Assembly: GCF_026151205.1 (NCBI RefSeq) | Contig: NC_087078.1 | Span: 15,269,118-15,333,117, forward strand | Length of the DNA stretch: 64,000 nt | DNA from: Bolinopsis microptera | Lineage: Eukaryota; Ctenophora; Tentaculata; Lobata; Bolinopsidae | Direction of reading: 5' to 3' | Part shown: positions 1-64,000 of the stretch, in pieces | How the letters are laid out: every line of letters begins with the position of its first letter | Numbering within the stretch: position 1 is the stretch's first letter | Translations under genes and position numbers: made by a program | Notes under the pieces: model-generated | Databases searched by the model: none | Seen by the model: only the letters and a program-made list of their open reading frames with translations | Told to the model about the DNA's origin: nothing

Positions 1-408
1 TCCACATGCCCACGATTTGCATGCATATAGTTATAAACAGTAAAGCTTGAGGTCCCAGCCAGGTTGTATGGAATATGATAAATTACGCCATCACGGATCG
101 GGAAATGAGCAGCCATCCACAAATATAAAAGCGGCCCATTTCTTGTTTATATTCCTAACAATAATTTGTGATCTGATGAGAAGGCTAAAACGTGTGACCG
201 TATAGACATTTATAATCTACAATGACACTTTTATTGCCGATAACTTTGGGGAAATTTTTAACAGAGATAAAAGATGGGGACTGAAATTTTTATAAAATCT
301 ATTGCTGATCGTGTTGATTATTTAATTTTTTAAATTTTAATTTAACTTCGAACTTCGAGATAGAGATTAAGAAGACAAACATGGACGAAAAAAAAGAGAC
401 GGGGGGGA
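1..408. other. Non-coding, no gene seen
   Basis: AT-rich sequence without a convincing reading frame, splice pair or repeat. Nothing recognisable before the minisatellite that follows. Confidence 0.5.
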
Positions 409-975
409 CTCCTTGTAAATTGTCACGTGGTGTTGTTACTTTATATTAACACCCCCTAAGGTAGTCACGTGGTGTTGTTACTTTATATTAGTACTCCTTG
501 TAAGATAGCCACGTGGTGGTTTGTTAATTTATATTACACTCCTTATAAAGGTAGTCACGTGGTTGTTGTTATTTTTATATTACACTCCTATAAGGTAGTC
601 AGTGGTGTTGTTTATATTATATTACACTCCTTATAAGGTATCACGTGGTTGTTGTTATTTAATTAAACTCCTTATAAGGTAGTCCACGTGTGTTGTTACT
701 GTTATATTACACTCCTTGTAAGATAGAGTCACGTGGTGTTGTTAACTATTATATTACACTCCTTATAAAGGTAGTCACGTGGTGTAGATACTTTATATTG
801 ACACTCCTTAAAAGGTAGTCGACTTGTGTTGCTACTTTATAGTTACACTCCTTATAAGGTAGTCGCGTGGTGTTATACTTTATATTACAATATTACACCT
901 CTTATAAGGTAGTCCGCGTGGTGTTGATACTTTATAATACACTCCTTATAAGGTAGTCACTTGGTTTTTGTTACC
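409..975. repeat. Minisatellite, about 44-bp unit, about 13 copies
   Basis: The unit runs ACTCCTTATAAGGTAGTCAC followed by GTGGTGTTGTTACTTTATAT and a short tail. About thirteen copies of 41-50 bp stand head to tail. Each has a palindromic CTTATAAG core and most have a CACGTGG box. Copies differ mainly by one- to three-base insertions and deletions rather than substitutions, which could be true slippage or poorly polished long-read consensus. Confidence 0.9.
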
Positions 976-1015
976 GGGGTAGTATGTTTACACTACCGTT
1001 TTTAGCGTTTATGGC

Positions 1016-1980
1016 GTTTAGAAGGGAGAATTGTGGGGGGATTGTGGTAGCTTAGAGGAGGATTTCTGATGAATTTATATTTGGTTTGGAGACTATGGTA
1101 TGTATGTGTGTATGGTATGTGTTGGTTTTGTAAGGAAGGTCGGTGTAAGTTGAAAAGCGAGAAGGGTTTGTTATGATCCATCAAAAGGATTGGGGTTGAG
1201 CGGCGATGGAGTTTTATCATGGTGGGAAGGAGAAGATGAGTGGACAGGTGTGAGATATTGAAATGAGGTGATTTTTAAATAAGAGTTTTAATTAGGATGT
1301 CGAATGAAAATTGAGTGGGAATTTAGGAATTTATATGTTATGTGTTGTTTGATTATAATTGTGATATGGGGTATGGTTAAGGTATCATGTATTAATGTAT
1401 AAGGTTTGATAGGAGTGGTTATGGTTGGTGTTGAATAGAGATTATATTGTTGAGTGTTTTGGTGAAGTTGGGGATTGAAGTTTTATTTGTTAAGGGTAGG
1501 GGGGGGGGTTTTTAGTTGGAGATAGGTGAATGATGGGAGAGTTGTGGAGTTTTTATGGGTAGATTTGAAAGGTATGGGGGATTTTTATGTAGAGGGGAGG
1601 AATATAGAAGTGGTGGTTTTATGGGTGATAGATATAGTTGTGGGGGGTGGGATAAAATTTAGGATTGATTAGTGGGATTGAGATGTATAATTTTGGTGTG
1701 AGGGTGGTGGATAGTGGGATTGAAGGAGATGAAGAGAAGTGAGGATGGAGGGGGATGATGTGAAGGAGAGGAATGTTTGATGATTAGTATTAGGTTATGT
1801 TTTGTGTTTGGAATAGTTTTGATAGGTTAGGTATGGTGGTGTGATGTGATGGTGTTGTATTGGGTTGTGTGATGAAAATTTGGTGTGGTGGAATTGTTAT
1901 TGGAGATAGGGTGATAGGGGATTTGGTTGGGATGGGGTGAATAGGATGGTGTTGTAGTATTGAGTTGGAAAATGGTAAAA
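1016..1980. other. C-depleted, G/T-rich tract
   Basis: On the + strand this tract has almost no C. About 14 C occur between 1021 and 1386, and none at all from 1387 to 1980 (594 bases). Sample lines give roughly 40% G, 30-33% T and 25-28% A, so total GC is not low; all of it is on one strand. Normal composition returns abruptly at 1981. Reading frames here are artefacts of the composition (no G on the reverse strand gives His/Pro/Thr-rich nonsense). No repeat unit is obvious. Origin unknown: strand-asymmetric mutation, a decayed G-rich satellite, or an assembly artefact. Confidence 0.85.
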
Positions 1981-2274
1981 CGGTGCGAGCTGCGAGCTTT
2001 ACGCGCACGCACGACGATAAAGTTGAAACATGATATAAATAATGATTAACTCTAGCAAGCCCCCATCATAAAATTTCCTGGTGTGATTAATTGCAACGCT
2101 TGCACATTTGTAGGTTTACAACCTACCGGACTGCTTTAGTAGGTCCTGCTTACCTTTAGTAACTACTTCCTTCACAAAAGGCCTGCTTGTAATATGATAC
2201 AGCTTTTCGCACAGTTATTCAAATTGAGGAAAGGAGTGTTAGATAAGTTTAAATTGAGTAGCTGGTTCACCTAA

Positions 2275-2282
2275 TCACGTGA
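2275..2282. promoter_or_regulatory. Palindromic E-box TCACGTGA upstream of GPCR copy 1
   Basis: The 8-bp palindrome lies 215 bp before the start codon. It is conserved at 62178 before the second GPCR copy and at 62852 in a third, degenerate copy of this 5' flank. CACGTG is the core site for bHLH-zip factors; function here is inferred. Confidence 0.45.
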
Positions 2283-2496
2283 TTCACATCTATGTCCCTG
2301 CTGTAGTTACAAGTCCCAACTTAGGAGGTGGTATTGTCTGCCAGCATCTTAAAAACCAGTACCAAATTTATTCGTTGCTATATAGTTGTGAAATTTTTTT
2401 AATACAATTTCCTAAATGCTTGCTTGTTAGTAAATCCTCTCTCTCTCTCAGCAAGCAGAGTTGTCTTCTTAAATTAACTTAGCTGAAATTAAGAGT

Positions 2497-3648
2497 ATGA
2501 AATGTAATCAATCTTATGACCAGGCAGATTATTTCAACATGAAAACAGACAACAAGACGCTATTAGCTATCAAAGATGACACGGAGAGAACAATTTTTGT
2601 ATTGTGGAGTTTAACAGTTTTTCTTGCATCGCTTGTAGGAGACTGCATCATTTTAATAGCAACAATTAGATATAAAGCAATAAAACTCCATAAAGTGATA
2701 ATAGCAGTGATGCAGCACATGGCTGTTTGTGACTTAATGCTAGCTGTATTTAAAGTATTTCCAGGATTTGTGGCACTGATAATGGATGGCTGGGTGTTTG
2801 GGGAAATTCTCTGCCATGTTCAGTATAATATAAGCTGGATGTGTGGTCCAATGACTGTGTTCCTGACATCTGCTATGGCTATCTTGAAACTGATCATGGT
2901 AAAATATCCCCTGAAAACTGGGGCATGGTCCACGCGATTGGGACATAGAATCTGCTCTGTTGTATGGCTCTTGATGCTAGGTTGGTACACTCCAGTACTA
3001 GTGGTAAATGTATTTTACATAAGAGACACACTAAGGTTCAGCTACATAGACTATGGTTGTAACTATGATCTTTACTCACCCACTGTGCCAATATGGTATA
3101 CACTTTACTTCCCCATCAGTGTTGCTGTTTTTAGTATCGTACCCTACATGATACTCATCGTAAGCTCTGTTCTCCTCCTGATTGTGGCCAGTAGAGCTGG
3201 CTCCAGACACGGAGAATCACTGAGATGGGAGGGTGTGATCACAGTCCTACTTACTGTCGTAGTCTTTTTGCTATCATATCTGCCTACAACTGTGGTGGCA
3301 GTAGCAGCAGTTGCAGGAGTTCAACCAAGCAGCACTACACTTAACGTTGTATATCACTTCTCCAACATTAACACTATGGCGAATTTTTTTGTATACTCGC
3401 TCAGTGTGCGAAGTTTCAGACATTTTCTGAGAAAAAAGATTTCTGAACTTCTCCCCTCAAAGAGATCCTCTAATCAACGAAGATTTCGACCCCATCAAAG
3501 ACCACATCCCCTTCAAAGACTCCCTCCAAGGCAAGGTTCTTCAGAAATGCAAATTGATGCTACAACTTCAATAGTCGAATTGCCAAGATTGCAGCTAAAA
3601 AAGAATAAACGAAGTAGCCACCGAAATATTCAAGATAATTCTGTTTAG
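2497..3648 (+). CDS. Class A (rhodopsin-like) G protein-coupled receptor, copy 1
   Basis: Complete intronless 383-residue receptor for the plasma membrane. The short N-terminus has two N-glycosylation sequons (N4, N19). Seven hydrophobic segments follow: TM1 at about 33-57, then TM2 with the conserved Asp (D79, in AVCDL), Cys106 before TM3 and Cys188 in the second loop for the usual disulfide, Trp157 in TM4, Pro263 in TM6. Departures from the textbook family: TM1 has GD (48-49) instead of GN, the E/DRY position reads KYP (136-138), and NPxxY is NFFVY (296-300). Such changes are common in lineage-specific invertebrate receptors, so ligand and coupling are unknown. The tail from about 318 is basic and proline-rich. 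A pyrimidine run ending in CAG near 2450 could be the acceptor of a 5' UTR intron. AATAAA follows near 3856. Confidence 0.9.
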   Translation: MKCNQSYDQADYFNMKTDNKTLLAIKDDTERTIFVLWSLTVFLASLVGDCIILIATIRYKAIKLHKVIIAVMQHMAVCDLMLAVFKVFPGFVALIMDGWVFGEILCHVQYNISWMCGPMTVFLTSAMAILKLIMVKYPLKTGAWSTRLGHRICSVVWLLMLGWYTPVLVVNVFYIRDTLRFSYIDYGCNYDLYSPTVPIWYTLYFPISVAVFSIVPYMILIVSSVLLLIVASRAGSRHGESLRWEGVITVLLTVVVFLLSYLPTTVVAVAAVAGVQPSSTTLNVVYHFSNINTMANFFVYSLSVRSFRHFLRKKISELLPSKRSSNQRRFRPHQRPHPLQRLPPRQGSSEMQIDATTSIVELPRLQLKKNKRSSHRNIQDNSV

Positions 3649-3838
3649 CGATACAATTCCACATTTTCATTGTTCCATGTTAAAATTAAAATGACATGGT
3701 ATTGTTACATTGCTATGTTAAACAAGGAACTGAAACTACTAGGTTTCGTACAGACTCAATTCTGCACCCATGTCAATATGTTCATTATATGCAAGCCTCT
3801 TGATTTATATCATATTATTGTTTATTTATTATTTTTGT

Positions 3839-4463
3839 GCAGTAGTGTTGCAAGAGAATAAAACCAACTTATTATGTACTAAATGGAATCAAGAATATTA
3901 TTGACTATATTTGATAACGATGAATTGTAAATTTCGATCAATTTATATTTTCGGTCTCCAATTATTGAACTGCGGAAGCTGGTTGCCTCAACAATGTTGA
4001 CTATGCATGGTATGACTGAATTGTAAACACGTGATAACTGAACGAAAAATAAATGATGAACATGATTCAAAAACTGTAAACCACCAAATGAATTATCGCT
4101 TAAATTTAAATAAGTATTTAAACAAAAACCATCATGTGCCGTTAAGCAGCAGGGCGCGGCTCATCTGGGCCACAGCAAATCGGCGAAAATGGGTTCGAAA
4201 AAGCCACTATTGGCACTCGAGTCCTTGATCTTTCCGATGGTTCACTGGGGCTTTTGAGCTGCCGTCCTTCAGCTTCTGTAAACTGAAATGACTACCAATC
4301 CAAGTTGAGGCAATCAGCCGACGCGCGGCTTTCATGGTTATATATGATATGTTTAATCTGTAATAAAGATCAAAATTCAAATTTGTTTCTCTAAAATTTG
4401 TTTTTCTTTTCAAGTGAAACAGTGAAACAAATTTAAAATTTATGAGTTAAAATCACCCGTTAA
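3839..4463. other. Intergenic; one possible minus-strand exon at 4144-4288
   Basis: Mostly AT-rich. On the minus strand a good acceptor (CATTTCAG) precedes 47 open codons from 4288 down to a stop at 4144, starting FTEAEGRQLKSPSEPSERSR and then Pro-rich. No upstream exon was found, so it is only a candidate terminal exon. Confidence 0.2.
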
Positions 4464-4472
4464 GTTTATGAG

Positions 4473-4625
4473 TTGATTGACAATGTCAACCGGTCTTCCA
4501 GATTGTTGCTCTGCGAATTAAAAGAGCAACGATCTCGTCAGGCTGAGATCTCTTACTTCGATGCGCGGCGAAGTAAGAATGATAATTTGCGCGGCGCGTC
4601 AAAGCGGCGAAGTCTTCCAATGCAA
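4473..4625 (+). mobile_element. Small hairpin-ended mobile element (153 bp), 9-bp target duplication
   Basis: Flanked by the exact direct repeat GTTTATGAG (4464-4472 and 4626-4634). One end is TTGATTGACAATGTCAA, containing the palindrome TTGAC-AAT-GTCAA. The other end is CTTCCAATGCAA. Inside, TCTTACTTCG and CGAAGTAAGA form a hairpin. The same insertion, with the same duplicated target, is present in the inverted copy at 59159-59316, so it predates that repeat copy. No coding capacity. Confidence 0.75.
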
Positions 4626-4634
4626 GTTTATGAG

Positions 4635-6419
4635 TTTTTATATTTCATTTGCATTGTTCGTGGATCAAGTTACTTAGCGCGCGTACGTGCATACGTTACT
4701 ATTCTTTAGGGCGCAATTAGATGTTGACCGTTCTATGTACATGCTTATACGTTTTTGTTTCACCTAACCATGTGCTTTCGCGCCACTTCGGGCGCGCTTG
4801 TTTCACAAGTCAAGAAAAGCACCTATCCACGAACCCCGATGGGAAGGTTCGTGCGCGCGTGCGCAGTGCTGACAACAGCGTATATATGTACCGCAGGTAC
4901 ACTGCCGCGCGCAGTGTTGTGACCCCTCTTCGTCGTATTTTACACATATTTGGACGTTGGCAATTTATTCAATTGATAATTTTAAAGTTTTAACATTTTT
5001 TATATTAAATTCTTTTTTAATATAGTTCTAAAACGATTAAGCATGCTTTCTGTGAAAATTTAATGTACTTTCGTAAAATAATTTTGATGTGGCAGCGATT
5101 TGAAAAAGAAATTAGTTAAAAATGATACAAAAAAATTGGACATTTTTTGATATTAAAACATGTATAACTTGGGCTGTGTTGACAGTAGAAAAATAATTTA
5201 ACCCTTGTCCGAAAGGTTTACAAAAGTTTTACGCGCCGCGCATAATTGCCGCGCAATTTCGCGTGTCAAATCCGTCTAAGAGTGAACATAATTGATGAAG
5301 GAGCACTTTGAGTTTTACACCTCGTGCGTTCACTGTTCGCGCCTTAATTGCGCCCAGTTCACTGTTGCCTCGCGTTATTCCATCATCCATATTTCTGCTC
5401 TTAGTTGCTTTATAATGTGTCAGCAGTAATCAGCCCTGCTGTATTATATATTGTGCTTGATTGTTGATACCTAATTAATTAACTGTTTACGATGGCAGTT
5501 ATGGTGGATGATGATTAATCACTCTACAATCGCCTGTCACGTGACTTCTTCAACCCGTTCTGTAGATGGCCCTAAACAACTATTCGAAACCCGGAAACCA
5601 TAACCCTCTAATCAGATCCCAACCCTAACGGCCTAACCCTAACCAAATCCTTTACAAAAGCATACACTGAAACACTATAGAGAAATTAGGCTAACTTCCT
5701 TATACGGTCATATCAGGTGATCGAGACAGTTTTTCGCCAATATCTCGTTAGGGGAGAATTTTAACCTTATGTCATGGGGGTAATAGGTAAGTGCTTAGTA
5801 ACCTCTTTGCTTTTATTCGAGCCTTTTATTAAATCGAAGTTACAGTTCACGAGGTTGATCCTTTGGGAGATATTAAATCCTGTTTTACTATTATTTATAA
5901 ATTCTAACGTTTAACTTTAATAATAATAAGTAAGTTTGGACGCAGACTAGAAACGAGTTTAATCGACTAAGTTTTTGATTTTGTGTACCTTTTTATCATA
6001 CAACTTTTTAATTTCAGCAAACTTTAGTTAAAGAGTAAATCAAAGTTAGCAATCATTGAACTCAATAGTTAAAAAGGTGACTGTAAAAATAGAACTAAGA
6101 TTTCGATACTTTTAAATGAACTTCTAGTTCTAATGATATAATTTTAAATTATTAGATGTTTAAATTTTCCTGATAGCTGGATCATAGTCATGTAGAAATT
6201 AGGTTAAACATTGTCATGCAGAAATTAGGTTGAAATAATTTTGTCCATAGAAAACACAGTCACGCCTTACATTATTACAAGCTTTAAAGGGCTCGTGAGT
6301 CGTGTTAGTGTTACTATTACTTTTGAGCTTGAAAGCAGACAAAACTTTGTTTATTTGCTTGTTTATTATTTTGTTTGTTATTAGAGAAAGAAGACAATAT
6401 TACCTCTCGATTATTTCAG
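4635..6419. other. Dispersed repeat and intergenic sequence
   Basis: 4635-4760 continues the repeat shared, inverted, with 59030-59150. 4905-4945 matches the reverse complement of about 10290-10345. A cluster of CCCTAA-like telomeric motifs lies at 5570-5650 (several CCCTAA or CCTAAC in about 80 bp, not a clean array). A TCACGTGA palindrome is at 5537. No supported gene. Confidence 0.5.
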
Positions 6420-9400
6420 GAGAAGCTAAAAGCGCTGAAAGACCAAGAAAGAAGCATCTCCCTGTTGAATCAGCACGCTGAAGAAGTACAGCGACTAGGA
6501 CTGGTGAACAAGCTGATAAACTCAGACAGCAGCAAAAACTTCAAGTGAGCTTCGTGACGTCATTGACATAACCGTCGTTGTGACGTCATTTTCGATGTTG
6601 ATCGAATGAATTTATTTGTATTCTAGAGATTCTATTATAGCATTTGACAAGTAACAACTTTGGCTATGTTTACTGTGCTGTAATGCACTGAACGACCGGG
6701 ATTCCCGGCGCCGGGGGAGGTGTTTATTCCCGGCCCCGGCCAATTTTGAGTTTTTGGCCGGGATCGGAATTATAGATTAAAAATTCACATAAGAACATAA
6801 AAACTACTGTCTTATTTGACCCACAATTCATACTTACATTTACAACTTATCTTATATTGGTAAGGGATCAATTAGCCGAAGTTAAAATGGAAAGTGCCAG
6901 TTTTAATTTAAAGTCTGAAGCACTGAGCGTGAAAAGTGATATTAAAATGGACTCTAATTCTAAAAGTGCCTGTGTCTTCATACTATGGTGTTCCGCCTCA
7001 CTTCTATACTACTATAATCGAGCAGGACTTGACAAGCCCACTAAAACAAGTTGTGTAAAAAATACCACCAGTTCACGGCCCAACCACATTGTTTATTTGT
7101 ACACCCAGTGAATTATTCCTTATATGGCGCGGAACATTCCTGGCCTAACGTGTGTGACGTGTTTCTCCGCACTATCAGTTGACTACCATTCATGTAGTTG
7201 ACTGCCACTGTACTCGCATTTATGTGTTACTTGTTTTTACGTGTTTGATTTAAATTGCTCGTGATTAGACACACGTTCGGTGAAAGGGGAGGGGATAGTT
7301 TTCACTTTTCAGACAAGGGAAGGGGCAAGGAAACGTGTGATTACTTGATTATTGATTTTTCACGTTTTAAGTTAATCTCGACACGTGTTCAGTAATTATG
7401 TGTTTTATAAATACCCTTATACTGTTTACACTTTTTAAATCCCTTTAAAGCCAACAATATAATCCACGAAACAGACTCCTGGCACTAATTTCAGGATCTA
7501 AAATAGGCCCGGGCTTTTTTAAAAGTTACTGACATCACGCTGGTCCTCACTTTTTGGAGTCTACTCCCTCATTTCCAGGTTAGTGCACTATTAGTGGGGA
7601 GGAGGTGTATTAACTTTATCAGTCACGTAACCTCATGACACTCCCCATCACGGGTAACTTGTAATGGTAACGTTGTCATGGTAACAGAAATGTGTTTTCA
7701 GGCTGAACAGGAAGCTGTACAACAACCGGCCTGACAAGTTACCGGTCTGACAAGTTACAAGTGGTGGACCTACATCATCTAGATGTACAGGTTCGTTCAT
7801 TTACTGATTGATAGCTATTTTAATGAACTTATTTGTTTAGATTTATGACGTGTTTCTCAATTGACAATTTTATACCCTCGAGATAATACAAAATTCTATG
7901 AAGGATACATTTTTAATGTTCAATTACATAAATGACAAACTTAAGTTGACTAAATCGCTGCCTGTATTTGGATTATTTAAAAAAATCAATTTGGTGTGAC
8001 CACAGTACCATAAGTCGCACTTAGCATAAAACCTGTGAGCGAATCACCATACTTGAAGAGTGTGTGCCAGCTCATGTCCGTCTTCATAACCTCTTCCCTC
8101 CACTGTCCCCATCTTGACTGCATCTCAAGAGAGCCGCATTGAACTTCCCTTTCATGCTCGAGGTTTCTTTTAACTCTCTGAAGGACCTCAGCTTGTTGTT
8201 CCCGGGCGTTCATCTTCTTCCACGGTTTCTTCCATTCTCCAAAACCAATCCTTGCCCTGCTGTACGACCATTCCTCTCACCGCTTCACAGACTAAGTCCC
8301 TCTCAGCACAATCTAGTTCCTTGTCTGGTCTCCAAACTCTCCCTGACCTGACTTGCGGTTGAATCGCCCTTATCATGTCATCAAAAAACTGCTGGTAGGA
8401 CTGATGGAGTCGACATTTCTCCAGCTTCCAAGTCGTGCTAGCCCTTAAATGGGTCATAACTTGGCCAAATTGTGTAATCAACTTGAAATTTTGGGAATCA
8501 CTTAAATTATTATACCAAATGTGTCTGTCAACTTTGGAGTTCCTAGTATAAAGTGTTGTCATTTTATGGCGACAATAATTAAAACTAAAAGGAGAGAGTG
8601 ACGTGCCACACCCTCTGAAATCAATGAAATTTGGCGAAACTTTCAGAAATACTAAGTTTGACCCGCATGTGAAGGTCGCTAAACTAAATGTAATATTTCA
8701 GGTACAAATTCTACTAGTACGATTCGATGCAGTGGAAGAGGTTGAAGTTGACGTTTAAGCAGTCACCCTGCCGAACAAGAAATCAGTCAGGCAAAGAGGC
8801 TAGGTTGACTAGAAACTCAATCACTATATCCGTGAAACTTGCTGGAAGCTATGTGAGTTATTTTACCTCCTTATTTCAAATGACCTCCAAACCAATTACA
8901 TTGAACTTTGAAGAGGTGAAGAAACCAAAAATATTAACTGAATTAAATGCGACTATAAAACCGAAATAGTAATACACTGCTGACTACAAAGAAACATCTT
9001 ACATGGGGCCAGGCTCATATAAGTGTTCATATGTTAGTGTTCATAGCCGTTGAAAATATGGCGGAATGACAGGCTGAATGTGGCCCAGTAGAAGAAAAAA
9101 ACATTATAATTCTTTCCGACCATAATAGAAATACAATTAAACTAGAATGAAACAAAGAGTATTAAATTTTTAAATTAGTCGAGTCAACTAAATTTCACAG
9201 AGAAGCTGGACATTTATACGACAATTTAAACGCAATGTGTATGCGCCGTGATCAATGGTCACGGCGCATAACCATTGCGCCGTGACCGTTGATCACGGCG
9301 CATAACCCGTAAGATGCTGCGCACATTTTTGATTTTAAAATGGCGGGAACACATTTCAACTGCCATTGTTATACGATACATTGAAGTGCATAGTGGAGTG

Positions 9401-9675
9401 TGTGGTCTGATAGTAGACAGAGGATTTATTTGAAACATTCCCGGTGCCTTCAACTGTTCTTTGCACTGACTATTTGATTGCTTAAACGAATAGGCGAGCC
9501 TTCAAAAATATTAGTTTCAATGTTTTCATAGTTTTATGATGCAAATATGATTTTTCCATTTACTTAACTGATAATACCCCCAATATCTTTTCAGGTGTGG
9601 AGGTCGGACCGAAACTGTAATCAGACACTAAACATTAACGAGGACCAATTATTTTACTCCTTTAATGATGAATAA
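6420..9675 (+). CDS. 3' exons of an unidentified coiled-coil protein gene, frame broken by a 16-bp duplication
   Basis: Exon 6420-6544 follows TTATTTCAG and ends before GTGAGC. It encodes a charged helical segment (EKLKALKDQERSISLLNQHA and on). Exon 7702-7790 follows TTTTCAG and joins in phase (KLNRKLYNNRPDKL). Inside it, CCGGCCTGACAAGTTA is tandemly duplicated with one mismatch (16 bp), which gives an early stop at 7748-7750. Ignoring one unit, the frame runs on as QVVDLHHLDVQ to a GT donor. Exon 8702 follows ATATTTCAG (VQILLVRFDAVEE...) and either stops at 8758 or splices at 8741 to an exon at 9595-9675 (VWRSDRNCNQTLNINEDQLF..., stop), all in matching phase. The first exons were not found. 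The product family is not recognised. The 7791-8701 intron carries a LINE fragment. Confidence 0.5.
6693..6775. repeat. CCGGG-rich interspersed repeat
   Basis: Runs such as CCGGGATTCCCGG and CCCGGCCCCGGCCAATTTT stand out in AT-rich sequence inside the intron. Related CCGGG arrays occur at 16130-16325 and 48270-48465, so this is a dispersed family, possibly a non-autonomous DNA element. Confidence 0.5.
7986..8436 (-). pseudogene. Fragment of a non-LTR retrotransposon of the same family as 49572-52160
   Basis: Two overlapping minus-strand frames (residue string TWKLEKCRLHQSYQ at the start, YGDSLTGFMLSATYGT at the end) match the middle of the large LINE protein encoded at 49581-51473, residues about 235-375. 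The frame changes near 8200, so the copy is dead. It sits inside the intron of the 6420-9675 gene, antisense to it. Confidence 0.85.
9001..9090 (+). repeat. Diverged copy of a short SINE-like element
   Basis: Ends in GCGGAATGACAGGCTGA and GGCCCAGTA, as do the copies at 19859-19938 and 55494-55570. The 5' half is more diverged and longer here. Confidence 0.5.
9240..9305. repeat. Nested double hairpin (palindrome of palindromes)
   Basis: TGCGCCGTGA-TCAATGG-TCACGGCGCA is followed by its inverse TGCGCCGTGACCGTTGATCA and the matching stem. Each half is a stem-loop of about 11 bp, and together they form an inverted repeat of about 66 bp. Confidence 0.8.
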
Positions 9676-10759
9676 AGATCGCTGATTGCTTTTACTGATA
9701 TATAGTGTTAAAATGAAAGAGAAACTGTTGAGACGAAAGAGAAAAACGCACTCATTTATTTATAGTTTTATGTCTTAACAATGTTATTCGAAAGCTAATT
9801 TTAAAAGCTGGCTCTGAATCCTTGCTAAATGATTTGGGAAGGTGTAAGGGCTAAATATGCCTGTAGACATCATTTTCAGTGGGTTTTATGAAGTTTATGA
9901 TTAGGGTATATTTTGGGACTGAAATAAGCGCAAGACCTTCGACGTTTCTATTCCTACTGTTTTTTTAATTTAGCAAATATACAAAAAAAAATTATACTGT
10001 CGTAAAGATAAAATGTTTAGTTATCGGATAGATACTTTAAAATTAAGTATTAAAATAACCGAGCTAAGATATTCAATGTTAAACTCAAAAATGTTCACGC
10101 GTTTATGAAGAAATATTTAATTCTGCGCGTAGTTTTTTTGGTCACAACTATGGCAAATTTTTACCAATTTTGTTCATAATTTCAAAATGTTATTTAGTAG
10201 ACAAATTACTTTCGGACTAAATCCTTATTGTTTATTCAAATCTAAAAGAAACAACATTTATTTGACTTCAAAATTGTTCAATCTGAATATGAGCTAATTA
10301 CGACGAAGGGAGGTCACAACACTGCGCGCAGGAGTGAGGTAGTCTTGGCACTTCTCCCTTCAGTATGCAGTAACCACTTTTCAGGTTTCTATAGTGCATA
10401 GTGACAGTGTATAGGGGTTAATTAGGTATAAACTACAGTACAGCTGTACTTACACCTTCATTCACAAGCATGCAAGCTCACCTGGTCCAATGAGCGGGAA
10501 ACATAGGACAAGGTCTTGTGACGTAATAGTCACGTGACCCCATGGCTCATAATCACGTGACCTCAGACCCAATCAATGATCAATTAGGTTCGGGCATGGT
10601 CAGCCCCCTGTCACCCGATCTTGAGGTGACGTACGACACCTCGTTTACGCAATAAATGTCTAAAAGGCTACACACGTCGCATATGATTATGAGGACAAAA
10701 GCGCAGGTAATTTTGAGTAATTGAGTAACCTTGGCCTTTGGGATTGTAAAAATAAACTG
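9676..10759. other. Intergenic, no gene seen
   Basis: AT-rich. Part (about 9960-10345) is a diverged inverted copy of sequence near 4905-5200. TCACGTGA occurs at 10530 and 10553. No supported reading frame. Confidence 0.5.
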
Positions 10760-10960
10760 GCTGTACCATGACCAATGTTTTTTTGCTAATATCTAAAAAG
10801 ACCTATAGCTATAATTACATAATAGTATAAGCATGAAAAGTATTTCTTAACGAGTTATATTATGAGCAAATAACCATTTTTGTCAAACGCGCACACGTAC
10901 CGTGACATGAGGCTTGTAAAACAACAGTTGAGCTGCACTGTTTATGTTTTAGGATTCAAG

Positions 10961-11086
10961 TTGTAGCGTGATGCACTACTGGGTCGCGCCGCGCATCAAA
11001 TAATTCTTCTCGCAACCACTTCGGTAGATCAGCGAAATGCACCACTGTGCCTCACCGAGCTGCAAAGGATTGACATCGTGAATCAA
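10961..11086 (-). mobile_element. Small hairpin-ended mobile element (126 bp), TSD GGATTCAAG
   Basis: Starts TTGTAGCGTGATGCACTACT, ends GGATTGACATCGTGAATCAA, and is flanked by GGATTCAAG at 10952-10960 and 11087-11095. In repeat copy 54545-55425 the same site reads straight through without the insertion, which proves mobility. Written so that the TTGATT end comes first, it runs on the minus strand. Confidence 0.85.
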
Positions 11087-11161
11087 GGATTCAAGTTAGT
11101 TTGGTTTTAATAAGTAATTGTGAAAATAATATAAAGATTTGAAGTACAAATTTGTGCACCT

Positions 11162-11221
11162 TTAATTGACGATGTCAATTCATCTCAGCTCGGCGCGGCA
11201 CAGTAACGCATTGTGCTACAA
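11162..11221 (+). mobile_element. Short (60-bp) deletion derivative of the hairpin-ended element, TSD GTGCACCT(T)
   Basis: TTAATTGACGATGTCAATTC ... GCTCGGCGCGGCACAGTAAC ... GTGCTACAA, flanked by GTGCACCT at 11154-11161 and 11222-11229. The homologous site at about 54905-54925 is empty. It has both ends of the 135-bp element but only one of its two internal GGCGCGGCACAGTARCGCAT motifs. Confidence 0.85.
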
Positions 11222-11368
11222 GTGCACCTTAACTGTTAATTTTGTAATTATATTTACCATTAAAATAAAAATCAGCATTGATAAATGTAGCATGTACATG
11301 ACATTTCTTTAGGACTTTTCTGTATTCTTTGTAGATAAGGTAGCGACTACGTTTTAGTAGTAGTCGTT

Positions 11369-12019
11369 TTAGTATAGTGAGCATTCAGGGCACTGGCAAA
11401 TCCCGCCCTTGTTATCAGTTTCCCCGAGTTTACATTTTCTATTTCTTATCTCAACCCAATTTTCGTAAAGTTTATGCTGATTATTAATTGAGCAAATGAG
11501 ACCGGGAGTTATCCAAGGGTTAACCTTAACAGTTCTCTTAGAGGTTTTCGGGGTTTCTAGTTTAAACGATTTTTCGATGCAGTTTTTGTAAGTGTCATGG
11601 AATTCAGTAAAGTTATCGATTATTTTAGTTTTAAGCTCATCTTCAAGATCCACTAGGAAGCCGTTAACATTTGATTGACAGAAATCGTAGTACTGTTTAA
11701 TAGAAGTTTTTCCAGAGTTGACTTCAACATTCCAGTTAAATATGTTAAAAATAGGCGAGTGGTGAGTTATTCGTTCTTTTAGGGTGCCTGAAGTAATAAC
11801 ATTCTCAATATCGTTGGTAATTATGTTGTCTATGCAAGATGCTTTACAGCCTGGTTTTTCGTGAGTAGCAATAGATATTAACGGACAAAATCCTTTACTG
11901 AACAATATTTCTTCATATTTTTGTACATTTTTGTTATCTTTATCATGAAGATCGATATTAAAGTCTCCAGCTAGATAACTAAACTTCGGCATGTGATCAA
12001 GAAGGTTATTACAATTCAA
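11369..12019 (-). pseudogene. LINE endonuclease-domain fragment (CR1/L2/Jockey-like)
   Basis: A 216-residue open frame. It begins in the C-terminal part of an APE-type endonuclease: GDFNIDL, then a Ser/Asp pair in SCIDNIITND, then a site near ITHHSPIF where the catalytic SDH motif is expected. It continues into the linker typical of these elements (NPWITPGLICSINNQHKLYE). The N-terminal catalytic half and the reverse transcriptase are absent. It interrupts repeat B and is absent from the other B copy. Family assignment is from motif memory only. Confidence 0.75.
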
Positions 12020-12084
12020 GGATTAAGCTTTTATATAAAATAAATAAAATAGCAGTTTAAAACTTTTTTGCAAATCCATTATTT

Positions 12085-13513
12085 TATTTAATACACGTTA
12101 CTTATATACCAAGGGACCTAACCAAGCTTTTTTGTTGGAACAATAATTTTTAAAGTTAATGAAATATTTTCTAACTGCTAGGCTATTATATTATTCAAAA
12201 TTTAGCTCTTAAGGTCGGTTTTTGCCATTTTTTTGGAGGATAAAGTCAAGTAAGATAAAATTTATGACATCACATCATCACACATGTCTACAAAATATCA
12301 TCGCACTATGTGCTAATTCTTTTAAGCTTTGAATCTTTCCCGGAAAGCAGGTTGGCCATGGTCAAGCTGGATTGCTTCTTGTTTTAAAAAGTTTTAACAA
12401 AATATAATGTGTGCTCATATAGAGAGAAGTGATAGACATTTCAGACTATTAATTTGTCAGTAAAATGTTTCACATACAAATAGTTGATGGCGAATGATGA
12501 TGCGGTCTATAATGCAGTTGAATAGTTTTATTATTTAATGCAAAATTATGTTATATGTACGTACGTTTTGGAGAGCAGGTGTGCTCAGGACAACTGCATC
12601 AAGTGCGTTCTCCTGCAGCTCACAGCTCAGCATTGAGTTATCGTTTGTCGAAATGTAGCCTGGAGCAGGTGGTGTGTCGGGGTACTGTTCTATAAATCTG
12701 CCTAGACCAACTTTGAAACCGTATAGCATTGTGATACCTCGGAGCTCCAATGGGAGCACGCTGAAAAGCTGAGCTGCTACATCCATGTTTGTCTATTATT
12801 TAGTTCATCACAGCTACATATTGATTATTTATATACTACAGCTCTTTGCTGCACCCTCAAATATTTTTTTGGAATAAGAAAAACAAAATGTTTATTTACC
12901 ACAAAACATTCAATACATATTATGTTATATTCATAAATAAATTCAAATAAAGCACCCCCTCAGCTCTGATGGCACCCCCTGCCTCCACCCCACCCCTGCA
13001 TGGTGTGGTTAGCGGGGCCCTTTATTACACCACTAACAGTGGTGTTTGACATCACGCCAAGGGTCGACTGAGAGATGTAATATGCCTGGCATTTTGGCTA
13101 GAATCAAAAGGGGTTCAAAGTAACTGAGTAACCCTCTCTTATAGATGTTGATCAGTTAAGGAAACAGTCTCTATTACCATTTTTTCCTGTTACAGCATAG
13201 TGGGATAGACCCAAAACTACAGGAGGCCACTCAAGCTTAACCATGAACATTAATTAAACAAAACACAACTGGAACTCCATGTTCTTGAGTTTTTTGGGAG
13301 CATCGTTGCTCTAAAAACTGTATTTTGAAAGTGTCAATAAAACAAGGCATAGACTCCTATCAGAAACATTAACTACAAAATCAGGCTGAGTTTGAATTGA
13401 AAGAAAATAGTATTGTGGTTACAGATGCATGATTTGATCGCTTCAGCACTCTACTGTGTACTGCCTCTTTATTTTGTCATTTGATTTTTTAGATCTAACT
13501 AGTTGAACAAGTT
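12085..13513 (-). repeat. Dispersed repeat A, copy 1 (inverted copy at 40415-41848)
   Basis: The whole block is closely matched by the reverse complement of 40415-41848, including a short open frame (12535-12786) and the hairpin CACCACTAACAGTGGTG near 13030. A short third piece lies at about 55705-55775. It is probably the 3' end of a retroelement. Confidence 0.85.
12535..12786 (-). pseudogene. C-terminal tail of a LINE reverse transcriptase, short open frame with ATG
   Basis: An 83-residue frame starting MDVAAQLFSVLPLELRGI. The pattern LFxxLPLELR, then FKxxLxxFI, then PDTPPAPGY fits the extreme C-terminus of jockey/CR1-like reverse transcriptases, which is where such elements are usually truncated. 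There is no upstream frame to connect to. The repeat copy at 41161-41400 keeps the same ATG and nearly the same protein, with a frame change only near the end. Translation is doubtful. Confidence 0.5.
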
Positions 13514-15060
13514 GAAGACATATCAAAGCTGGGTGTCAGTGTGCTGTGAAAGCTGCTCTGGAGTGGTGTCGATAACGGGTGACTTGCTATACGATGGTGC
13601 GACCGTTGAACTACAGGTGGAAATGTGATAAACACTGTACTCGGGTGATCAATGTCGTAGTATCGCACTCAGTTTAAAACAGAGCGAGGTGTTTTTAACG
13701 GGTTTTAGGACTTGTTAAGGGTGTAACAGGCAAGTTTGGACCATGAAGGAAAAAAATCAACTCCAAACACTAGTATGATGAATGAAAGCCTTTTAGTCTA
13801 CCCTATTGCCTTGAGAAAACAAGGTGATTTGTGAGTTAAATGATCATGGTGAAGCGGAAGATTCTAACAAGTCGAAACGTCCATGGGGGACACCGCATAG
13901 TTGCTCATGTGAGAAGGTTGGAGGGCAGTCAGTGGCATATGTGGGGATTATAAAGCGACCTGTACTAATGTATCAGCAAAACGGACAATACCTCTACACT
14001 ACCGTGCGAGGTATGTCTGAATGCTGTGCAGGGGACATACGTTCTCTAAGATTGGACTTCAAAAATGGCTTATTTAATAATAACCGGTTGATTTCGATAT
14101 GAGGACGTGTCTTGACCACATGATACGCCACAAAGGGTTGTTATCTAATGGAATCGCTTGCCGGATGGCATCAACAGTGCATCGGCTATATTCCAAGTCA
14201 TGTATTTGGATGGACACTCTGTGGGGTGTGCCTATGACGTTGCTGCAGAATGACGATATATTTGTTTCTGGTCGACGAAATGAGTGTGACCATATGATCA
14301 AACGCTCAATAATGTCAGATGTAGGTTGGAGCAGCGAGGTTTTAAAATGTAATAAAAATCCGGAAAAAAAATAAACTTTCTTTCATGCTAAAAAGAAGTT
14401 GTCTTTCTGGGGTTCTTGTGGTGTTGCTGAAGGGATCAAACCAGTGAAAAAAGCAAGGGTCGTGAGTATTGCTGATGGCTCCGAACTAGGATTGTGGACG
14501 AAAATGATTAGTTTTTTTGGGGGCTGTGAATTATTACATGCGATATTTGCCCAACTTGTCGTCTGTATTGCTCCAATTGAAAGGTCTGTGAAGCTCAAGT
14601 AGTAAAGTGGGTGTGGACAAAATACCGAAAGAAAGCTTTAAAATATTGTATAATTCTGCTGGATTCTAACGTGTATTGACCTTTTAAATACCAAGCTTAT
14701 CTTTAACATGGACACTGACTGCTTCAATCGGTGGCATTGGCGCTGTGTTGTCTTCAAATTATGCTGAATGGGGGATGAGCGCCCCATTGAGTTCATCTCC
14801 GGACCTGTCACCGGCCGTGAGGAATTACGCTCAAGTGACAAAGAGGCAATGGCCATAGTGTGGGCCACTAAAGCGCTACATATTTACTTGTATATGAGAC
14901 GCTGTTTACTTGGTGGACAGATCATCGTGCGCTGGGTCGTATATTTGGCGATAAGCCAATTCAGAGTTGACTGCCGGTAGGTTAACTAGGGGGCTTTATT
15001 TCCTTATGAATTACAGTTTGACTTTCATCCCCCGTATCATACCCCTTTTCTTTGATCGTA
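13514..15060 (+). pseudogene. Fossil Ty3/gypsy pol (reverse transcriptase to RNase H)
   Basis: Read in shifting + frames, the order of a gypsy pol is recognisable. The RT start is WGTP with a KVGGQS segment (about 13885-13925). The YLYTTV and RLDFKN blocks follow (13990-14065), then the remains of the YVDD region as NDDIFVSGR (14250-14280), the thumb SFFGGCELLHAIF (14510-14560), a connecting WVWTKYRKKALK (14610-14640), and RNase H with ASIGGIGAVLSSNYAEWG, ERPIEFIS and SDKEAMAIVWATKALHIYLY (14720-14890), then DHRALGRIF. Many frameshifts and stops show that it is long dead. No LTRs were found. Confidence 0.8.
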
Positions 15061-15861
15061 ATTCCAAGTTATGCTAGCGCTGATTTGTTTTACACAGGCT
15101 GACTTAATCAGGTTAACAAACCCTGTGAGGGGAGAGACGAGTTTGTTGATATGTTCGACTGGACTTTGAGCGAGACTTTTCTCAATCCGTGGGTTAGGGT
15201 GACGCCTCAAAGCATCCCCAAACCTGAGCTGTAGATTAACTTCTTCTTGAAAACTAACCCAAAATAGTTTGAAAATTAAAGAAGCAATAATGATCGTATT
15301 TTTGAATGGCTTCATGATATTCAATCTTGCAGAAGTTATGGTCTAAAAGAATTGCTCACTTGTATGGATCATAGAGCCTTACTACAACAATTTTGAAAAC
15401 TTCCTTTTCCCCTACATTCAGTTTTTTCCTATGTGAAATATCGGAATTTGGATTTTATGTGAACTTTATTGATTTAAAGTCAACATTCGTAGACTCATAC
15501 ACCAAATACTGATAACAGAAAAATTTTAAATGTAATATCTCTTTTATTTATTAAATGTTGTGTAATCTGTACAAACCATTATATATAATAGACATTTTAT
15601 TACACTATTAAAAACCGTCTTATTATTTATGCAATGAAGCTATGCATATATATGATTGAGGATCTGGAATTATTGCCATTTGCATTTGTGATTCCTCCTG
15701 AATATGAATGACAGGAATGGCAAAAAACATCGTGTCACGATGTGTACTTCATTGTCATTTCTGCTAAAGCAGGAACCCTAAAATTCTGAAGATCTCCTCG
15801 CATTTATTTCATGAAAACTTCCAAATCTTACTGACTCCCTCAAATATTTTAGCAGACAGTT
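15061..15861. other. Spacer between gypsy fossil and AIG1 gene
   Basis: The first 300 bases may still be decayed pol. The rest is AT-rich and should hold the AIG1 promoter and 5' UTR. No clear core promoter motif was identified. Confidence 0.4.
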
Positions 15862-17776
15862 ATGGATCGCTCGTCTGTGTTTCACGTAATAGCAGCAGTT
15901 TATCATTTCTATGCCCTTATATACCCCTACTACCACGGACTCAACATGAACCACGCTAAGGGATTCGGAGGCAGACTAAAGTTTCTTACTATATGGGGCC
16001 ACCTTCTGCAGGTGTGTGTTTTTTATCTTTGGTTAACTCGATTAAAAAAAAGATAAAATTGCAGAATGCAGCTCAAAGAGCACCCTACAATTTACGGAAT
16101 CGATTACAATTTCTGTTGACGTCACAGGAGGTGACCGGGACATGATTTCAGGCCTGACCGGGACCGGGACCGGGATACAAAATGTGACTTGACCGGGACC
16201 GGGACCGGGATAGCTCAAAATTGAGATTATCAATTTACCGGGACCGGGATGAAAAATGTGACTTGACCGGGACCTGGACCGGGATAGCTCAAAATTGCCA
16301 ATCCCGGTACCGGGATTCCCGGTACACAATTTGTATCTTACACAATACAGAACATACTTGAATTTTTGAGTCTCGTTACCTAAATCATTCATTTCGTCCT
16401 TTATTTATTATTATCAACAGTCAACACTATAATTTCAGGTTGGGTACTACATATTTGCTGCTCTGGTTGACGTATATAATCAGTGCCGTGGTTCTCCTTG
16501 TTCTAAACTGAAACAGTGAGTCTTAAATTTCACTCTAATTAAATATTGTATCACGTATCGATTACATTGTTAAGAAGGGCTTGGTTATTGTCGGTTTACA
16601 ATACCTTTGACATCTATAACGTTACTTACTTTAGGTTACTTTCGTTTCTTATTTATTCGAAATACACATGCAAGTATTTTTTGTATATATTTTTGAAAGG
16701 AATGCTTAAATCAACCCCCTTAAGCAGTAGTACATACATATTACATTACACTGGATCGAGCTTACACAGTGTAATTTCTTCCAGTCTGCGCCGCGCGCCT
16801 ATATAAACGTATGCGGCGCAGGAGGAAATTACACTGTGTAAGCTCCAGTGTAATTAATATGTATGTACTACGGCTTTAGGCCTTAGTATAATATGTAATT
16901 ATCGTTTCAGGGCCAGAGATTGGTGGTTTTCAACTCTCGTGTTCCCGATAACATTCCTTGTATTCATACTTTTCTGGGGATTGTTTGCTTATGACAGAGA
17001 ACTAGTAATGCCTAAAAGACTGGACGCTGAGATAGATCCACTATTCAACCACATGGTAAGAAATTGTAACGGTCTTTTACCTAAGGGTCTACTTCTTTAG
17101 GGTAATGGAACACGCGAAAAAATATTCGTATTAATAAGCGCGCATCGCCCTCGTTACGGTCGCGCGCGGGCGCGGGGCGGGGCGATCGATCATATCGATC
17201 GATTGACGGACGGACGGACGGACTCGACTGACCGGATCAATCGACTGCAGACTTGCCCCTCCTGGAGTGTTATAAATAACCGGCGATTCCTCATTCCTGT
17301 TCTGTTACTCCAATAGGTTCAGACTTCTTGCCATACACATCTCATTCTTTATGAAGCAATTACCAGCTTTTATAGAATTTAGAACCATTTTCAACTTTGG
17401 CCTGTTAACACTATGAATTATTAGTTATTTATAACTGCTGCCTAGTCGCTGACTTCCAATATCCGTTCAGGTACACACCTTCATTATTTTCTGGGCACTA
17501 ACGGAACCTCTGGTAACCGAAATCACCATCCCCAAGAAACGCCAAGGACTTCTCGCCATAGCCTTCTTCGGAGTTTCCTATACAGTCTGGTCTTACATAA
17601 TTTTCCTGAACATAGGAAAATGGGTCTATCCTATACTCAATATACTGTCTGATGTACAGCGGGTCTTGTTTATTCTTGTCGCTTATGTCCTGATAGTCTG
17701 TTTGTTCTTTTCTACAAGGGCATATCAGAAAAAATTTGGAAGAGCTCATGTGGTCGCGGCTAAGAAAACTCATTAA
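15862..17776 (+). CDS. AIG1: AIG1/ADTRP-family membrane hydrolase
   Basis: Four coding exons, 15862-16011, 16439-16515, 16911-17055 and 17471-17776, all with GT-AG borders and matching phase, give a complete protein of 225 residues (vertebrate members are about 230-240). Vertebrate AIG1 and ADTRP are multi-pass membrane threonine hydrolases that cleave FAHFA lipids; their catalytic pair is a Thr and a His. Here the Thr is T43 in GGRLKFLTIW and the His is H126 in FNHMVHTF, at the family positions. Other family blocks are ARDWWF, FWGLFAYDRELVMPK and GKWVYPIL. The start is the first ATG in frame and gives the usual N-terminal hydrophobic segment. Introns hold a CCGGG repeat, a palindromic MITE and a GACG microsatellite (near 17205). 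Whether it is closer to AIG1 or ADTRP cannot be settled by eye. Confidence 0.93.
16130..16325. repeat. CCGGGA array in AIG1 intron 1
   Basis: Repeated GACCGGGACCGGGAC blocks alternate with TGAAAAATGTGACTT and AGCTCAAAATTG spacers, two tandem units of about 85 bp. Related to 6693-6775 and 48270-48465. Confidence 0.75.
16719..16882. mobile_element. Palindromic MITE in AIG1 intron 2
   Basis: Inverted repeat of about 165 bp with arms of about 70 bp. GTAGTACATACATATTA on the left matches TAATATGTATGTACTAC on the right, and both arms contain TTACACTG and GAGCTTACACAGTGTAATTT. The loop is GC-rich (CGCCGCGCGCC). Arms are nearly perfect, suggesting a fairly young insertion. The target duplication is unclear. 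Confidence 0.8.
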
Positions 17777-18480
17777 ATTTGCATTTGTTTAGTGGGGGAG
17801 GATCGTCGTTGTAATTTTTATTAGGTCTAATATTCACCAATGAAATTTAATGAAGGGGACCTTAAATTGTTAGCTATTAATTAGACAAATTAAGTTTCTA
17901 AAATCATTTTGTTGTATTGAATTCTTTTCAGCTTTCCGTCAGACATTATTTTTCGAACTAAAGTTATTGACAACTTCTGAAGTTTTTGTTTAGATTGTGA
18001 TTTTTGTCTTATTTTTATTGTTTTTGGTTTCCTATTAAATCTATTTCTTGTTTTGTCGGTATGCGTTACATTTTGACTTAGTTACATCTAGATTTAATAA
18101 CATCTGTATTCTGTATTGTTTTTTATCATTGACACTGAATATTAGTCTTTAATGAAAATTCATAAAAAAAGTGTTTTCTGGGCGTATGAAAGGTAAAACT
18201 TGATTCAGTCACCAGGCGTTTTATTTTGGTCGTTAAAATGATCATATTATTAAATTGATTTAGCCTGATAAAACACTGTTTAATGGGTATCCAAGTACAG
18301 GAGTACCACAGGCAAATATTTGTTTGTGAAACTGGCGCATTTTAAAAGTTTTAAAGAAAACAATCTTGAATACCAAGTGAAAAGCTGTTATTTATGATTG
18401 AAAACTTGCTAATGTACAAACTCCAATATATCGATACCATTAAAAGTAAATTAGGAAACAAATCTATGAAGTGTTTAAGT
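17777..18480. other. AIG1 3' flank, AT-rich
   Basis: Should contain the 3' UTR. AT-rich with no second gene seen. Confidence 0.5.
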
Positions 18481-18610
18481 TAAACTTAAAGGTCTTCGTG
18501 TCAGTACTCATGTTCTAGATTAAAATAGATTTAATTAAACCTGCAGAATAGAAATTGATCTGAGAATCTGCGGAGTGTTGAGCGATATCTGTCAAAATGT
18601 TTCTTTTCTT

Positions 18611-18725
18611 CTAAAACTGAAAATGGGGCAAAAAGATTGTTCAATTGCAAATTGGCGCAGGTTATATCTAAAACTGAAAATGGGGCAAAAAGATTGTTCA
18701 ATTGAAAATTGGCGCAGGTTATATC
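18611..18725. repeat. 57-bp tandem duplication
   Basis: AAAACTGAAAATGGGGCAAA through GGCGCAGGTTATATCT occurs twice in a row with one mismatch. Parts of the unit recur at 19090-19120, 19255-19290 and 19630-19680. Confidence 0.85.
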
Positions 18726-19350
18726 TCCACCGGAAGCATATTCCTTCGAAAAGTGGCATGCAGCGTATGTCAACACATTCCCAAATTGACGCATTAATTT
18801 AACTTCACGAATCGAGATAAAATCTATTGCAATGTATTCAGAATTAATATAAACAGGATTAAATACTTTTAAAGAGATAAAAACAGGCTCAAAGCGCTAC
18901 TGACGTATTTCTCCGTGAAAAGCACAATAACGTGAATAGCTTTTGTCGAGGTGCCTCGAAAGTGATCTTAAACGATACCCGTAGCCCGTTCAATTTTGGT
19001 CGTAAAACGCCAACTTAGTGCAGAATCAAGCAATTGTTAATGTTATAGATATATTTCATACGTATCAAATTAGATGTGCTTTCGGTGGAGATATCTGATA
19101 TAACCTGCGCCGCCTTTTCAATTTTCTTCAGGATTTTGACTTCAAGTACCTCAATTTGGTTTCATACCAATGACCATCATCAATTAACTGACTAATTGGC
19201 TTTTGGGCAAAGAATTCATCCAATCAGTTAAATTTGTGTTCAGAAATATTCATATTTGAAAATGGGGCAGGATTTGGAAAATACAAATTTTCGTTTTCAG
19301 TTTTATACTTTCTGCGGTGAGCTTCCTCTTGCTACACGTTGTATACCTCT

Positions 19351-19544
19351 CGTGCACGCGAAGCGTGCACGCCGGCCGGACTGCGATCAAAAGGGGTTGC
19401 AGCGTGTGTCAAGCTTCCTCCGACCGAAATCAAACTTTCAGCACCTCAATCGCGTGTCATATGCCATCTATTATAATCCTGGAAATTTCTTGACATACGT
19501 TGCATGCCACTTTTCGCGCGCGAAGCGCGCGCCGCCGAAGGCGG
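19351..19544. other. Three perfect GC hairpins with GAA triloops
   Basis: CGTGCACGC-GAA-GCGTGCACG (19351-19371), CGCGCGC-GAA-GCGCGCG (19515-19531) and CCGCC-GAA-GGCGG (19532-19544). The core GCGAAGC is a known, unusually stable DNA mini-hairpin. A fourth of the same design is at 20302-20322. Confidence 0.85.
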
Positions 19545-19858
19545 AAAATATATATCTCTGATATATATCTCATATATATCTCTGATATTTGCGATACGTA
19601 ACATGTATCAAGAAATTTCATCTTCAAAAACTGAAAATGGGACAGAATTTGGGACAATATGATTTTGCAATTTTCTTCGAGATTTTGACTTCCGGACCGG
19701 AAGTTCCGGTACCTCAATTTGGTTTGATCATACCATCGCATCATCAATTAACTGACTAATTGGTTTTTGGGCAAAAAATTCATCCAATCTGTCAAATTTG
19801 TGTTCAGACATTTTCATATTTGAAAATGGGACAGGATTTGGAAAGCACAAATTTTTTT

Positions 19859-19938
19859 ACCTGAGGACCCCAGGCTATTATATTATGTTCATTAACATAT
19901 AGAATTTGGCGGAATGACAGGCTGAGCGCGGCCCAGTA
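19859..19938 (+). mobile_element. SINE-like short element, copy 2
   Basis: ACCTGAGGACCCCAGGCTAT to AATGACAGGCTGAGCGCGGC and CCCAGTA. Flanked by AAATTTTT on both sides. Nearly identical to 55494-55570 apart from a short insertion in the TATTATG region. Confidence 0.65.
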
Positions 19939-20189
19939 AAAATTTTTGTTTTGTTAAACGTTCTGCTGTGAGCTTCCTCCGATCGAAATCAAACTTCCAG
20001 CACCTCAATCGTGAATCGTGTCATATGCCATCTATTATAGTTGACTGACTAATTGGTTACAAGTGAGAAATTAAGTCAAAACTTTAATTTATTTTGATTG
20101 TGATGTTACTCATCAACTCACCTTTCTAGATCCCGTCCTTCTGTCAGATCCAACGACGACGCTACAGATCCAACACGTGTAAACTGTAA

Positions 20190-20322
20190 ACTGTTGTATC
20201 ACGTTGCGACCCCCACGGTCGTTTCACTATGTGACGACGCTACAGTGACGCTATGTGACGACGCTACAGTGACGACGCTATGTGACGACGCTACAGGGGG
20301 AGCCGCGCACTTCGTGCGCGGC
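20190..20322. repeat. Short tandem repeat GTGACGACGCTACA and GAA/TTC hairpin
   Basis: CTATGTGACGACGCTACAGT repeats about four times (20227-20296). It is followed by the perfect hairpin GCCGCGCAC-TTC-GTGCGCGGC at 20302-20322. AACTGTAAACTGT stands on both sides (near 20185 and 20345). Confidence 0.8.
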
Positions 20323-20479
20323 GGGTCATACAACGTATGACAAGTAAACTGTAAACTGTAGTGACTGGAGTGTTACTAACACTGTTACACTTTTAGCTAA
20401 GATATGTTACCACCCTCGAACTGCGACAGACTAATATTAAGTATATACTTGATTTTTATCAGTTTATTTAGTGTACCTG

Positions 20480-20836
20480 ACATGAACATGTTATTAGGTC
20501 TGTCCGACCGACCTAATAGGTCCAACGGACCTAATTACATGTTCATGACATAAAGCAATAACTCACAGAGAATATGTAGTTTAGACTTACCTTTTAAATA
20601 AAGTTAGTCTTATTCAAAAATATTGATATTTGACCAATTTATGGGCCAAAATCTATCAAATTTGGTACATATGCCCAGATATGGGCATGTTGGTTTTGGC
20701 TCATAACTCAGTTATTTTTAGTCTAATCTGGATGAAAATTCAAAAAGTTCAGGAGACCACTAGCTACATATCACTAGCTGCATGTTATGACCCGTCGGAC
20801 CTATTAGGTCGGACGGACCTAATTACATGTTCATGT
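20480..20836. mobile_element. Non-autonomous element with about 30-bp TIRs
   Basis: The left end ACATGAACATGTTATTAGG continues into TCTGTCCGACC. The right end is its reverse complement with two mismatches in about 30. Length 357 bp. The left TIR is followed by a second, internal inverted copy (20530-20550). No target duplication could be fixed. Confidence 0.65.
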
Positions 20837-21145
20837 CCGTAACTGTTTGGATTTAAATAAGTATTTTTAGACTTCAGAGTTCAGTGTCAGCTTGCATAGC
20901 CCAGGTTGTCAAATAAAATTAATATCTGTTAACATGAGGGTGGGTTACTAATCCCACAGTGCAAGATCTATTGGCGAAAAGTCATGAAATGATGAATCGT
21001 TTCAATTAAATCGGCCCGTTGCTACCTCTTTCTTAAACTTATCGATTCTAGAGCAGATGTCTTCTAGCTTTTGGGAAGTTGATTGTTTATCAAAGCTTCG
21101 TCCAATCAACATCTTCATAGGTGTGCAATGTTGGTTCAATCTATA

Positions 21146-22002
21146 GTAGAGGCTCTTACGGGCAAAAAGACGTGTTTTCTGCTACGAGTTTAGAGACCTA
21201 ACCGCTAATTGGACACAATAGTATGATGTCTAAGGATCGATAATATGTTAAGAAGTATAAATTTGGCCTTATTAGTCACGTGCTATACCAATGCGCGTTT
21301 TAAACTTTGACAGTCTATTACTCTAAGGCAAATAAAGTAATTATATCCATATTTTGTCAGCAATAAGATCACATTATTTTCTATTTAGTGTGAAAATATG
21401 AGCTAGAACGGACATAATCTCGCTGAGTTATAGCTGTTTGAAATTTATGATGAACGCGCGGGTGCCAATTGATAACAACTAAATGCTTTTGCGCGTAGTG
21501 CGCGTCGAAAATTTGGCAAAAACGCTTGCGGAGTGACAATATTCAAACTTCGATTAAGTATATGAAGTGGGTACTTCTCGGAAAGGAAAAATTTAGGCAA
21601 ACACGATGTGACTATTTTTGGGTTGATTTAATACAACTGCAAAAAATTATTCAAACTTAAAGCAAAAAAGTCAAAATTTTTACCACTTTTTTGTATTTTT
21701 ACCTCAGAACAAATAGAGGGATTTGTTTTATTTTTATACAATCTTGTGCGGCTGTCTTTTAGCTATCTTTATGCAAGTTTTGCCGACATGCCAACAAAAT
21801 TAACTTGCTCAAAATATCAAAAAACATGGTTTTTTGGCCTATTTTTGGCCCAAAAATCGGTTTTTTGCGATTTTACCCCAGAACAATCAGTCCAATCATC
21901 TTGAAACCACTTTCAATCGATTCTACGGTCAAAAATACGTCTAGTAAGGTGTATCTGGGGTCCCTAACGTATCGAGCAGACAATGCCCGTAAGAGCCTCT
22001 AC
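21146..22002. mobile_element. Non-autonomous DNA transposon, 857 bp, TIR GTAGAGGCTCTTACGGGCA
   Basis: A perfect 19-bp TIR at 21146-21164 and 21984-22002 with TA on each outer side, which fits a Tc1/mariner-like target. It has no coding region; the short plus-strand frame at 21805 is chance. The same end is seen once at 43613-43631 (GTAGGAGCTGTTACGGGCA) and once at 54108-54126, each next to TA. Confidence 0.75.
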
Positions 22003-22665
22003 TACTAGGTAACTGTTAGTAATAGTACAGCATGCACTATGCAGATTGCAGCACGACTGTGAACTGTCTAGCTACAGCCTAAATATACACACAGCATAGT
22101 TAAGTTAGCCAGTCTCTGACTAGCGCACGCACGTCATGCACGACCGACCGGCCGTGCGCGCGTGAGTCATTCTGTAATGCGCACTAAAATTCAAATAGTA
22201 AGTGAGACCATGCGCGTTACAGACTTCTAAACATAAACACCGACTACGGAAACTGCTAACCGGAATCACGTCATCGCCGAAGCTGTAAGCAGCCTTATTA
22301 TCATGACATGAATTACTGTCTGGTTACTTAATAAGGAATCTTTGCGAGATCACATTTTGACGCATAGAGCTAAGATATTTACAACGGCTGCAATCAGGAA
22401 GACTTCGTTTGATTAGGTGCCAGGAATCCTGGGCCGACTTTCCGGGAAAAACTCAGACACGCCTTCTATTCATAATTTATAACTGTATACCAGTATTAGA
22501 AGCTTCATACACAGTATCAAACGTTAAACTTAGGTTAATCTTTAGGAACTTTCACAAGTCTATCATGAAAGTCTATCGGAATAACGATATTTGAATAATA
22601 TATAAGCAAAGGATAAAACTAATGAGTAAGATTATAATTTTTTATTGTATTTTATCGTTCCATGT
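22003..22665. other. Intergenic downstream of zinc-finger gene 1
   Basis: AT-rich. Includes a GC-rich patch of repeated CGCACG/GACCGACC near 22130-22170. No gene seen. Confidence 0.4.
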
Positions 22666-24332
22666 CTATTTATCGATCATAATGATGTCAAACTTTCCCT
22701 CTGCCATGCTCAGCGAAGGGCCCAAGTTATTCTTCATCTTCTCATTTTCAATCCTTCTTCGCCACGACATCAACTTCTCCAGAGAAAACTTAGCACATGT
22801 TTTACAAACATGCTCAGCTTCTTTCTTGTGAATGTTGGCAATGTGGCACACTAACTGTTGTGAAGAGTGAAACTTCTCGTCGCACGCCACCCCATTTAGA
22901 TCAGTGGTATTGCACGACACGAGACGTTGTTGCCTTGATGGCTTTGGCTCTGTATCAACTGGGCGTGGTCGTTTTGGAGCCTTGGCAGCTGCAGACGAGA
23001 CAGATTTTCTTTTTGTTCGAGGTTTGGTTGTATTTGGTGGTGTTACTTGAAGGGGTGAGTGTATAGGGATGGGAGAGAATGGTGGCATAGAAAATGGTGG
23101 GGTGTACTGTGCGGTGGGTCGGACTATTCCCTGCGTTGCGTCCAGTGGTCGTGGTGAAATGAACTGAAATAAGTGGGTGATTTTATAAACGTCATTCATC
23201 ATAGATACAGGTCCTTAGCTTTAGATGCGCTAGATACTATATATTTTAACCATTTATAAGAATTATAAGTACTCGATCGTTGCTCGGTCGTGTAATGAGC
23301 TTTTATGATTATGGTGGTGATTTAACGAGTAAACCTTAAAGGGCACACGTTTGATTTAGACATTATGCCATTTCGATCATGGGATCATAATCAAGGTATG
23401 TACTATGTAATTAAACACTTCGGGGTAATAACGAAGTTAAATTATATCAAATCTGACAGCTGTTTAAAGTCATCCATGGAAATTCTACAAAAATGTCTCA
23501 CCTGATTTGGATGAAAGTGGTTCATGTACAAGTAGTAAGGATTGATAAAAGGATACGGGGACGAAGGACCAAAAATGTTCTTCAAATACTCCAAACTATC
23601 TGACCTTGCAGAGGAACCCTCAGAATCGGACTGGTTACCTGGCAAACTGTCAAAGTTAAGACGCGGTACACACGAGCCCCTGGGATCCTCAAACACCAGC
23701 CGTGGCTCAGGCTTGTGAACACTCTCAGTTTCACATTCTGACTCCGCAGAATCCTCGGCTCGAGACTCGTTAAGGTTATACGAGTCAGAATCTGGCTGCT
23801 TGCAGTCCCTGGTTTGTGGACCGAATTTGTGGATGCAATCAGAGCTGCTGCACTGCTCGGGGGTGTGGGGAACTGCACGTGATATCCCCGGGAACAGAGG
23901 AGAGGTGGGGGCGCGGTGTGGGGCGGCGATGCTTACTTTCTCAATGTGCCGCTCTACTTCATCTCGTTCTTTATCAACTGGTGATTGAGGTTCCTCCTCT
24001 TTGATGGTAACCATTTGGTGGTTTCCACCACGTCCAGTATAACTCTGCTCCTCTGCACTCCGCTCCTCTTCAGAGTGAGTGGTCTTGGGCGATGCTTTAG
24101 CGGCGGGTTGAGGTGTGGGGTGTGGTAATTTTTGAAGATGTGGCAGGATAGAATAATTGGTTGATCCAGAGTGAATGTTAACTGGATCAACTTTGCTCGC
24201 AGAACTGACATTTTTCCCTCCCTCGAATATCTCTCCCAGTTGAGTTATGATATCATTTGATCTCTCCTCAGCTGAACTCAAATTGTCTTGATTCAGCTTG
24301 ACTCGTAGCGCGATGTGGCTAGGTGCCGACAT
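22666..24332 (-). CDS. Nuclear protein with one C-terminal C2H2-like zinc finger (paralogue 1)
   Basis: Two coding exons, 24332-23502 and 23163-22666, joined in frame (CAG/gtgag ... tttcag/TTC), give 442 residues. The start ATG lies two bases after a TTGCAG acceptor, so a 5' UTR exon is likely. Residues 1-300 are low-complexity, rich in Ser, Pro and acid (for example HSEEERSAEEQS). A basic nuclear-localisation-like stretch (TKPRTKRKS, APKRPRP) lies at about 330-350. The finger is C-x8-C-x12-H-x4-H, with CDEKFHSSQQLVCHIANIH, then CKTC. The finger resembles that of the next gene (26238-27761) position by position, so the two are tandem paralogues. Target and function unknown; a transcription-factor role is inference. 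Confidence 0.75.
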
Positions 24333-26237
24333 CCTGCAAGAACTTGAAGGTCAATGTTCTTATTTGTTCTAATTGTTACTTTTAAGTAATAGATATATAA
24401 TAAACAATCCATCTCGTGAAGGAATATAAACGAAAAATTTCAGACATCAGGGCCAGGGTCTTTGTGATTGAGAACTGAGTAGATTGTTTTTATATACAGG
24501 TATAAGTAATGGTGCTTTAGATAATAAAAACAGAGCACTTAACGACAATATGTATATCTGGAAATGCAGAGCTCGAAAAAGTTGAAAGCGTGCCAAGATT
24601 CTGACATGGGCGTAGAAAGAGTGGGAGCTAGAGCGGGAGATAGAATGTGCTAGACTGTACAAGTATGCTCTATTTGCACTGTAAACGATATTACATAGCA
24701 TTATTTAGAATATAATAAGCCACAAACTACTTAGAAGTACTAATTTATTACTCCACAAAGCTAGAGATTGTTTGTGAGCATTATATTTCCTAAATTTAGT
24801 CTACTCGCCAAGTCTTGCAACTTTCTAAACTATCATTCACTCACACTCAGTATACCTTATGAAACATGTCATATGAGTTGAGTCTGTGACATGTAATGAT
24901 CTCAATATTGTGCAACATATTACGTAATGTTACACGACAGTGCGGTATTGGGTTTCAGGGAGGCCACACCACAGATATAAGGGTACAGCGGGGGTATCAC
25001 AACATTTTCTCTGGCGAATACCGTGTTTAAAATGAAACTGGTGCTATGGGGTCGAAATGTTACAGGAATTTGTGATCAAATTTAGCAGGGATTATAAAGA
25101 GGCAAGAAGGAGGATGTGAACAGTTTAAAAATAGAATTAGGGTGAGGTGGACAGGGCAGCGTGCTGCAGATTCTTAATGATGTCATCATACCGCTTATAA
25201 TGACGACAGGTCAGCGTGCTGCAGATTCTTAATGATGTCATCATACCGCTTATAATGACGACTTACGAAGTTATATAAGTTCTAGTACTGTAATAGTATT
25301 CATTATCATGTAGGTATTCAGGGTGGCTCAGGGTTAAAGCGTTATAAGTGATTCCTACTAAATCTACAGGTCTATTTTATACACCAGCACTGTACTTACT
25401 ACAACTACGTTGTTACGTTAATTCTGGACCACCCTGTACACTTCATGGTATGTACTCTGAACTGTGTACTTTAAATTGTCTGTTATTATGTAATTATGTA
25501 ATTAATTATGTAATTATGATTTCAGGATTCAAGGAAACACGCTTGATAGATGGGCAGTTTAAAAAGAAGATGTTTTTTATTAAAAACATTACAAGATAAC
25601 ATAGAAGATGACCTAGCTTCATATCAATTCGTCTTATCGCGAACTGAACATTGAAAATCATGACGCCAAAATCAAAGTTTAATTACATAGTAAATTATAT
25701 ATTTTACTTATATATTAAGAAATGTAACTAGTTTAAACTACAACTGTAGGAACCAGACTAAATGCAAGTTTATGTTGCGTTCATAACAATATATCACAAA
25801 ATATAAATTTACCATGTTTACAGTATACACCTACCAATTGAAATCATTCTGAAACTCGAATGCATCTGAAACTCTCTATTTACAAATATCATTAGGCATG
25901 TAAGAAGAGTGACGATCAAAATGCCTAACATTTAACAATTTCAGCAAAAATGCTGATGAAAAATTACGTATAATATAATTTTATTGATATGCAATTAAAA
26001 TATTATTAGATTATGATCAGACTATAGATATCTTAATTGATATCTTCATGGAGATATTTAACATTACAATTTTATTAGTTTTAGATTGACAAATACAATA
26101 ATTATAAGTTAAAATAACAATAACAAATACAATGATAATAAGTTAAAATAACAATAACATGATTTCTAAGGTCCACAAGATACCTTTAAGCTAACTAGTA
26201 ACTAAGCTAATCAACTAATTCTACTACGCTATCTAAG
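24333..26237. other. Intergenic between the two zinc-finger genes
   Basis: AT-rich. Contains the 51-bp tandem duplication at 25157-25262 and simple TAATTATG repeats near 25485. A weak candidate exon (TTTCAG then 24 codons to a stop) is at 25528-25599. Upstream non-coding exons of zinc-finger gene 1 may lie here. Confidence 0.4.
25157..25262. repeat. 51-bp exact tandem duplication
   Basis: CAGCGTGCTGCAGATTCTTA through TTATAATGACGAC at 25157-25207 is repeated exactly at 25212-25262. Exactness implies a recent event. Confidence 0.9.
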
Positions 26238-27761
26238 CTAGCTAGAGTGGTATTTCTTAGAAGTGTGCCACTTCAAAATATGTGAGAACAACAACTTGCT
26301 GCTCCTAAACTTCTTAGAACAAGTATTACACGTCATCTCCTTGCTCTCCATGTCCTGTACACGGCGCGGTGTGGTCGATCTGGAGGTCTTCGTGCGTCCG
26401 ATCTGATACTTAGGACGAGGACTGATAATGACAACTTCAGCGCCTCTCGGTGTGAACATTTTGCGTACTGCGCCTAATCTCTTGCAGGACGACAGCGTCC
26501 CCACATTAATCTCATCGTTTAACTCAGACTGTTCCTTGTGGCGGTTAAAAGGCTGGCAGCCCTCAAAACATGAAGTGTCAGCTACAACATAACCAGAGAA
26601 GTTTCCTTTCCCCAGATCTCTCTCGTTGCAGGTTTTTATCTCTCTGTACACCGACACGTTTATCTGCTGGCTCTTAACTTCCTGGTTCTGGTAGTGATCA
26701 TCTATTGTGTCCAGCAAACACAGTTTCTGTTGTTTAGCAAGACGCGTGTTAGAAGATGGCCTAGTTTCTTCCTCTTCATCTGTGATTAAATCTAAGTAGG
26801 ATCCTTGGAATCGTCCTGTTTTCGTCCTCTTATACGCCTTTTTAAACTTAAAAACACCATTATTTTGATTAGATTTGATTTTAATGGCCAGTGATTCAGG
26901 GAGTGAGGGAATTGCTGGAGCGTTTACAGGAATAGGAGCCAAGAACTGAGATCCGTCCAGCTTCTGCCGCGGCGGCTGGGTGGTCTGCTTGGTGGTCTGC
27001 TGGGTGGTCTCGTTGTACACAGATTGTAAGATGTGATTGCGAATCTGTGGTAATTTCTGATCTTTAGAATTGCTGAATATCTCCTGTGTAAGCTCCGAGA
27101 GGAGGTCTCCTTTACTGCAGATAGGTTTTGTAGTGCACCTGTGTGCTGTGGAGAAGTGTGGAAGAGTGTTGTTTGTAGTAAAGGTCAGTTTATTAGCACT
27201 GGAAGCAGATGGTATTGTTGCTAGAGTCTGGGGTGTCACTAAGTGAGTGGAGTAACTCATTTGAGACTCAGTCATATTATCAGGAGGGAAACTTCCACCG
27301 AGATGGTTGGCTGGTAGAGAGAAGATATTATCTTCAATTCCTGTTAGATACGTTTCAGTGAGCTGAGGTACTTGGACTCCAGCCACAGCTGCGGCAGCAT
27401 TGGTCTGAGAAATGGGGTAATGGTTGGCGTATTCGTTGTCGACAGAAACTCCAGAGTAACTGTAAATAGGACTAAAACATGGTCTCGGCTCATCTGTACA
27501 CCAACTGAAGGGTTTAGATCCAAATGTTTCATCTTGGGAGAGCCTAGAGGCAGTTCTGTCAGTAAACACGGGGTTATTACTGCCCTGGTTGAGAGTTTCG
27601 TCAGTAAAGTTTGATGTTTCAGTGCAGAGATTTTGAAATTGGTCAAAGCAGTGTGATTGATTGTCTTTGAAGATGTGACATGACGATGAACCGATGATGT
27701 CAAGAGTATTGGCGTGATTTGAGGTAAATATGTCATGATCTTGGAATGGTGGAAAATTCAT
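26238..27761 (-). CDS. Disordered protein with one C-terminal C2H2 zinc finger (paralogue 2)
   Basis: A single exon of 507 residues. The ATG stands seven bases after a CTTTCAG acceptor, so an untranslated 5' exon is expected. Most of the protein is Ser/Thr/Asn/Gln-rich and probably disordered, with a short ETTQQTTKQTTQPP stretch at about 250. Basic patches occur (KFKKAYKRTKTGRF; GRTKTSRSTTPRR). At the very C-terminus is a regular finger C-x2-C-x12-H-x4-H (CNTCSKKFRSSKLLFSHIL, then KWH). The finger pattern CxKFxSSxxLxxHIxxxH is shared with the gene at 22666-24332. No known family is recognised outside the finger. Confidence 0.75.
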   Translation of the reverse strand: MNFPPFQDHDIFTSNHANTLDIIGSSSCHIFKDNQSHCFDQFQNLCTETSNFTDETLNQGSNNPVFTDRTASRLSQDETFGSKPFSWCTDEPRPCFSPIYSYSGVSVDNEYANHYPISQTNAAAAVAGVQVPQLTETYLTGIEDNIFSLPANHLGGSFPPDNMTESQMSYSTHLVTPQTLATIPSASSANKLTFTTNNTLPHFSTAHRCTTKPICSKGDLLSELTQEIFSNSKDQKLPQIRNHILQSVYNETTQQTTKQTTQPPRQKLDGSQFLAPIPVNAPAIPSLPESLAIKIKSNQNNGVFKFKKAYKRTKTGRFQGSYLDLITDEEEETRPSSNTRLAKQQKLCLLDTIDDHYQNQEVKSQQINVSVYREIKTCNERDLGKGNFSGYVVADTSCFEGCQPFNRHKEQSELNDEINVGTLSSCKRLGAVRKMFTPRGAEVVIISPRPKYQIGRTKTSRSTTPRRVQDMESKEMTCNTCSKKFRSSKLLFSHILKWHTSKKYHSS

Positions 27762-28028
27762 TTGACTCTGAAAGAAATTAGTGTGAAATGTTACTTACGT
27801 CACAACCGCCCAAAGTTAATACTAAAAATGCTTTTAATTTATAATGCGAAATTGAGTAATGGTAGTTTTGTTGTCACGCTCATAATTCTCAGTGTCAAAG
27901 TAATTTCTAATTTCCATTTTACCGTATTCGTTTATAAATCGAAAAAGAAAAAAATACGCATAGTTTCAAAAAACTCTGTTGGTATTATATAAATTGAAAT
28001 CTGATGAAATAAGCTTGTAACAACAACA

Positions 28029-28061
28029 TCATCATCATCTGTAACAGTCACAGATGATGAT
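28029..28061. repeat. CATCAT/ATGATG hairpin
   Basis: TCATCATCTGT-AACAGTC-ACAGATGATGA forms a perfect stem-loop. AGCTTGTAA flanks it on both sides (28012 and 28062). Confidence 0.7.
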
Positions 28062-28442
28062 AGCTTGTAAAACATAATACGATAAAGTCAACATATTTGG
28101 TATAATTATTGAAACATGACACTGTGGAACCGGACCTGGATTTGATAACCTTTCCACAACTGCACAGTACTTATAAGGGTGGGTACTACTTCATTTCTAA
28201 AGAATCTTCAAATGTTTCTCATTTCTATAATATCACAACTCAACTGAACAAAGATCATGAATTCCAGGAGAAAATTATTTATGAACACGACAAAGTCACC
28301 CCCTGATACTCAAACATATTTACAAGTTACAACCGTCACTGTCTAATAATAACCATGGCAGATCAAAGGTCTTCAACTCATCAGTTGATGTAAATTGAAG
28401 ACACCTATAAACTCATTAATAAATAACTAACAATACCACATT

Positions 28443-28694
28443 TCACCTGTCATCGTCACTTTCGTCTTTATACAAGTCTTTAAAAGTTTGCAACTGTTTC
28501 CTAACCTTATCCCCATAATCAGGAAAAGACTCAGGATCTGCTTGCTCGTGGGAAATACCCGCCGCTATCCCCGCCACAGCCCCGACTATCGCATACTTGT
28601 TGAAAAAAGTGTTGCAGAGGTAGCCCAACGCGAATCCTTTTATAAAACCTCCCCCCATGTCGAAGAGGGATTTCTTTCGTTCAGGCTGAGGCAT
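28443..28694 (-). CDS. Small glycine-rich membrane protein, mitochondrial microprotein-like
   Basis: A complete 83-residue single-exon frame. After a basic N-terminus (QPERKKSLFD) comes GGGFIKGFALGYLCNTFF (about 14-31) and a second hydrophobic Gly/Ala stretch AIVGAVAGIAAG (about 35-46), then an acidic, helical C-terminus. The order FxKGFxxGY followed by a Gly-zipper segment resembles the microprotein encoded by the SLC35A4 upstream frame and, more loosely, STMP1. Both are small inner-mitochondrial-membrane proteins. That match is from memory and is weak. It lies on the same strand as, and 0.68 kb upstream of, the zinc-finger gene at 26238. Confidence 0.55.
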   Translation of the reverse strand: MPQPERKKSLFDMGGGFIKGFALGYLCNTFFNKYAIVGAVAGIAAGISHEQADPESFPDYGDKVRKQLQTFKDLYKDESDDDR

Positions 28695-30089
28695 TGCTAA
28701 ATTCCTGTTGGTTTTAGAAGTGGTTCACTCGAATATTATACTTCTATTTAAAATGATATTAATTGTTTTAAAATAAATTAATAAATTCATTGTTTCAATT
28801 CATCGATCGCTGATTTTATGTACTCAATTTGTCACTTGCCAATAGATCTATCAGGTGATTAAAACATTTGTAAACAAGTCAAGCAGTTTAAACTAATTTT
28901 CATTTCATCGCTCAATTTTCAACACTTTTTCACTAGTAAAAAGTACACATGGATAAGATCACGATAAAAATTAAATGTAATCAAAATTTTAAAAGTTGCG
29001 TCATAGGGTGTAGTGAATTACATGATTGGTCAATTGTAAATGATGCAAGTTATTTATGACTCTTAGTAAGAATGATTTTATATCAGTGCATATGAATACA
29101 ATAAAAACAATCTTCTCAACGGTAGAATTGCAATTGTGTTCAAAATAGCATTGCGCTATATCGAGTAATGTAAAATGTAATATTATCTACGCAATGATAC
29201 CAACATATCATCGAAATAATATGGTCATGTACTCAAAATATCTGAAATTGTTTGTGAATGAATTTCTGACTTTGCAGTTCGTTCACCATTGAATGGTGTG
29301 GTTGGTATGCTGATTATTGGCATCTAACGTGTGACTGTGAGTCACGTGATATTAGTACAATGTTGGAGTCACGTGATAGTGGTACAATGTTGGAGTCACG
29401 TCAGATGACATATTGTGGTCATTATTTTAAGGTGCTTGGTTTGTGAGAGCAGTTTATTGATGTTAATATTACTATATTACTGAATAAATACCATATCACA
29501 CAAAATATCTGAATGCTATGTTACACAATAATTATTCATTATAAACTCAAAACAATTAGATAACCGTGTAATTAATAATACTCAGCTTCACTCTTAATCT
29601 CACATCAAGGTAATACACGTTACCCACCATACATAATCTTACCTTCCATTCGAAAAGTAAATAACATGAAAAGTAAGAAAATACTGATAACAGTAGCCTG
29701 CCTCTAAAATATAGAATTCAGTTGTGTGCACTTTATGTCCCGGTGACATGATGGAGCCATTAGCAGCAAAATTGCCGATCTGTGAAGCACACCTATAAAT
29801 AGATCATAAAAGTCTCTCTCTCCACATTTCCACGAAATATAGCCTTTAGAAACCACTCGACGACAAGCCCGCCGCTCCATTAAGATGAGAACAATATATT
29901 TTAGAAGAAGTGAAGTCATTCGATCTTAGCGGTAAAAACTCTCGCGAGACAGGGCCCATTCACGTCATAGTGGGCAGCATTCATAGTGTTGTGTTACATG
30001 GCATTTAGCGCTCACAGTCACCCAATGGCAGCTGCAGGGAATTCAAAGAAATGCATTTATATTGTTGCGAGACGCGAGAATTGCACTGC
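28695..30089. other. Intergenic, no gene seen
   Basis: AT-rich upstream region of the microprotein gene. Apart from the TCACGTGA repeat nothing is recognised. Confidence 0.4.
29337..29405. repeat. 27-bp tandem repeat carrying TCACGTGA
   Basis: AGTCACGTGATATTAGTACA plus ATGTTGG and its neighbour AGTCACGTGATAGTGGTACA plus ATGTTGG, then a partial third copy. Two perfect TCACGTGA sites (29342 and 29369). Confidence 0.85.
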
Positions 30090-30379
30090 AGTGCTCTCTC
30101 TCTCTCTCTCTCTCCCTCTCTCTAGCTCCCTCCCTCCCTCATCCAAACGCTGCGCCCTTCCTTTGATAACACAAATCTCGCCATATTTATATTATTCGAA
30201 CTTTGTTGTTATTCTTGGACCGAGAGGGGAGAGAAAGAGAGAGAATAACAGCAAAGCTCGTATAATATTTAAATAGAGTNNNNNNNNNNNNNNNNNNNNN
30301 NNNNNNNNNNNNNNNNNNNNNNNNNNNNNNNNNNNNNNNNNNNNNNNNNNNNNNNNNNNNNNNNNNNNNNNNNNNNNNN
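30090..30379. other. CT microsatellite, GA-rich edge and assembly gap
   Basis: (CT)n/(CCCT)n at 30092-30141 and its purine counterpart GAGAGGGGAGAGAAAGAGAG near 30222 precede exactly 100 N (30280-30379), the usual code for a gap of unknown size. Low-complexity edges probably broke the assembly here. Confidence 0.95.
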
Positions 30380-31080
30380 CCTGTATTACCAGACCTCTTC
30401 TTTTCCTCGACAATCAAACCAAGTTGCTCATATCGCATTTGGTGGGTGATGTAAGTAGTAATGCGCTAAGTAATGAAACTCTTATATCGCCGCGCGATCG
30501 TATGGTTAACGTTTTTCAGTTTCAGACCTCTTCACTTAGTAATACTAATTCCTGATTACTAAAATCTGCCGAGATTTACTGAACTCCAACTACAAATATT
30601 GGCGATTTAAGTATTCTTGAAACGAAAAATTCACTACGTTTTTTAGAAAGGCATTTTTATCCGTGTTTCATGCGATTTGATCACTTTTGGCGGAAAAATT
30701 TTTTTACATTTTCGAAATTTTTATTAGTCTCGAAAAAAAAATGTAAGTGAAAAATTTTAAATTTTTTTCTAAAAACTACTTTTCTCCGTGTTTTAAGCTA
30801 TTCCGATCATTTTTAGCCAATAAAAATTTTTTAGAATTTTGCTAATTAGTTAATTGATAATTATCTAATTAACTTATTATCTGACGTAAAAATTGTTTGG
30901 ACAAAAGTTTTTCTTCCTGATAATATGAACACACTCGATTGATCCGCAACCTTTTACGATGTTCACAACTAAAGATATTCGACAAACAAAAAAGGTGGTA
31001 AAAAGTGGTAAAGTGGCAAAAAGTGGCCTTAAGACAAGTGGAAAAGTTTGGAAAAGTTGGTCAGCCATAAAGGGCACCTA

Positions 31081-32139
31081 ATGGGACTCAAAAACGTCAA
31101 AAAACCTCTGAAAGCTTTGAGTGTCAGCAGATCGATTTTTTTAGACGGATCTGTCTGTACTAACAGTGTATCTAGTTGTTATAATAACATTGTATCTGAG
31201 GGTTTACTTCCAATCATAAAGGAGAGGAGACGTGATACGAACGATACTAGCATATGGATACTGTGTGACACGGGACATTCTGCTTGTGATATGATTTATG
31301 GTAACACTAACAATACTGACAAGTTGGAAGCTTATGGTGTTACCACTAAATTGGGCATACAAGAAAGCCGTTTTACGGGTGTCCGGAAAGAATTCGAAAG
31401 CCACTTCGTGAAATCGAATCAATTGACAGTTAATCTGAGAAACGCTTATGAAATTTCGTCCATGTTATCTATAATTAGAAGACATCACGAAGATAGAAGT
31501 TTTCCTTTAAGATCTATGATTAGAAAAGAAGAAATGAATTCTCCTTTTTCTTCCAGTTTGCAATCTTATTGGGCAAAACAAGAGACAGGACACTTCCTTC
31601 GAGGCAGCAAACCTGTAATCTACCTAGTGAGAGATGATGATCCACCAATAAGGTTAGGACACCGGAGAGCTCCGTTTATAAGTATTCTGATAAAAGAACT
31701 AGAGAAACTAAAGGGACACTACAGCCATCTCAAAAATAAAGATATTGCAGTTTTACTCATAGATGAGGGGTTCCCGATGGAACAAACACGAGATGATCTT
31801 AAAGAGGGTGAGATTAAGAGATGGAGTACCACAGATGACCCTGTAGCGGTGCTCAAGGGACATGCCTGTTGGTCCGCTGAGTGGCCAGCAGTAATCGGTA
31901 TATGGAGATCTAGTTTTGCCTCGGGTCCCCTGAGTCGTCAGATACTTTATAACCTAATTTCCAGAGCAAGAGTTTATTCAACGATGATTGTGTATGACTA
32001 CAAACCAAACAGCTGTCGTGGTACCGAGAAACTATTTGAGGAATTAAGACAGCGTCGTGACTTGTGTAGGATAATTGAAGTTGACTACACAAAACAACCT
32101 TACGAGCAAAAAATAGTCCAACAGTACGTTTTTCAGTGA
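31081..32139 (+). CDS. Helicase-like (SF1 C-terminal / Schlafen-type) protein fragment, single open exon
   Basis: A 353-residue frame from the first ATG; the frame is open further back to 31033. Recognisable traits are a VIYLVRDDDPP stretch, an IAVLLIDEGFP strand-loop, then VLKGHACWSAEWPAVIGIW and ILYNLISRARVYSTMIVYDY. The last two resemble helicase motifs V and VI of SF1 ATPases (the ExPxVI and SRAR patterns). No Walker A or DEAD-type box is present, so either an upstream exon is missing (possibly in the gap at 30280) or this is a detached C-terminal half. Near the end, CAACA/GTACGT could be a donor. The identification is tentative. Confidence 0.4.
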   Translation: MGLKNVKKPLKALSVSRSIFLDGSVCTNSVSSCYNNIVSEGLLPIIKERRRDTNDTSIWILCDTGHSACDMIYGNTNNTDKLEAYGVTTKLGIQESRFTGVRKEFESHFVKSNQLTVNLRNAYEISSMLSIIRRHHEDRSFPLRSMIRKEEMNSPFSSSLQSYWAKQETGHFLRGSKPVIYLVRDDDPPIRLGHRRAPFISILIKELEKLKGHYSHLKNKDIAVLLIDEGFPMEQTRDDLKEGEIKRWSTTDDPVAVLKGHACWSAEWPAVIGIWRSSFASGPLSRQILYNLISRARVYSTMIVYDYKPNSCRGTEKLFEELRQRRDLCRIIEVDYTKQPYEQKIVQQYVFQ

Positions 32140-32650
32140 TTATTATGTACACAAAAATAATTACTTAACCCTAATTCCATTAGGAGAGCACAATATTAGA
32201 ATATTGTACCTATAATCAGTATAATGGGAGTTGACTGATTAATTAATTAATGTTAAATATCTTCATTATTTCAGTGATATCTTTGTAGCATTCCTTGTCA
32301 ACCGTATATATTTTAATTGCCTTGGTAAAATTTCGGACAAATCTTACGAAGTAAAAGATTTTTGAAATTTAAAACTCAAAAATTATATCCAGCAACCTTA
32401 AATTAATGGTTCTGATAGAATTTAAATTTAGATATCATACTTTAAGTTGTGCGTCAAATTTAGGATTTCAAGTCGGCAATTTTCATCGTAAAAATCCTTG
32501 GAATAACTGCAGTACCAAAGTTTAAGAATAGAGGCTTTTATGAGCAAACACACAATTTGGTAATTTCTTAATTTAACCCCATGTATGAAGCACCTCTGTG
32601 ACATGTGCAAATGTTTTGAGCCTTTCACTCCTTAATATTCCATTTTTCAG

Positions 32651-33001
32651 GAGCCATTCGTTGAAGCTGAACTTCAAAACAGCCGTGTCCAATTTCCACA
32701 TAATATTTATGATTCTTCAATGATTCAAGTGAGCTTGGTAACAATGTTTTCACAGAAATCCTGCATACATTTGCACACTTTATTCCGCATATTCTCATAA
32801 TATTTGTGCTCTGGGCAGGTCACAAACATTTTGCAGTATGTTTTAGATATGAAAATGTTTGTGGTATGCCGTATATTTAATGGTAGGCGATTTTTGGAGC
32901 AACATTTGTTACTGAAACGAGGTAATTGGCTTTTTAGGGGGGAAAAGTTATTACATTATGAACAAAATATCTACATACCCTCTCCTTTAGATGGCAGTTG
33001 A
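32651..33001 (+). CDS. Candidate exons of an unknown + strand gene
   Basis: Exon 32651-32728 follows CATTTTTCAG, keeps 26 codons open (EPFVEAELQNSRVQFPHNIY...) and ends before GTGAGC. A second possible exon starts at 32819 after CTGGGCAG (VTNILQYVLDMKMF...) and stays in phase to a stop at 32999-33001, with a 90-bp intron. They could belong to the gene at 31081 or to another one. No homologue is recognised. Confidence 0.25.
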
Positions 33002-36000
33002 TCTCGTCACTGAAACGATAAACAGTTTAAAACTTTGCTTCTCCGACAATCAGGTGGCAACAGTTCAATAATATCTTCATGTTTTAACTTGAAGCGTCGT
33101 GTGCTGCTAGCTTTGTCTAATGATCTATTACCAAGCTAGCTGATCTTGAGTCGGATCTCCTTCATGATTCATACGACGTGCAAGCCAATTGCAACAAACG
33201 TCTATCCCGCAGTTACAATTCACAACTCATCGCCGGCCGGTCACAATTTTGATTTTTCGCGAGCATCTTATCGTAGTTCTGATGTTATGTTGTAGCATCT
33301 GAATTTGAGTGTCGAGCATATCTAGCAAGCAAGTGGCCCAACACTGCACATGTGCGCGGCGCGAGCGCAACTAACTTTTGTCAAACTGACTGCCCAACGC
33401 CTTACATTTTATCATTAGAATATAGTTGCGCCTGCGGTAAAAATAGCCAAAATTTTCAGCATAAACCACTTTGAGTGCGCTGGTCATGCGCTTTAACCCC
33501 AAGAAGGTGAGAGATGGTGATTTATCGCGTGTGAATATGTTATAATGCAATGGGAGTTGATTATAATGGGAATATATTAACAAGTAACGACTGACATATC
33601 ACTGATTTATACAGAATAGGCTTCAGAGCGTACTAATTTAAGAATTTGAAGAAGGGTAGCGGAGATTGGTAAAATTTAACGCGGGAGGTAGCTTTACCAA
33701 GTGCCAGACTCTAGTCGACTAGTCTAACCCTTACGCAGAGCCCATTACTTCATAATTCGTTTATGCCCAACCTTAAACCCATAATTCCAGCCCTATTTTA
33801 ACTTATTAACGCTCACTACAGCTGAGGGTCACCCCGGACCCTTGATAGTGGGCAGTAAGGAGCAACTAAAGACATAACTCCTCTGCAGACTGCAAGCGGA
33901 AACAAGAACTTATACTGGAGCCTAACCTAAGTATTGCGGAGTCTATTAAAGAGCCTTATAATCAACCATCCTGGGTCCGCTGTATAACTCGTATTATTCT
34001 TCTTTTGGCGTATTATACGTTTCATTTGTCGTATTTTACTTTCGGTATATATGGACAGCATAATAACGGGTAATAACCATAGCATAGGTTGATCTTACCC
34101 CTGTAGTTGCCACAGATTTGAAAACCAGGGGAACCACTCAGCTGTACCATCACTATACACCAGACACACAGCCAGTTTATACTCAAGTATCTGCTACATC
34201 TTCCCACAATTAAACAATTGGACCACGCCACAAGGCAGAAAGCTCCACAATATCGTGTTAAATATTAAAATACACTCCATCACTCACTCACACACACACG
34301 TTGAATAGACTTTAGTGCGATGAGGTGAAGAACAATGGGGCAAATGAGCATGTTGTTTCTAAATAATAATACTCCACCGCGTCAAGTCTTATTGTCAACT
34401 CTATTTACGATAAATTACAGTTGATAGTATATTTATTGTACTGCATGCTACTATAGTACTATCAGACATGAAATTTACAGGTGTTACTGCACAGGTCTGA
34501 TATAACGGTGAGGATAATACTGTGTGGTTGTGGGGGGATGAGAGTTGTGTATCAAGGATGCATGTTGGGAGATTCACAACAAACATTAGCAGACTTTGAT
34601 GCTGGGATGAAAACGTGTGCGGAGGAGATTGAGATGAAATTATTGTCACCTACTCTGTTGCTAGGACTGCAATCATAGATCAAACCATGCTCGTGTAAAA
34701 TTTACACAGGATTACACAGGATTACAGATTACAATTAAATTATAGGCCCACTATCGTGAACCGTCATAATTGTGCACAATTGGATATAAACATATCATCA
34801 AAGTTGGTTTGGAATCAGAGCCAGGCTTAGCCTTCGCGAGGTTCTCACCATTTTGATGTTAGAGATTTATTTCATTATTTTATTGACGTCATCTTATGAC
34901 TGGATCTGGTTTTGGTCAGATGAAAATAGGTGGTAAATGTTAAATCACAGTCGCTAGTCTTGAAATTACTTAACGAGCCTGCACGATGGTTACCTGAAAA
35001 TGGAGAACATTCGTGTTTTAACCGGAAGATAATGCTCACCTAATTTGAAGGCAGAAGACGAGACCTTTATGGAATAAACCTGCAGACGCGGGAATTTTAA
35101 AAATGCCTCCCAGTCAAAGTGCCCGGAGTGACTAGTCGGTATATTTAATATGGAATCTGGATCTATTTCTCTATGAGGTGTATTGTTTAGGAAACTGTCT
35201 CGAGTGTGTGCAGCACAGGAAACATTTGCTCGTTACACACACGTTACACACCCCCTGGACTCTACATACTGGACCCAGGGTAGCATAACTCCTTATACTG
35301 TGACTTTTGCCAAATCACAGGACTAAATGAGTAGATCTGATCTTAATAGAAGTTTTATAAATTGTACAAGGTTTACAAAAATAGTTCTATAAAAATAGAT
35401 CTTTATTTCGCAGTAGATAATGACAGGTGTACTGAAAACTAAAAACCGATATCCGAAGATCTGTCCGTTACCACTAGTACTACCAGTATAATGTATGAAG
35501 TTTTAACTGTGATCTAAAATATGTGACCGTCCTAGATTCTACTCAAAATACATCTTGTAGTTATACTCGAAATCGGAAGACAGTACTTGTTAATACTAAT
35601 ACGTTATAGTACTCAGTACTTTAGTGTATTACAGTATAATGGTGCAGCCGGAGACCCGACTATAACTGTTAAAGTAAGCATGCCAATGTATTAAGCAATT
35701 GCCAATTTTTGTGCTCTATTTCGAGACCAGATAAGTCTCATTATATTACGAATGACTTGATACATCTAAAACAGGTATCAGTAAAATCATACATTTCTGA
35801 AAGAAAATGAGTTGCAAAGTTATATAAAGAAACATTATTTATTAAAGCTGCTTTCTACCATGACTATCTGAGGTAAAACATGACGATTCAAATTGTTACA
35901 GATATAGTGGTTCTAAGGGTACAGTAGCCATACACTCTTATTCCTTTCCTCGCAATATTACGTGATCTCACAAAATACAACATTTTACCTCACAAAGTGT

Positions 36001-37944
36001 TCAAATATTTCCTGATCAGTAATCGGTATCCTGGTTACATCAACTATCTATACATTAGTTTAACCTTTGATGGCAATTCAGAGGGGTCAAGTTCCCCACT
36101 GCATGGCATTTAATCTAATTTCTTAGAGACTCTCAGTATATACCTAGTAGCTATGTGGCTGTATAATGTAATGTAAGGTAATGTCATTAATTATTAATTA
36201 GTAAGGATTTTATAAGGTCGTTTCTTCGCGACTTACTTTAATCGAATTATGAACATTTTGAATATCGACTAGCTTTAACTAAGGTCAGAAAGAAGAAGCC
36301 AAAGTATAATTTTAAACATGTTCTCCGAGTTTGGTTTCTTTGGAATAAAATCTCAACAAAATGCTCACTCAAAGAGTTTTATTTTCTATTTAACTAAGAA
36401 TTATAACTTTTCGGACGAAGGTACAAGTACAATCTAATTTCGACAAATTTTAAAATGAACATCTCAGAGTAAATTGACAACAGATTATTTGATCATGATA
36501 ATATACATCAAGATATGACTTGTTACTACAGGGATGCAACACTTGGAATTGCGGTGCAAACCCTACATAATCAGATTAGGGTCTGCAGGGTACTAGTGCT
36601 CTAGTATGAGAGCTTCTCCTGCTACCAGGGGAGTAGTAGGGTATCCTGCCATACCTATATTAACCCACTCAATATATCAACCCACTATTTAGATGCTCTG
36701 TCTGCAAATAACGTTCACTTCCAGACACATAAGCCAGCTGTAATTAATAAACGTCGTGGTTTCAATCTGTTCAAATTTAGTTTAAGGTCGATCCTTTACT
36801 CGAAATTAATGTATTCAAGCTATATTCAATTGTTTTGAACAATGTATCAAACTTCTCACCGCTCTTTAGCAAGGTGCCTTTTCTTCTACAGTTATCCCTC
36901 CAGACACATCTCACATTAGTCAAGAAGAAAATTAGACTTAGTGGTTTTCATTCTGTCTACGCTTGGTTTTAGGCAGACTCTCTGCATTCGATATTAATAG
37001 ATTAAAAAGTCAATCTATTCATTTGCATTTTATATTTCCTTTGAGTAAGTGGCCTAATGAAATATTGAGGTTGGTGCTGGAAAATTTAAATATAGATGTT
37101 GCAGTACAGGAGTAGCTGTTCGTCAATTTTCTTTCTCTGCTCGACTAAGTGATGAATCGTTTAACTTTTTAGGGTAAAACTTTAATGAAGTAATTTTCTG
37201 ATAGACACGTCTATAATCATCTGAGAACTTACTTACTAAAGTTTGACTCAAAACGATTCATCACGTCTTAGTCTAACATAGAGAGAAGATCGATCGACAG
37301 TTCTTATTGCCGCTGTTATGACATAGCTCACTAAGTAATATGTATTGGGTGGAAAGGTAAGTTTTAAAGGAACAGCAGGCTGCCAGGCTAAGTCATTTGG
37401 ATTGAATACATCTATTTAACAAGTAATAGAATTTAATGCACATCTGGAATGCATTGATCTAATAAATGACATCGAATTGAATAATAAATATGAGTTTGGT
37501 AATGGTTCTTGATTCTTCTCATAAACACATTACGAATTATATGGGACAGAAAACCCAATACACGTTACTGAACACATGTGACATGGCGTTACCATAGCAG
37601 CGATCTAGAGTCAATTACCATTTGTAGTTTTAAAACTCAAAAGAGACCTGTGTATAACAACATACATGGCAAATCCCAGATAATCATTTCAGGATCCACA
37701 ATGACAGACAAATTTACAGACGATTCGTTTACGAGGCTAAGAGTGGGGAGGGTTTGATTGATTTTACACATACCCCATGAGGTTTAAGAGATCACGTGAT
37801 GTGGTCACGTGTTAGAGATCTCCTAACCAGCTCCACTCCCTGACATAAAGAGCTGGTGACGCAAATGATATTGAGTTTAGGCTGTCAAATTAGGCACTGT
37901 TATAAAGTAGGGTAACCTTCACCCCCGGTTATTGGAGAGTAATA
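33002..37944. other. Long intergenic or intronic stretch; one candidate terminal exon
   Basis: About 4.9 kb with no strong gene. The exception is 34481-34678: after AAATTTACAG, 65 codons are open on the + strand (VLLHRSDITVRIILCGCGGM...) to a TAG. This looks like a last exon but has no partner. TCACGTGA lies at 37792. The rest is AT-rich, with no repeats or RNAs recognised. Confidence 0.35.
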
Positions 37945-38375
37945 CCAGTACTGCTACTACTAATACCAGTATAAGTACTACAGTGAGTGTACAGGAGTAA
38001 TACCAACTCTGTACTACAGTGAGTGTACAAGAGTAATACCAGTACCAGTACAACAGTGAGTGTACAAGAGTAATACCAGTACCAGTACAACAGTGAGTGT
38101 ACAAGAGTAATACCAGTACCAGTACTACAGTGAGTGTACAAGAGTAATACCAGTACCAGTACAACAGTGAGTGTACAAGAGTAATACCAGTACCAGTACA
38201 ACAGTGAGTGTACAAGAGTAATACCAGTACCAGTACAACAGTGAGTGTACAAGAGTAATACCAGTACCAGTACTACAGTGAGTGTACAAGAGTAATACCA
38301 ACTCTGTACTACAGTGAGTGTACAGGAGTAATATCAGTAGTCAGTACCAGTACTACATTAAGTGTACAGGAGTAA
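37945..38375. repeat. 37-bp minisatellite, about 11 copies
   Basis: Unit AGTGAGTGTACAAGAGTAAT plus ACCAGTACCAGTACAAC. Central copies are almost identical and the edge copies are degenerate. Its long open frames on the minus strand are a property of the 37-bp unit, not a gene. Confidence 0.95.
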
Positions 38376-38550
38376 TAATTTAATATGGTTAAAACATGAT
38401 ATTTACTGTTTAGCAAATGTACAAGAGTTAAACTCAAGGTGATTTGTCATGTTAGAGTTGTGAAGGATTAGGTATAATAAGCTGGTCTCGGTGAATGTAG
38501 GCGCTTCATTTATACCTTTGGTATAATGAGAAATATTGTGCAACGGTAAC

Positions 38551-40160
38551 CTTGCTAGACAAGAATTACTGCATGCAGACAGGATCGAGTTGAGATTCTG
38601 GTGATTTTGGTGATTTTGGAGGCGGTCACGCAATGCAGGGTCAGTAAGCAGGCTTTAAAATTTTAGGCAATTTATCCTCGGATACTTCTAAATTAGGCAC
38701 CGCTCGAAACTAAGTCAATATCTTATGCAAATCGCAAAACTATTAGACGGTCAAACCAAGACCAACCAGGGACAAAAGGAAATTGCGGCATGTGCGGGAT
38801 CGCGATTTTTCCCATTTTTTGTGACAAATTTTATGTGTCGTCTGTTTGGCTTGTCGCGGTATCGTGATTTTTGGGCAAAATAATCGCGATTTTCTTTGCC
38901 CTGAGACCAACCAAAGAAAACTGAAAAATGTAACGTGTTCAATGTTCACAAACCTGTTTCTAAGACATTCAGCTAACTCCCCCTGTAATCCCTGAAGAAG
39001 CACCTGTAGATCTCCCACAGGATCACTGTTCCCTGTAAACAGGGGCACACACTCCGAGATCTGGGCTTCCAGTTCCGTCACTGCTGCCTCCATATCTGCC
39101 GGAATTTCTAAAATATCAGAGGTTAGCTTTGTAGTTAGGTATCTGAATGTATAACAGACACTCATGAAATGCAATGAAAAACTTGCGATATTTTCAATAG
39201 ATCCACTGACCATAATACCAAATAATGAGTCATTAATTGCAATTCAGAGGCATTAGCTGCCGTTATAAATTATAATATAAGTAGCGGTTAAGCAAAAAAC
39301 GGACGTCTTACCTTCATACCAAAACATGGCTAAGTCTACCGAAAAGTTGCGAAATAATACGTTTGTAACAGTAAGATTAAACAGACCACGTAAACACGGA
39401 GAAATTAATTCAAACGAAAGAGTTGATTATTTCGTATAGCGTAAGGCATGACACCAGCATGCATGGACAAATCATGTATAGATAAAAGGGATGATGTATA
39501 AATCCTTGATTAGACCTTAACAGTTCTATTGCAAGTGGTAGGAAGGAGGCGTAACGATTAGTCACATCTTGTTAAGTTGAGAGCGCTTTCTCAGACATCA
39601 GTGCAAACATTAGGGTAATAGTTTGGCCATTTCATGTCACATGTAATGTCACGAGTAATGTCACGTGTAATGTCACGTGTAATGTCACGTGTAATGTCAC
39701 GTGTAATGTTGTAGGGTGTTTCATTGACACTTACCCGGGTTGTCTGTCTGCGTTTCAATCGGTGTTCCAACGCCCTGAAAATTTTTATCATTAAATTTGA
39801 AAAATTGGGCAATTTTATAATGATAAAAAGGCATTGGAGTTATACAGTCATCTCCAGGAGAAACCAAAATTGTGCAGTCGTGAAAGACTAATATAATAGA
39901 AAAAGGGATTATAAAAATTCTGCTCTTACCTTGCTTTGATAAACTCGAGGACATGCCAGATACTTGGCCACTCTCAGCTGATCAACAGCTATGAGGGCTC
40001 TCGAGTGCTCCCTCAGCAACTCACTGTAGTTCTTCTGAAGTGTGCTGTACGCATCGTCAGACCCAGGGGTATCTCTGCTACCACTCTCTGATGATTTTTT
40101 GTTGTGGTTTCCCACATTTTTCATCTCCCCTTGAGGATTGATTTGAGTGAGATCCATCAT
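38551..40160 (-). CDS. 5' exons of a coiled-coil protein gene with an AKNA-like motif
   Basis: Four exons in matching phase: 40160-39930, 39774-39735, 39107-38954 and 38652-38551, each with AG/GT borders (for example TTTTCAG and GTAAGAG). The first encodes a Ser-rich start and then an amphipathic helix, YSELLREHSRALIAVDQLRV. The pattern of a Tyr-Leu-Leu helix followed by a VDQLR or IDxLR turn is like that in the AKNA domain of a centrosomal microtubule organiser; this is a suggestion only. Exon 3 is a leucine-rich acidic helix (MEAAVTELEAQISE, LQGLQGELAECL). Exon 4 is Asn/Gln/His-rich. The gene continues beyond 38551 in phase 2; further exons were not found. The start is the first of two adjacent Met codons. 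Confidence 0.6.
39635..39712. repeat. 12-bp tandem repeat in the intron
   Basis: TAATGTCACGTG repeated about six times, with two variant units at the left edge. Each unit carries a CACGTG core. It lies within the intron between the second and third exons of the 40160-38551 gene. Confidence 0.9.
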
Positions 40161-40414
40161 ATTATACCGTATGGAAGGAAAATTATATTTCCAGGTTTCT
40201 ATATATATTTTGTTGTGGTTATATAAATTTGTGATACTGTATCTTTCTTACTAAAAATGTTCCAAATCAATTGACAAGATAATTGATCACAATATGAAAT
40301 GTTAAATACAACCTATTAAGATTAAATAGCCAGCCACATGGTATCAAATAATTGAAATCTTCATCTATGAAACCAAAAAATCTGTGGAATCCATCAAAAA
40401 ATGAATTCAAACTT

Positions 40415-41848
40415 GTTCAACTAGTGAGATCTAAATCAAATGACAAAATAAAGAGGCAGTACACAGTAGAGTGCTGAAGCGATCGAATCATGCATCTGTA
40501 ACCACAATACTATTTTCTTTCAATTCAAACTCAGCCTGATTTTGTAGTTAATGTTTCTGATAGGAGTCTATGCCTTGTTTAATTGACACTTTCAAAATAC
40601 AGTTTTTAGAGCAACGATGCTACCAAAAAACTCAAGAATATTGAGTTCCAGTTGTGGTTTGTTTAATTAATGTTCATGGTTAAGCTTGAGTGGCCTCCTG
40701 TAGTTTTGGGTCTATCCCACTATGCTGTAACAGGAAAAACGGTAATAGAGACTGTTTCCTTAACTGATCAACATCTATAAGAGAGGGTTACTCAGTTACT
40801 TTGAACCCCTTTTGATTCTCAATGAAACAAGAAATTTCAATGAAACAAGAAATGCCAGGCATATTACATCTCTCAGTCGACCCTTGGCGTGATGTCAAAC
40901 ACCACTGTTAGTGGTGTAATAAAGGGCCCCGCTAACCACGCCATGCAGGGAGTGGGGTGGAGGCAGGGGGTGCAATCAGAGCTGAGGGGGTGCTTTATTT
41001 GAATTTATTTATGAATATAACATAATATGTATTGATTGTTTTGTGGTAAATAAACATTTTGTTTTTCTTATTCCAAAAAAATATTTGAGGGTGCAGCAAA
41101 GAGCTGTAGTATATATAAATAATCGATATGTAGCTGTGATGAACTAAATAATACACAAACATGGATGTAGCAGCTCAGCTTTTCAGCATGCTCCCATTGG
41201 AGCTCCGGGGTATCACAGTGCTAGACGGTTTCAAAGTTGGTCTAGGCAGATTTATAGAACAGTACCCCGACACACCACCTGCTCCAGGCTACATTTCGAC
41301 AAACGATAACTCAATGCTGAGCTGTGAGCTGCAGGAGGACGCACTTGATGCAGTTGTCCTGAGCACACCCTGCTCACCAAAACGTACGTACATAACATAA
41401 TTTTGCATTAAATAATAAAACTATTCAACTGCATCATAAACCGCATCATCATTCGCCATCGACTAGTTGTATGTGAAACATTTTACTGACAAATTAATAG
41501 TCTGAAATGTCTATCACTTCTCTCTATATGAGCACACATTATATTTTGTTAAAACTTTTAACAAGAAGCAATCCAGCTTGACCATGGCCAACCTGCTTTC
41601 CGGGAAAGATTCAAAGCTTGAAAGAATTAGCACATAGTGCGATGATATTTTGTGATGATGTGATGTCATAAATTTTACTTTACTTTACTTTATCCTTCAA
41701 AAAAATGGCAAAAACCGACCTTAAGAGCTAACTTTTGATTAATATAATAGCCTAGCAGTTAGAAAATATTTTATTAGCTTTAAAAATTATTGTTCCAACA
41801 AAAAGCTTAGTTAGGCCTAGGTCCCTTGGTATATAAGTAACGTGTATT
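40415..41848 (+). repeat. Dispersed repeat A, copy 2
   Basis: Inverted match to 12085-13513. It differs by small indels, including a duplicated AATGAAACAAGAAAT near 40830. Contains the short frame at 41161-41400. Confidence 0.85.
41161..41400 (+). pseudogene. LINE reverse transcriptase C-terminal tail, copy 2
   Basis: 79 residues, MDVAAQLFSMLPLELRGI and on, differing at a few sites from the copy at 12786-12535 before a frame change at the last ten residues. The ATG is preserved in both although no upstream coding sequence exists. Confidence 0.5.
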
Positions 41849-43444
41849 AAATGAAAATCACTTTCGAGGCACCTCGACAAAACTCAAAAGCTACTCATGC
41901 TTTTTACGGAGAAATTATGCTTTTTACGGAGAAATAAGACAATAGTATTTTTGGCTTTGTTATATTTCTTTCAAAAGTATTCCAAAAGTATTCCAAGTCA
42001 CAAGTGATTTATATAAGTGCAAAGAAGTGATTACAATGCACGCAATTTGCGAAGTGTGCTTTCGCTGGAGATATAAACGGTACCTTAAATAAATTACATA
42101 TGTATCAAATTTTCATGCCATGTAATATCAAATATAAGCAAAAATATTCTGAAACTTGACTAAATTTTGAAATTCATAATCCCTAAAATTTATTTGTAGG
42201 TTTGTTGATTATAACCTAAATAAAAATGCGCGCCGAGTTGGACTCTTCACGTCGGATTTTACTAATTCACTCGCCAGCGCGCTATCACGTGTTTTTAATG
42301 CCGTGATTTCATTGGTCACCTCTATAACGCGCATTGTTTGTGACAGGACAGTTTTTTCACATAATTTGTCAACCGCGCGTGCAATAAACTCAATTTAAGC
42401 TCCGCTTTGTGACCGAAATGGGCCCTAATATGGAATTTATGCAACGCATGGCCGGTAATTAGCTAATTGAATTTTCGGCACAAGGACCAGGTTGCATATT
42501 ACATATACTTAAATACAGTGTAACATATTTTATTATTTTATTATGTCAATTAATTATATTAATTACGTCGCAAGAATGTTATCTGGTTCTTGTACCAGCT
42601 AGCTGCATGTTTGAAGAATTAAAACAAAATTTTATGACGACTCGTCAATGAGCTGTTAGAATTATAATAACAACATGTAAAGATGTAAAGATGTAAAGAT
42701 CGGTAATCTTTAATATAAACGCTACAGTTGATAAAATAAATGAAGGCAAAAAAAATCATTAACAAAATATATCGCTGATCGCCTTATAAAAGTGATAAAA
42801 TAACTGCAGTTGTTAAATAGAACTCAAAGAGTCTGAATGAAATTAACAATATCGGGAGCAATTAACAGTAACTGACCAAAACCACTAATCAATCATTATA
42901 TTTTGATACTTCAGATTCTGTAATTATACGATTTTCCTCAAACCTATATAATACCGACCATGATCGATATTTAAGTATAAGATAGCTTTATTAAAACTTT
43001 TAATCTGTGCATGGCAAGTGTGGGTGAACTCCTATGTGACAACTTTAATATCACTAAATATCTAAAAATCTCTAAATTTCTCTAAATGAAATTATCCATC
43101 GCATCATATTATTATTATATTAGTGGAACTATAAGTGCCTAATTCAGTGAGGATTTCTCTATTGCAGTTGGATTGCAAAATAAAACACGTGGCAGAAGCA
43201 TGAACTCGCTCATCAAAACCGGCCGAATTATATAGTCAATTTAATTCTGAGCGCCAAACACGTATCCGATAGTAAACAACAAAATGTTAATTCTCTGTCT
43301 TCTCTGTTCTCTTTACCGAATCAAACGAGGAAAAAGTGGAATCGCAAATCCTAAAGTTTCAAAATTAAAGATATTTTTTGTGCTCAATATAACAGTGCAT
43401 CATGGATATAATATTAATTATAAAGGCAGAATGGTCATAAATTT
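41849..43444. other. Intergenic, no gene seen
   Basis: AT-rich. 41855-41950 (CTTTCGAGGCACCTCGACAA) resembles sequence near 18945. No supported gene. Confidence 0.4.
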
Positions 43445-43577
43445 TTACTCGAAATCACTATCGCTGTGTTGACCAGTGTATTTCGGAAATAGTTTCCGCT
43501 TTTTCTTCGTTGGCTTTGGGAAAGTGGCTGCAAAATCGTCTCGGCGGATTTGGGCATTTTCTCCAAGCTTCCGAACC
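43445..43577 (-). CDS. Candidate terminal exon with a basic, NLS-like tail
   Basis: After the acceptor ATTTCTTTCAG, 43 codons are open to a stop: VRKLGENAQIRRDDFAATFP, then KPTKKKRKLFPKYTG and an acidic end (SDSDFE). KPTKKKRK fits a nuclear-localisation signal. The composition looks coding, but no upstream exon could be linked because the flank is filled with repeats. Family unknown. Confidence 0.35.
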
Positions 43578-43612
43578 CTGAAAGAAATTGATATATTTAA
43601 ATTTATTCAATA

Positions 43613-44000
43613 GTAGGAGCTGTTACGGGCATTTTCGGCTCGATACACCAGGGTCATCAGACATGTCTTAAAAGACGTATTTTTGGCCCCTGAATCGATT
43701 GGTGATAGTGGAAAGTGTTGAAAATGGGGTTAACCTGGTTTTATTTGAAAAAAACCGATTTTTGGCCCTAAAAATGGTCATTTTTTGAGGTTTTTCAAGA
43801 TTATCGATAGGTTAATTTCAAGGAAAAGCTTAGATATTTCGGTTTCTGATACATTTTAATATGCCGCATTAGCTAATATTAAGTTCATAAGCGCACATAA
43901 GAGTTAACCTGGTCAAAATTTTAAAAAACCTTCCAAAAAAAATGTTTTTTTGCGCGCTAAATTTTATCGGCTCTTTATACATCCAAAATGAAATATTTTT
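43613..44000. mobile_element. Partial copy of the GTAGAGGC-TIR element
   Basis: Starts with GTAGGAGCTGTTACGGGCA next to TA. 43650-43800 (GATACACC, GACGTATTTTTGGCCCC, AAAAACCGATTTTTGG) resembles the right half of 21146-22002 in reverse. The far end was not found. Confidence 0.55.
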
Positions 44001-44183
44001 GCTCACAAAGTGTTTTAATACTGTTCAATAATACTATTTGATAGTTTTTCAGCGTCAAAACAAGTTTTGAAAGCGGAAGCAAAAATTATATTTTTCGTGG
44101 TGCTGAGCACTTTGAAAATTTTTGAATAAAATCGAGCGCTACCGTAAAATTTTAGTAACCCTTCCCTGAAACTCATTTAAGTT

Positions 44184-44355
44184 TTTGTACCGTCAGTGTA
44201 TTGTCCTTTTCTGAAGTTCATGCCTTCTCTGGCTTAATTTCATTTAATATTGTTTAATACAGTACAGTTTTTGTACCGTTAGTGTATTGTCCTTTTCTGA
44301 AGTTCATGCCTTCTCTGGCTTAATTTCATTTAATATTGTTTAATACAGTACAGTA
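44184..44355. repeat. 86-bp tandem duplication
   Basis: TTTTTGTACCGTCAGTGTAT through TTTAATACAGTACAG stands twice in a row with one base different. Confidence 0.9.
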
Positions 44356-44596
44356 AAGTGTTTTATAATAGTAGAGTGCCATTTCTAATACTTCAATGTT
44401 ATATTGTTGAGATACCTTTACTTGGCTGTATACCTTTTGTTAATACAATTTCACCAATTTAGTATTGCATTGCTTATATGACTATTTGGATTTATAATTT
44501 ATCGATTGTGGGTATGAATAAACTTTTGGTTCACAATCAACAATATAATGTCTACTGTGTGGTACCCTTACAAGATTAATTATAGATCTTTTGACA

Positions 44597-45350
44597 GGAA
44601 TGCCTTACTTAAACCCCCTCATCCATCACTCATTCCGTGTTACCTGTTGGATGTGGAGGAACCCTACCACAAACTGAAATATTGTAAAGGTACCCTTCAG
44701 TACATAAATAGAGCACTGTAAATAATATAGATTAGTTACTGCTATCTTCTCAATGCAATTTTGAATACATGTCAGGAACACCTATCTTAAACCCCCTCAT
44801 CCATCACTCATTCCGTGTTGCCTGTTGGATATGGAGGAAATCTACACCTCAAAGTGGAATATTGTAAAGGCACTCTTCAGTACACATAAAATAGAGCACT
44901 GTAAATAATATGGATTAGTTGCTGCTATCTTCTTAACATGATTTTGAATTTACAAATAGTAGTAGTGTCAGGGGCCTTTTATATATTATATTTGAGTATA
45001 ATACATTTTACCTTATAATTAACCATCACTCCCGTCTAGGAAGTACTATGTATTTGTGTATGTAATTGAGATCGTATCAGCGCCTTTCATTCTACTCAAC
45101 GCGTTTCATTCTACTCTAAACAAGCTTGACATATATGAGAATGAAACGTATTGAGTAGAATGAAAGGCGCTGATACGATCTCAATTACATACACAAATAC
45201 ATAGTACTTCCTAGACAGGAGTGATGGTTAATTATAAGGTAAAATGTATTATACTCAAATATAATATATAAAAGGCCCCTGACATCAGAGTAAATGTCAG
45301 GAATGCCTGACTTAAACCCCCTCATCCATCACTTATTTCGAATAAATGTA
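44597..45350. repeat. Repeat cluster with GTCAGGAATGCCTGACTTAA units
   Basis: The sequence CAGGAATGCC..ACTTAAACCCC plus CTCATCCATCACT occurs at about 44597, 44774 and 45297. The first two copies extend for about 150 bp (GGAATATTGTAAAGG, AGAGCACTGTAAATAATAT). A large palindrome sits between the second and third. Confidence 0.75.
44967..45283. mobile_element. 317-bp near-perfect palindrome (fold-back element)
   Basis: Arms of about 150 bp run from GTCAGGGGCCTTTTATATAT on the left to its complement ending GGCCCCTGAC on the right. Only about three mismatches are seen (for example CCCG versus CCTG). The loop is about 20 bp around AAACAAGCTTGACATAT. The high arm identity implies recent origin or gene conversion. 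Confidence 0.9.
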
Positions 45351-46135
45351 TAGATGCTGCATTGAATTCATGAAGATATCATTCGTTTTGAGCAATCATT
45401 CCCTTAGCTCCCCCGTTCTTTGATTGTTTCAAAGAAGTAGTCAAACTACAATATGTATTTAATTGTTTAGTTACATCTATTGCTTGTTATTTAAGCCATT
45501 TCATCTCTAGTAGATTCAAATAATTTCTGTAATTCTGAATTATGTTGCTGAACAAACTTGACAATCACCATTAGAAAGAAGGTGACATGTTTATGGACCC
45601 AGAACTAGCTAAGACAGTTCTCTGTGTACATTCGGATCACTTCAAGAATCTTGTGGTTTGTTAAAAGACTTCGATCCGCTCACAGCCATGCAGATTAAGA
45701 TGACTTTAGATCGAAATTATTTTGATAACAATGAAAACTCAAATGGTTTGATTTTTAGCTAAATTACCATAATTATTATAATTAATTAAATACAGGCTGA
45801 CAATGTTTCATTTCACAAACTGTATCTGAATAATGTAATTTTAACTGAATCTTAAGCTGTTCAAACAGCTTTGTTAGATGATGTTATCGATGCTGTATAA
45901 GTTGAAACCTTTTGATGATGAGAGGCACATGAACAAACCTACACTAAACAATACTACATTCCAGCTTGGAACGAAATGAGTGGAGTTGAACGACGCCCTG
46001 TTTATCGAAACTACATCAATCAACTTTTCAACTATGCAGGTTATTAATGAAATAGGTACTACTATTTTTTCGGAACTAAGTCCGATCTACGCCAGATAAC
46101 CCCCTGCATATATCCCTGTCCCGCATCAGGGTTCA

Positions 46136-46417
46136 CAGTTCCTCTTTTGAGTTTGTCCCAATTTCCTTCAGTAACATAGACAAGTAGCTTTGTCTTGGTC
46201 GGCCTTGCTGTGCTCTACCATGCATAGGTTTCCATAAGACTAAATCACTGGCAAGTAGCTCAGGATGTCTGATGCAGTGTCCCGCCATTTTTAGTCTCCT
46301 GCTTCGTAACTTGTTTGACAGCCTTGGTAGACTACCATACAAAGTTATATTGCTGACCTTGTCCTTCCATGAGGTACCCAGCACCATACGTAGCATCTTT
46401 GTGTATGTCCCGTCCAA
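46136..46417 (-). pseudogene. C-terminal fragment of a LINE ORF2
   Basis: 94 residues (DGTYTKMLRMVLGTSWKDKV, then KLRSRRLKMAGHCIRHPELL and GRAQQGRPRQSY). This is the conserved tail found after the reverse transcriptase in RTE-like and related invertebrate LINEs. 5' truncated, with a stop where the family usually runs on. Confidence 0.8.
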
Positions 46418-46499
46418 TACAAATGAAATAAATTATTTTTATCCCGCTTATATCAACAATCAAAATTAAAAACTTATGGATGTATATCACTCATTATTA

Positions 46500-47495
46500 T
46501 GTATCACTCTCTAACATCTTGTCCTCACTACAAATATTACCACTTCTGATATAATAATGTTTTTTTATGTCTTCTTTGGCTCAGGCATGGCTCCAGCTCA
46601 AAAACTTTGGGTGGGTGCAGCTTGGCGCACGGCGGGGGGGGGGGGGGGGGGGGGGCGGGGTGAAGCCCCCTGGAAAATTTTGGAATTTTACTCTCCTAAA
46701 CGTATTTTAATATCTCCAAAACAGTCTCAATTGATAACAGAAGTCAATTGACCCTTAGTTTATACAAAATTTGACAATTTTTGTGTGAACATTTTTGAAT
46801 CGTTTGGGTGGGTGCAACATCCTTTGGGTGGGTGCGCACCCACCCGAACCTACACGGTGGAGCCATGCCTGCTTTGGCTATCTGTTTCATTTCCAAGACC
46901 AACCGCTGATGGATAGCTCGATCTTCAGGTGATCGATCTGGAGAGATGAAAACAGTCTTATGATCTTCACACAGTCTCAGCTTTTTGGCATTTACTAATA
47001 TCTCATGAACGGTAAGTTAGAATTACCTAGCGAAACTTTGACTGGTCTCGTCTTGTTGGCTGATTTTCTCCCAACCCAGATAACTTCAAAACGTGGTTTT
47101 TCTTCAATCTGCTGAAAAATCACGGTAACTTTATTGCACAGTTCCTCTTCATCAGTCTCCTTCAAACCAAAGATGAGCACATTCCTACTGCGATCCTCTT
47201 CCGATACAGCATTCTGTACAACCTTTTTTAAACTCTCTTCTGCAAGCACAGGTGCATTTTTAGTCACAGCTTGACTGTATGAGTTCATCTCAGCTTGGAC
47301 AGTGTCTTGAACGGCGGTCTTGACGTTGGAGTGCACGGATTCCAACTGCTTCGATTTAGTTTCCAGAAGTTCAGCCTGCAGCTTGATAACAGTACTTTGC
47401 GATCGGATAAGATCGCTCTTCAACTCCTCCATATCTTTCTTGTTATCCAGAAACGTACTTACATGATTATCGGTAGTCTGATACGCAGAATACAA
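46500..47495 (-). pseudogene. LINE ORF1 (coiled coil plus RRM-like), split by a hAT-type insertion
   Basis: Open from Met at 47495 for 166 residues. It has a coiled coil (MEELKSDLIRSQSTVIKLQA), then an RRM-like core with RSRNVLIFGLKE and TRPVKVSLGN. After a frame change near 47010 the C-terminal domain follows (ISPDRSPEDRAIHQRLVLEM), interrupted by the element at 46582-46871, and resumes on the far side. These parts fit ORF1 proteins of L2/RTE-like LINEs, which bind RNA. The downstream ORF2 tail at 46136-46417 has the same orientation. Confidence 0.75.
46582..46871. mobile_element. Non-autonomous hAT-type element, 290 bp
   Basis: A perfect 14-bp TIR CAGGCATGGCTCCA / TGGAGCCATGCCTG, with an exact 8-bp target duplication CTTTGGCT at 46574-46581 and 46872-46879. 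CAG at the end and an 8-bp duplication are hallmarks of hAT. Removing it restores a continuous ORF1 reading across the site. It contains a G run (46627-46655) and repeated GGGTGGGTGC. Confidence 0.92.
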
Positions 47496-47839
47496 ATTAC
47501 AAATTTTTTACTGAAACTGACTTCACTGGCTTTTTGAACGTTTCAACTGAAAGCTCAGATTTATTGTCACGGTTCGTAGCTTCCGCGAGTTCAGTGATCC
47601 AACCGGCAGTTGTAATGTAGCGATAAAATAGAGATAAGAGCTAGATTATCAACACGTAACAAAAACTGTAAAACTGTATCATAATATTATTATGCTTTTA
47701 ACATCATCTGTTGTGATATACATGACAAAGGGTTGGAAATGTACAGTAACCTTACTATATTGCAATTACACAATATTATGTGAACGACCCCTAACCCCTT
47801 ATCTAAGGCTCTATAAGTATTGAATAATGATAACTGCAG

Positions 47840-49241
47840 GGTTTCAAAATGTACAAGGCATCATATCAAAGACTGCATATAATGCCCGAAAGAAGGACGA
47901 ATCCAATTTGGCTCTCTGGATGTATTGAAAGCTCTCAACCTTCCAGAAAAGGACTGTTCAAAGGAACACTTAAATCCCTCCGACAGGTAATTATTATAAA
48001 TAATAATTTAGTTTACACTTCACTATGTCAAATCACCTACTATAATGAAGAAAATTGTTGTGTTAACCAAGTTTAATGTGACTCAATTTTGGTGGAACTT
48101 TAGAATTTGGACATTATATCTATCATGTTCATCTTAAATCTCATATTATATACTCAATATTCAATTAAACAGACAAAGATAACCTCTCTAGGCCCTCTGG
48201 TGGTGACGTATAAGTGCTTTCTCAGTACTTTCTCTCGCTTTTGGACAAATCCAGTGAGTTAACTTTTTATCAGTGGTCGACCGGGGGCAGGATTCTGACC
48301 GGGGCCGGGGAGCCCCAATATAGCCGGGGCTGGGGCTGACCACTGAGAATTGGCCGGGGTTAAATTTATTGGCCGGGGCTGGTGTTTACCCCCGGCGAAT
48401 TGCCAATTTTTGGCCGGGGCCGGGAAGGGCTGGGGGTTGTGATTTTGGCCGGGGCACCGGTCACGATTTTTAAAACTTTATTCATAAGTTTATGAAACAT
48501 CAAAACTTTGCATGCTCTGCATTATGTAAAGTCAGTCATGCACTAGAGCACAGTTCACATATAACCTAATCCAGCCTAGGGGAGGGGGTTTGAAGTCGCT
48601 TGTGCTAGAGTGATTTATACTCAGCTCAATAGCTATGTGAAAAGTGGCCCAAGGAGGGGAGACCGACGTAAACAATTTTGAATTGGTAGAAGTTAAGTTT
48701 AGGCTTTAATAAAATACTATTGAAAGAATATCATTCTTTTACCACAGACATAAGACTTTGCCGTAAGGTATACAAAAATGTGATCATTCATCAATTTTCA
48801 GAGTGCTGTATCTGTACCCGAAATAAAGGATTTTAATGAAACAGTTTTCTTCCGCTCTGAAAGTGAACGAATGACAAAACAGTCTAGAGAATTCCTCGCC
48901 CTGCTGCAGAAGATCAATCCTGGGTTGTGCTCACCAAAGCAAACCTCTTTTTTGTGTATTCAGTGTCTTAACTATGTAAAAGACAACTATAACAGGGTGA
49001 GTGGTTTCCTCCTGTTTTACTAACATTTAAAAACATTATTATTCAAAGTTAAATAGACAGCGAGTAGTAATTTTTAATCCATTTCTATCGGATTTGCAAA
49101 CTTTTAAAATGATATAACACTTGTACGATCTCAAACTTATGTGATATGATACTGTTGATATAAATGTGGGAAGTAATAAAGTATTTGCAGGTGTACAGTG
49201 CTGTTTCTGAAATTGACGAATCTTCTTGTGATGAAGATTGA
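47840..49241 (+). CDS. Small unknown protein, three exons
   Basis: Coding exons 47849-47986, 48802-48996 and 49191-49241, all phase 0, with clean borders (CTGCAG/GG, CAG/gtaatt, TTTTCAG/AGT, AGG/gtgagt, TTTGCAG/GTG), give 127 residues. The first exon starts at 47840, nine bases before the ATG, so a 5' UTR intron is likely. The protein is basic at first (MPERRTNPIW), with a middle CSPKQTSFLCIQC that could bind a metal, and an acidic end (SEIDESSCDED). No family recognised. The 3' half of exon 2, the last intron, exon 3 and the 3' flank are duplicated at 52161-52764 around a LINE; the left copy described here remains intact. Confidence 0.55.
48270..48465. repeat. CCGGGG-rich repeat in intron 1
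   Basis: Many GGCCGGGG blocks between CAGTGGTCGACCGGGGGC and GGGGCACCGGTCACG. Relative of 6693-6775 and 16130-16325. The CAGTGG-like ends hint at a hAT-type non-autonomous element, not proven. Confidence 0.6.
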
Positions 49242-49471
49242 AGAAGCTATTGCCATCCAAGTGGAAAAAGTCCCGCCTTTGTCACCCTCGGCCTCCTCGA
49301 ATAGAACTAAGAAAATGTGGAGACTTTCTTCATTTAGTTCCCAATCAAGTAGACCAGATGTTGATTTGTTTGAAATGGACTGAGACTTGTGTTTCATATG
49401 CCAGGTTGAACAGGTTTGTGTGAAACTTTTGCTCGCAAATATAATTATTATACATATATTATCTCGATTTA
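48866..49471. repeat. Left 606-bp direct repeat flanking the LINE
   Basis: From AACGAATGACAAAACAG to CTCGATTTA. Matches 52161-52764 with only two substitutions noticed and one 2-bp indel. Confidence 0.95.
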
Positions 49472-49571
49472 CGAATCTTCTTGTGATGAAGATTGAAGAA
49501 GCTATTGCCATCCAAGTGGAAAAAGTCCCGCCTTTGTCACCCTCGGCCTCCTCGAATAGAACTAAGAAAAT
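49472..49571. repeat. Third, 100-bp partial copy of the host gene at the LINE 5' junction
   Basis: CGAATCTTCTTGTGATGAAG to ACTAAGAAAATG repeats 49217-49315 exactly and abuts the 5' end of the LINE. The bases CGAA are shared at the joint. Confidence 0.9.
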
Positions 49572-52160
49572 GGTATCTTCATGGGGTGTGTGATATCAGT
49601 CATCTTGTTTGTCTTGTGCATGAACCTTGGGCATGAACACCTAAAGTCTAAGGTTCCGAGAAGCATTGAGTACATCAAGGATGACACACCGATACCAACT
49701 CTGAAGCTGTTTATGGACGATAGCTGTCTGACGACCGCACGTGCAGAGGATATGCAAACGTTACTCAATGTGTTTCAGAAGTACGTGGACTGGTCCAGAT
49801 TTAAGTTAAAGTCCTCCAAGTCCAGAGCACTGGTGTTGAAGAAGGGAGTGGCTGTGAGGTGGGTTGAGGAGGTAGTGGTAGGAGAGGAGGAGGTGGAGAG
49901 AGAAGAGGTGTGTTTGCAGTTGGGTGGTGAGGTGATTCCGAATGTGTCAGAGAAGCCGATAAAATTCCTTGGGAGATGGATAAGAGTGGAAGGAAATGAC
50001 AAATCAGTCATCGACTCAACCAAGGTCGACCTTAACACTTTTCTTCGGAGACTCGATGAAAGTTCCCTTACTGGACTCCAGAAGTGCTGGGGATATCAGT
50101 ACATGGTCCTTCCAAAACTGAAGTGGCCTCTTGCCATCTATGATATTCCGATCACAACAGTTACCAGATGGGAACAGAATACCAATAGTTTCCTCAGGAA
50201 GTGGTTAGGGGTGGGGCACACTCTGAGTGGTCTTTGTCTGTTCAGTCAATCATCCAGTGTGGCCTTACCGGTGAGCAGTTTGACAGATACATGGAAGATA
50301 GAGAAGTGTCGACTGTTGCAATCCTATCAGACATCTAAGGATGACCTGATTAAAGCAGTCCAGCCCCAAGTTCGTTCTGGTAGAGTTTGGAGGCCTGAGA
50401 CAGAACTGGAAGAGGCCAGAAGAGATTTGGTCTGTGAATCGGTGCGAGGGATGGTGCAACCTCAAAAAAGAGTTGGCATCGGTTTTGGTGACTGGAAAAA
50501 ACCTTGGGAGAGGATGGATGAACGGGAAAGAGAGAGGGAGGTTATGCTGAGAGTGAAGGAGAACATTGAAAGAGAGAGGGAGGTGCAAGTAGGTTCTCTG
50601 GAGATGCAGAGCAGGTGGGGTGAGTGGAGAGAGCTCGTAATGAAGACGGATTTGAGCTGGCATACACTTTTTAAGTATGGTGACTCACTTATTGGGTTCA
50701 TGCTAAGTGCTGTGTACGGCACCCTCTTAACCCCCTCTATGGTTTCCAAGTGGAGTGAAGATGAGGATGGGAAGTGCAAGTTATGTGAGGAAAGGATGGG
50801 CACCATTCAGCACATTTTGGCTGGGTGTAAGGTGGCCCTTAGTCAAGGAAGGTATAGATGGCGGCACGACAAGGTTCTGAAGCAGATCTCTGAACAGGTT
50901 GTCTTCCATTGTGATCGCCGAGTGAACACTTATAAGAACAAGGCCGGCGATGGAAGGCAGTTCATTGATTTTGTTCCTGCTGGGAAAAGAAAAGCAGGTA
51001 CAGACGACCGGAAGGAGAGTCGTGGTTTTGGAATCCTGAGTGGGTATCGGGATTGGATAGTGCTGTCAGACCTTGAGGGGCAGCTTAAGTTTCCCAGTGA
51101 GATTGTGGAAACACGGCTGAGGCCGGACCTTGTAATATTCTTAAGGTCGGCAAAGACAGTTATTTGGTGGGAGCTAACAGTACCATCTGAAGAGCGGATC
51201 GCTGAATCGCACGAGTACAAGCTCGACCGATACAGCGGTCTGCAGGCTGAGATTCAGGCGAAAGGTTGGTGCTGTTATAATGCCGCGGTCGAAGTTGGAG
51301 CTAGGGGAGTGGTTGCGCAGAGTTTGGAGAGAGCTGCGAGGAGGATTGGTTTTAGGGGAAGAGAGCTGAAGAAGCTGGTATGGGACAGTGGGAAAGAGGC
51401 AGCCCACTGTTCCAGATGGATCTACTTGTTATCGAGAAAGAGGGAGTGGGAGTTCAGGAAGGTTGGAGCTTGAGAGTTCACTATAACATCTAGAGGTACC
51501 ATAAACGTTATCTCGTCGCCAATTGCGAGCTCTAACGGGTCTCCTCAAGTGACTCTCGGATCAGATGGTGGTTCAAGGGTGGACTGCGGGGGCGCCTGAC
51601 AGGAAACCGTATTGCGATTAAAGCTCCGAAACGGTGTCAGGTTGGTAACTGATGATTCTGATCCATGCTCCTGTGAGTTTGCTGTTGTATCTCAACTCGC
51701 TAAACTGAGGCATCTCCGCATCTTGGGTGAATATGCGTACATCTTCATACTAAACCCAGGTGTGGCATGTGTCAGTGAATACGGGCGAGCGGATGCAATA
51801 GCAAAGGTGGTGTGGCAAGGCCTAAAAGACACAGTCAGATAGTTGTCAGCTCGCTGACTGTAAGGGAGAAGGTATATCCGTATTTCGCTGCTACTGATGC
51901 AGTCCTTGATCTGGCAATCAAGGCTTCTCTGTTTTTCGTCTAACTATGTACCGTTGGGCTTGTGGAACCCGTCAGGGGGACATACATAGGTTAGAATGGT
52001 TTTGTGCACCAAGAGGAGTGAGGGAATGAGGGTTGAAGAGATAGAGCTAGAGAGTTGTTAGGGTGGTTAGGATCAGTAGGTGGAGTGTTTGGTTGGAGCG
52101 TTCTGTTTTTGCTGTATAGCATTTTAGTCACTTCGCAGTTTATTAACTGTGTCTCAACTC
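49572..52160 (+). mobile_element. 5'-truncated non-LTR retrotransposon with restriction-like endonuclease
   Basis: About 2.6 kb holding the 630-residue frame and a 3' region of about 690 bp without a poly(A) tail. It is inserted between nearly identical 606/604-bp direct repeats. A decayed relative is at 7986-8436. Confidence 0.85.
49581..51473 (+). CDS. LINE reverse transcriptase (C-terminal part) plus zinc knuckle and PD-(D/E)xK endonuclease
   Basis: A 630-residue uninterrupted frame. It begins inside the reverse transcriptase (GCVISVILF, motif B-like), reaches the catalytic box as FMDD (44-47, where Y/FxDD is usual), then has thumb sequence. At about 399-417 is a CCHC knuckle (CKLCEERMGTIQHILAGC). 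A basic WRHDKVL helix follows and then a restriction-like endonuclease with RPDLVIF and WWELTVPSEERIAESHEY at about 513-545, in which RPD, E and K positions fit PD-(D/E)xK. This domain order (RT, CCHC, RLE) is that of R2/NeSL/Utopia-type LINEs. The N-terminal zinc fingers and the first RT motifs are missing, so it cannot be a full-length active copy, but the lack of stops shows youth. Confidence 0.85.
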   Translation: MGCVISVILFVLCMNLGHEHLKSKVPRSIEYIKDDTPIPTLKLFMDDSCLTTARAEDMQTLLNVFQKYVDWSRFKLKSSKSRALVLKKGVAVRWVEEVVVGEEEVEREEVCLQLGGEVIPNVSEKPIKFLGRWIRVEGNDKSVIDSTKVDLNTFLRRLDESSLTGLQKCWGYQYMVLPKLKWPLAIYDIPITTVTRWEQNTNSFLRKWLGVGHTLSGLCLFSQSSSVALPVSSLTDTWKIEKCRLLQSYQTSKDDLIKAVQPQVRSGRVWRPETELEEARRDLVCESVRGMVQPQKRVGIGFGDWKKPWERMDEREREREVMLRVKENIEREREVQVGSLEMQSRWGEWRELVMKTDLSWHTLFKYGDSLIGFMLSAVYGTLLTPSMVSKWSEDEDGKCKLCEERMGTIQHILAGCKVALSQGRYRWRHDKVLKQISEQVVFHCDRRVNTYKNKAGDGRQFIDFVPAGKRKAGTDDRKESRGFGILSGYRDWIVLSDLEGQLKFPSEIVETRLRPDLVIFLRSAKTVIWWELTVPSEERIAESHEYKLDRYSGLQAEIQAKGWCCYNAAVEVGARGVVAQSLERAARRIGFRGRELKKLVWDSGKEAAHCSRWIYLLSRKREWEFRKVGA

Positions 52161-52764
52161 AACGAATGACAAAACAGTCTAGAGAATTCCTCGCCCTGCT
52201 GCAGAAGATCAATCCTGGGTTGTGCTCACCAAAGCAAACCTCTTTTTTGTGTATTCAGTGTCTTAACTATGTAAAAGACAACTATAACAGGGTGAGTGGT
52301 TTCCTCCTGTTTTACTAACATTTAAAAACATTATTATTCAAAGTTAAATAGACAGCGAGTAGTAATTTTTAATCCATTTCTATCGGATTTGCAAACTTTT
52401 AAAATGATATAACACTTGTACGATCTCAAACTTATGTGATATGATACTGTTGATATAAATGTGGGAAGTAATAAAGTATTTGCAGGTGTACAGTGCTGTT
52501 TCTGAAATTGACGAATCTTCTTGTGATGAAGATTGAAGAAGCTATTGCCATCCAAGTGGAAAAAGTCCCGCCTTTGTCACCCTCGGCCTCCTCGAATAGA
52601 ACTAAGAAAATGTGGAGACTTTCTTCATTTAGTTCCCAATCAAGTGGACCAGATGTTGATTTGTTTGAAATGGACTGAGACTTGTGTTTCATATGCCAGG
52701 TTGAACAGGTTTGTGTGAAACTTTTGCTCGCATATATAATTATTATACATATTATCTCGATTTA
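52161..52764. repeat. Right 604-bp direct repeat (3' half-copy of the 127-residue gene)
   Basis: Carries the last 131 bp of exon 2, the intron, exon 3 and 3' flank of the gene at 47840-49241. It has no exon 1 and only part of exon 2, so it is a pseudo-copy. Confidence 0.9.
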
Positions 52765-52769
52765 ATTTT

Positions 52770-53340
52770 AAGAGTATGAGAGGATATTCTTCTTTAACAA
52801 TACGAATTTCCCTAGACGTTAGAAACGAAAAAGGATAGTCTGATTCAAGGAAAAGATAAAAGTTTCTTCGTCGATTTCGCAACATACTATCTGTGGACAT
52901 CTACAGAAATCGTCAGGATCTGTGCAACATCGATGTTAATCCTGATTCGCACATGAACAAGTGCCCTGTTCTTAACCCTGAGAGTCTCGGAAAATATCTC
53001 TATAGCAAGCTAGGTAGATATCACAAAACGTGTCGTTTGAGGTACAGCAACTCGAGGGTGAAACAATTGAAGGGTAAATTATCTGAAGCTGTAAGTTTAA
53101 AACCTGTCTCTAAAAACCTGTTTTAAAATGGAAAGACACGTGTCCACGCACGACAACACCAATGCTGCATTAATGAGTGCAGGTATTGACGCTGTACGGA
53201 CCTTTTAACTGGAGCAGGAGAATGTTTTACCAGAACTGTACCTCGTGTCTGACCTGAAGCTTAAGTACAATGACTATGTGACGTCTAATTTATCTGAGAA
53301 CGCTACAAACTCCAGCTATGTTTAATCTGATCACATCAGT
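52770..53340 (+). pseudogene. Decayed member of a Cys/His-rich multicopy protein family
   Basis: From 52893 a frame reads KCPVLNPESLGKYLYSKLGR, then YHKTCRLRYSNSRVKQLKGK, and later pieces (SDLKLKYNDYVTSNLSEN) are broken by stops. A DLCFICQV phrase occurs just upstream at about 52680. The layout CxxCQ..., CP..., YHxxCRxxY resembles uncharacterised repeated cnidarian proteins. Function unknown. Confidence 0.4.
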
Positions 53341-54409
53341 TTTCAGAAAGACAATGTCGGTAAGACGAGTTTGTATCTAATCTTGCCGCAACAATAGATT
53401 CGGATAGAGATGATAACACTTTAACAAAGACAGCACTCATAACGGAGATTAGAAAAGAAATCTTTCAATGTAGAAACGAATTCTATCAGCTATCGTTCCG
53501 TAAGACGATTTATCTTCAAAAACATGTTCGATTTACCGATCGGTGGCATCTGTAGAAATATAGTGTTTATGTGGATTAATCTGTTAAAGCAGGGCTATTG
53601 TATCATTTTAACATTAACTTTGCATAGTGATGATACGTTTATTGTGTCTCTTGTGATTATCTATTTTCTACAGTGTTACGGTACCACGAGGTTTCTGGCG
53701 CAGTGACGCGCTTTTGAGCAAATATCGTGCTAGATACGTCACGCGCCGCAACCGAATCAGATTTAAGTGCACTTTTTTCATTGTAAACACTACAAACGAC
53801 GCGCAACACGTTCTACGTGGTCGAAATTTTTGAGGTCTCTAACACCGGAATGGAGCAATATTTAGACGATCTGACACTTTCTGGGGCTTAAGCAACCTAA
53901 GAGAAATTAGGGGAACAACTCAGAAAAAATTTTAGTCGATATTCCGGTGTCTGTAGATGTCCGAAGTTTTGGCAGTAAAGTGCTCACAACACAGCTTCTG
54001 AAGGCTCTAGAAGGTTCCCGATACCGTCAGAGTGTTCAGTACACTCCATTCTATCATATAAGAACCCTAAAAGAAGTCCCAGGGCTCGAGCAAAAAAGCG
54101 TGATATTTGCCCGTAACAGCCTCTACTACAATAGATTGATTTAAAATCTTTGGATATGCCGGTTTCGTTTATACCAGTTTATTAGTATAATTGTGTGATG
54201 TGACTAGTGAGTGACTACATGCGTTGGTAATATTGTGACTATTTGTTACTATATTCTCACTCATTCGCTTGCCTTAACATTATCACGTGAATTTGGTTTT
54301 AATGGTTTTGCAATCGAACAAAACGGTTTCAAAATTCACATTAACCCTAATCCAAATCCTAACCACCTCGTCTGACGTCGAGGGTTTAATATATTTGGAA
54401 CAAATATTT
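53341..54409. other. Intergenic with one TIR end
   Basis: TGCCCGTAACAGCCTCTAC at 54108-54126 next to TA is a right end of the 21146-22002 type element; its left end was not found. TCACGTGA at 54285. No gene. Confidence 0.5.
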
Positions 54410-54418
54410 TACAAGTAC

Positions 54419-54531
54419 TTGTAGCGCGATGCACTACTGGGCCGCGCCGCGCATCTTCTCGCAACCACATAGATCGGCGTAATGCACCACTGGGCCTCGC
54501 CGAGCTGGGAAGGATTGACATCGTGATTCAA
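54419..54531 (-). mobile_element. Small hairpin-ended mobile element (113 bp), TSD TACAAGTAC
   Basis: TTGTAGCGCGATGCACTACT ... GGATTGACATCGTGATTCAA between exact TACAAGTAC copies at 54410-54418 and 54532-54540. Confidence 0.85.
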
Positions 54532-54675
54532 TACAAGTACTAACTTTTAAAAATGGATTTGCAAAAAAGTTTTAAACTGCTATTTTGTTTATTTTATATA
54601 AAAGCTTAGTCCTTGAATTGTAATATGTTTGGTGTTTATAATTTTGTAATTTATATTAAATAATAGGGCGCAATT

Positions 54676-54810
54676 TTAATTGACGATGTCAATTCATGGC
54701 AGCTCGGCGCGGCACAGTAGCGCATCTCGCCGATCTAGCTAGAGAAGCCATGTCGCTGTGAAAAGCCTTATTAAGTGCGCGGCGCGGCACAGTAACGCAT
54801 TGCGCTACAA
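54676..54810 (+). mobile_element. Full-length hairpin-ended mobile element (135 bp), TSD GGCGCAATT
   Basis: TTAATTGACGATGTCAATTC ... GCGCTACAA between exact GGCGCAATT at 54667-54675 and 54811-54819. Holds two direct copies of GGCGCGGCACAGTARCGCAT (about 54706 and 54781). Confidence 0.9.
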
Positions 54811-54961
54811 GGCGCAATTATATTTTGACCGTTCTGTGCCATGTACATGCTACATTTATAAATGCTGATTTTGATTTTAATGGTAAATATAATTATAACG
54901 TTAATAGTTAAGGTGCACAAATTTGTATTTCAAATCTTTATCATTTATATTATTTTCACAA

Positions 54962-55088
54962 TTGTAGCGCGATGCGTTACTGTGCCGCGCCGCGCACTTA
55001 ATAAGGCTTCTCACAGCGACACTGGCTAGATCGGCGAGATGCGCTACTGTGCCGCGCCGAGCTGCCATGAATTGACATCGTCAATTAA
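54962..55088 (-). mobile_element. Hairpin-ended mobile element (127 bp), TSD TTTCACAA
   Basis: Nearly identical to 54676-54810 but in the other orientation. Flanked by TTTCACAA on both sides (8-10 bp, depending on where the ends are placed). The site is unoccupied in copy 1 of repeat B (about 11113-11130). Confidence 0.88.
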
Positions 55089-55114
55089 TTTCACAATTAC
55101 TTTAAAACCAAACT

Positions 55115-55228
55115 AGTTATGTAGCGCGATGCACTACTGGGTCGCGCGCGCATCAAATAATGCTTCTCGCAACCACATGCAACCGTATGCAGATCGGCGA
55201 GATGCGAAGGATTGACATCGTGAATCAA
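55115..55228 (-). mobile_element. Hairpin-ended mobile element (114 bp), TSD AACCAAACT
   Basis: AGTTATGTAGCGCGATGC ... GACATCGTGAATCAA with AACCAAACT at 55106-55114 and 55229-55237. The site is unoccupied in copy 1 of repeat B (about 11098-11110). Confidence 0.85.
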
Positions 55229-55493
55229 AACCAAACTTACTTGAATCCTAAAACATAAACAGCTCAAATGTTGTTTTACAAGCCTCATGTCACGGTACGT
55301 GCGCGCGTTTGACAAAAATGGTTATTTGCTCATAATATAACTCGTTAATGGTTAAGAAATAATTTTCATGCTTATACTATTATGTAATTATAGGTTTTAT
55401 TAGATATTAGAATTAAAAACATTGGTCACAGGGGGGCTGAAACCAGGTTTTCGATCAAATGCTGCCATTTGTAGTCAAACGTCGCCCAGAGTT

Positions 55494-55570
55494 ACCTGAG
55501 GACCCCAGGCTATTATGTTCATTAACATAATAAAGATTTGGGGGAATGACAGGCTGAGCGCGGCCCAGTA
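55494..55570 (+). mobile_element. SINE-like short element, copy 3, with long target duplication
   Basis: ACCTGAGGACCCCAGGCTAT ... GGCCCAGTA. Left flank AAACGTCGCCCAGAGTT (55477-55493), right flank AAACGCCCAGAGTT (55574-55587). The inverted homologous sequence near 58898-58916 has one uninterrupted copy of this target, that is, an empty site. Confidence 0.8.
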
Positions 55571-55587
55571 ACTAAACGCCCAGAGTT

Positions 55588-57517
55588 GCTCTCGTCCAAT
55601 GAAATCGCTGCATTTTGCAAGTCAGTATATCATATATGCTATATTGAATTACAATTTACATATTATTTATTTACAATATACATATATTTACAGGAAAGAA
55701 AAATTTTTAGGAAAGAAAAATTTTTATTTACCACAAATAATCAATACATAATGTTATATTCATAAATAAATTCAAATTTCAATTTCAAACACATATACAG
55801 TACGCCGCGCACACAGCCACAATTTAAAATTGTTCAGAAATTCGTAGGTCAGCTGTAGGCGCCGCGCACAGGATCTATTTAATTGTTAACTTACAATTAC
55901 ATGTCACATTTCTTAATTACTAGAGCCAAAATTTCAGAAGCAAAATAATTTAAAAGATATTTCTGTCGTTCACGCAGTACAGGCCGTGAGCACTGCGATC
56001 TAATTAATATAATAATGGAGAGATTCCAAAAAACCGCGCGCTCGTTATTTATTGTGATTAAATTGAGTGCGCGCCACTGTGAACAGCAGTACCGCTCAAG
56101 CATGAATTAGTACTGAGCGGTACGCAGTTCTGCGTGAGGCGTAGACATTTGTAGCACACGTTTCATTCAACTAATCCATTAATCCATGTGACATGTACAA
56201 TGTAATTATATTAAAGCAAAAAGAATATTAATTTTAGTAATAATTGACGTAAACATATGTGTTTAAATAACATCTATAATCTAGCGAGTTACTAATACCG
56301 TTCGCGTTTGTTTGTATTCTTGATTATATATCTTTACACTAGCCTATATTATGATGGAGATATACATTATATAATTGCTCCAATATTCAACACTGCTAAA
56401 CAACAAATACCTACTCGCCCATCGATGAAGCAGTCGCCAAAACAAAGCTCAAAGTTAATATATCTTCGTACTTCGTTTTGGAAACTGTAGAATTCCAATA
56501 AATAATCGTGTATTCGATGGGCAAGCACTCGCCACTTGAGGCCGAGACAAACGGCACCAGCTCCGCCCCGCAACTGTGAAGTAAGGCGGGGCGGTGGTGT
56601 GCGCCGTTTATACGGCCCACAGCACGAGACATTTTGAGCTTCAAGACTTAAGACTATAAAAGTCCCGAATTAAACGTAGCGACTTACCATCGTCAGCCGT
56701 CAAAAATTTAGAATTTGTATGTTATAAACTCCACACCTGCTATCAGTCTAACATGTAATTTAGTTTGTTATTGGCTAAATTTTCAACTCGATTAAGCGAT
56801 GCAGACGGATGAACTAGGCTTCTCCTCCGTCAAAAACACAATGAGAGGGGATTGTGGAAGGACACGAACACTATTCGTTAACTCGTACCCCGGGTACCCC
56901 CTAGAACTGTGTCCCATCAGAGAGAGCCCATCACCCGTCAGATCGAAAACAGTGTTTTAGTTTTGATATATGCTGTACCAATTACAATAAATGGTAAGTC
57001 AAGGCTGACGTTGGTAGCAAAGTATAAAGTGACACGTCACAACAAAATAACCACTACACACTACACACACTATACGCTATAACTATTGTACACAGTACAC
57101 AGTATAACTAAAATATAAAATATAAACAAGTTACAAGAGACAAAAGAGTTTACAGAAGAGTTTTACATCGGCTCAGCACCACCAGGACATTGGCTATACA
57201 CGTGGGTCAATTAGTTTGATTTGGTATGGCTCGACCGGGAAAGTGGTCGAAATTAGTGCTCTTAATGAGTCATCACTGTCGTCTGAATATTAGAGCGGGA
57301 ACTTCCCAAGTTTCGGCCGACAACGCGACGCGCACAGCATGGGCGCGCAATGCTATGCGCGGTCTCATATTACTGTGTCATTCGGCGGTTGCGCTCAGAG
57401 TTACTGGGAATGAGTTGTATGTTGTTTACCTAAATTCAAGCATGGTATTCATAGATAAGCTTGTCAGTCAGTAAGTGCTTAAGTGGGAATAACAGGCAAA
57501 TGAATATCACTTCATAA
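55588..57517. other. Intergenic; short fragment of repeat A
   Basis: 55705-55775 is a piece of repeat A (TTTATTTACCACAAA, TTCATAAATAAATTCAAAT). A GC-rich patch lies at 56560-56620. An 82-residue + frame at 57226 has no support. No gene identified. Confidence 0.4.
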
Positions 57518-58074
57518 TCAGAATTCAGTGAAATTTCTGTCGCACCACTCAGTTCCATACCGGTTTTGAGCTCTTAGAAGTGACTGTTTAAGTAAATTCT
57601 TGACAGATCCGCATGTGGAGGTGAAATTTAACGGGCCAACTTTACGGAATTCGTTCCACAGCCATGCAGATTTATAAATAAATTGATTAGTTGGAGAGGG
57701 TGTAATGAACAGATTATCTTTCCTATTTGATATGTTGAATAAGTAGTATAACGAAATTGGTACTCGTGACTTAATGATCTTAAAAAGTTCCATTAAACAA
57801 CGGTATCGGTACAGGTTCTCTGTAACAAGTAATTCATGTTTTGTGAATAGAGGCTTAGTGGACTCTTTAACATAGAATTCAGATCCTAGACGTTGAGAAT
57901 TAATTGGTCTTGCTCTAGCACATGTCTTGAATTTGTCTACATAAGCTTCATAAGCTTCATAGTCTCCAAATAGAATCCTGATACACTTCTTTTGAGTAAT
58001 AAATAGTGGTTTTAACTGATTATTGGGAATACCTCCCCAGACAGAAATAGCATAACCTAGTTCGGCTACCTAGG
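57518..58074 (-). pseudogene. C-terminal fragment of a CR1/L2-like LINE reverse transcriptase
   Basis: From 58074 downwards: LGYAISVWGGIPNNQLKPLF, then QKKCIRILFGD, and finally YKSAWLWNEFRKVGPLN and LLKQSLLRAQNRYGTEWCDR to a stop at 57518. The WGG, QKKxIRI and WNE blocks are the usual tail of these enzymes. The frame is open through most of it. Truncated at the 5' side. It may be the partner class of the endonuclease fragment at 11369-12019. Confidence 0.85.
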
Positions 58075-58163
58075 TGTAACCTAGGTGTGATTCAAAGAGA
58101 GAATGATATATTTGTTTATATAGTGATTCTGGTAAGCATACATATTACATATATATTCATATA

Positions 58164-58850
58164 GTCTATGTAATAAGCGCCATGAGTTGGCACAGAATTT
58201 TTTGTCTCTGATTTTGATAAATTTGGTACCAAAAGTTGCCTTTAACTGTGAATAATGAAAATTCACCGTGTAGCACGATTCGTTGAGATGTATGTGGGCC
58301 TCCTGTGCATTGCAAAAGTGTACTATGGACTAAAAATGGTTAATTTATTGCTTAAAATGCCTATAATTCCTATAATATTAATTTTTTGAAATAATTCTTA
58401 CAGAATCGTAATAATGAATAAGCTTAATCAGACGCAACTTTTGGTACCAAAATTATAATATTTAAAGCACCAAATTTTTTGAAAATTTGTTCAAAATTTT
58501 ACACAAGTGGGGACCCTTGTTTTCAAATTAAAAACTTTTGAAAAAAAAAATCCTTTAAATCTTAAAACATTAGTACTAAAAGTTTCGTCTCGATGAGCTG
58601 ATTACGATACCATAATATAAACTATGTGATAATGATTTAAAATATGAAAGTTATAGGCCAATTAAAACTAAAAATTTGCGCGAAAAAATCACGCGCGGCG
58701 AACATGGAACAAGCGCCGTGTAGCATTTTTCCCGAAAATTGCTACACGGTGAATTGATTTTATTCACATTTTTAGACAACTTTTGGTACCAAATTTGTCG
58801 AAATCGGAGAAAAAAGTTCTGTGCTCGTGCTTGGCGCTTATTACACTGAC
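58164..58850. mobile_element. Fold-back element with about 110-bp inverted arms
   Basis: Arm 58164-58274 (TGTAATAAGCGCCA, AAATTTGGTACCAAAAGTTG, AATTCACCGTGTAGCA) is repeated inverted at 58740-58850 with moderate divergence. The core is AT-rich and non-coding. Confidence 0.75.
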
Positions 58851-59400
58851 TAATATGCGGAGCTTGGCTTACATAATGCAGCGATTTCATTGGACGAGAG
58901 CAACTTTTGGCGACGTTCGGCTACACATGGCAGCGTTTGATCGAAAACCTGGTTTCAGCTCCCCCTGTGTGGTACACTGGTACAGTTTACTTTTACAATC
59001 CCACAGGTTACTCAATTACTCATAAACAAAAACGTACGCGCGTATAAGCATGTACATAGAACGATCAACATCTAATTGCGCCCTAAAGAATAGTAACGTA
59101 CGCGTACGCGCGCTAAGTAACTTGATCCACGAACAATGAAATATAAAAACTCATAAACTTGCATTGGAAGACTTCGCCGCTTTGACGCGCCGCGCAAACT
59201 ATCATTCTTACTTCGCCGCGCATCGAAGTAAGAGATCTCAGCCTGACGAGATTGTTTCTCTTTAAATTCGCATAGCAACGATACAATCTGGAAGGCCGGT
59301 TGACATCGTCAATCAACTCATAAACTTAACGGGTGATACTCGTAAAATATTTGTTCCAAATATTGGACCGTCGACGAGTCCAACTCGGCGCGCGTCGCTG
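58851..59400. repeat. Dispersed repeat C (inverted copy of 4440-4760) and flank
   Basis: 59030-59345 is the reverse complement of about 4440-4745. 58860-58990 matches 55430-55625 inverted but lacks the SINE-like insertion. Confidence 0.8.
59159..59316 (-). mobile_element. Hairpin-ended element (158 bp), shared insertion
   Basis: Same insertion as 4473-4625 in reverse, between exact CTCATAAAC copies at 59150-59158 and 59317-59325. The palindrome here is TTGACATCGTCAA, as in the shorter elements. Confidence 0.8.
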
Positions 59401-59667
59401 CTAGGTTAAAAAGCTACAACTCATTAACGTGCTTTTTTAAAATTACTTTTATAGTTTATATCTCCAATCAAAATCTTTTCACCATTACCTAATATAATAA
59501 TTATATTTATATTATGAAAGACCAAATCAAATCAAGTGATCACATTTGAACAAGAATTGCGCCGGTTAGCGGACGCTAGATTTCCATCGCCCGTAATTAA
59601 TTACAATTAACGATCGTTTCATATTGGTTAAATTACCAAATTTCTTTGGGGCGTTACAGAGAACAAG

Positions 59668-60210
59668 GACATCTGTCCGACAGCGACTCTTGTCCGACTC
59701 AATATGTTACCAGAAAAAAAAAGACATCTGTCCGAAATTGTGATCTAATTGCAATACGACACATTTCCATTTTCCAATTAGAGACATGATCTGAACTGAG
59801 ATATGACCTGAGCTGAGCTGAACTCTACCATAGTTTATTTTCATTTGATGTCAAAAATTGGACAATAGTTTAAATGTTATATAAATAACTAATCTCCATA
59901 CCGCTCTCCTGTGTGTAATGTAGGCTGTGATGTGATTGGCAGCTTGTTACAGCTTGTTAGTGTACGGCTAGCATGATCCTGTCCTCAAATAGTCAATCAC
60001 GTATCGATGGATCAGATCTCAATGGATCAAACCAGCATTATATTAGGACTGTGGGAGCAACGTCACAAGATTACACGTGAGCTTGTGAAATACGAACGTG
60101 ATCCGAAATTGCAAATGTGATCCGAAAGTTGGACAGATGTCGCCAAAAACGACTCCTATCTGACAGCGACTCTTGTCCGAAACAGGTAATTCGACTGTCG
60201 GACAGATGTC
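59668..60210. mobile_element. Element with TIR GACATCTGTCCGACAG
   Basis: The 16-bp end at 59668 is matched inverted at 60195-60210 (CTGTCGGACAGATGTC). Subterminal CGACTCTTGTCCGA occurs near both ends. Length 543 bp, non-coding. No target duplication found. Confidence 0.65.
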
Positions 60211-60807
60211 ACCCAATCAAATTTGTGGTACTTAATACAATGTGAATCATAATAAAATGTATCGTTCATTTCGTCTAAATATAATGAATCAATCTATTGG
60301 CAATCATGTTCAACATGATAGTCATAACATCATAATTTATACAACAACATAACAAATTACTAATATCAGGTTGCACCAAGCACCCACAACAAAATGAGAA
60401 GTTTGTATCGCATGAAGTTAACGAAAGCTTAAACGACAAATATCAATGCGAATCAAAATGTATAATAGCGAAAAGAGATATACATGCGCGTCGTACACGA
60501 TTTATTAGCTCGATTCTTGGTATAGAGTACACCTTGACATAAAAGCATTGTAAAATGCGCGCGCGACCATCAAGTAATAATTTGTAAAGGAGCACGTGTT
60601 TGCGGAGGTTAATGCATGTTTTGCTTTGTGACACCACGAAAAACCTATACCCACTATACCCATTCTCAAATCCTACCACTTCTAACCATCTATTGCCTTT
60701 TTAGGCGATGGAAAAAATAATAAATAAACAGTAATATGATATGCAATGTAACAATACCATGTCATTTTAGTTTTAACATGGAACAATGAAAATGTGGAAT
60801 TGTATCG

Positions 60808-61959
60808 CTAAACAGAATTATCTTGAATATTTCGGTGGATACTTCGTTTATTATTTTTTAGCTGCAATCTTGGTAATTCGACTATTGGTGTTGTAGCATC
60901 AATTTGCATTTCTGAAGAACCTTGCTTTGGAGGGAGTCTTTGAAGGGGCTGTGGTCTTTGATGGGGTCGAAATCTTCGTTGATTAGAGGATCTCTTTGAG
61001 GGGAGAAGTTCAGAAATCTTTTTTCTCAGAAAATGTCTGAAACTTCGCACACTGAGCGAGTATACAAAAAAATTCGCCATAGTGTTAATGTTGGAGAAGT
61101 GATATACAACGTTAAGTGTAGTGCTGCTTGGTTGAACTCCTGCAACTGCTGCTACTGCCACCACAGTTGTAGGCAGATATGATAGCAAAAAGACTACGAT
61201 AGTAAGTAGGACTGTGATCACACCCTCCCATCTCAGTGATTCTCCGTGTCTGGAGCCAGCTCTACTAGCCACAATCAGGAGGAGAACAGAGCTTACGATG
61301 AGTATCATGTAGGGTACGATACTTAAAACAGCAACACTGATGGGGAAGTAAAGTGTATACCATATTGGCACAGTGGGTGAGTAAAGATCATAGTTACAAC
61401 CATAGTCTATGTAGCTGAACCTTAGTGTGTCTCTTATGTAAAATACATTTACCACTAGTACTGGAGTGTACCAACCAAGCAACAAGAGCCATACAACAGA
61501 GCAGATTCTATGTCCCAATCGCGTGGACCATGCCCCAGTTTTCAGGGGATATTTTACCATGATCAGTTTCAAGATAGCCATAGCAGATGTCAGGAACACA
61601 GTCATTGGACCACACATCCAGCTTATATTATACTGAACATGGCAGAGAATTTCCCCAAACACCCAACCATCCATTATCAGTGCCACAAATCCTGGAAATA
61701 CTTTAAATACAGCTAGCATTAAGTCACAAACAGCCATGTGCTGCATCACTGCTATTATCACTTTATGGAGTTTTATTGCTTTATATCTAATTGTTGCTAT
61801 TAAAATGATGCAGTCTCCTACAAGCGATGCAAGAAAAACTGTTAAACTCCACAATACAAAAATTGTTCTCTCCGTGTCATCTTTGATAGCTAATAGCGTC
61901 TTGTTGTCTGTTTTCATGTTGATATAATCTGCCTGGTCATAAGATTGATTACATTTCAT
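60808..61959 (-). CDS. Class A G protein-coupled receptor, copy 2
   Basis: Intact 383-residue duplicate of the receptor at 2497-3648. Nine residues differ: F13I, M160L, F212L, V254I (or V255I), H337Q, R345K, S358P, K369N and S374I (copy 1 to copy 2). The four inside the membrane region are conservative and five fall in the C-terminal tail. All special motifs (GD in TM1, KYP, NFFVY) are kept. Both copies being open and nearly identical suggests that both are functional or that duplication was recent. The 3' flank is shorter than in copy 1, and the AATAAA seen there near 3856 has no visible equivalent here. Confidence 0.9.
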   Translation of the reverse strand: MKCNQSYDQADYINMKTDNKTLLAIKDDTERTIFVLWSLTVFLASLVGDCIILIATIRYKAIKLHKVIIAVMQHMAVCDLMLAVFKVFPGFVALIMDGWVFGEILCHVQYNISWMCGPMTVFLTSAMAILKLIMVKYPLKTGAWSTRLGHRICSVVWLLLLGWYTPVLVVNVFYIRDTLRFSYIDYGCNYDLYSPTVPIWYTLYFPISVAVLSIVPYMILIVSSVLLLIVASRAGSRHGESLRWEGVITVLLTIVVFLLSYLPTTVVAVAAVAGVQPSSTTLNVVYHFSNINTMANFFVYSLSVRSFRHFLRKKISELLPSKRSSNQRRFRPHQRPQPLQRLPPKQGSSEMQIDATTPIVELPRLQLKNNKRSIHRNIQDNSV

Positions 61960-62177
61960 ACTCTTAATTTCAGCTAAGTTAATTTAAGAAGACAACTCTG
62001 CTTGCTGAGAGAGAGAGAGAGAGGATTTACTAACAAGCAAGCATTTAGGAAATTGTATTAAAAAAATTTCACAACTATATAGCAACGAATAAATTTGGTA
62101 CCGGTTTTTAAGATGCTGGCAGACAATACCACCTCCTAAGTTGGGACTTGTAACTACAGCAGGGACATAGATGTGAA

Positions 62178-62185
62178 TCACGTGA
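62178..62185. promoter_or_regulatory. Palindromic E-box TCACGTGA upstream of GPCR copy 2
   Basis: At the same relative position (about 218 bp before the start codon) as 2275-2282. Confidence 0.45.
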
Positions 62186-62815
62186 TTAGGTGAACCAGCT
62201 ACTCAATTTAAACTTATCTAACACTCCTTTCCTCAATTTGAATAACTGTGCGAAAAGCTGTATCATATTACAAGCAGGCCTTTTGTGAAGGAAGTAGTAG
62301 TAGTAAAGTTAAGCAGGACCTACTAAAGCATGTATAATAATTCAGTACCAGAGAAACCGTACTCTAAGTAGTGGTGAGGTGTGGTTTTGGTGATTGTGCA
62401 TTGGTAGAAGGTCCTTTTATTTAAGCAATAATTGAGATAGTCATCATTTGGGTTTTCAGGAGAATATTTGGGTACTTTTCAGGGTCATAGAATGAGAAAT
62501 CCTGAAAATTATTTCAAAGGATAAACCAATTCATGGCATGTTGCTATCTTAGATTTAAAGTAAGTAAATTGCTAAAAATGTGTCACAATGCTTGTATCTG
62601 ATAGTTCATATTTAAGTAATATTGTTTTCTTTAATTAAGTAACACAAGAAAAACTGGTCATAAGAAGAAGGTTACATTTACATTATATTATGTTGCCTGA
62701 TTAAAATAAATTAAGAGTTTATCATAGACCATTCTGATTGCTGAGATTAAACTCATGGATACCCAAGACAGTATTAAAAAGACGCAAAACTGTTATCAAT
62801 TGACAAGTATGTAGC

Positions 62816-62960
62816 CAATTACCAAGATGCTAGCAGAAAAAGAGTGGTGAATCACGTGATCCTGCATCAGCTACTCAAATTAATAAACCGCTCCTTTCTT
62901 CTTTATAGTATTAGTATTACTATCTGTGTATCACCAGATGAGCAGCTGTATCATTATAGG
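62816..62960 (-). repeat. Third, degenerate copy of the GPCR 5' flank
   Basis: Short blocks AAGATGCT.GCAGA, GTGAATCACGTGAT, CAGCTACTCAA, CGCTCCTTTC and GCAGCTGTATCATTA occur in the same order as in 62110-62275. They are separated by unrelated sequence. No receptor coding sequence follows. Confidence 0.6.
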
Positions 62961-63369
62961 GCAGTGAACACCTGCAAAAAGTTCCACTTTGGGTCCCCGA
63001 ATGTTGTATATTAAAAGAGATAATCACACAGCTGGTTCTTGCAGGTAACAACTATTTTTTGGCTCAAAACTTTTATCATATAATACGGCTGTTATATGGT
63101 TTTAGCAATAAATATTCAATATTCTGTTCAAATTTTCTATTACATTCTCTGCTGAACAGTGTACGAACTCCGACCCGAAGGCATGGGAAAAGGGATGCCT
63201 CATAGTTCAGTACATTGTAGTAAGGGAAGCTCCGTATCGTGGATGTATCAATATCAACATCATCAACAGTCTCAAATTATTAATCCTACAGTTATATAGA
63301 AAGTATACTTTAATTAATATCACCTTCTAACACCCAAGTTTTAAGATGTCAATACTTTTATAGATCAAG

Positions 63370-63527
63370 ATGACTCAACAGGCAGCAGTATTACAAAACT
63401 GCAACAACGAGCTAGTCAAATGTATTGAGGATCTGTGTAACAAGAGAGATGCTCTGCAAAGGGACATCACGTCTGAGGAGGAAGAGAAAAGTAAACTCCA
63501 GAACGATATCAGAATACTGAGTGAGAG
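63370..63527 (+). CDS. SSNA1: SSNA1 (Sjogren syndrome nuclear autoantigen 1 / NA14), first coding exon
   Basis: Exon 1 encodes 52 residues plus two bases, from [20 protein letters not shown] to [11 protein letters not shown], ending AG/gtgtgt. This follows the human protein closely, including the opening MTQQ and the block [13 protein letters not shown]1 is a short (about 120 residue) coiled-coil protein that forms fibrils at centrioles, ciliary basal bodies and the midbody and promotes microtubule branching. The remaining exons lie beyond 64000. The ATG has no in-frame competitor. Confidence 0.93.
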
Positions 63528-64000
63528 GTGTGTAGTATTAACTTAGACTTATATTGTAGTTAATTATGGTAGATTGTACAGTAGATCTGCTAAGTAATTT
63601 GAAGTCGGTGGTTAAGATCTATCTTACTATATATAAAGCAATACGATATTATATGTATGTATATATAATATCTGTTGCCATTTTACTGACACCACGACAT
63701 CAACTTTAACACGAAATTCCGTGAAAACCGTGAGAGATATTATGCTTTTTTGGTCGGGTAGAATGCTTTTATGGCCTTTTGGACAGTATGAAATATAAAA
63801 ATTGGCCAAGAAATAGGTACTTTACGTCCCCAAATTTGGACACCCAGGTGGTGTCAATATCGTAAAATAAATAGTATAATTGTCTTTTATTGTCTCTAGC
63901 AGGAACCCGTCTAACCTAGTGGTGTCAAGATATAACAATAATAATATTTATTTTGTAAGACGTTCAAATTTCAGAAAGTGAAGTTCTTATTCCTTGGTCA
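63528..64000 (+). other. SSNA1 intron 1
   Basis: AT-rich sequence after the donor GTGTGT. No second exon recognised before the window ends. Confidence 0.6.

Follow-up and report, generated by a model that had tools for sequence, protein, structure and literature searches.

Several families of short mobile elements with different ends obey one geometric rule, and their stems differ yet stay complementary. The rule consists of TT at the tip followed by a 17-nt palindrome, made of 7-nt arms and a 3-nt centre at positions 10-12 from the tip. Family E, with eight insertions in the window (the whole 64,000-nucleotide stretch of Bolinopsis microptera DNA analyzed here), is one of at least six families (E, F, G, H, I and K) sharing this end geometry, in which the palindromic tip is usually present at both ends and the flanking duplications are 8-9 bp. 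A seventh family, J, combines TT with a 5-bp stem and a 4-nt loop. All of these are non-autonomous DNA transposons, mostly 60-160 bp long, and their duplications and empty sites show that they entered the target through a cut with an 8- or 9-bp stagger. The description of E in the earlier note, as a non-autonomous family with non-inverted, palindromic ends and short duplications of fixed length, is thereby supported.

The eight insertions, said to lie between direct repeats of 8-9 bp, were all recovered when the sequence was reread, and the repeats are indeed mostly exactly 9 bp (exact 9-bp duplications in 5/8, exact 8-bp duplications in 2/8). Duplications of this and the other elements listed for the window were measured at the element ends by exact flank match.

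4473..4625, plus strand: 153-bp E element of the C-like subfamily, with its E1 end at 4473, flanked by the 9-bp duplication GTTTATGAG
10961..11086, minus strand: 126-bp E element of the B subfamily, flanked by the 9-bp duplication GGATTCAAG
11162..11221, plus strand: 60-bp E element of the A subfamily, flanked by the 8-bp duplication GTGCACCT
54419..54531, minus strand: 113-bp E element (B-like), flanked by the 9-bp duplication TACAAGTAC
54676..54810, plus strand: 135-bp E element (A), flanked by the 9-bp duplication GGCGCAATT
54678..54694, plus strand: palindrome of the E1 tip, with centre GAT between 7-nt arms, at positions 3-19 counted from the end of the element
54962..55088, minus strand: 127-bp E element (A), flanked by the 8-bp duplication TTTCACAA
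55119..55228, minus strand: 110-bp E element (B) with a mutated E2 tip (ATGTAG), flanked by the duplication AACCAAACT, with 4 stray bases at 55115-55118
59159..59316, minus strand: 158-bp E element (C-like), the inverted counterpart of 4473-4625, flanked by the 9-bp duplication CTCATAAAC

The element at 10961..11086 has its E2A end at 10961 and its E1b end at 11086, the 60-bp element at 11162..11221 is one of the shortest copies seen, and the tip palindrome at 54678..54694 is predicted to form a 7-bp stem. The eighth insertion (55115/55119-55228) has AACCAAACT on both sides, but the exact flank match fails at its E2 tip because of the mutated tip and the four extra bases (AGTT). The insertions at 4473-4625 and 59159-59316 lie in an inverted repeat (I9, 96%) and represent one insertion copied by inverted duplication; therefore, the window records seven independent events.

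Empty sites were sought with flank-join probes crossing the junction elsewhere in the window, and their previously claimed existence was borne out. The junction was crossed for 10961-11086 (empty counterpart near 55224-55274), 11162-11221 (54871-54941) and 54962-55088 (11097-11150), and more weakly for 55119-55228 (near 11086-11130) and 54676-54810 (near 4707-4745); these probes found no empty site in the window for 54419-54531, 4473-4625 or 59159-59316. Two I elements, at 19857-19939 and 55492-55571, also have empty sites, at 19253-19328 and 58872-58943, respectively.

Elements of the other families with palindromic tips are found in the same window.

9053..9090, minus strand: partial I element
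19490..19611, plus strand: K element, 122 bp, tips TTGACATACGTTGCATG and TTGATACATGTTACGTATC; duplication GAAATTTC (8 bp)
19857..19939, minus strand: I element, 83 bp; duplication AAATTTTT (8 bp)
20194..20343, plus strand: F element, 150 bp, tips TTGTATCACGTTGCGACC and TTGTCATACGTTGTATGACC; duplication GTAAACTG (8 bp)
54376..54417, minus strand: partial G element, next to the E element of 54419..54531
55492..55571, minus strand: I element, 80 bp, without an exact duplication at the element ends
59326..59419, plus strand: G element, 94 bp, flanks CTCATAAAC and CTCATTAAC (1 mismatch)

The G element at 59326..59419 adjoins the duplication of the E element at 59159..59316, and a second K copy with its own 8-bp duplication was found elsewhere (locus L144). 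None of the 16 open reading frames of at least 130 aa in the window overlaps a listed element.

Genome-wide (264.65 Mb), the left-end core of E has 2407 exact matches, compared with 19 for a reversed-pattern control, and the two right-end types have 2711 and 750 matches (controls, 1 and 0); the end of family I has 2076 exact matches. We scored 71 distinct paired copies (79 before removal of duplicates), with lengths of 54-242 bp. The duplication was exactly 9 bp in 26/71 and 8 bp in 16/71, it was absent or inexact in 29/71, and there were no exact duplications of 3-7 or 10-14 bp among the 71. An exact 9-mer duplication within 300 bp was present at 17 of 40 sampled copies and at 29 of 1200 random start points; the 9-mer duplications around E copies are not due to chance. 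Copies cut down to 60, 61 and 76 bp still have exact duplications, so that sides of about 17-20 and about 40 bp are enough.

The insertion sites of three families share a preference. The third base outside the duplication is C or T at 85% of E sites (73 sites), 88% of G sites (13) and 90% of I sites (14), against a background of 50%, and the fourth is C in 5, 0 and 4%, respectively, against 21%; G is unlike E and I at the second base. The preference was not seen in F (10 sites) or J (8 sites), and the H sample (6 sites) is too small to judge.

Attention was first drawn to families F, G, H, I and K by visual inspection or by the palindrome itself; the clustering and held-out tests made no use of the palindrome, with the TT tip being assumed in both. 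Among 366 TT..AA pairs with exact 8- or 9-bp duplications, 88 have at least 10/14 arm pairs with the centre at position 11, whereas centres at 9, 10, 12 and 13 account for only 0, 1, 1 and 0. When recurrent families were clustered, 7 were left after two one-base-shifted duplicates of E had been set aside: both tips obey the rule in 5/7, one tip does in E-C, and neither does in J, which has its other geometry. In 20 kb held out from the finding of the rule, 14/31 pairs were centred at position 11, 1 at position 12 and 0 at 8-10 and 13-14 (some of the 31 are readings of one element shifted by a single base); two palindromic ends were present in 12/31, and each of these 12 has TT tips and an 8- or 9-bp duplication.

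Over 12 end types, 67/84 arm pairs were observed, compared with a mean of 31.3 and a maximum of 58 when the arms were exchanged between ends, and 0/200,000 shuffles reached the observed value; the same was true for 10 ends (59/70 pairs, 0/200,000). Within E1, positions 3 and 19 are A-T in 32, G-C in 36 and mismatched in only 3 of 71 copies, and a variant has G-C at positions 4-18 (L051, L136 and L139). Centres are often identical at the two ends (GAT for E-A/B, GTT for both F and H and, for J, a loop of the four bases ANCC), although not in E-C, G or I.

In the window, two palindromic ends at duplications of 8 or 9 bp occur with TT alone (3 + 3 pairs), and one TA pair has palindromic ends at 6 bp. 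Across all loci, TT tips yield 40 and 36 palindromic pairs at 8 and 9 bp. Other tips appear at 6 bp (TG 6, TA 1), 8 bp (AG 3), 9 bp (CA 54) and 11 bp (GA 163, CA 124), and the pairs at 7 bp comprise GA 29, CA 5, GT 2, TT 2, AT 1 and AG 1. The non-TT pairs are probably tandem arrays in transposase loci, in some of which such arrays are visible; there were none in the held-out 20 kb. A literature search for four end sequences found none of them, and the other literature searches showed nothing describing the TT-palindrome rule; Repbase was outside their scope, so some families may be listed there unclassified.

The explanation that we favor, with a little better than even confidence, is that one or more enzymes acting in trans recognize TT plus the palindromic tip and join the ends with an 8-9 bp stagger. 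The activity would most likely come from a single enzyme or from a few related ones; such an enzyme would make a staggered cut (DDE-like) and would probably read the shape of the end as well as its sequence. Recognition would depend on the centre together with symmetry, or on a hairpin or cruciform shape, rather than on a fixed stem sequence, and the enzyme would then join the element ends to target DNA, for E, G and I preferring the observed pyrimidine three bases outside the duplication. As no partner enzyme was found, we infer this recognition scheme in its entirety. The partner of E may be a previously undescribed transposase.

Folding bears on how such tips might be read. Only 7/14 ends fold with a z of -2 or lower, and whole-element folding is unexceptional for E (z of -0.1 and -1.8) and moderate for the others (-1.9 to -3.3). 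E1b, with one central mismatch, and E2C, with 2/7 pairs, fold poorly though abundant, and copies with these ends still have exact duplications; thus, a stable hairpin is not strictly required. Transposon families are usually recognized by sequence, that is, by inverted repeats matched to one transposase. Only tentatively, and with more doubt than belief, do we suggest a eukaryotic transposition system reading its ends by shape, as a TT-tailed hairpin or cruciform of which the loop is read and the stem need only pair. If so, several tiny families with different stems could ride one enzyme while keeping the 8-9 bp stagger, and one enzyme could mobilize seemingly unrelated elements, which would explain both the spread of 60-bp elements and the resistance of such families to classification.

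A real but on balance improbable alternative is that these are ordinary miniature elements of a known cut-and-paste superfamily (MULE, Merlin or similar) with decayed inverted repeats, the palindromes being duplex sites for a dimeric protein domain, with no reading of hairpins. The duplication length fits both superfamilies, relatives of both are present in the genome (88 PF10551 matches to MULE-type and 58 PF12762 matches to Merlin-type transposases), the E-A/B ends share TT and a CGATG core that lies equally far from the tip, as could be the case for a duplex site, and ends with broken palindromes are mobile. However, a dimer site should keep its half-site sequence, whereas here the stems differ between ends and families and complementarity is what is kept. 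Furthermore, an inverted-repeat scan with 8/9-bp duplications yielded one clean MULE (L072, 3264 bp, ends beginning GGCAGTATCGAG, duplication taatattg), which has true inverted repeats with both ends beginning GG, and in 8 of 11 Merlin loci the one end that could be read by copy comparison begins GG. An apparent TTG-tipped MULE (L075) turned out to belong to a longer inverted repeat and was discarded.

The link to Mutator raised in the earlier note was not supported: MULE transposase relatives exist, but the loci examined have no E ends around the transposase. We searched 15 distinct matches of the 88 for E1, E2A and E2C (6 loci with about 1.5 kb and 12 with about 4 kb of flanks, 3 of the 15 matches having the shorter flanks alone), and no E-ended element encloses the transposase at any of these; the same holds for the 11/58 Merlin loci searched. 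Near two MULE loci (L077 and L078), E copies either are short insertions in their own right or face away from the transposase, and a two-mismatch E1-like end in L078 lacks a matching duplication.

The longer coding element with the same ends, which the earlier note suggested looking for, was not encountered in the parts of the genome searched. End pairing over the first 6.4 Mb of one contig (C1) gave 14 pairs more than 160 bp apart; the 11 that were read are separate or nested short copies, except for one unpaired end (L050). Four patterns for ends with a non-standard neighbour matched 20, 16, 19 and 14 places (reversed-pattern controls, 8, 0, 0 and 1); three of these patterns would catch about 37% of random neighbours, and the second only those beginning YYC. 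There was no coding element with E ends at the 47/69 places read (18/20, 12/16, 17/19, two of the latter inside L096 and L116, and 0/14). A script applied to 45 such ends located a facing partner end no more than 260 bp away for 22 and a farther, often weak partner for 7; the other 16 have none within the 0.6-0.7 kb examined, so that a longer element is possible at some of these places; the longest open frame at ends without a near partner is 101 aa. Only one long copy has an exact duplication at the right end (L109, 689 bp), and it consists of an E element containing another repeat, plus a 212-bp repeat. Viral contigs gave 0 matches to the E1 pattern. The rule itself offers a handle for finding the enzyme, in that related genomes can be screened for coding elements that combine TT-palindrome tips with an 8-9 bp duplication.

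Single-strand HUH-type transposition (IS200/IS605, Helitrons, Replitrons), in which the enzyme reads hairpins near the ends, appears quite improbable. Hairpins beside the cut site are typical of HUH systems; however, constant 8-9 bp duplications are unlike IS200/IS605 or Helitrons, and the genome has 0 matches to the Y1 transposase profile (PF01797), which covers Y1 and not Replitron- or Helitron-type proteins. Replitrons, as described in PMC10741241, lack inverted repeats and make 2-8 bp duplications, a range that 9 bp exceeds, and the consensus ends here have no short direct terminal repeats. Finally, it is very improbable that the palindromes are by-products of end processing (hairpin opening or snap-back repair at excised ends) rather than recognition signals, which would account for symmetry without conserved stems but not for a constant geometry starting two bases from the tip in several families or for stems kept across the copies of a family.

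Compared with known systems, the E elements resemble MITEs in being short, non-coding and abundant and in having a duplication of fixed length (8 or 9 bp only, 42/71 exact), although terminal inverted repeats are absent from the consensus ends of E, F, G, H and I, which have just TT(R) in common, together with a short core in some of the families. MULE duplications are 8-11 bp, usually 9, a length that E matches; MULE MITEs are likewise tiny and non-coding, with thousands of copies and 9-bp duplications common, whereas E has no terminal inverted repeats beyond TTR and has TT-palindrome tips. The Merlin (IS1016-like) superfamily makes 8-9 bp duplications, again as in E, but is characterized by GG ends and an IS1595-type transposase; the Merlin ends read here begin with GGCAG, GGTAAC or GGCAAC, in contrast to TTR in E, and the 11/58 loci lack enclosing E ends. 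SINEs have a 3' tail and variable-length duplications, whereas E has no tail, two fixed ends and 8-9 bp. Helitrons begin with 5' TC and end with 3' CTRR and a 3' hairpin and are not known to make a target duplication; here, duplications are present and the tips are TT..AA. Helitrons and Replitrons share with E a hairpin at or near an end and the lack of terminal inverted repeats, and IS200/IS605 would bring the Y1 HUH transposase that the profile did not detect. Integron attC sites and IS200/IS605 ends are read as folded strands, with structure conserved over sequence, and serve as a working analogy only, being bacterial, of other chemistry and without an 8-9 bp duplication. Replitrons carry an HUH endonuclease gene. 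They have short direct terminal repeats, as described in PMC10741241, unlike the consensus ends here. Kyakuja elements (KDZ group), as reported in PMC12730594, also lack terminal inverted repeats but have CA..TG termini and 7-bp duplications (8 bp in Zisupton), so that E, with TT..AA and 8-9 bp, differs from Kyakuja on termini and duplication, the two features compared. Coral CMITEs, as PMC2872659 presents them, have terminal inverted repeats and a link to piggyBac-like transposons, neither of which is seen in E, and resemble E as small, non-autonomous elements of unusual structure in a marine animal.

The tiny mobile family E inserts with a target duplication of 8-9 bp, has detectable empty sites, tolerates internal deletion and carries asymmetric ends. 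Eight insertions flanked by 8-9 bp repeats had been proposed in the window; the repeats are exact 9-mers in five and exact 8-mers in two, and the eighth is inexact. At 55115/55119-55228, both flanks carry the 9-mer AACCAAACT, but four stray bases are present and the tip is mutated. The insertions at 4473-4625 and 59159-59316 were counted as one event, because they sit in the arms of inverted duplication I9. Probes joining the two flanks detected empty sites for 10961-11086, 11162-11221 and 54962-55088, and weaker matches for 55119-55228 and 54676-54810, but none for 54419-54531, 4473-4625 and 59159-59316. The large inverted duplication (window 2162-13487 and 40433-62298), whose longer pieces are mostly 95-100% complementary, dates the insertions that differ between its arms. 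An intronless receptor-like gene occurs in it twice: at 2473-3648, with a 7tm_1 match, and at 60808-61983, where the translation is nearly identical yet has no Pfam match. Elsewhere, the window holds a reverse transcriptase ORF of 635 aa (49566-51473; RVT_1, with zf-RVT under the cut-off) and a tandem array of a 37-bp repeat (37974-38337).

In the 264.65-Mb eukaryotic assembly, where the window spans C7:15269118-15333117, the core of the left end, E1 (TTGACGATGTCAA), occurs 2407 times, a count that leaves out a subfamily with TTGATTCACGATGTCAA, against 19 for the reversed-pattern control; the two right-end types occur 2711 (control 1) and 750 (control 0) times. We sampled forty loci on contig C1 by working through the early part of a list of 100 E1 places in its given order. 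E1 is common to subfamilies A (TTAATTGACGATGTCAATTCATGGCAGC..), B (TTGATTSACGATGTCAATCCTTCGC..) and C (TTGATTGACGATGTCAATCCGTCGAGATCG.. and relatives), and the other end is GCATCGCGCTACAA in A and B and CGGCGAAGTCCTCCAA in C. Among 71 distinct pairs of E1 and right end, exact duplications were of 9 bp in 26 and 8 bp in 16; no pair had one of 3-7 or 10-14 bp, and an exact duplication was absent from 29. The best register places the boundary at TTR..CAA. Copies with TTGATTCAC mostly have 9 bp (10 of 12 exact duplications in the 71-pair set, and 16 of 17 among pairs selected by palindrome). Exact duplications flank E copies as short as 60 bp (L028, duplication AGTTTCAA, and window 11162-11221), 61 bp (L104) and 76 bp (L093), and about 17-20 bp at one end with about 40 at the other seem to be enough for mobility. 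At L057 (107-317) and L058 (27-248), two E elements lie back to back, E2 ends facing, with exactly one 9-bp target copy between them. An E element at L109 (64-752) owes its length of 689 bp to a CCCAG..CTGGG repeat nested in it and to a 212-bp repeat also found in many other places.

Several families have palindromic TT tips. Other tiny repeats with TT tips were visible in the flanks of E copies. Counted from the tip, bases 3-9 of the palindrome are complementary to bases 13-19, and the three nucleotides between them (10-12) form its centre. The window and the collected loci were scanned for TT..AA intervals 50-400 bp long between exact 8- or 9-bp duplications, which gave 366 pairs, overlapping loci and shifted registers included; 10 or more of the 14 arm pairs formed in 88 with the centre at 11, and in 0, 1, 1 and 0 with it at 9, 10, 12 and 13. 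When the 366 pairs were clustered without reference to palindromes, 9 of 129 clusters were recurrent (at least three distinct duplications in at least three loci), two of them being E shifted by one base.

Remaining seven recurrent clusters, with median arm pairs at each end (out of 7) and end sequences
E-A/B: 6/6
E-C: 7/2
F: 7/5; TTGTATCACGTYGTGACC / TTGTCATACGTTGTATGACC
G: 7/5; TTAACGGGTGATACTCGT / TTGTAGGTTTACAACCTACC
H: 5/6; TTGACGGATGTTACTCGTC / TTGACCATTGTTAATGATC
I: 5/5; TTACTGGGCCGCGCTCAGCC / TTACCTGRGGACCCCAGGC
J: 0/0

For family I, the 22-mer of the first end alone matches exactly at 2076 places (control 0). Family J departs from the 3-nt rule: by eye, it has TT, a 5-nt stem and a 4-nt loop ANCC (TTCACAT-AGCC-ATGTG, TTGCTCT-AACC-AGAGC). 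Its J2 end folds in this form; TTCACCTAACC, the form seen at J1, has one mismatch and hardly folds. Type K is additional to these and was found both in the window, at 19490-19611, and among the held-out loci.

When 3' arms were redealt among 12 end types, some originally chosen by their palindromes, the observed 67 of 84 pairs exceeded all 200,000 shuffles (mean 31.3, maximum 58), as did 59 of 70 for a set of ten that took each of the two ends of E-A, F, G, H and I once (mean 25.3, maximum 56; 0 of 200,000 as high). The held-out set comprised twenty 1-kb loci picked by right end E2C only. Eight of the 20 selected ends had an exact duplication and a TT tip within 400 bp (five of 9 bp, three of 8 bp) and 12 did not; unselected copies of F, G, H, I, J, K and E-A/B turned up as well. 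Among 31 TT pairs, one-base-shifted readings of single elements included, 12 had 5 or more of the 7 arm pairs at both ends, and every one of these was TT-tipped with a duplication of 8 or 9 bp. By centre, 14 of 31 fell at 11, one at 12 and none at 8-10, 13 or 14. In E1, positions 3/19 (n=71) are A-T in 32, G-C in 36 and mismatched in 3, and positions 4/18 are A-T in 62 and A-C in 9, with a G-C form in L051, L136 and L139; these changes may represent few events, because the subfamilies share descent. Against the rule, non-TT tips, mostly CA and GA, with paired palindromes occurred at 6, 7, 8, 9 and 11 bp across all loci.

Modelled as single-stranded DNA, 9 of 14 ends were predicted to form most or all of the expected stem, and only 7 of 14 had a folding z of -2 or lower; the left-end variant E1b and E2C do not fold. 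E1b with exact duplications is common (17 pairs), the E2C palindrome has only 2 of 7 pairs, and in subfamily B the bases at 7 and 15 fail to pair at either end (C-C, C-A). Stable folding thus cannot be absolutely required for mobility, given the poorly folding E1b and E2C and the mismatches of B.

Target bases were counted outside the duplication as the mean of both sides, shifted readings included. The third base is C or T in 85% for E (73 sites), 88% for G (13) and 90% for I (14), against a background of 50%, and C is avoided at the fourth (5%, 0% and 4%; background 21%). A or T is preferred at the second base in E and I, but not in G. Neither F (10 sites) nor J (8) has third- or fourth-base preferences of this kind; H contributed 6 sites. 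The preference of E, G and I is compatible with shared or related machinery.

The closest alternative is that these are decayed MULE- or Merlin-type elements with dimer binding sites. The genome has 88 MULE-type and 58 Merlin-type transposase matches; none of the 15 and 11 inspected, respectively, was enclosed by E ends, and MULE and Merlin ends, where readable, begin GG. Y1 transposases gave zero matches in the genome. A MULE-type transposon (L072, 2629-5893) and a Merlin-type group (L079-L082) have similar tips, GGCAGTATCGAGATAGCCCGAC and GGCAGTTTACAAGAAGCCCGAC, and both contain short subterminal repeats. Ends with unusual neighbours were sought in four scans that together gave 69 places. 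We inspected 47 of them; those with a readable partner were mostly tiny or nested copies. Since 16 of 45 tested ends had no partner within the 0.6-0.7 kb examined, longer elements may exist there. The enzyme may be rare, overlooked in these searches or lost, or its own ends may have diverged.

In the most likely mechanism, an enzyme would be supplied in trans, and the duplication points to DDE-like chemistry. The shape and loop of the tip may be what is recognised, as suggested by different stems with the same geometry and by the centre shared between both ends within E-A/B, F, H and J. Non-autonomous DNA transposons of such small size are an already known kind, and our searches of open-access full texts turned up nothing that describes the TT-palindrome rule these families share. 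According to a Repbase account, the classification of non-autonomous families depends mostly on their terminal sequences, on features of the duplication and on other structural traits, and two families are grouped by aligning their first 11 positions (PMC4455052). Such an alignment would not unite the TT-tip families described here.
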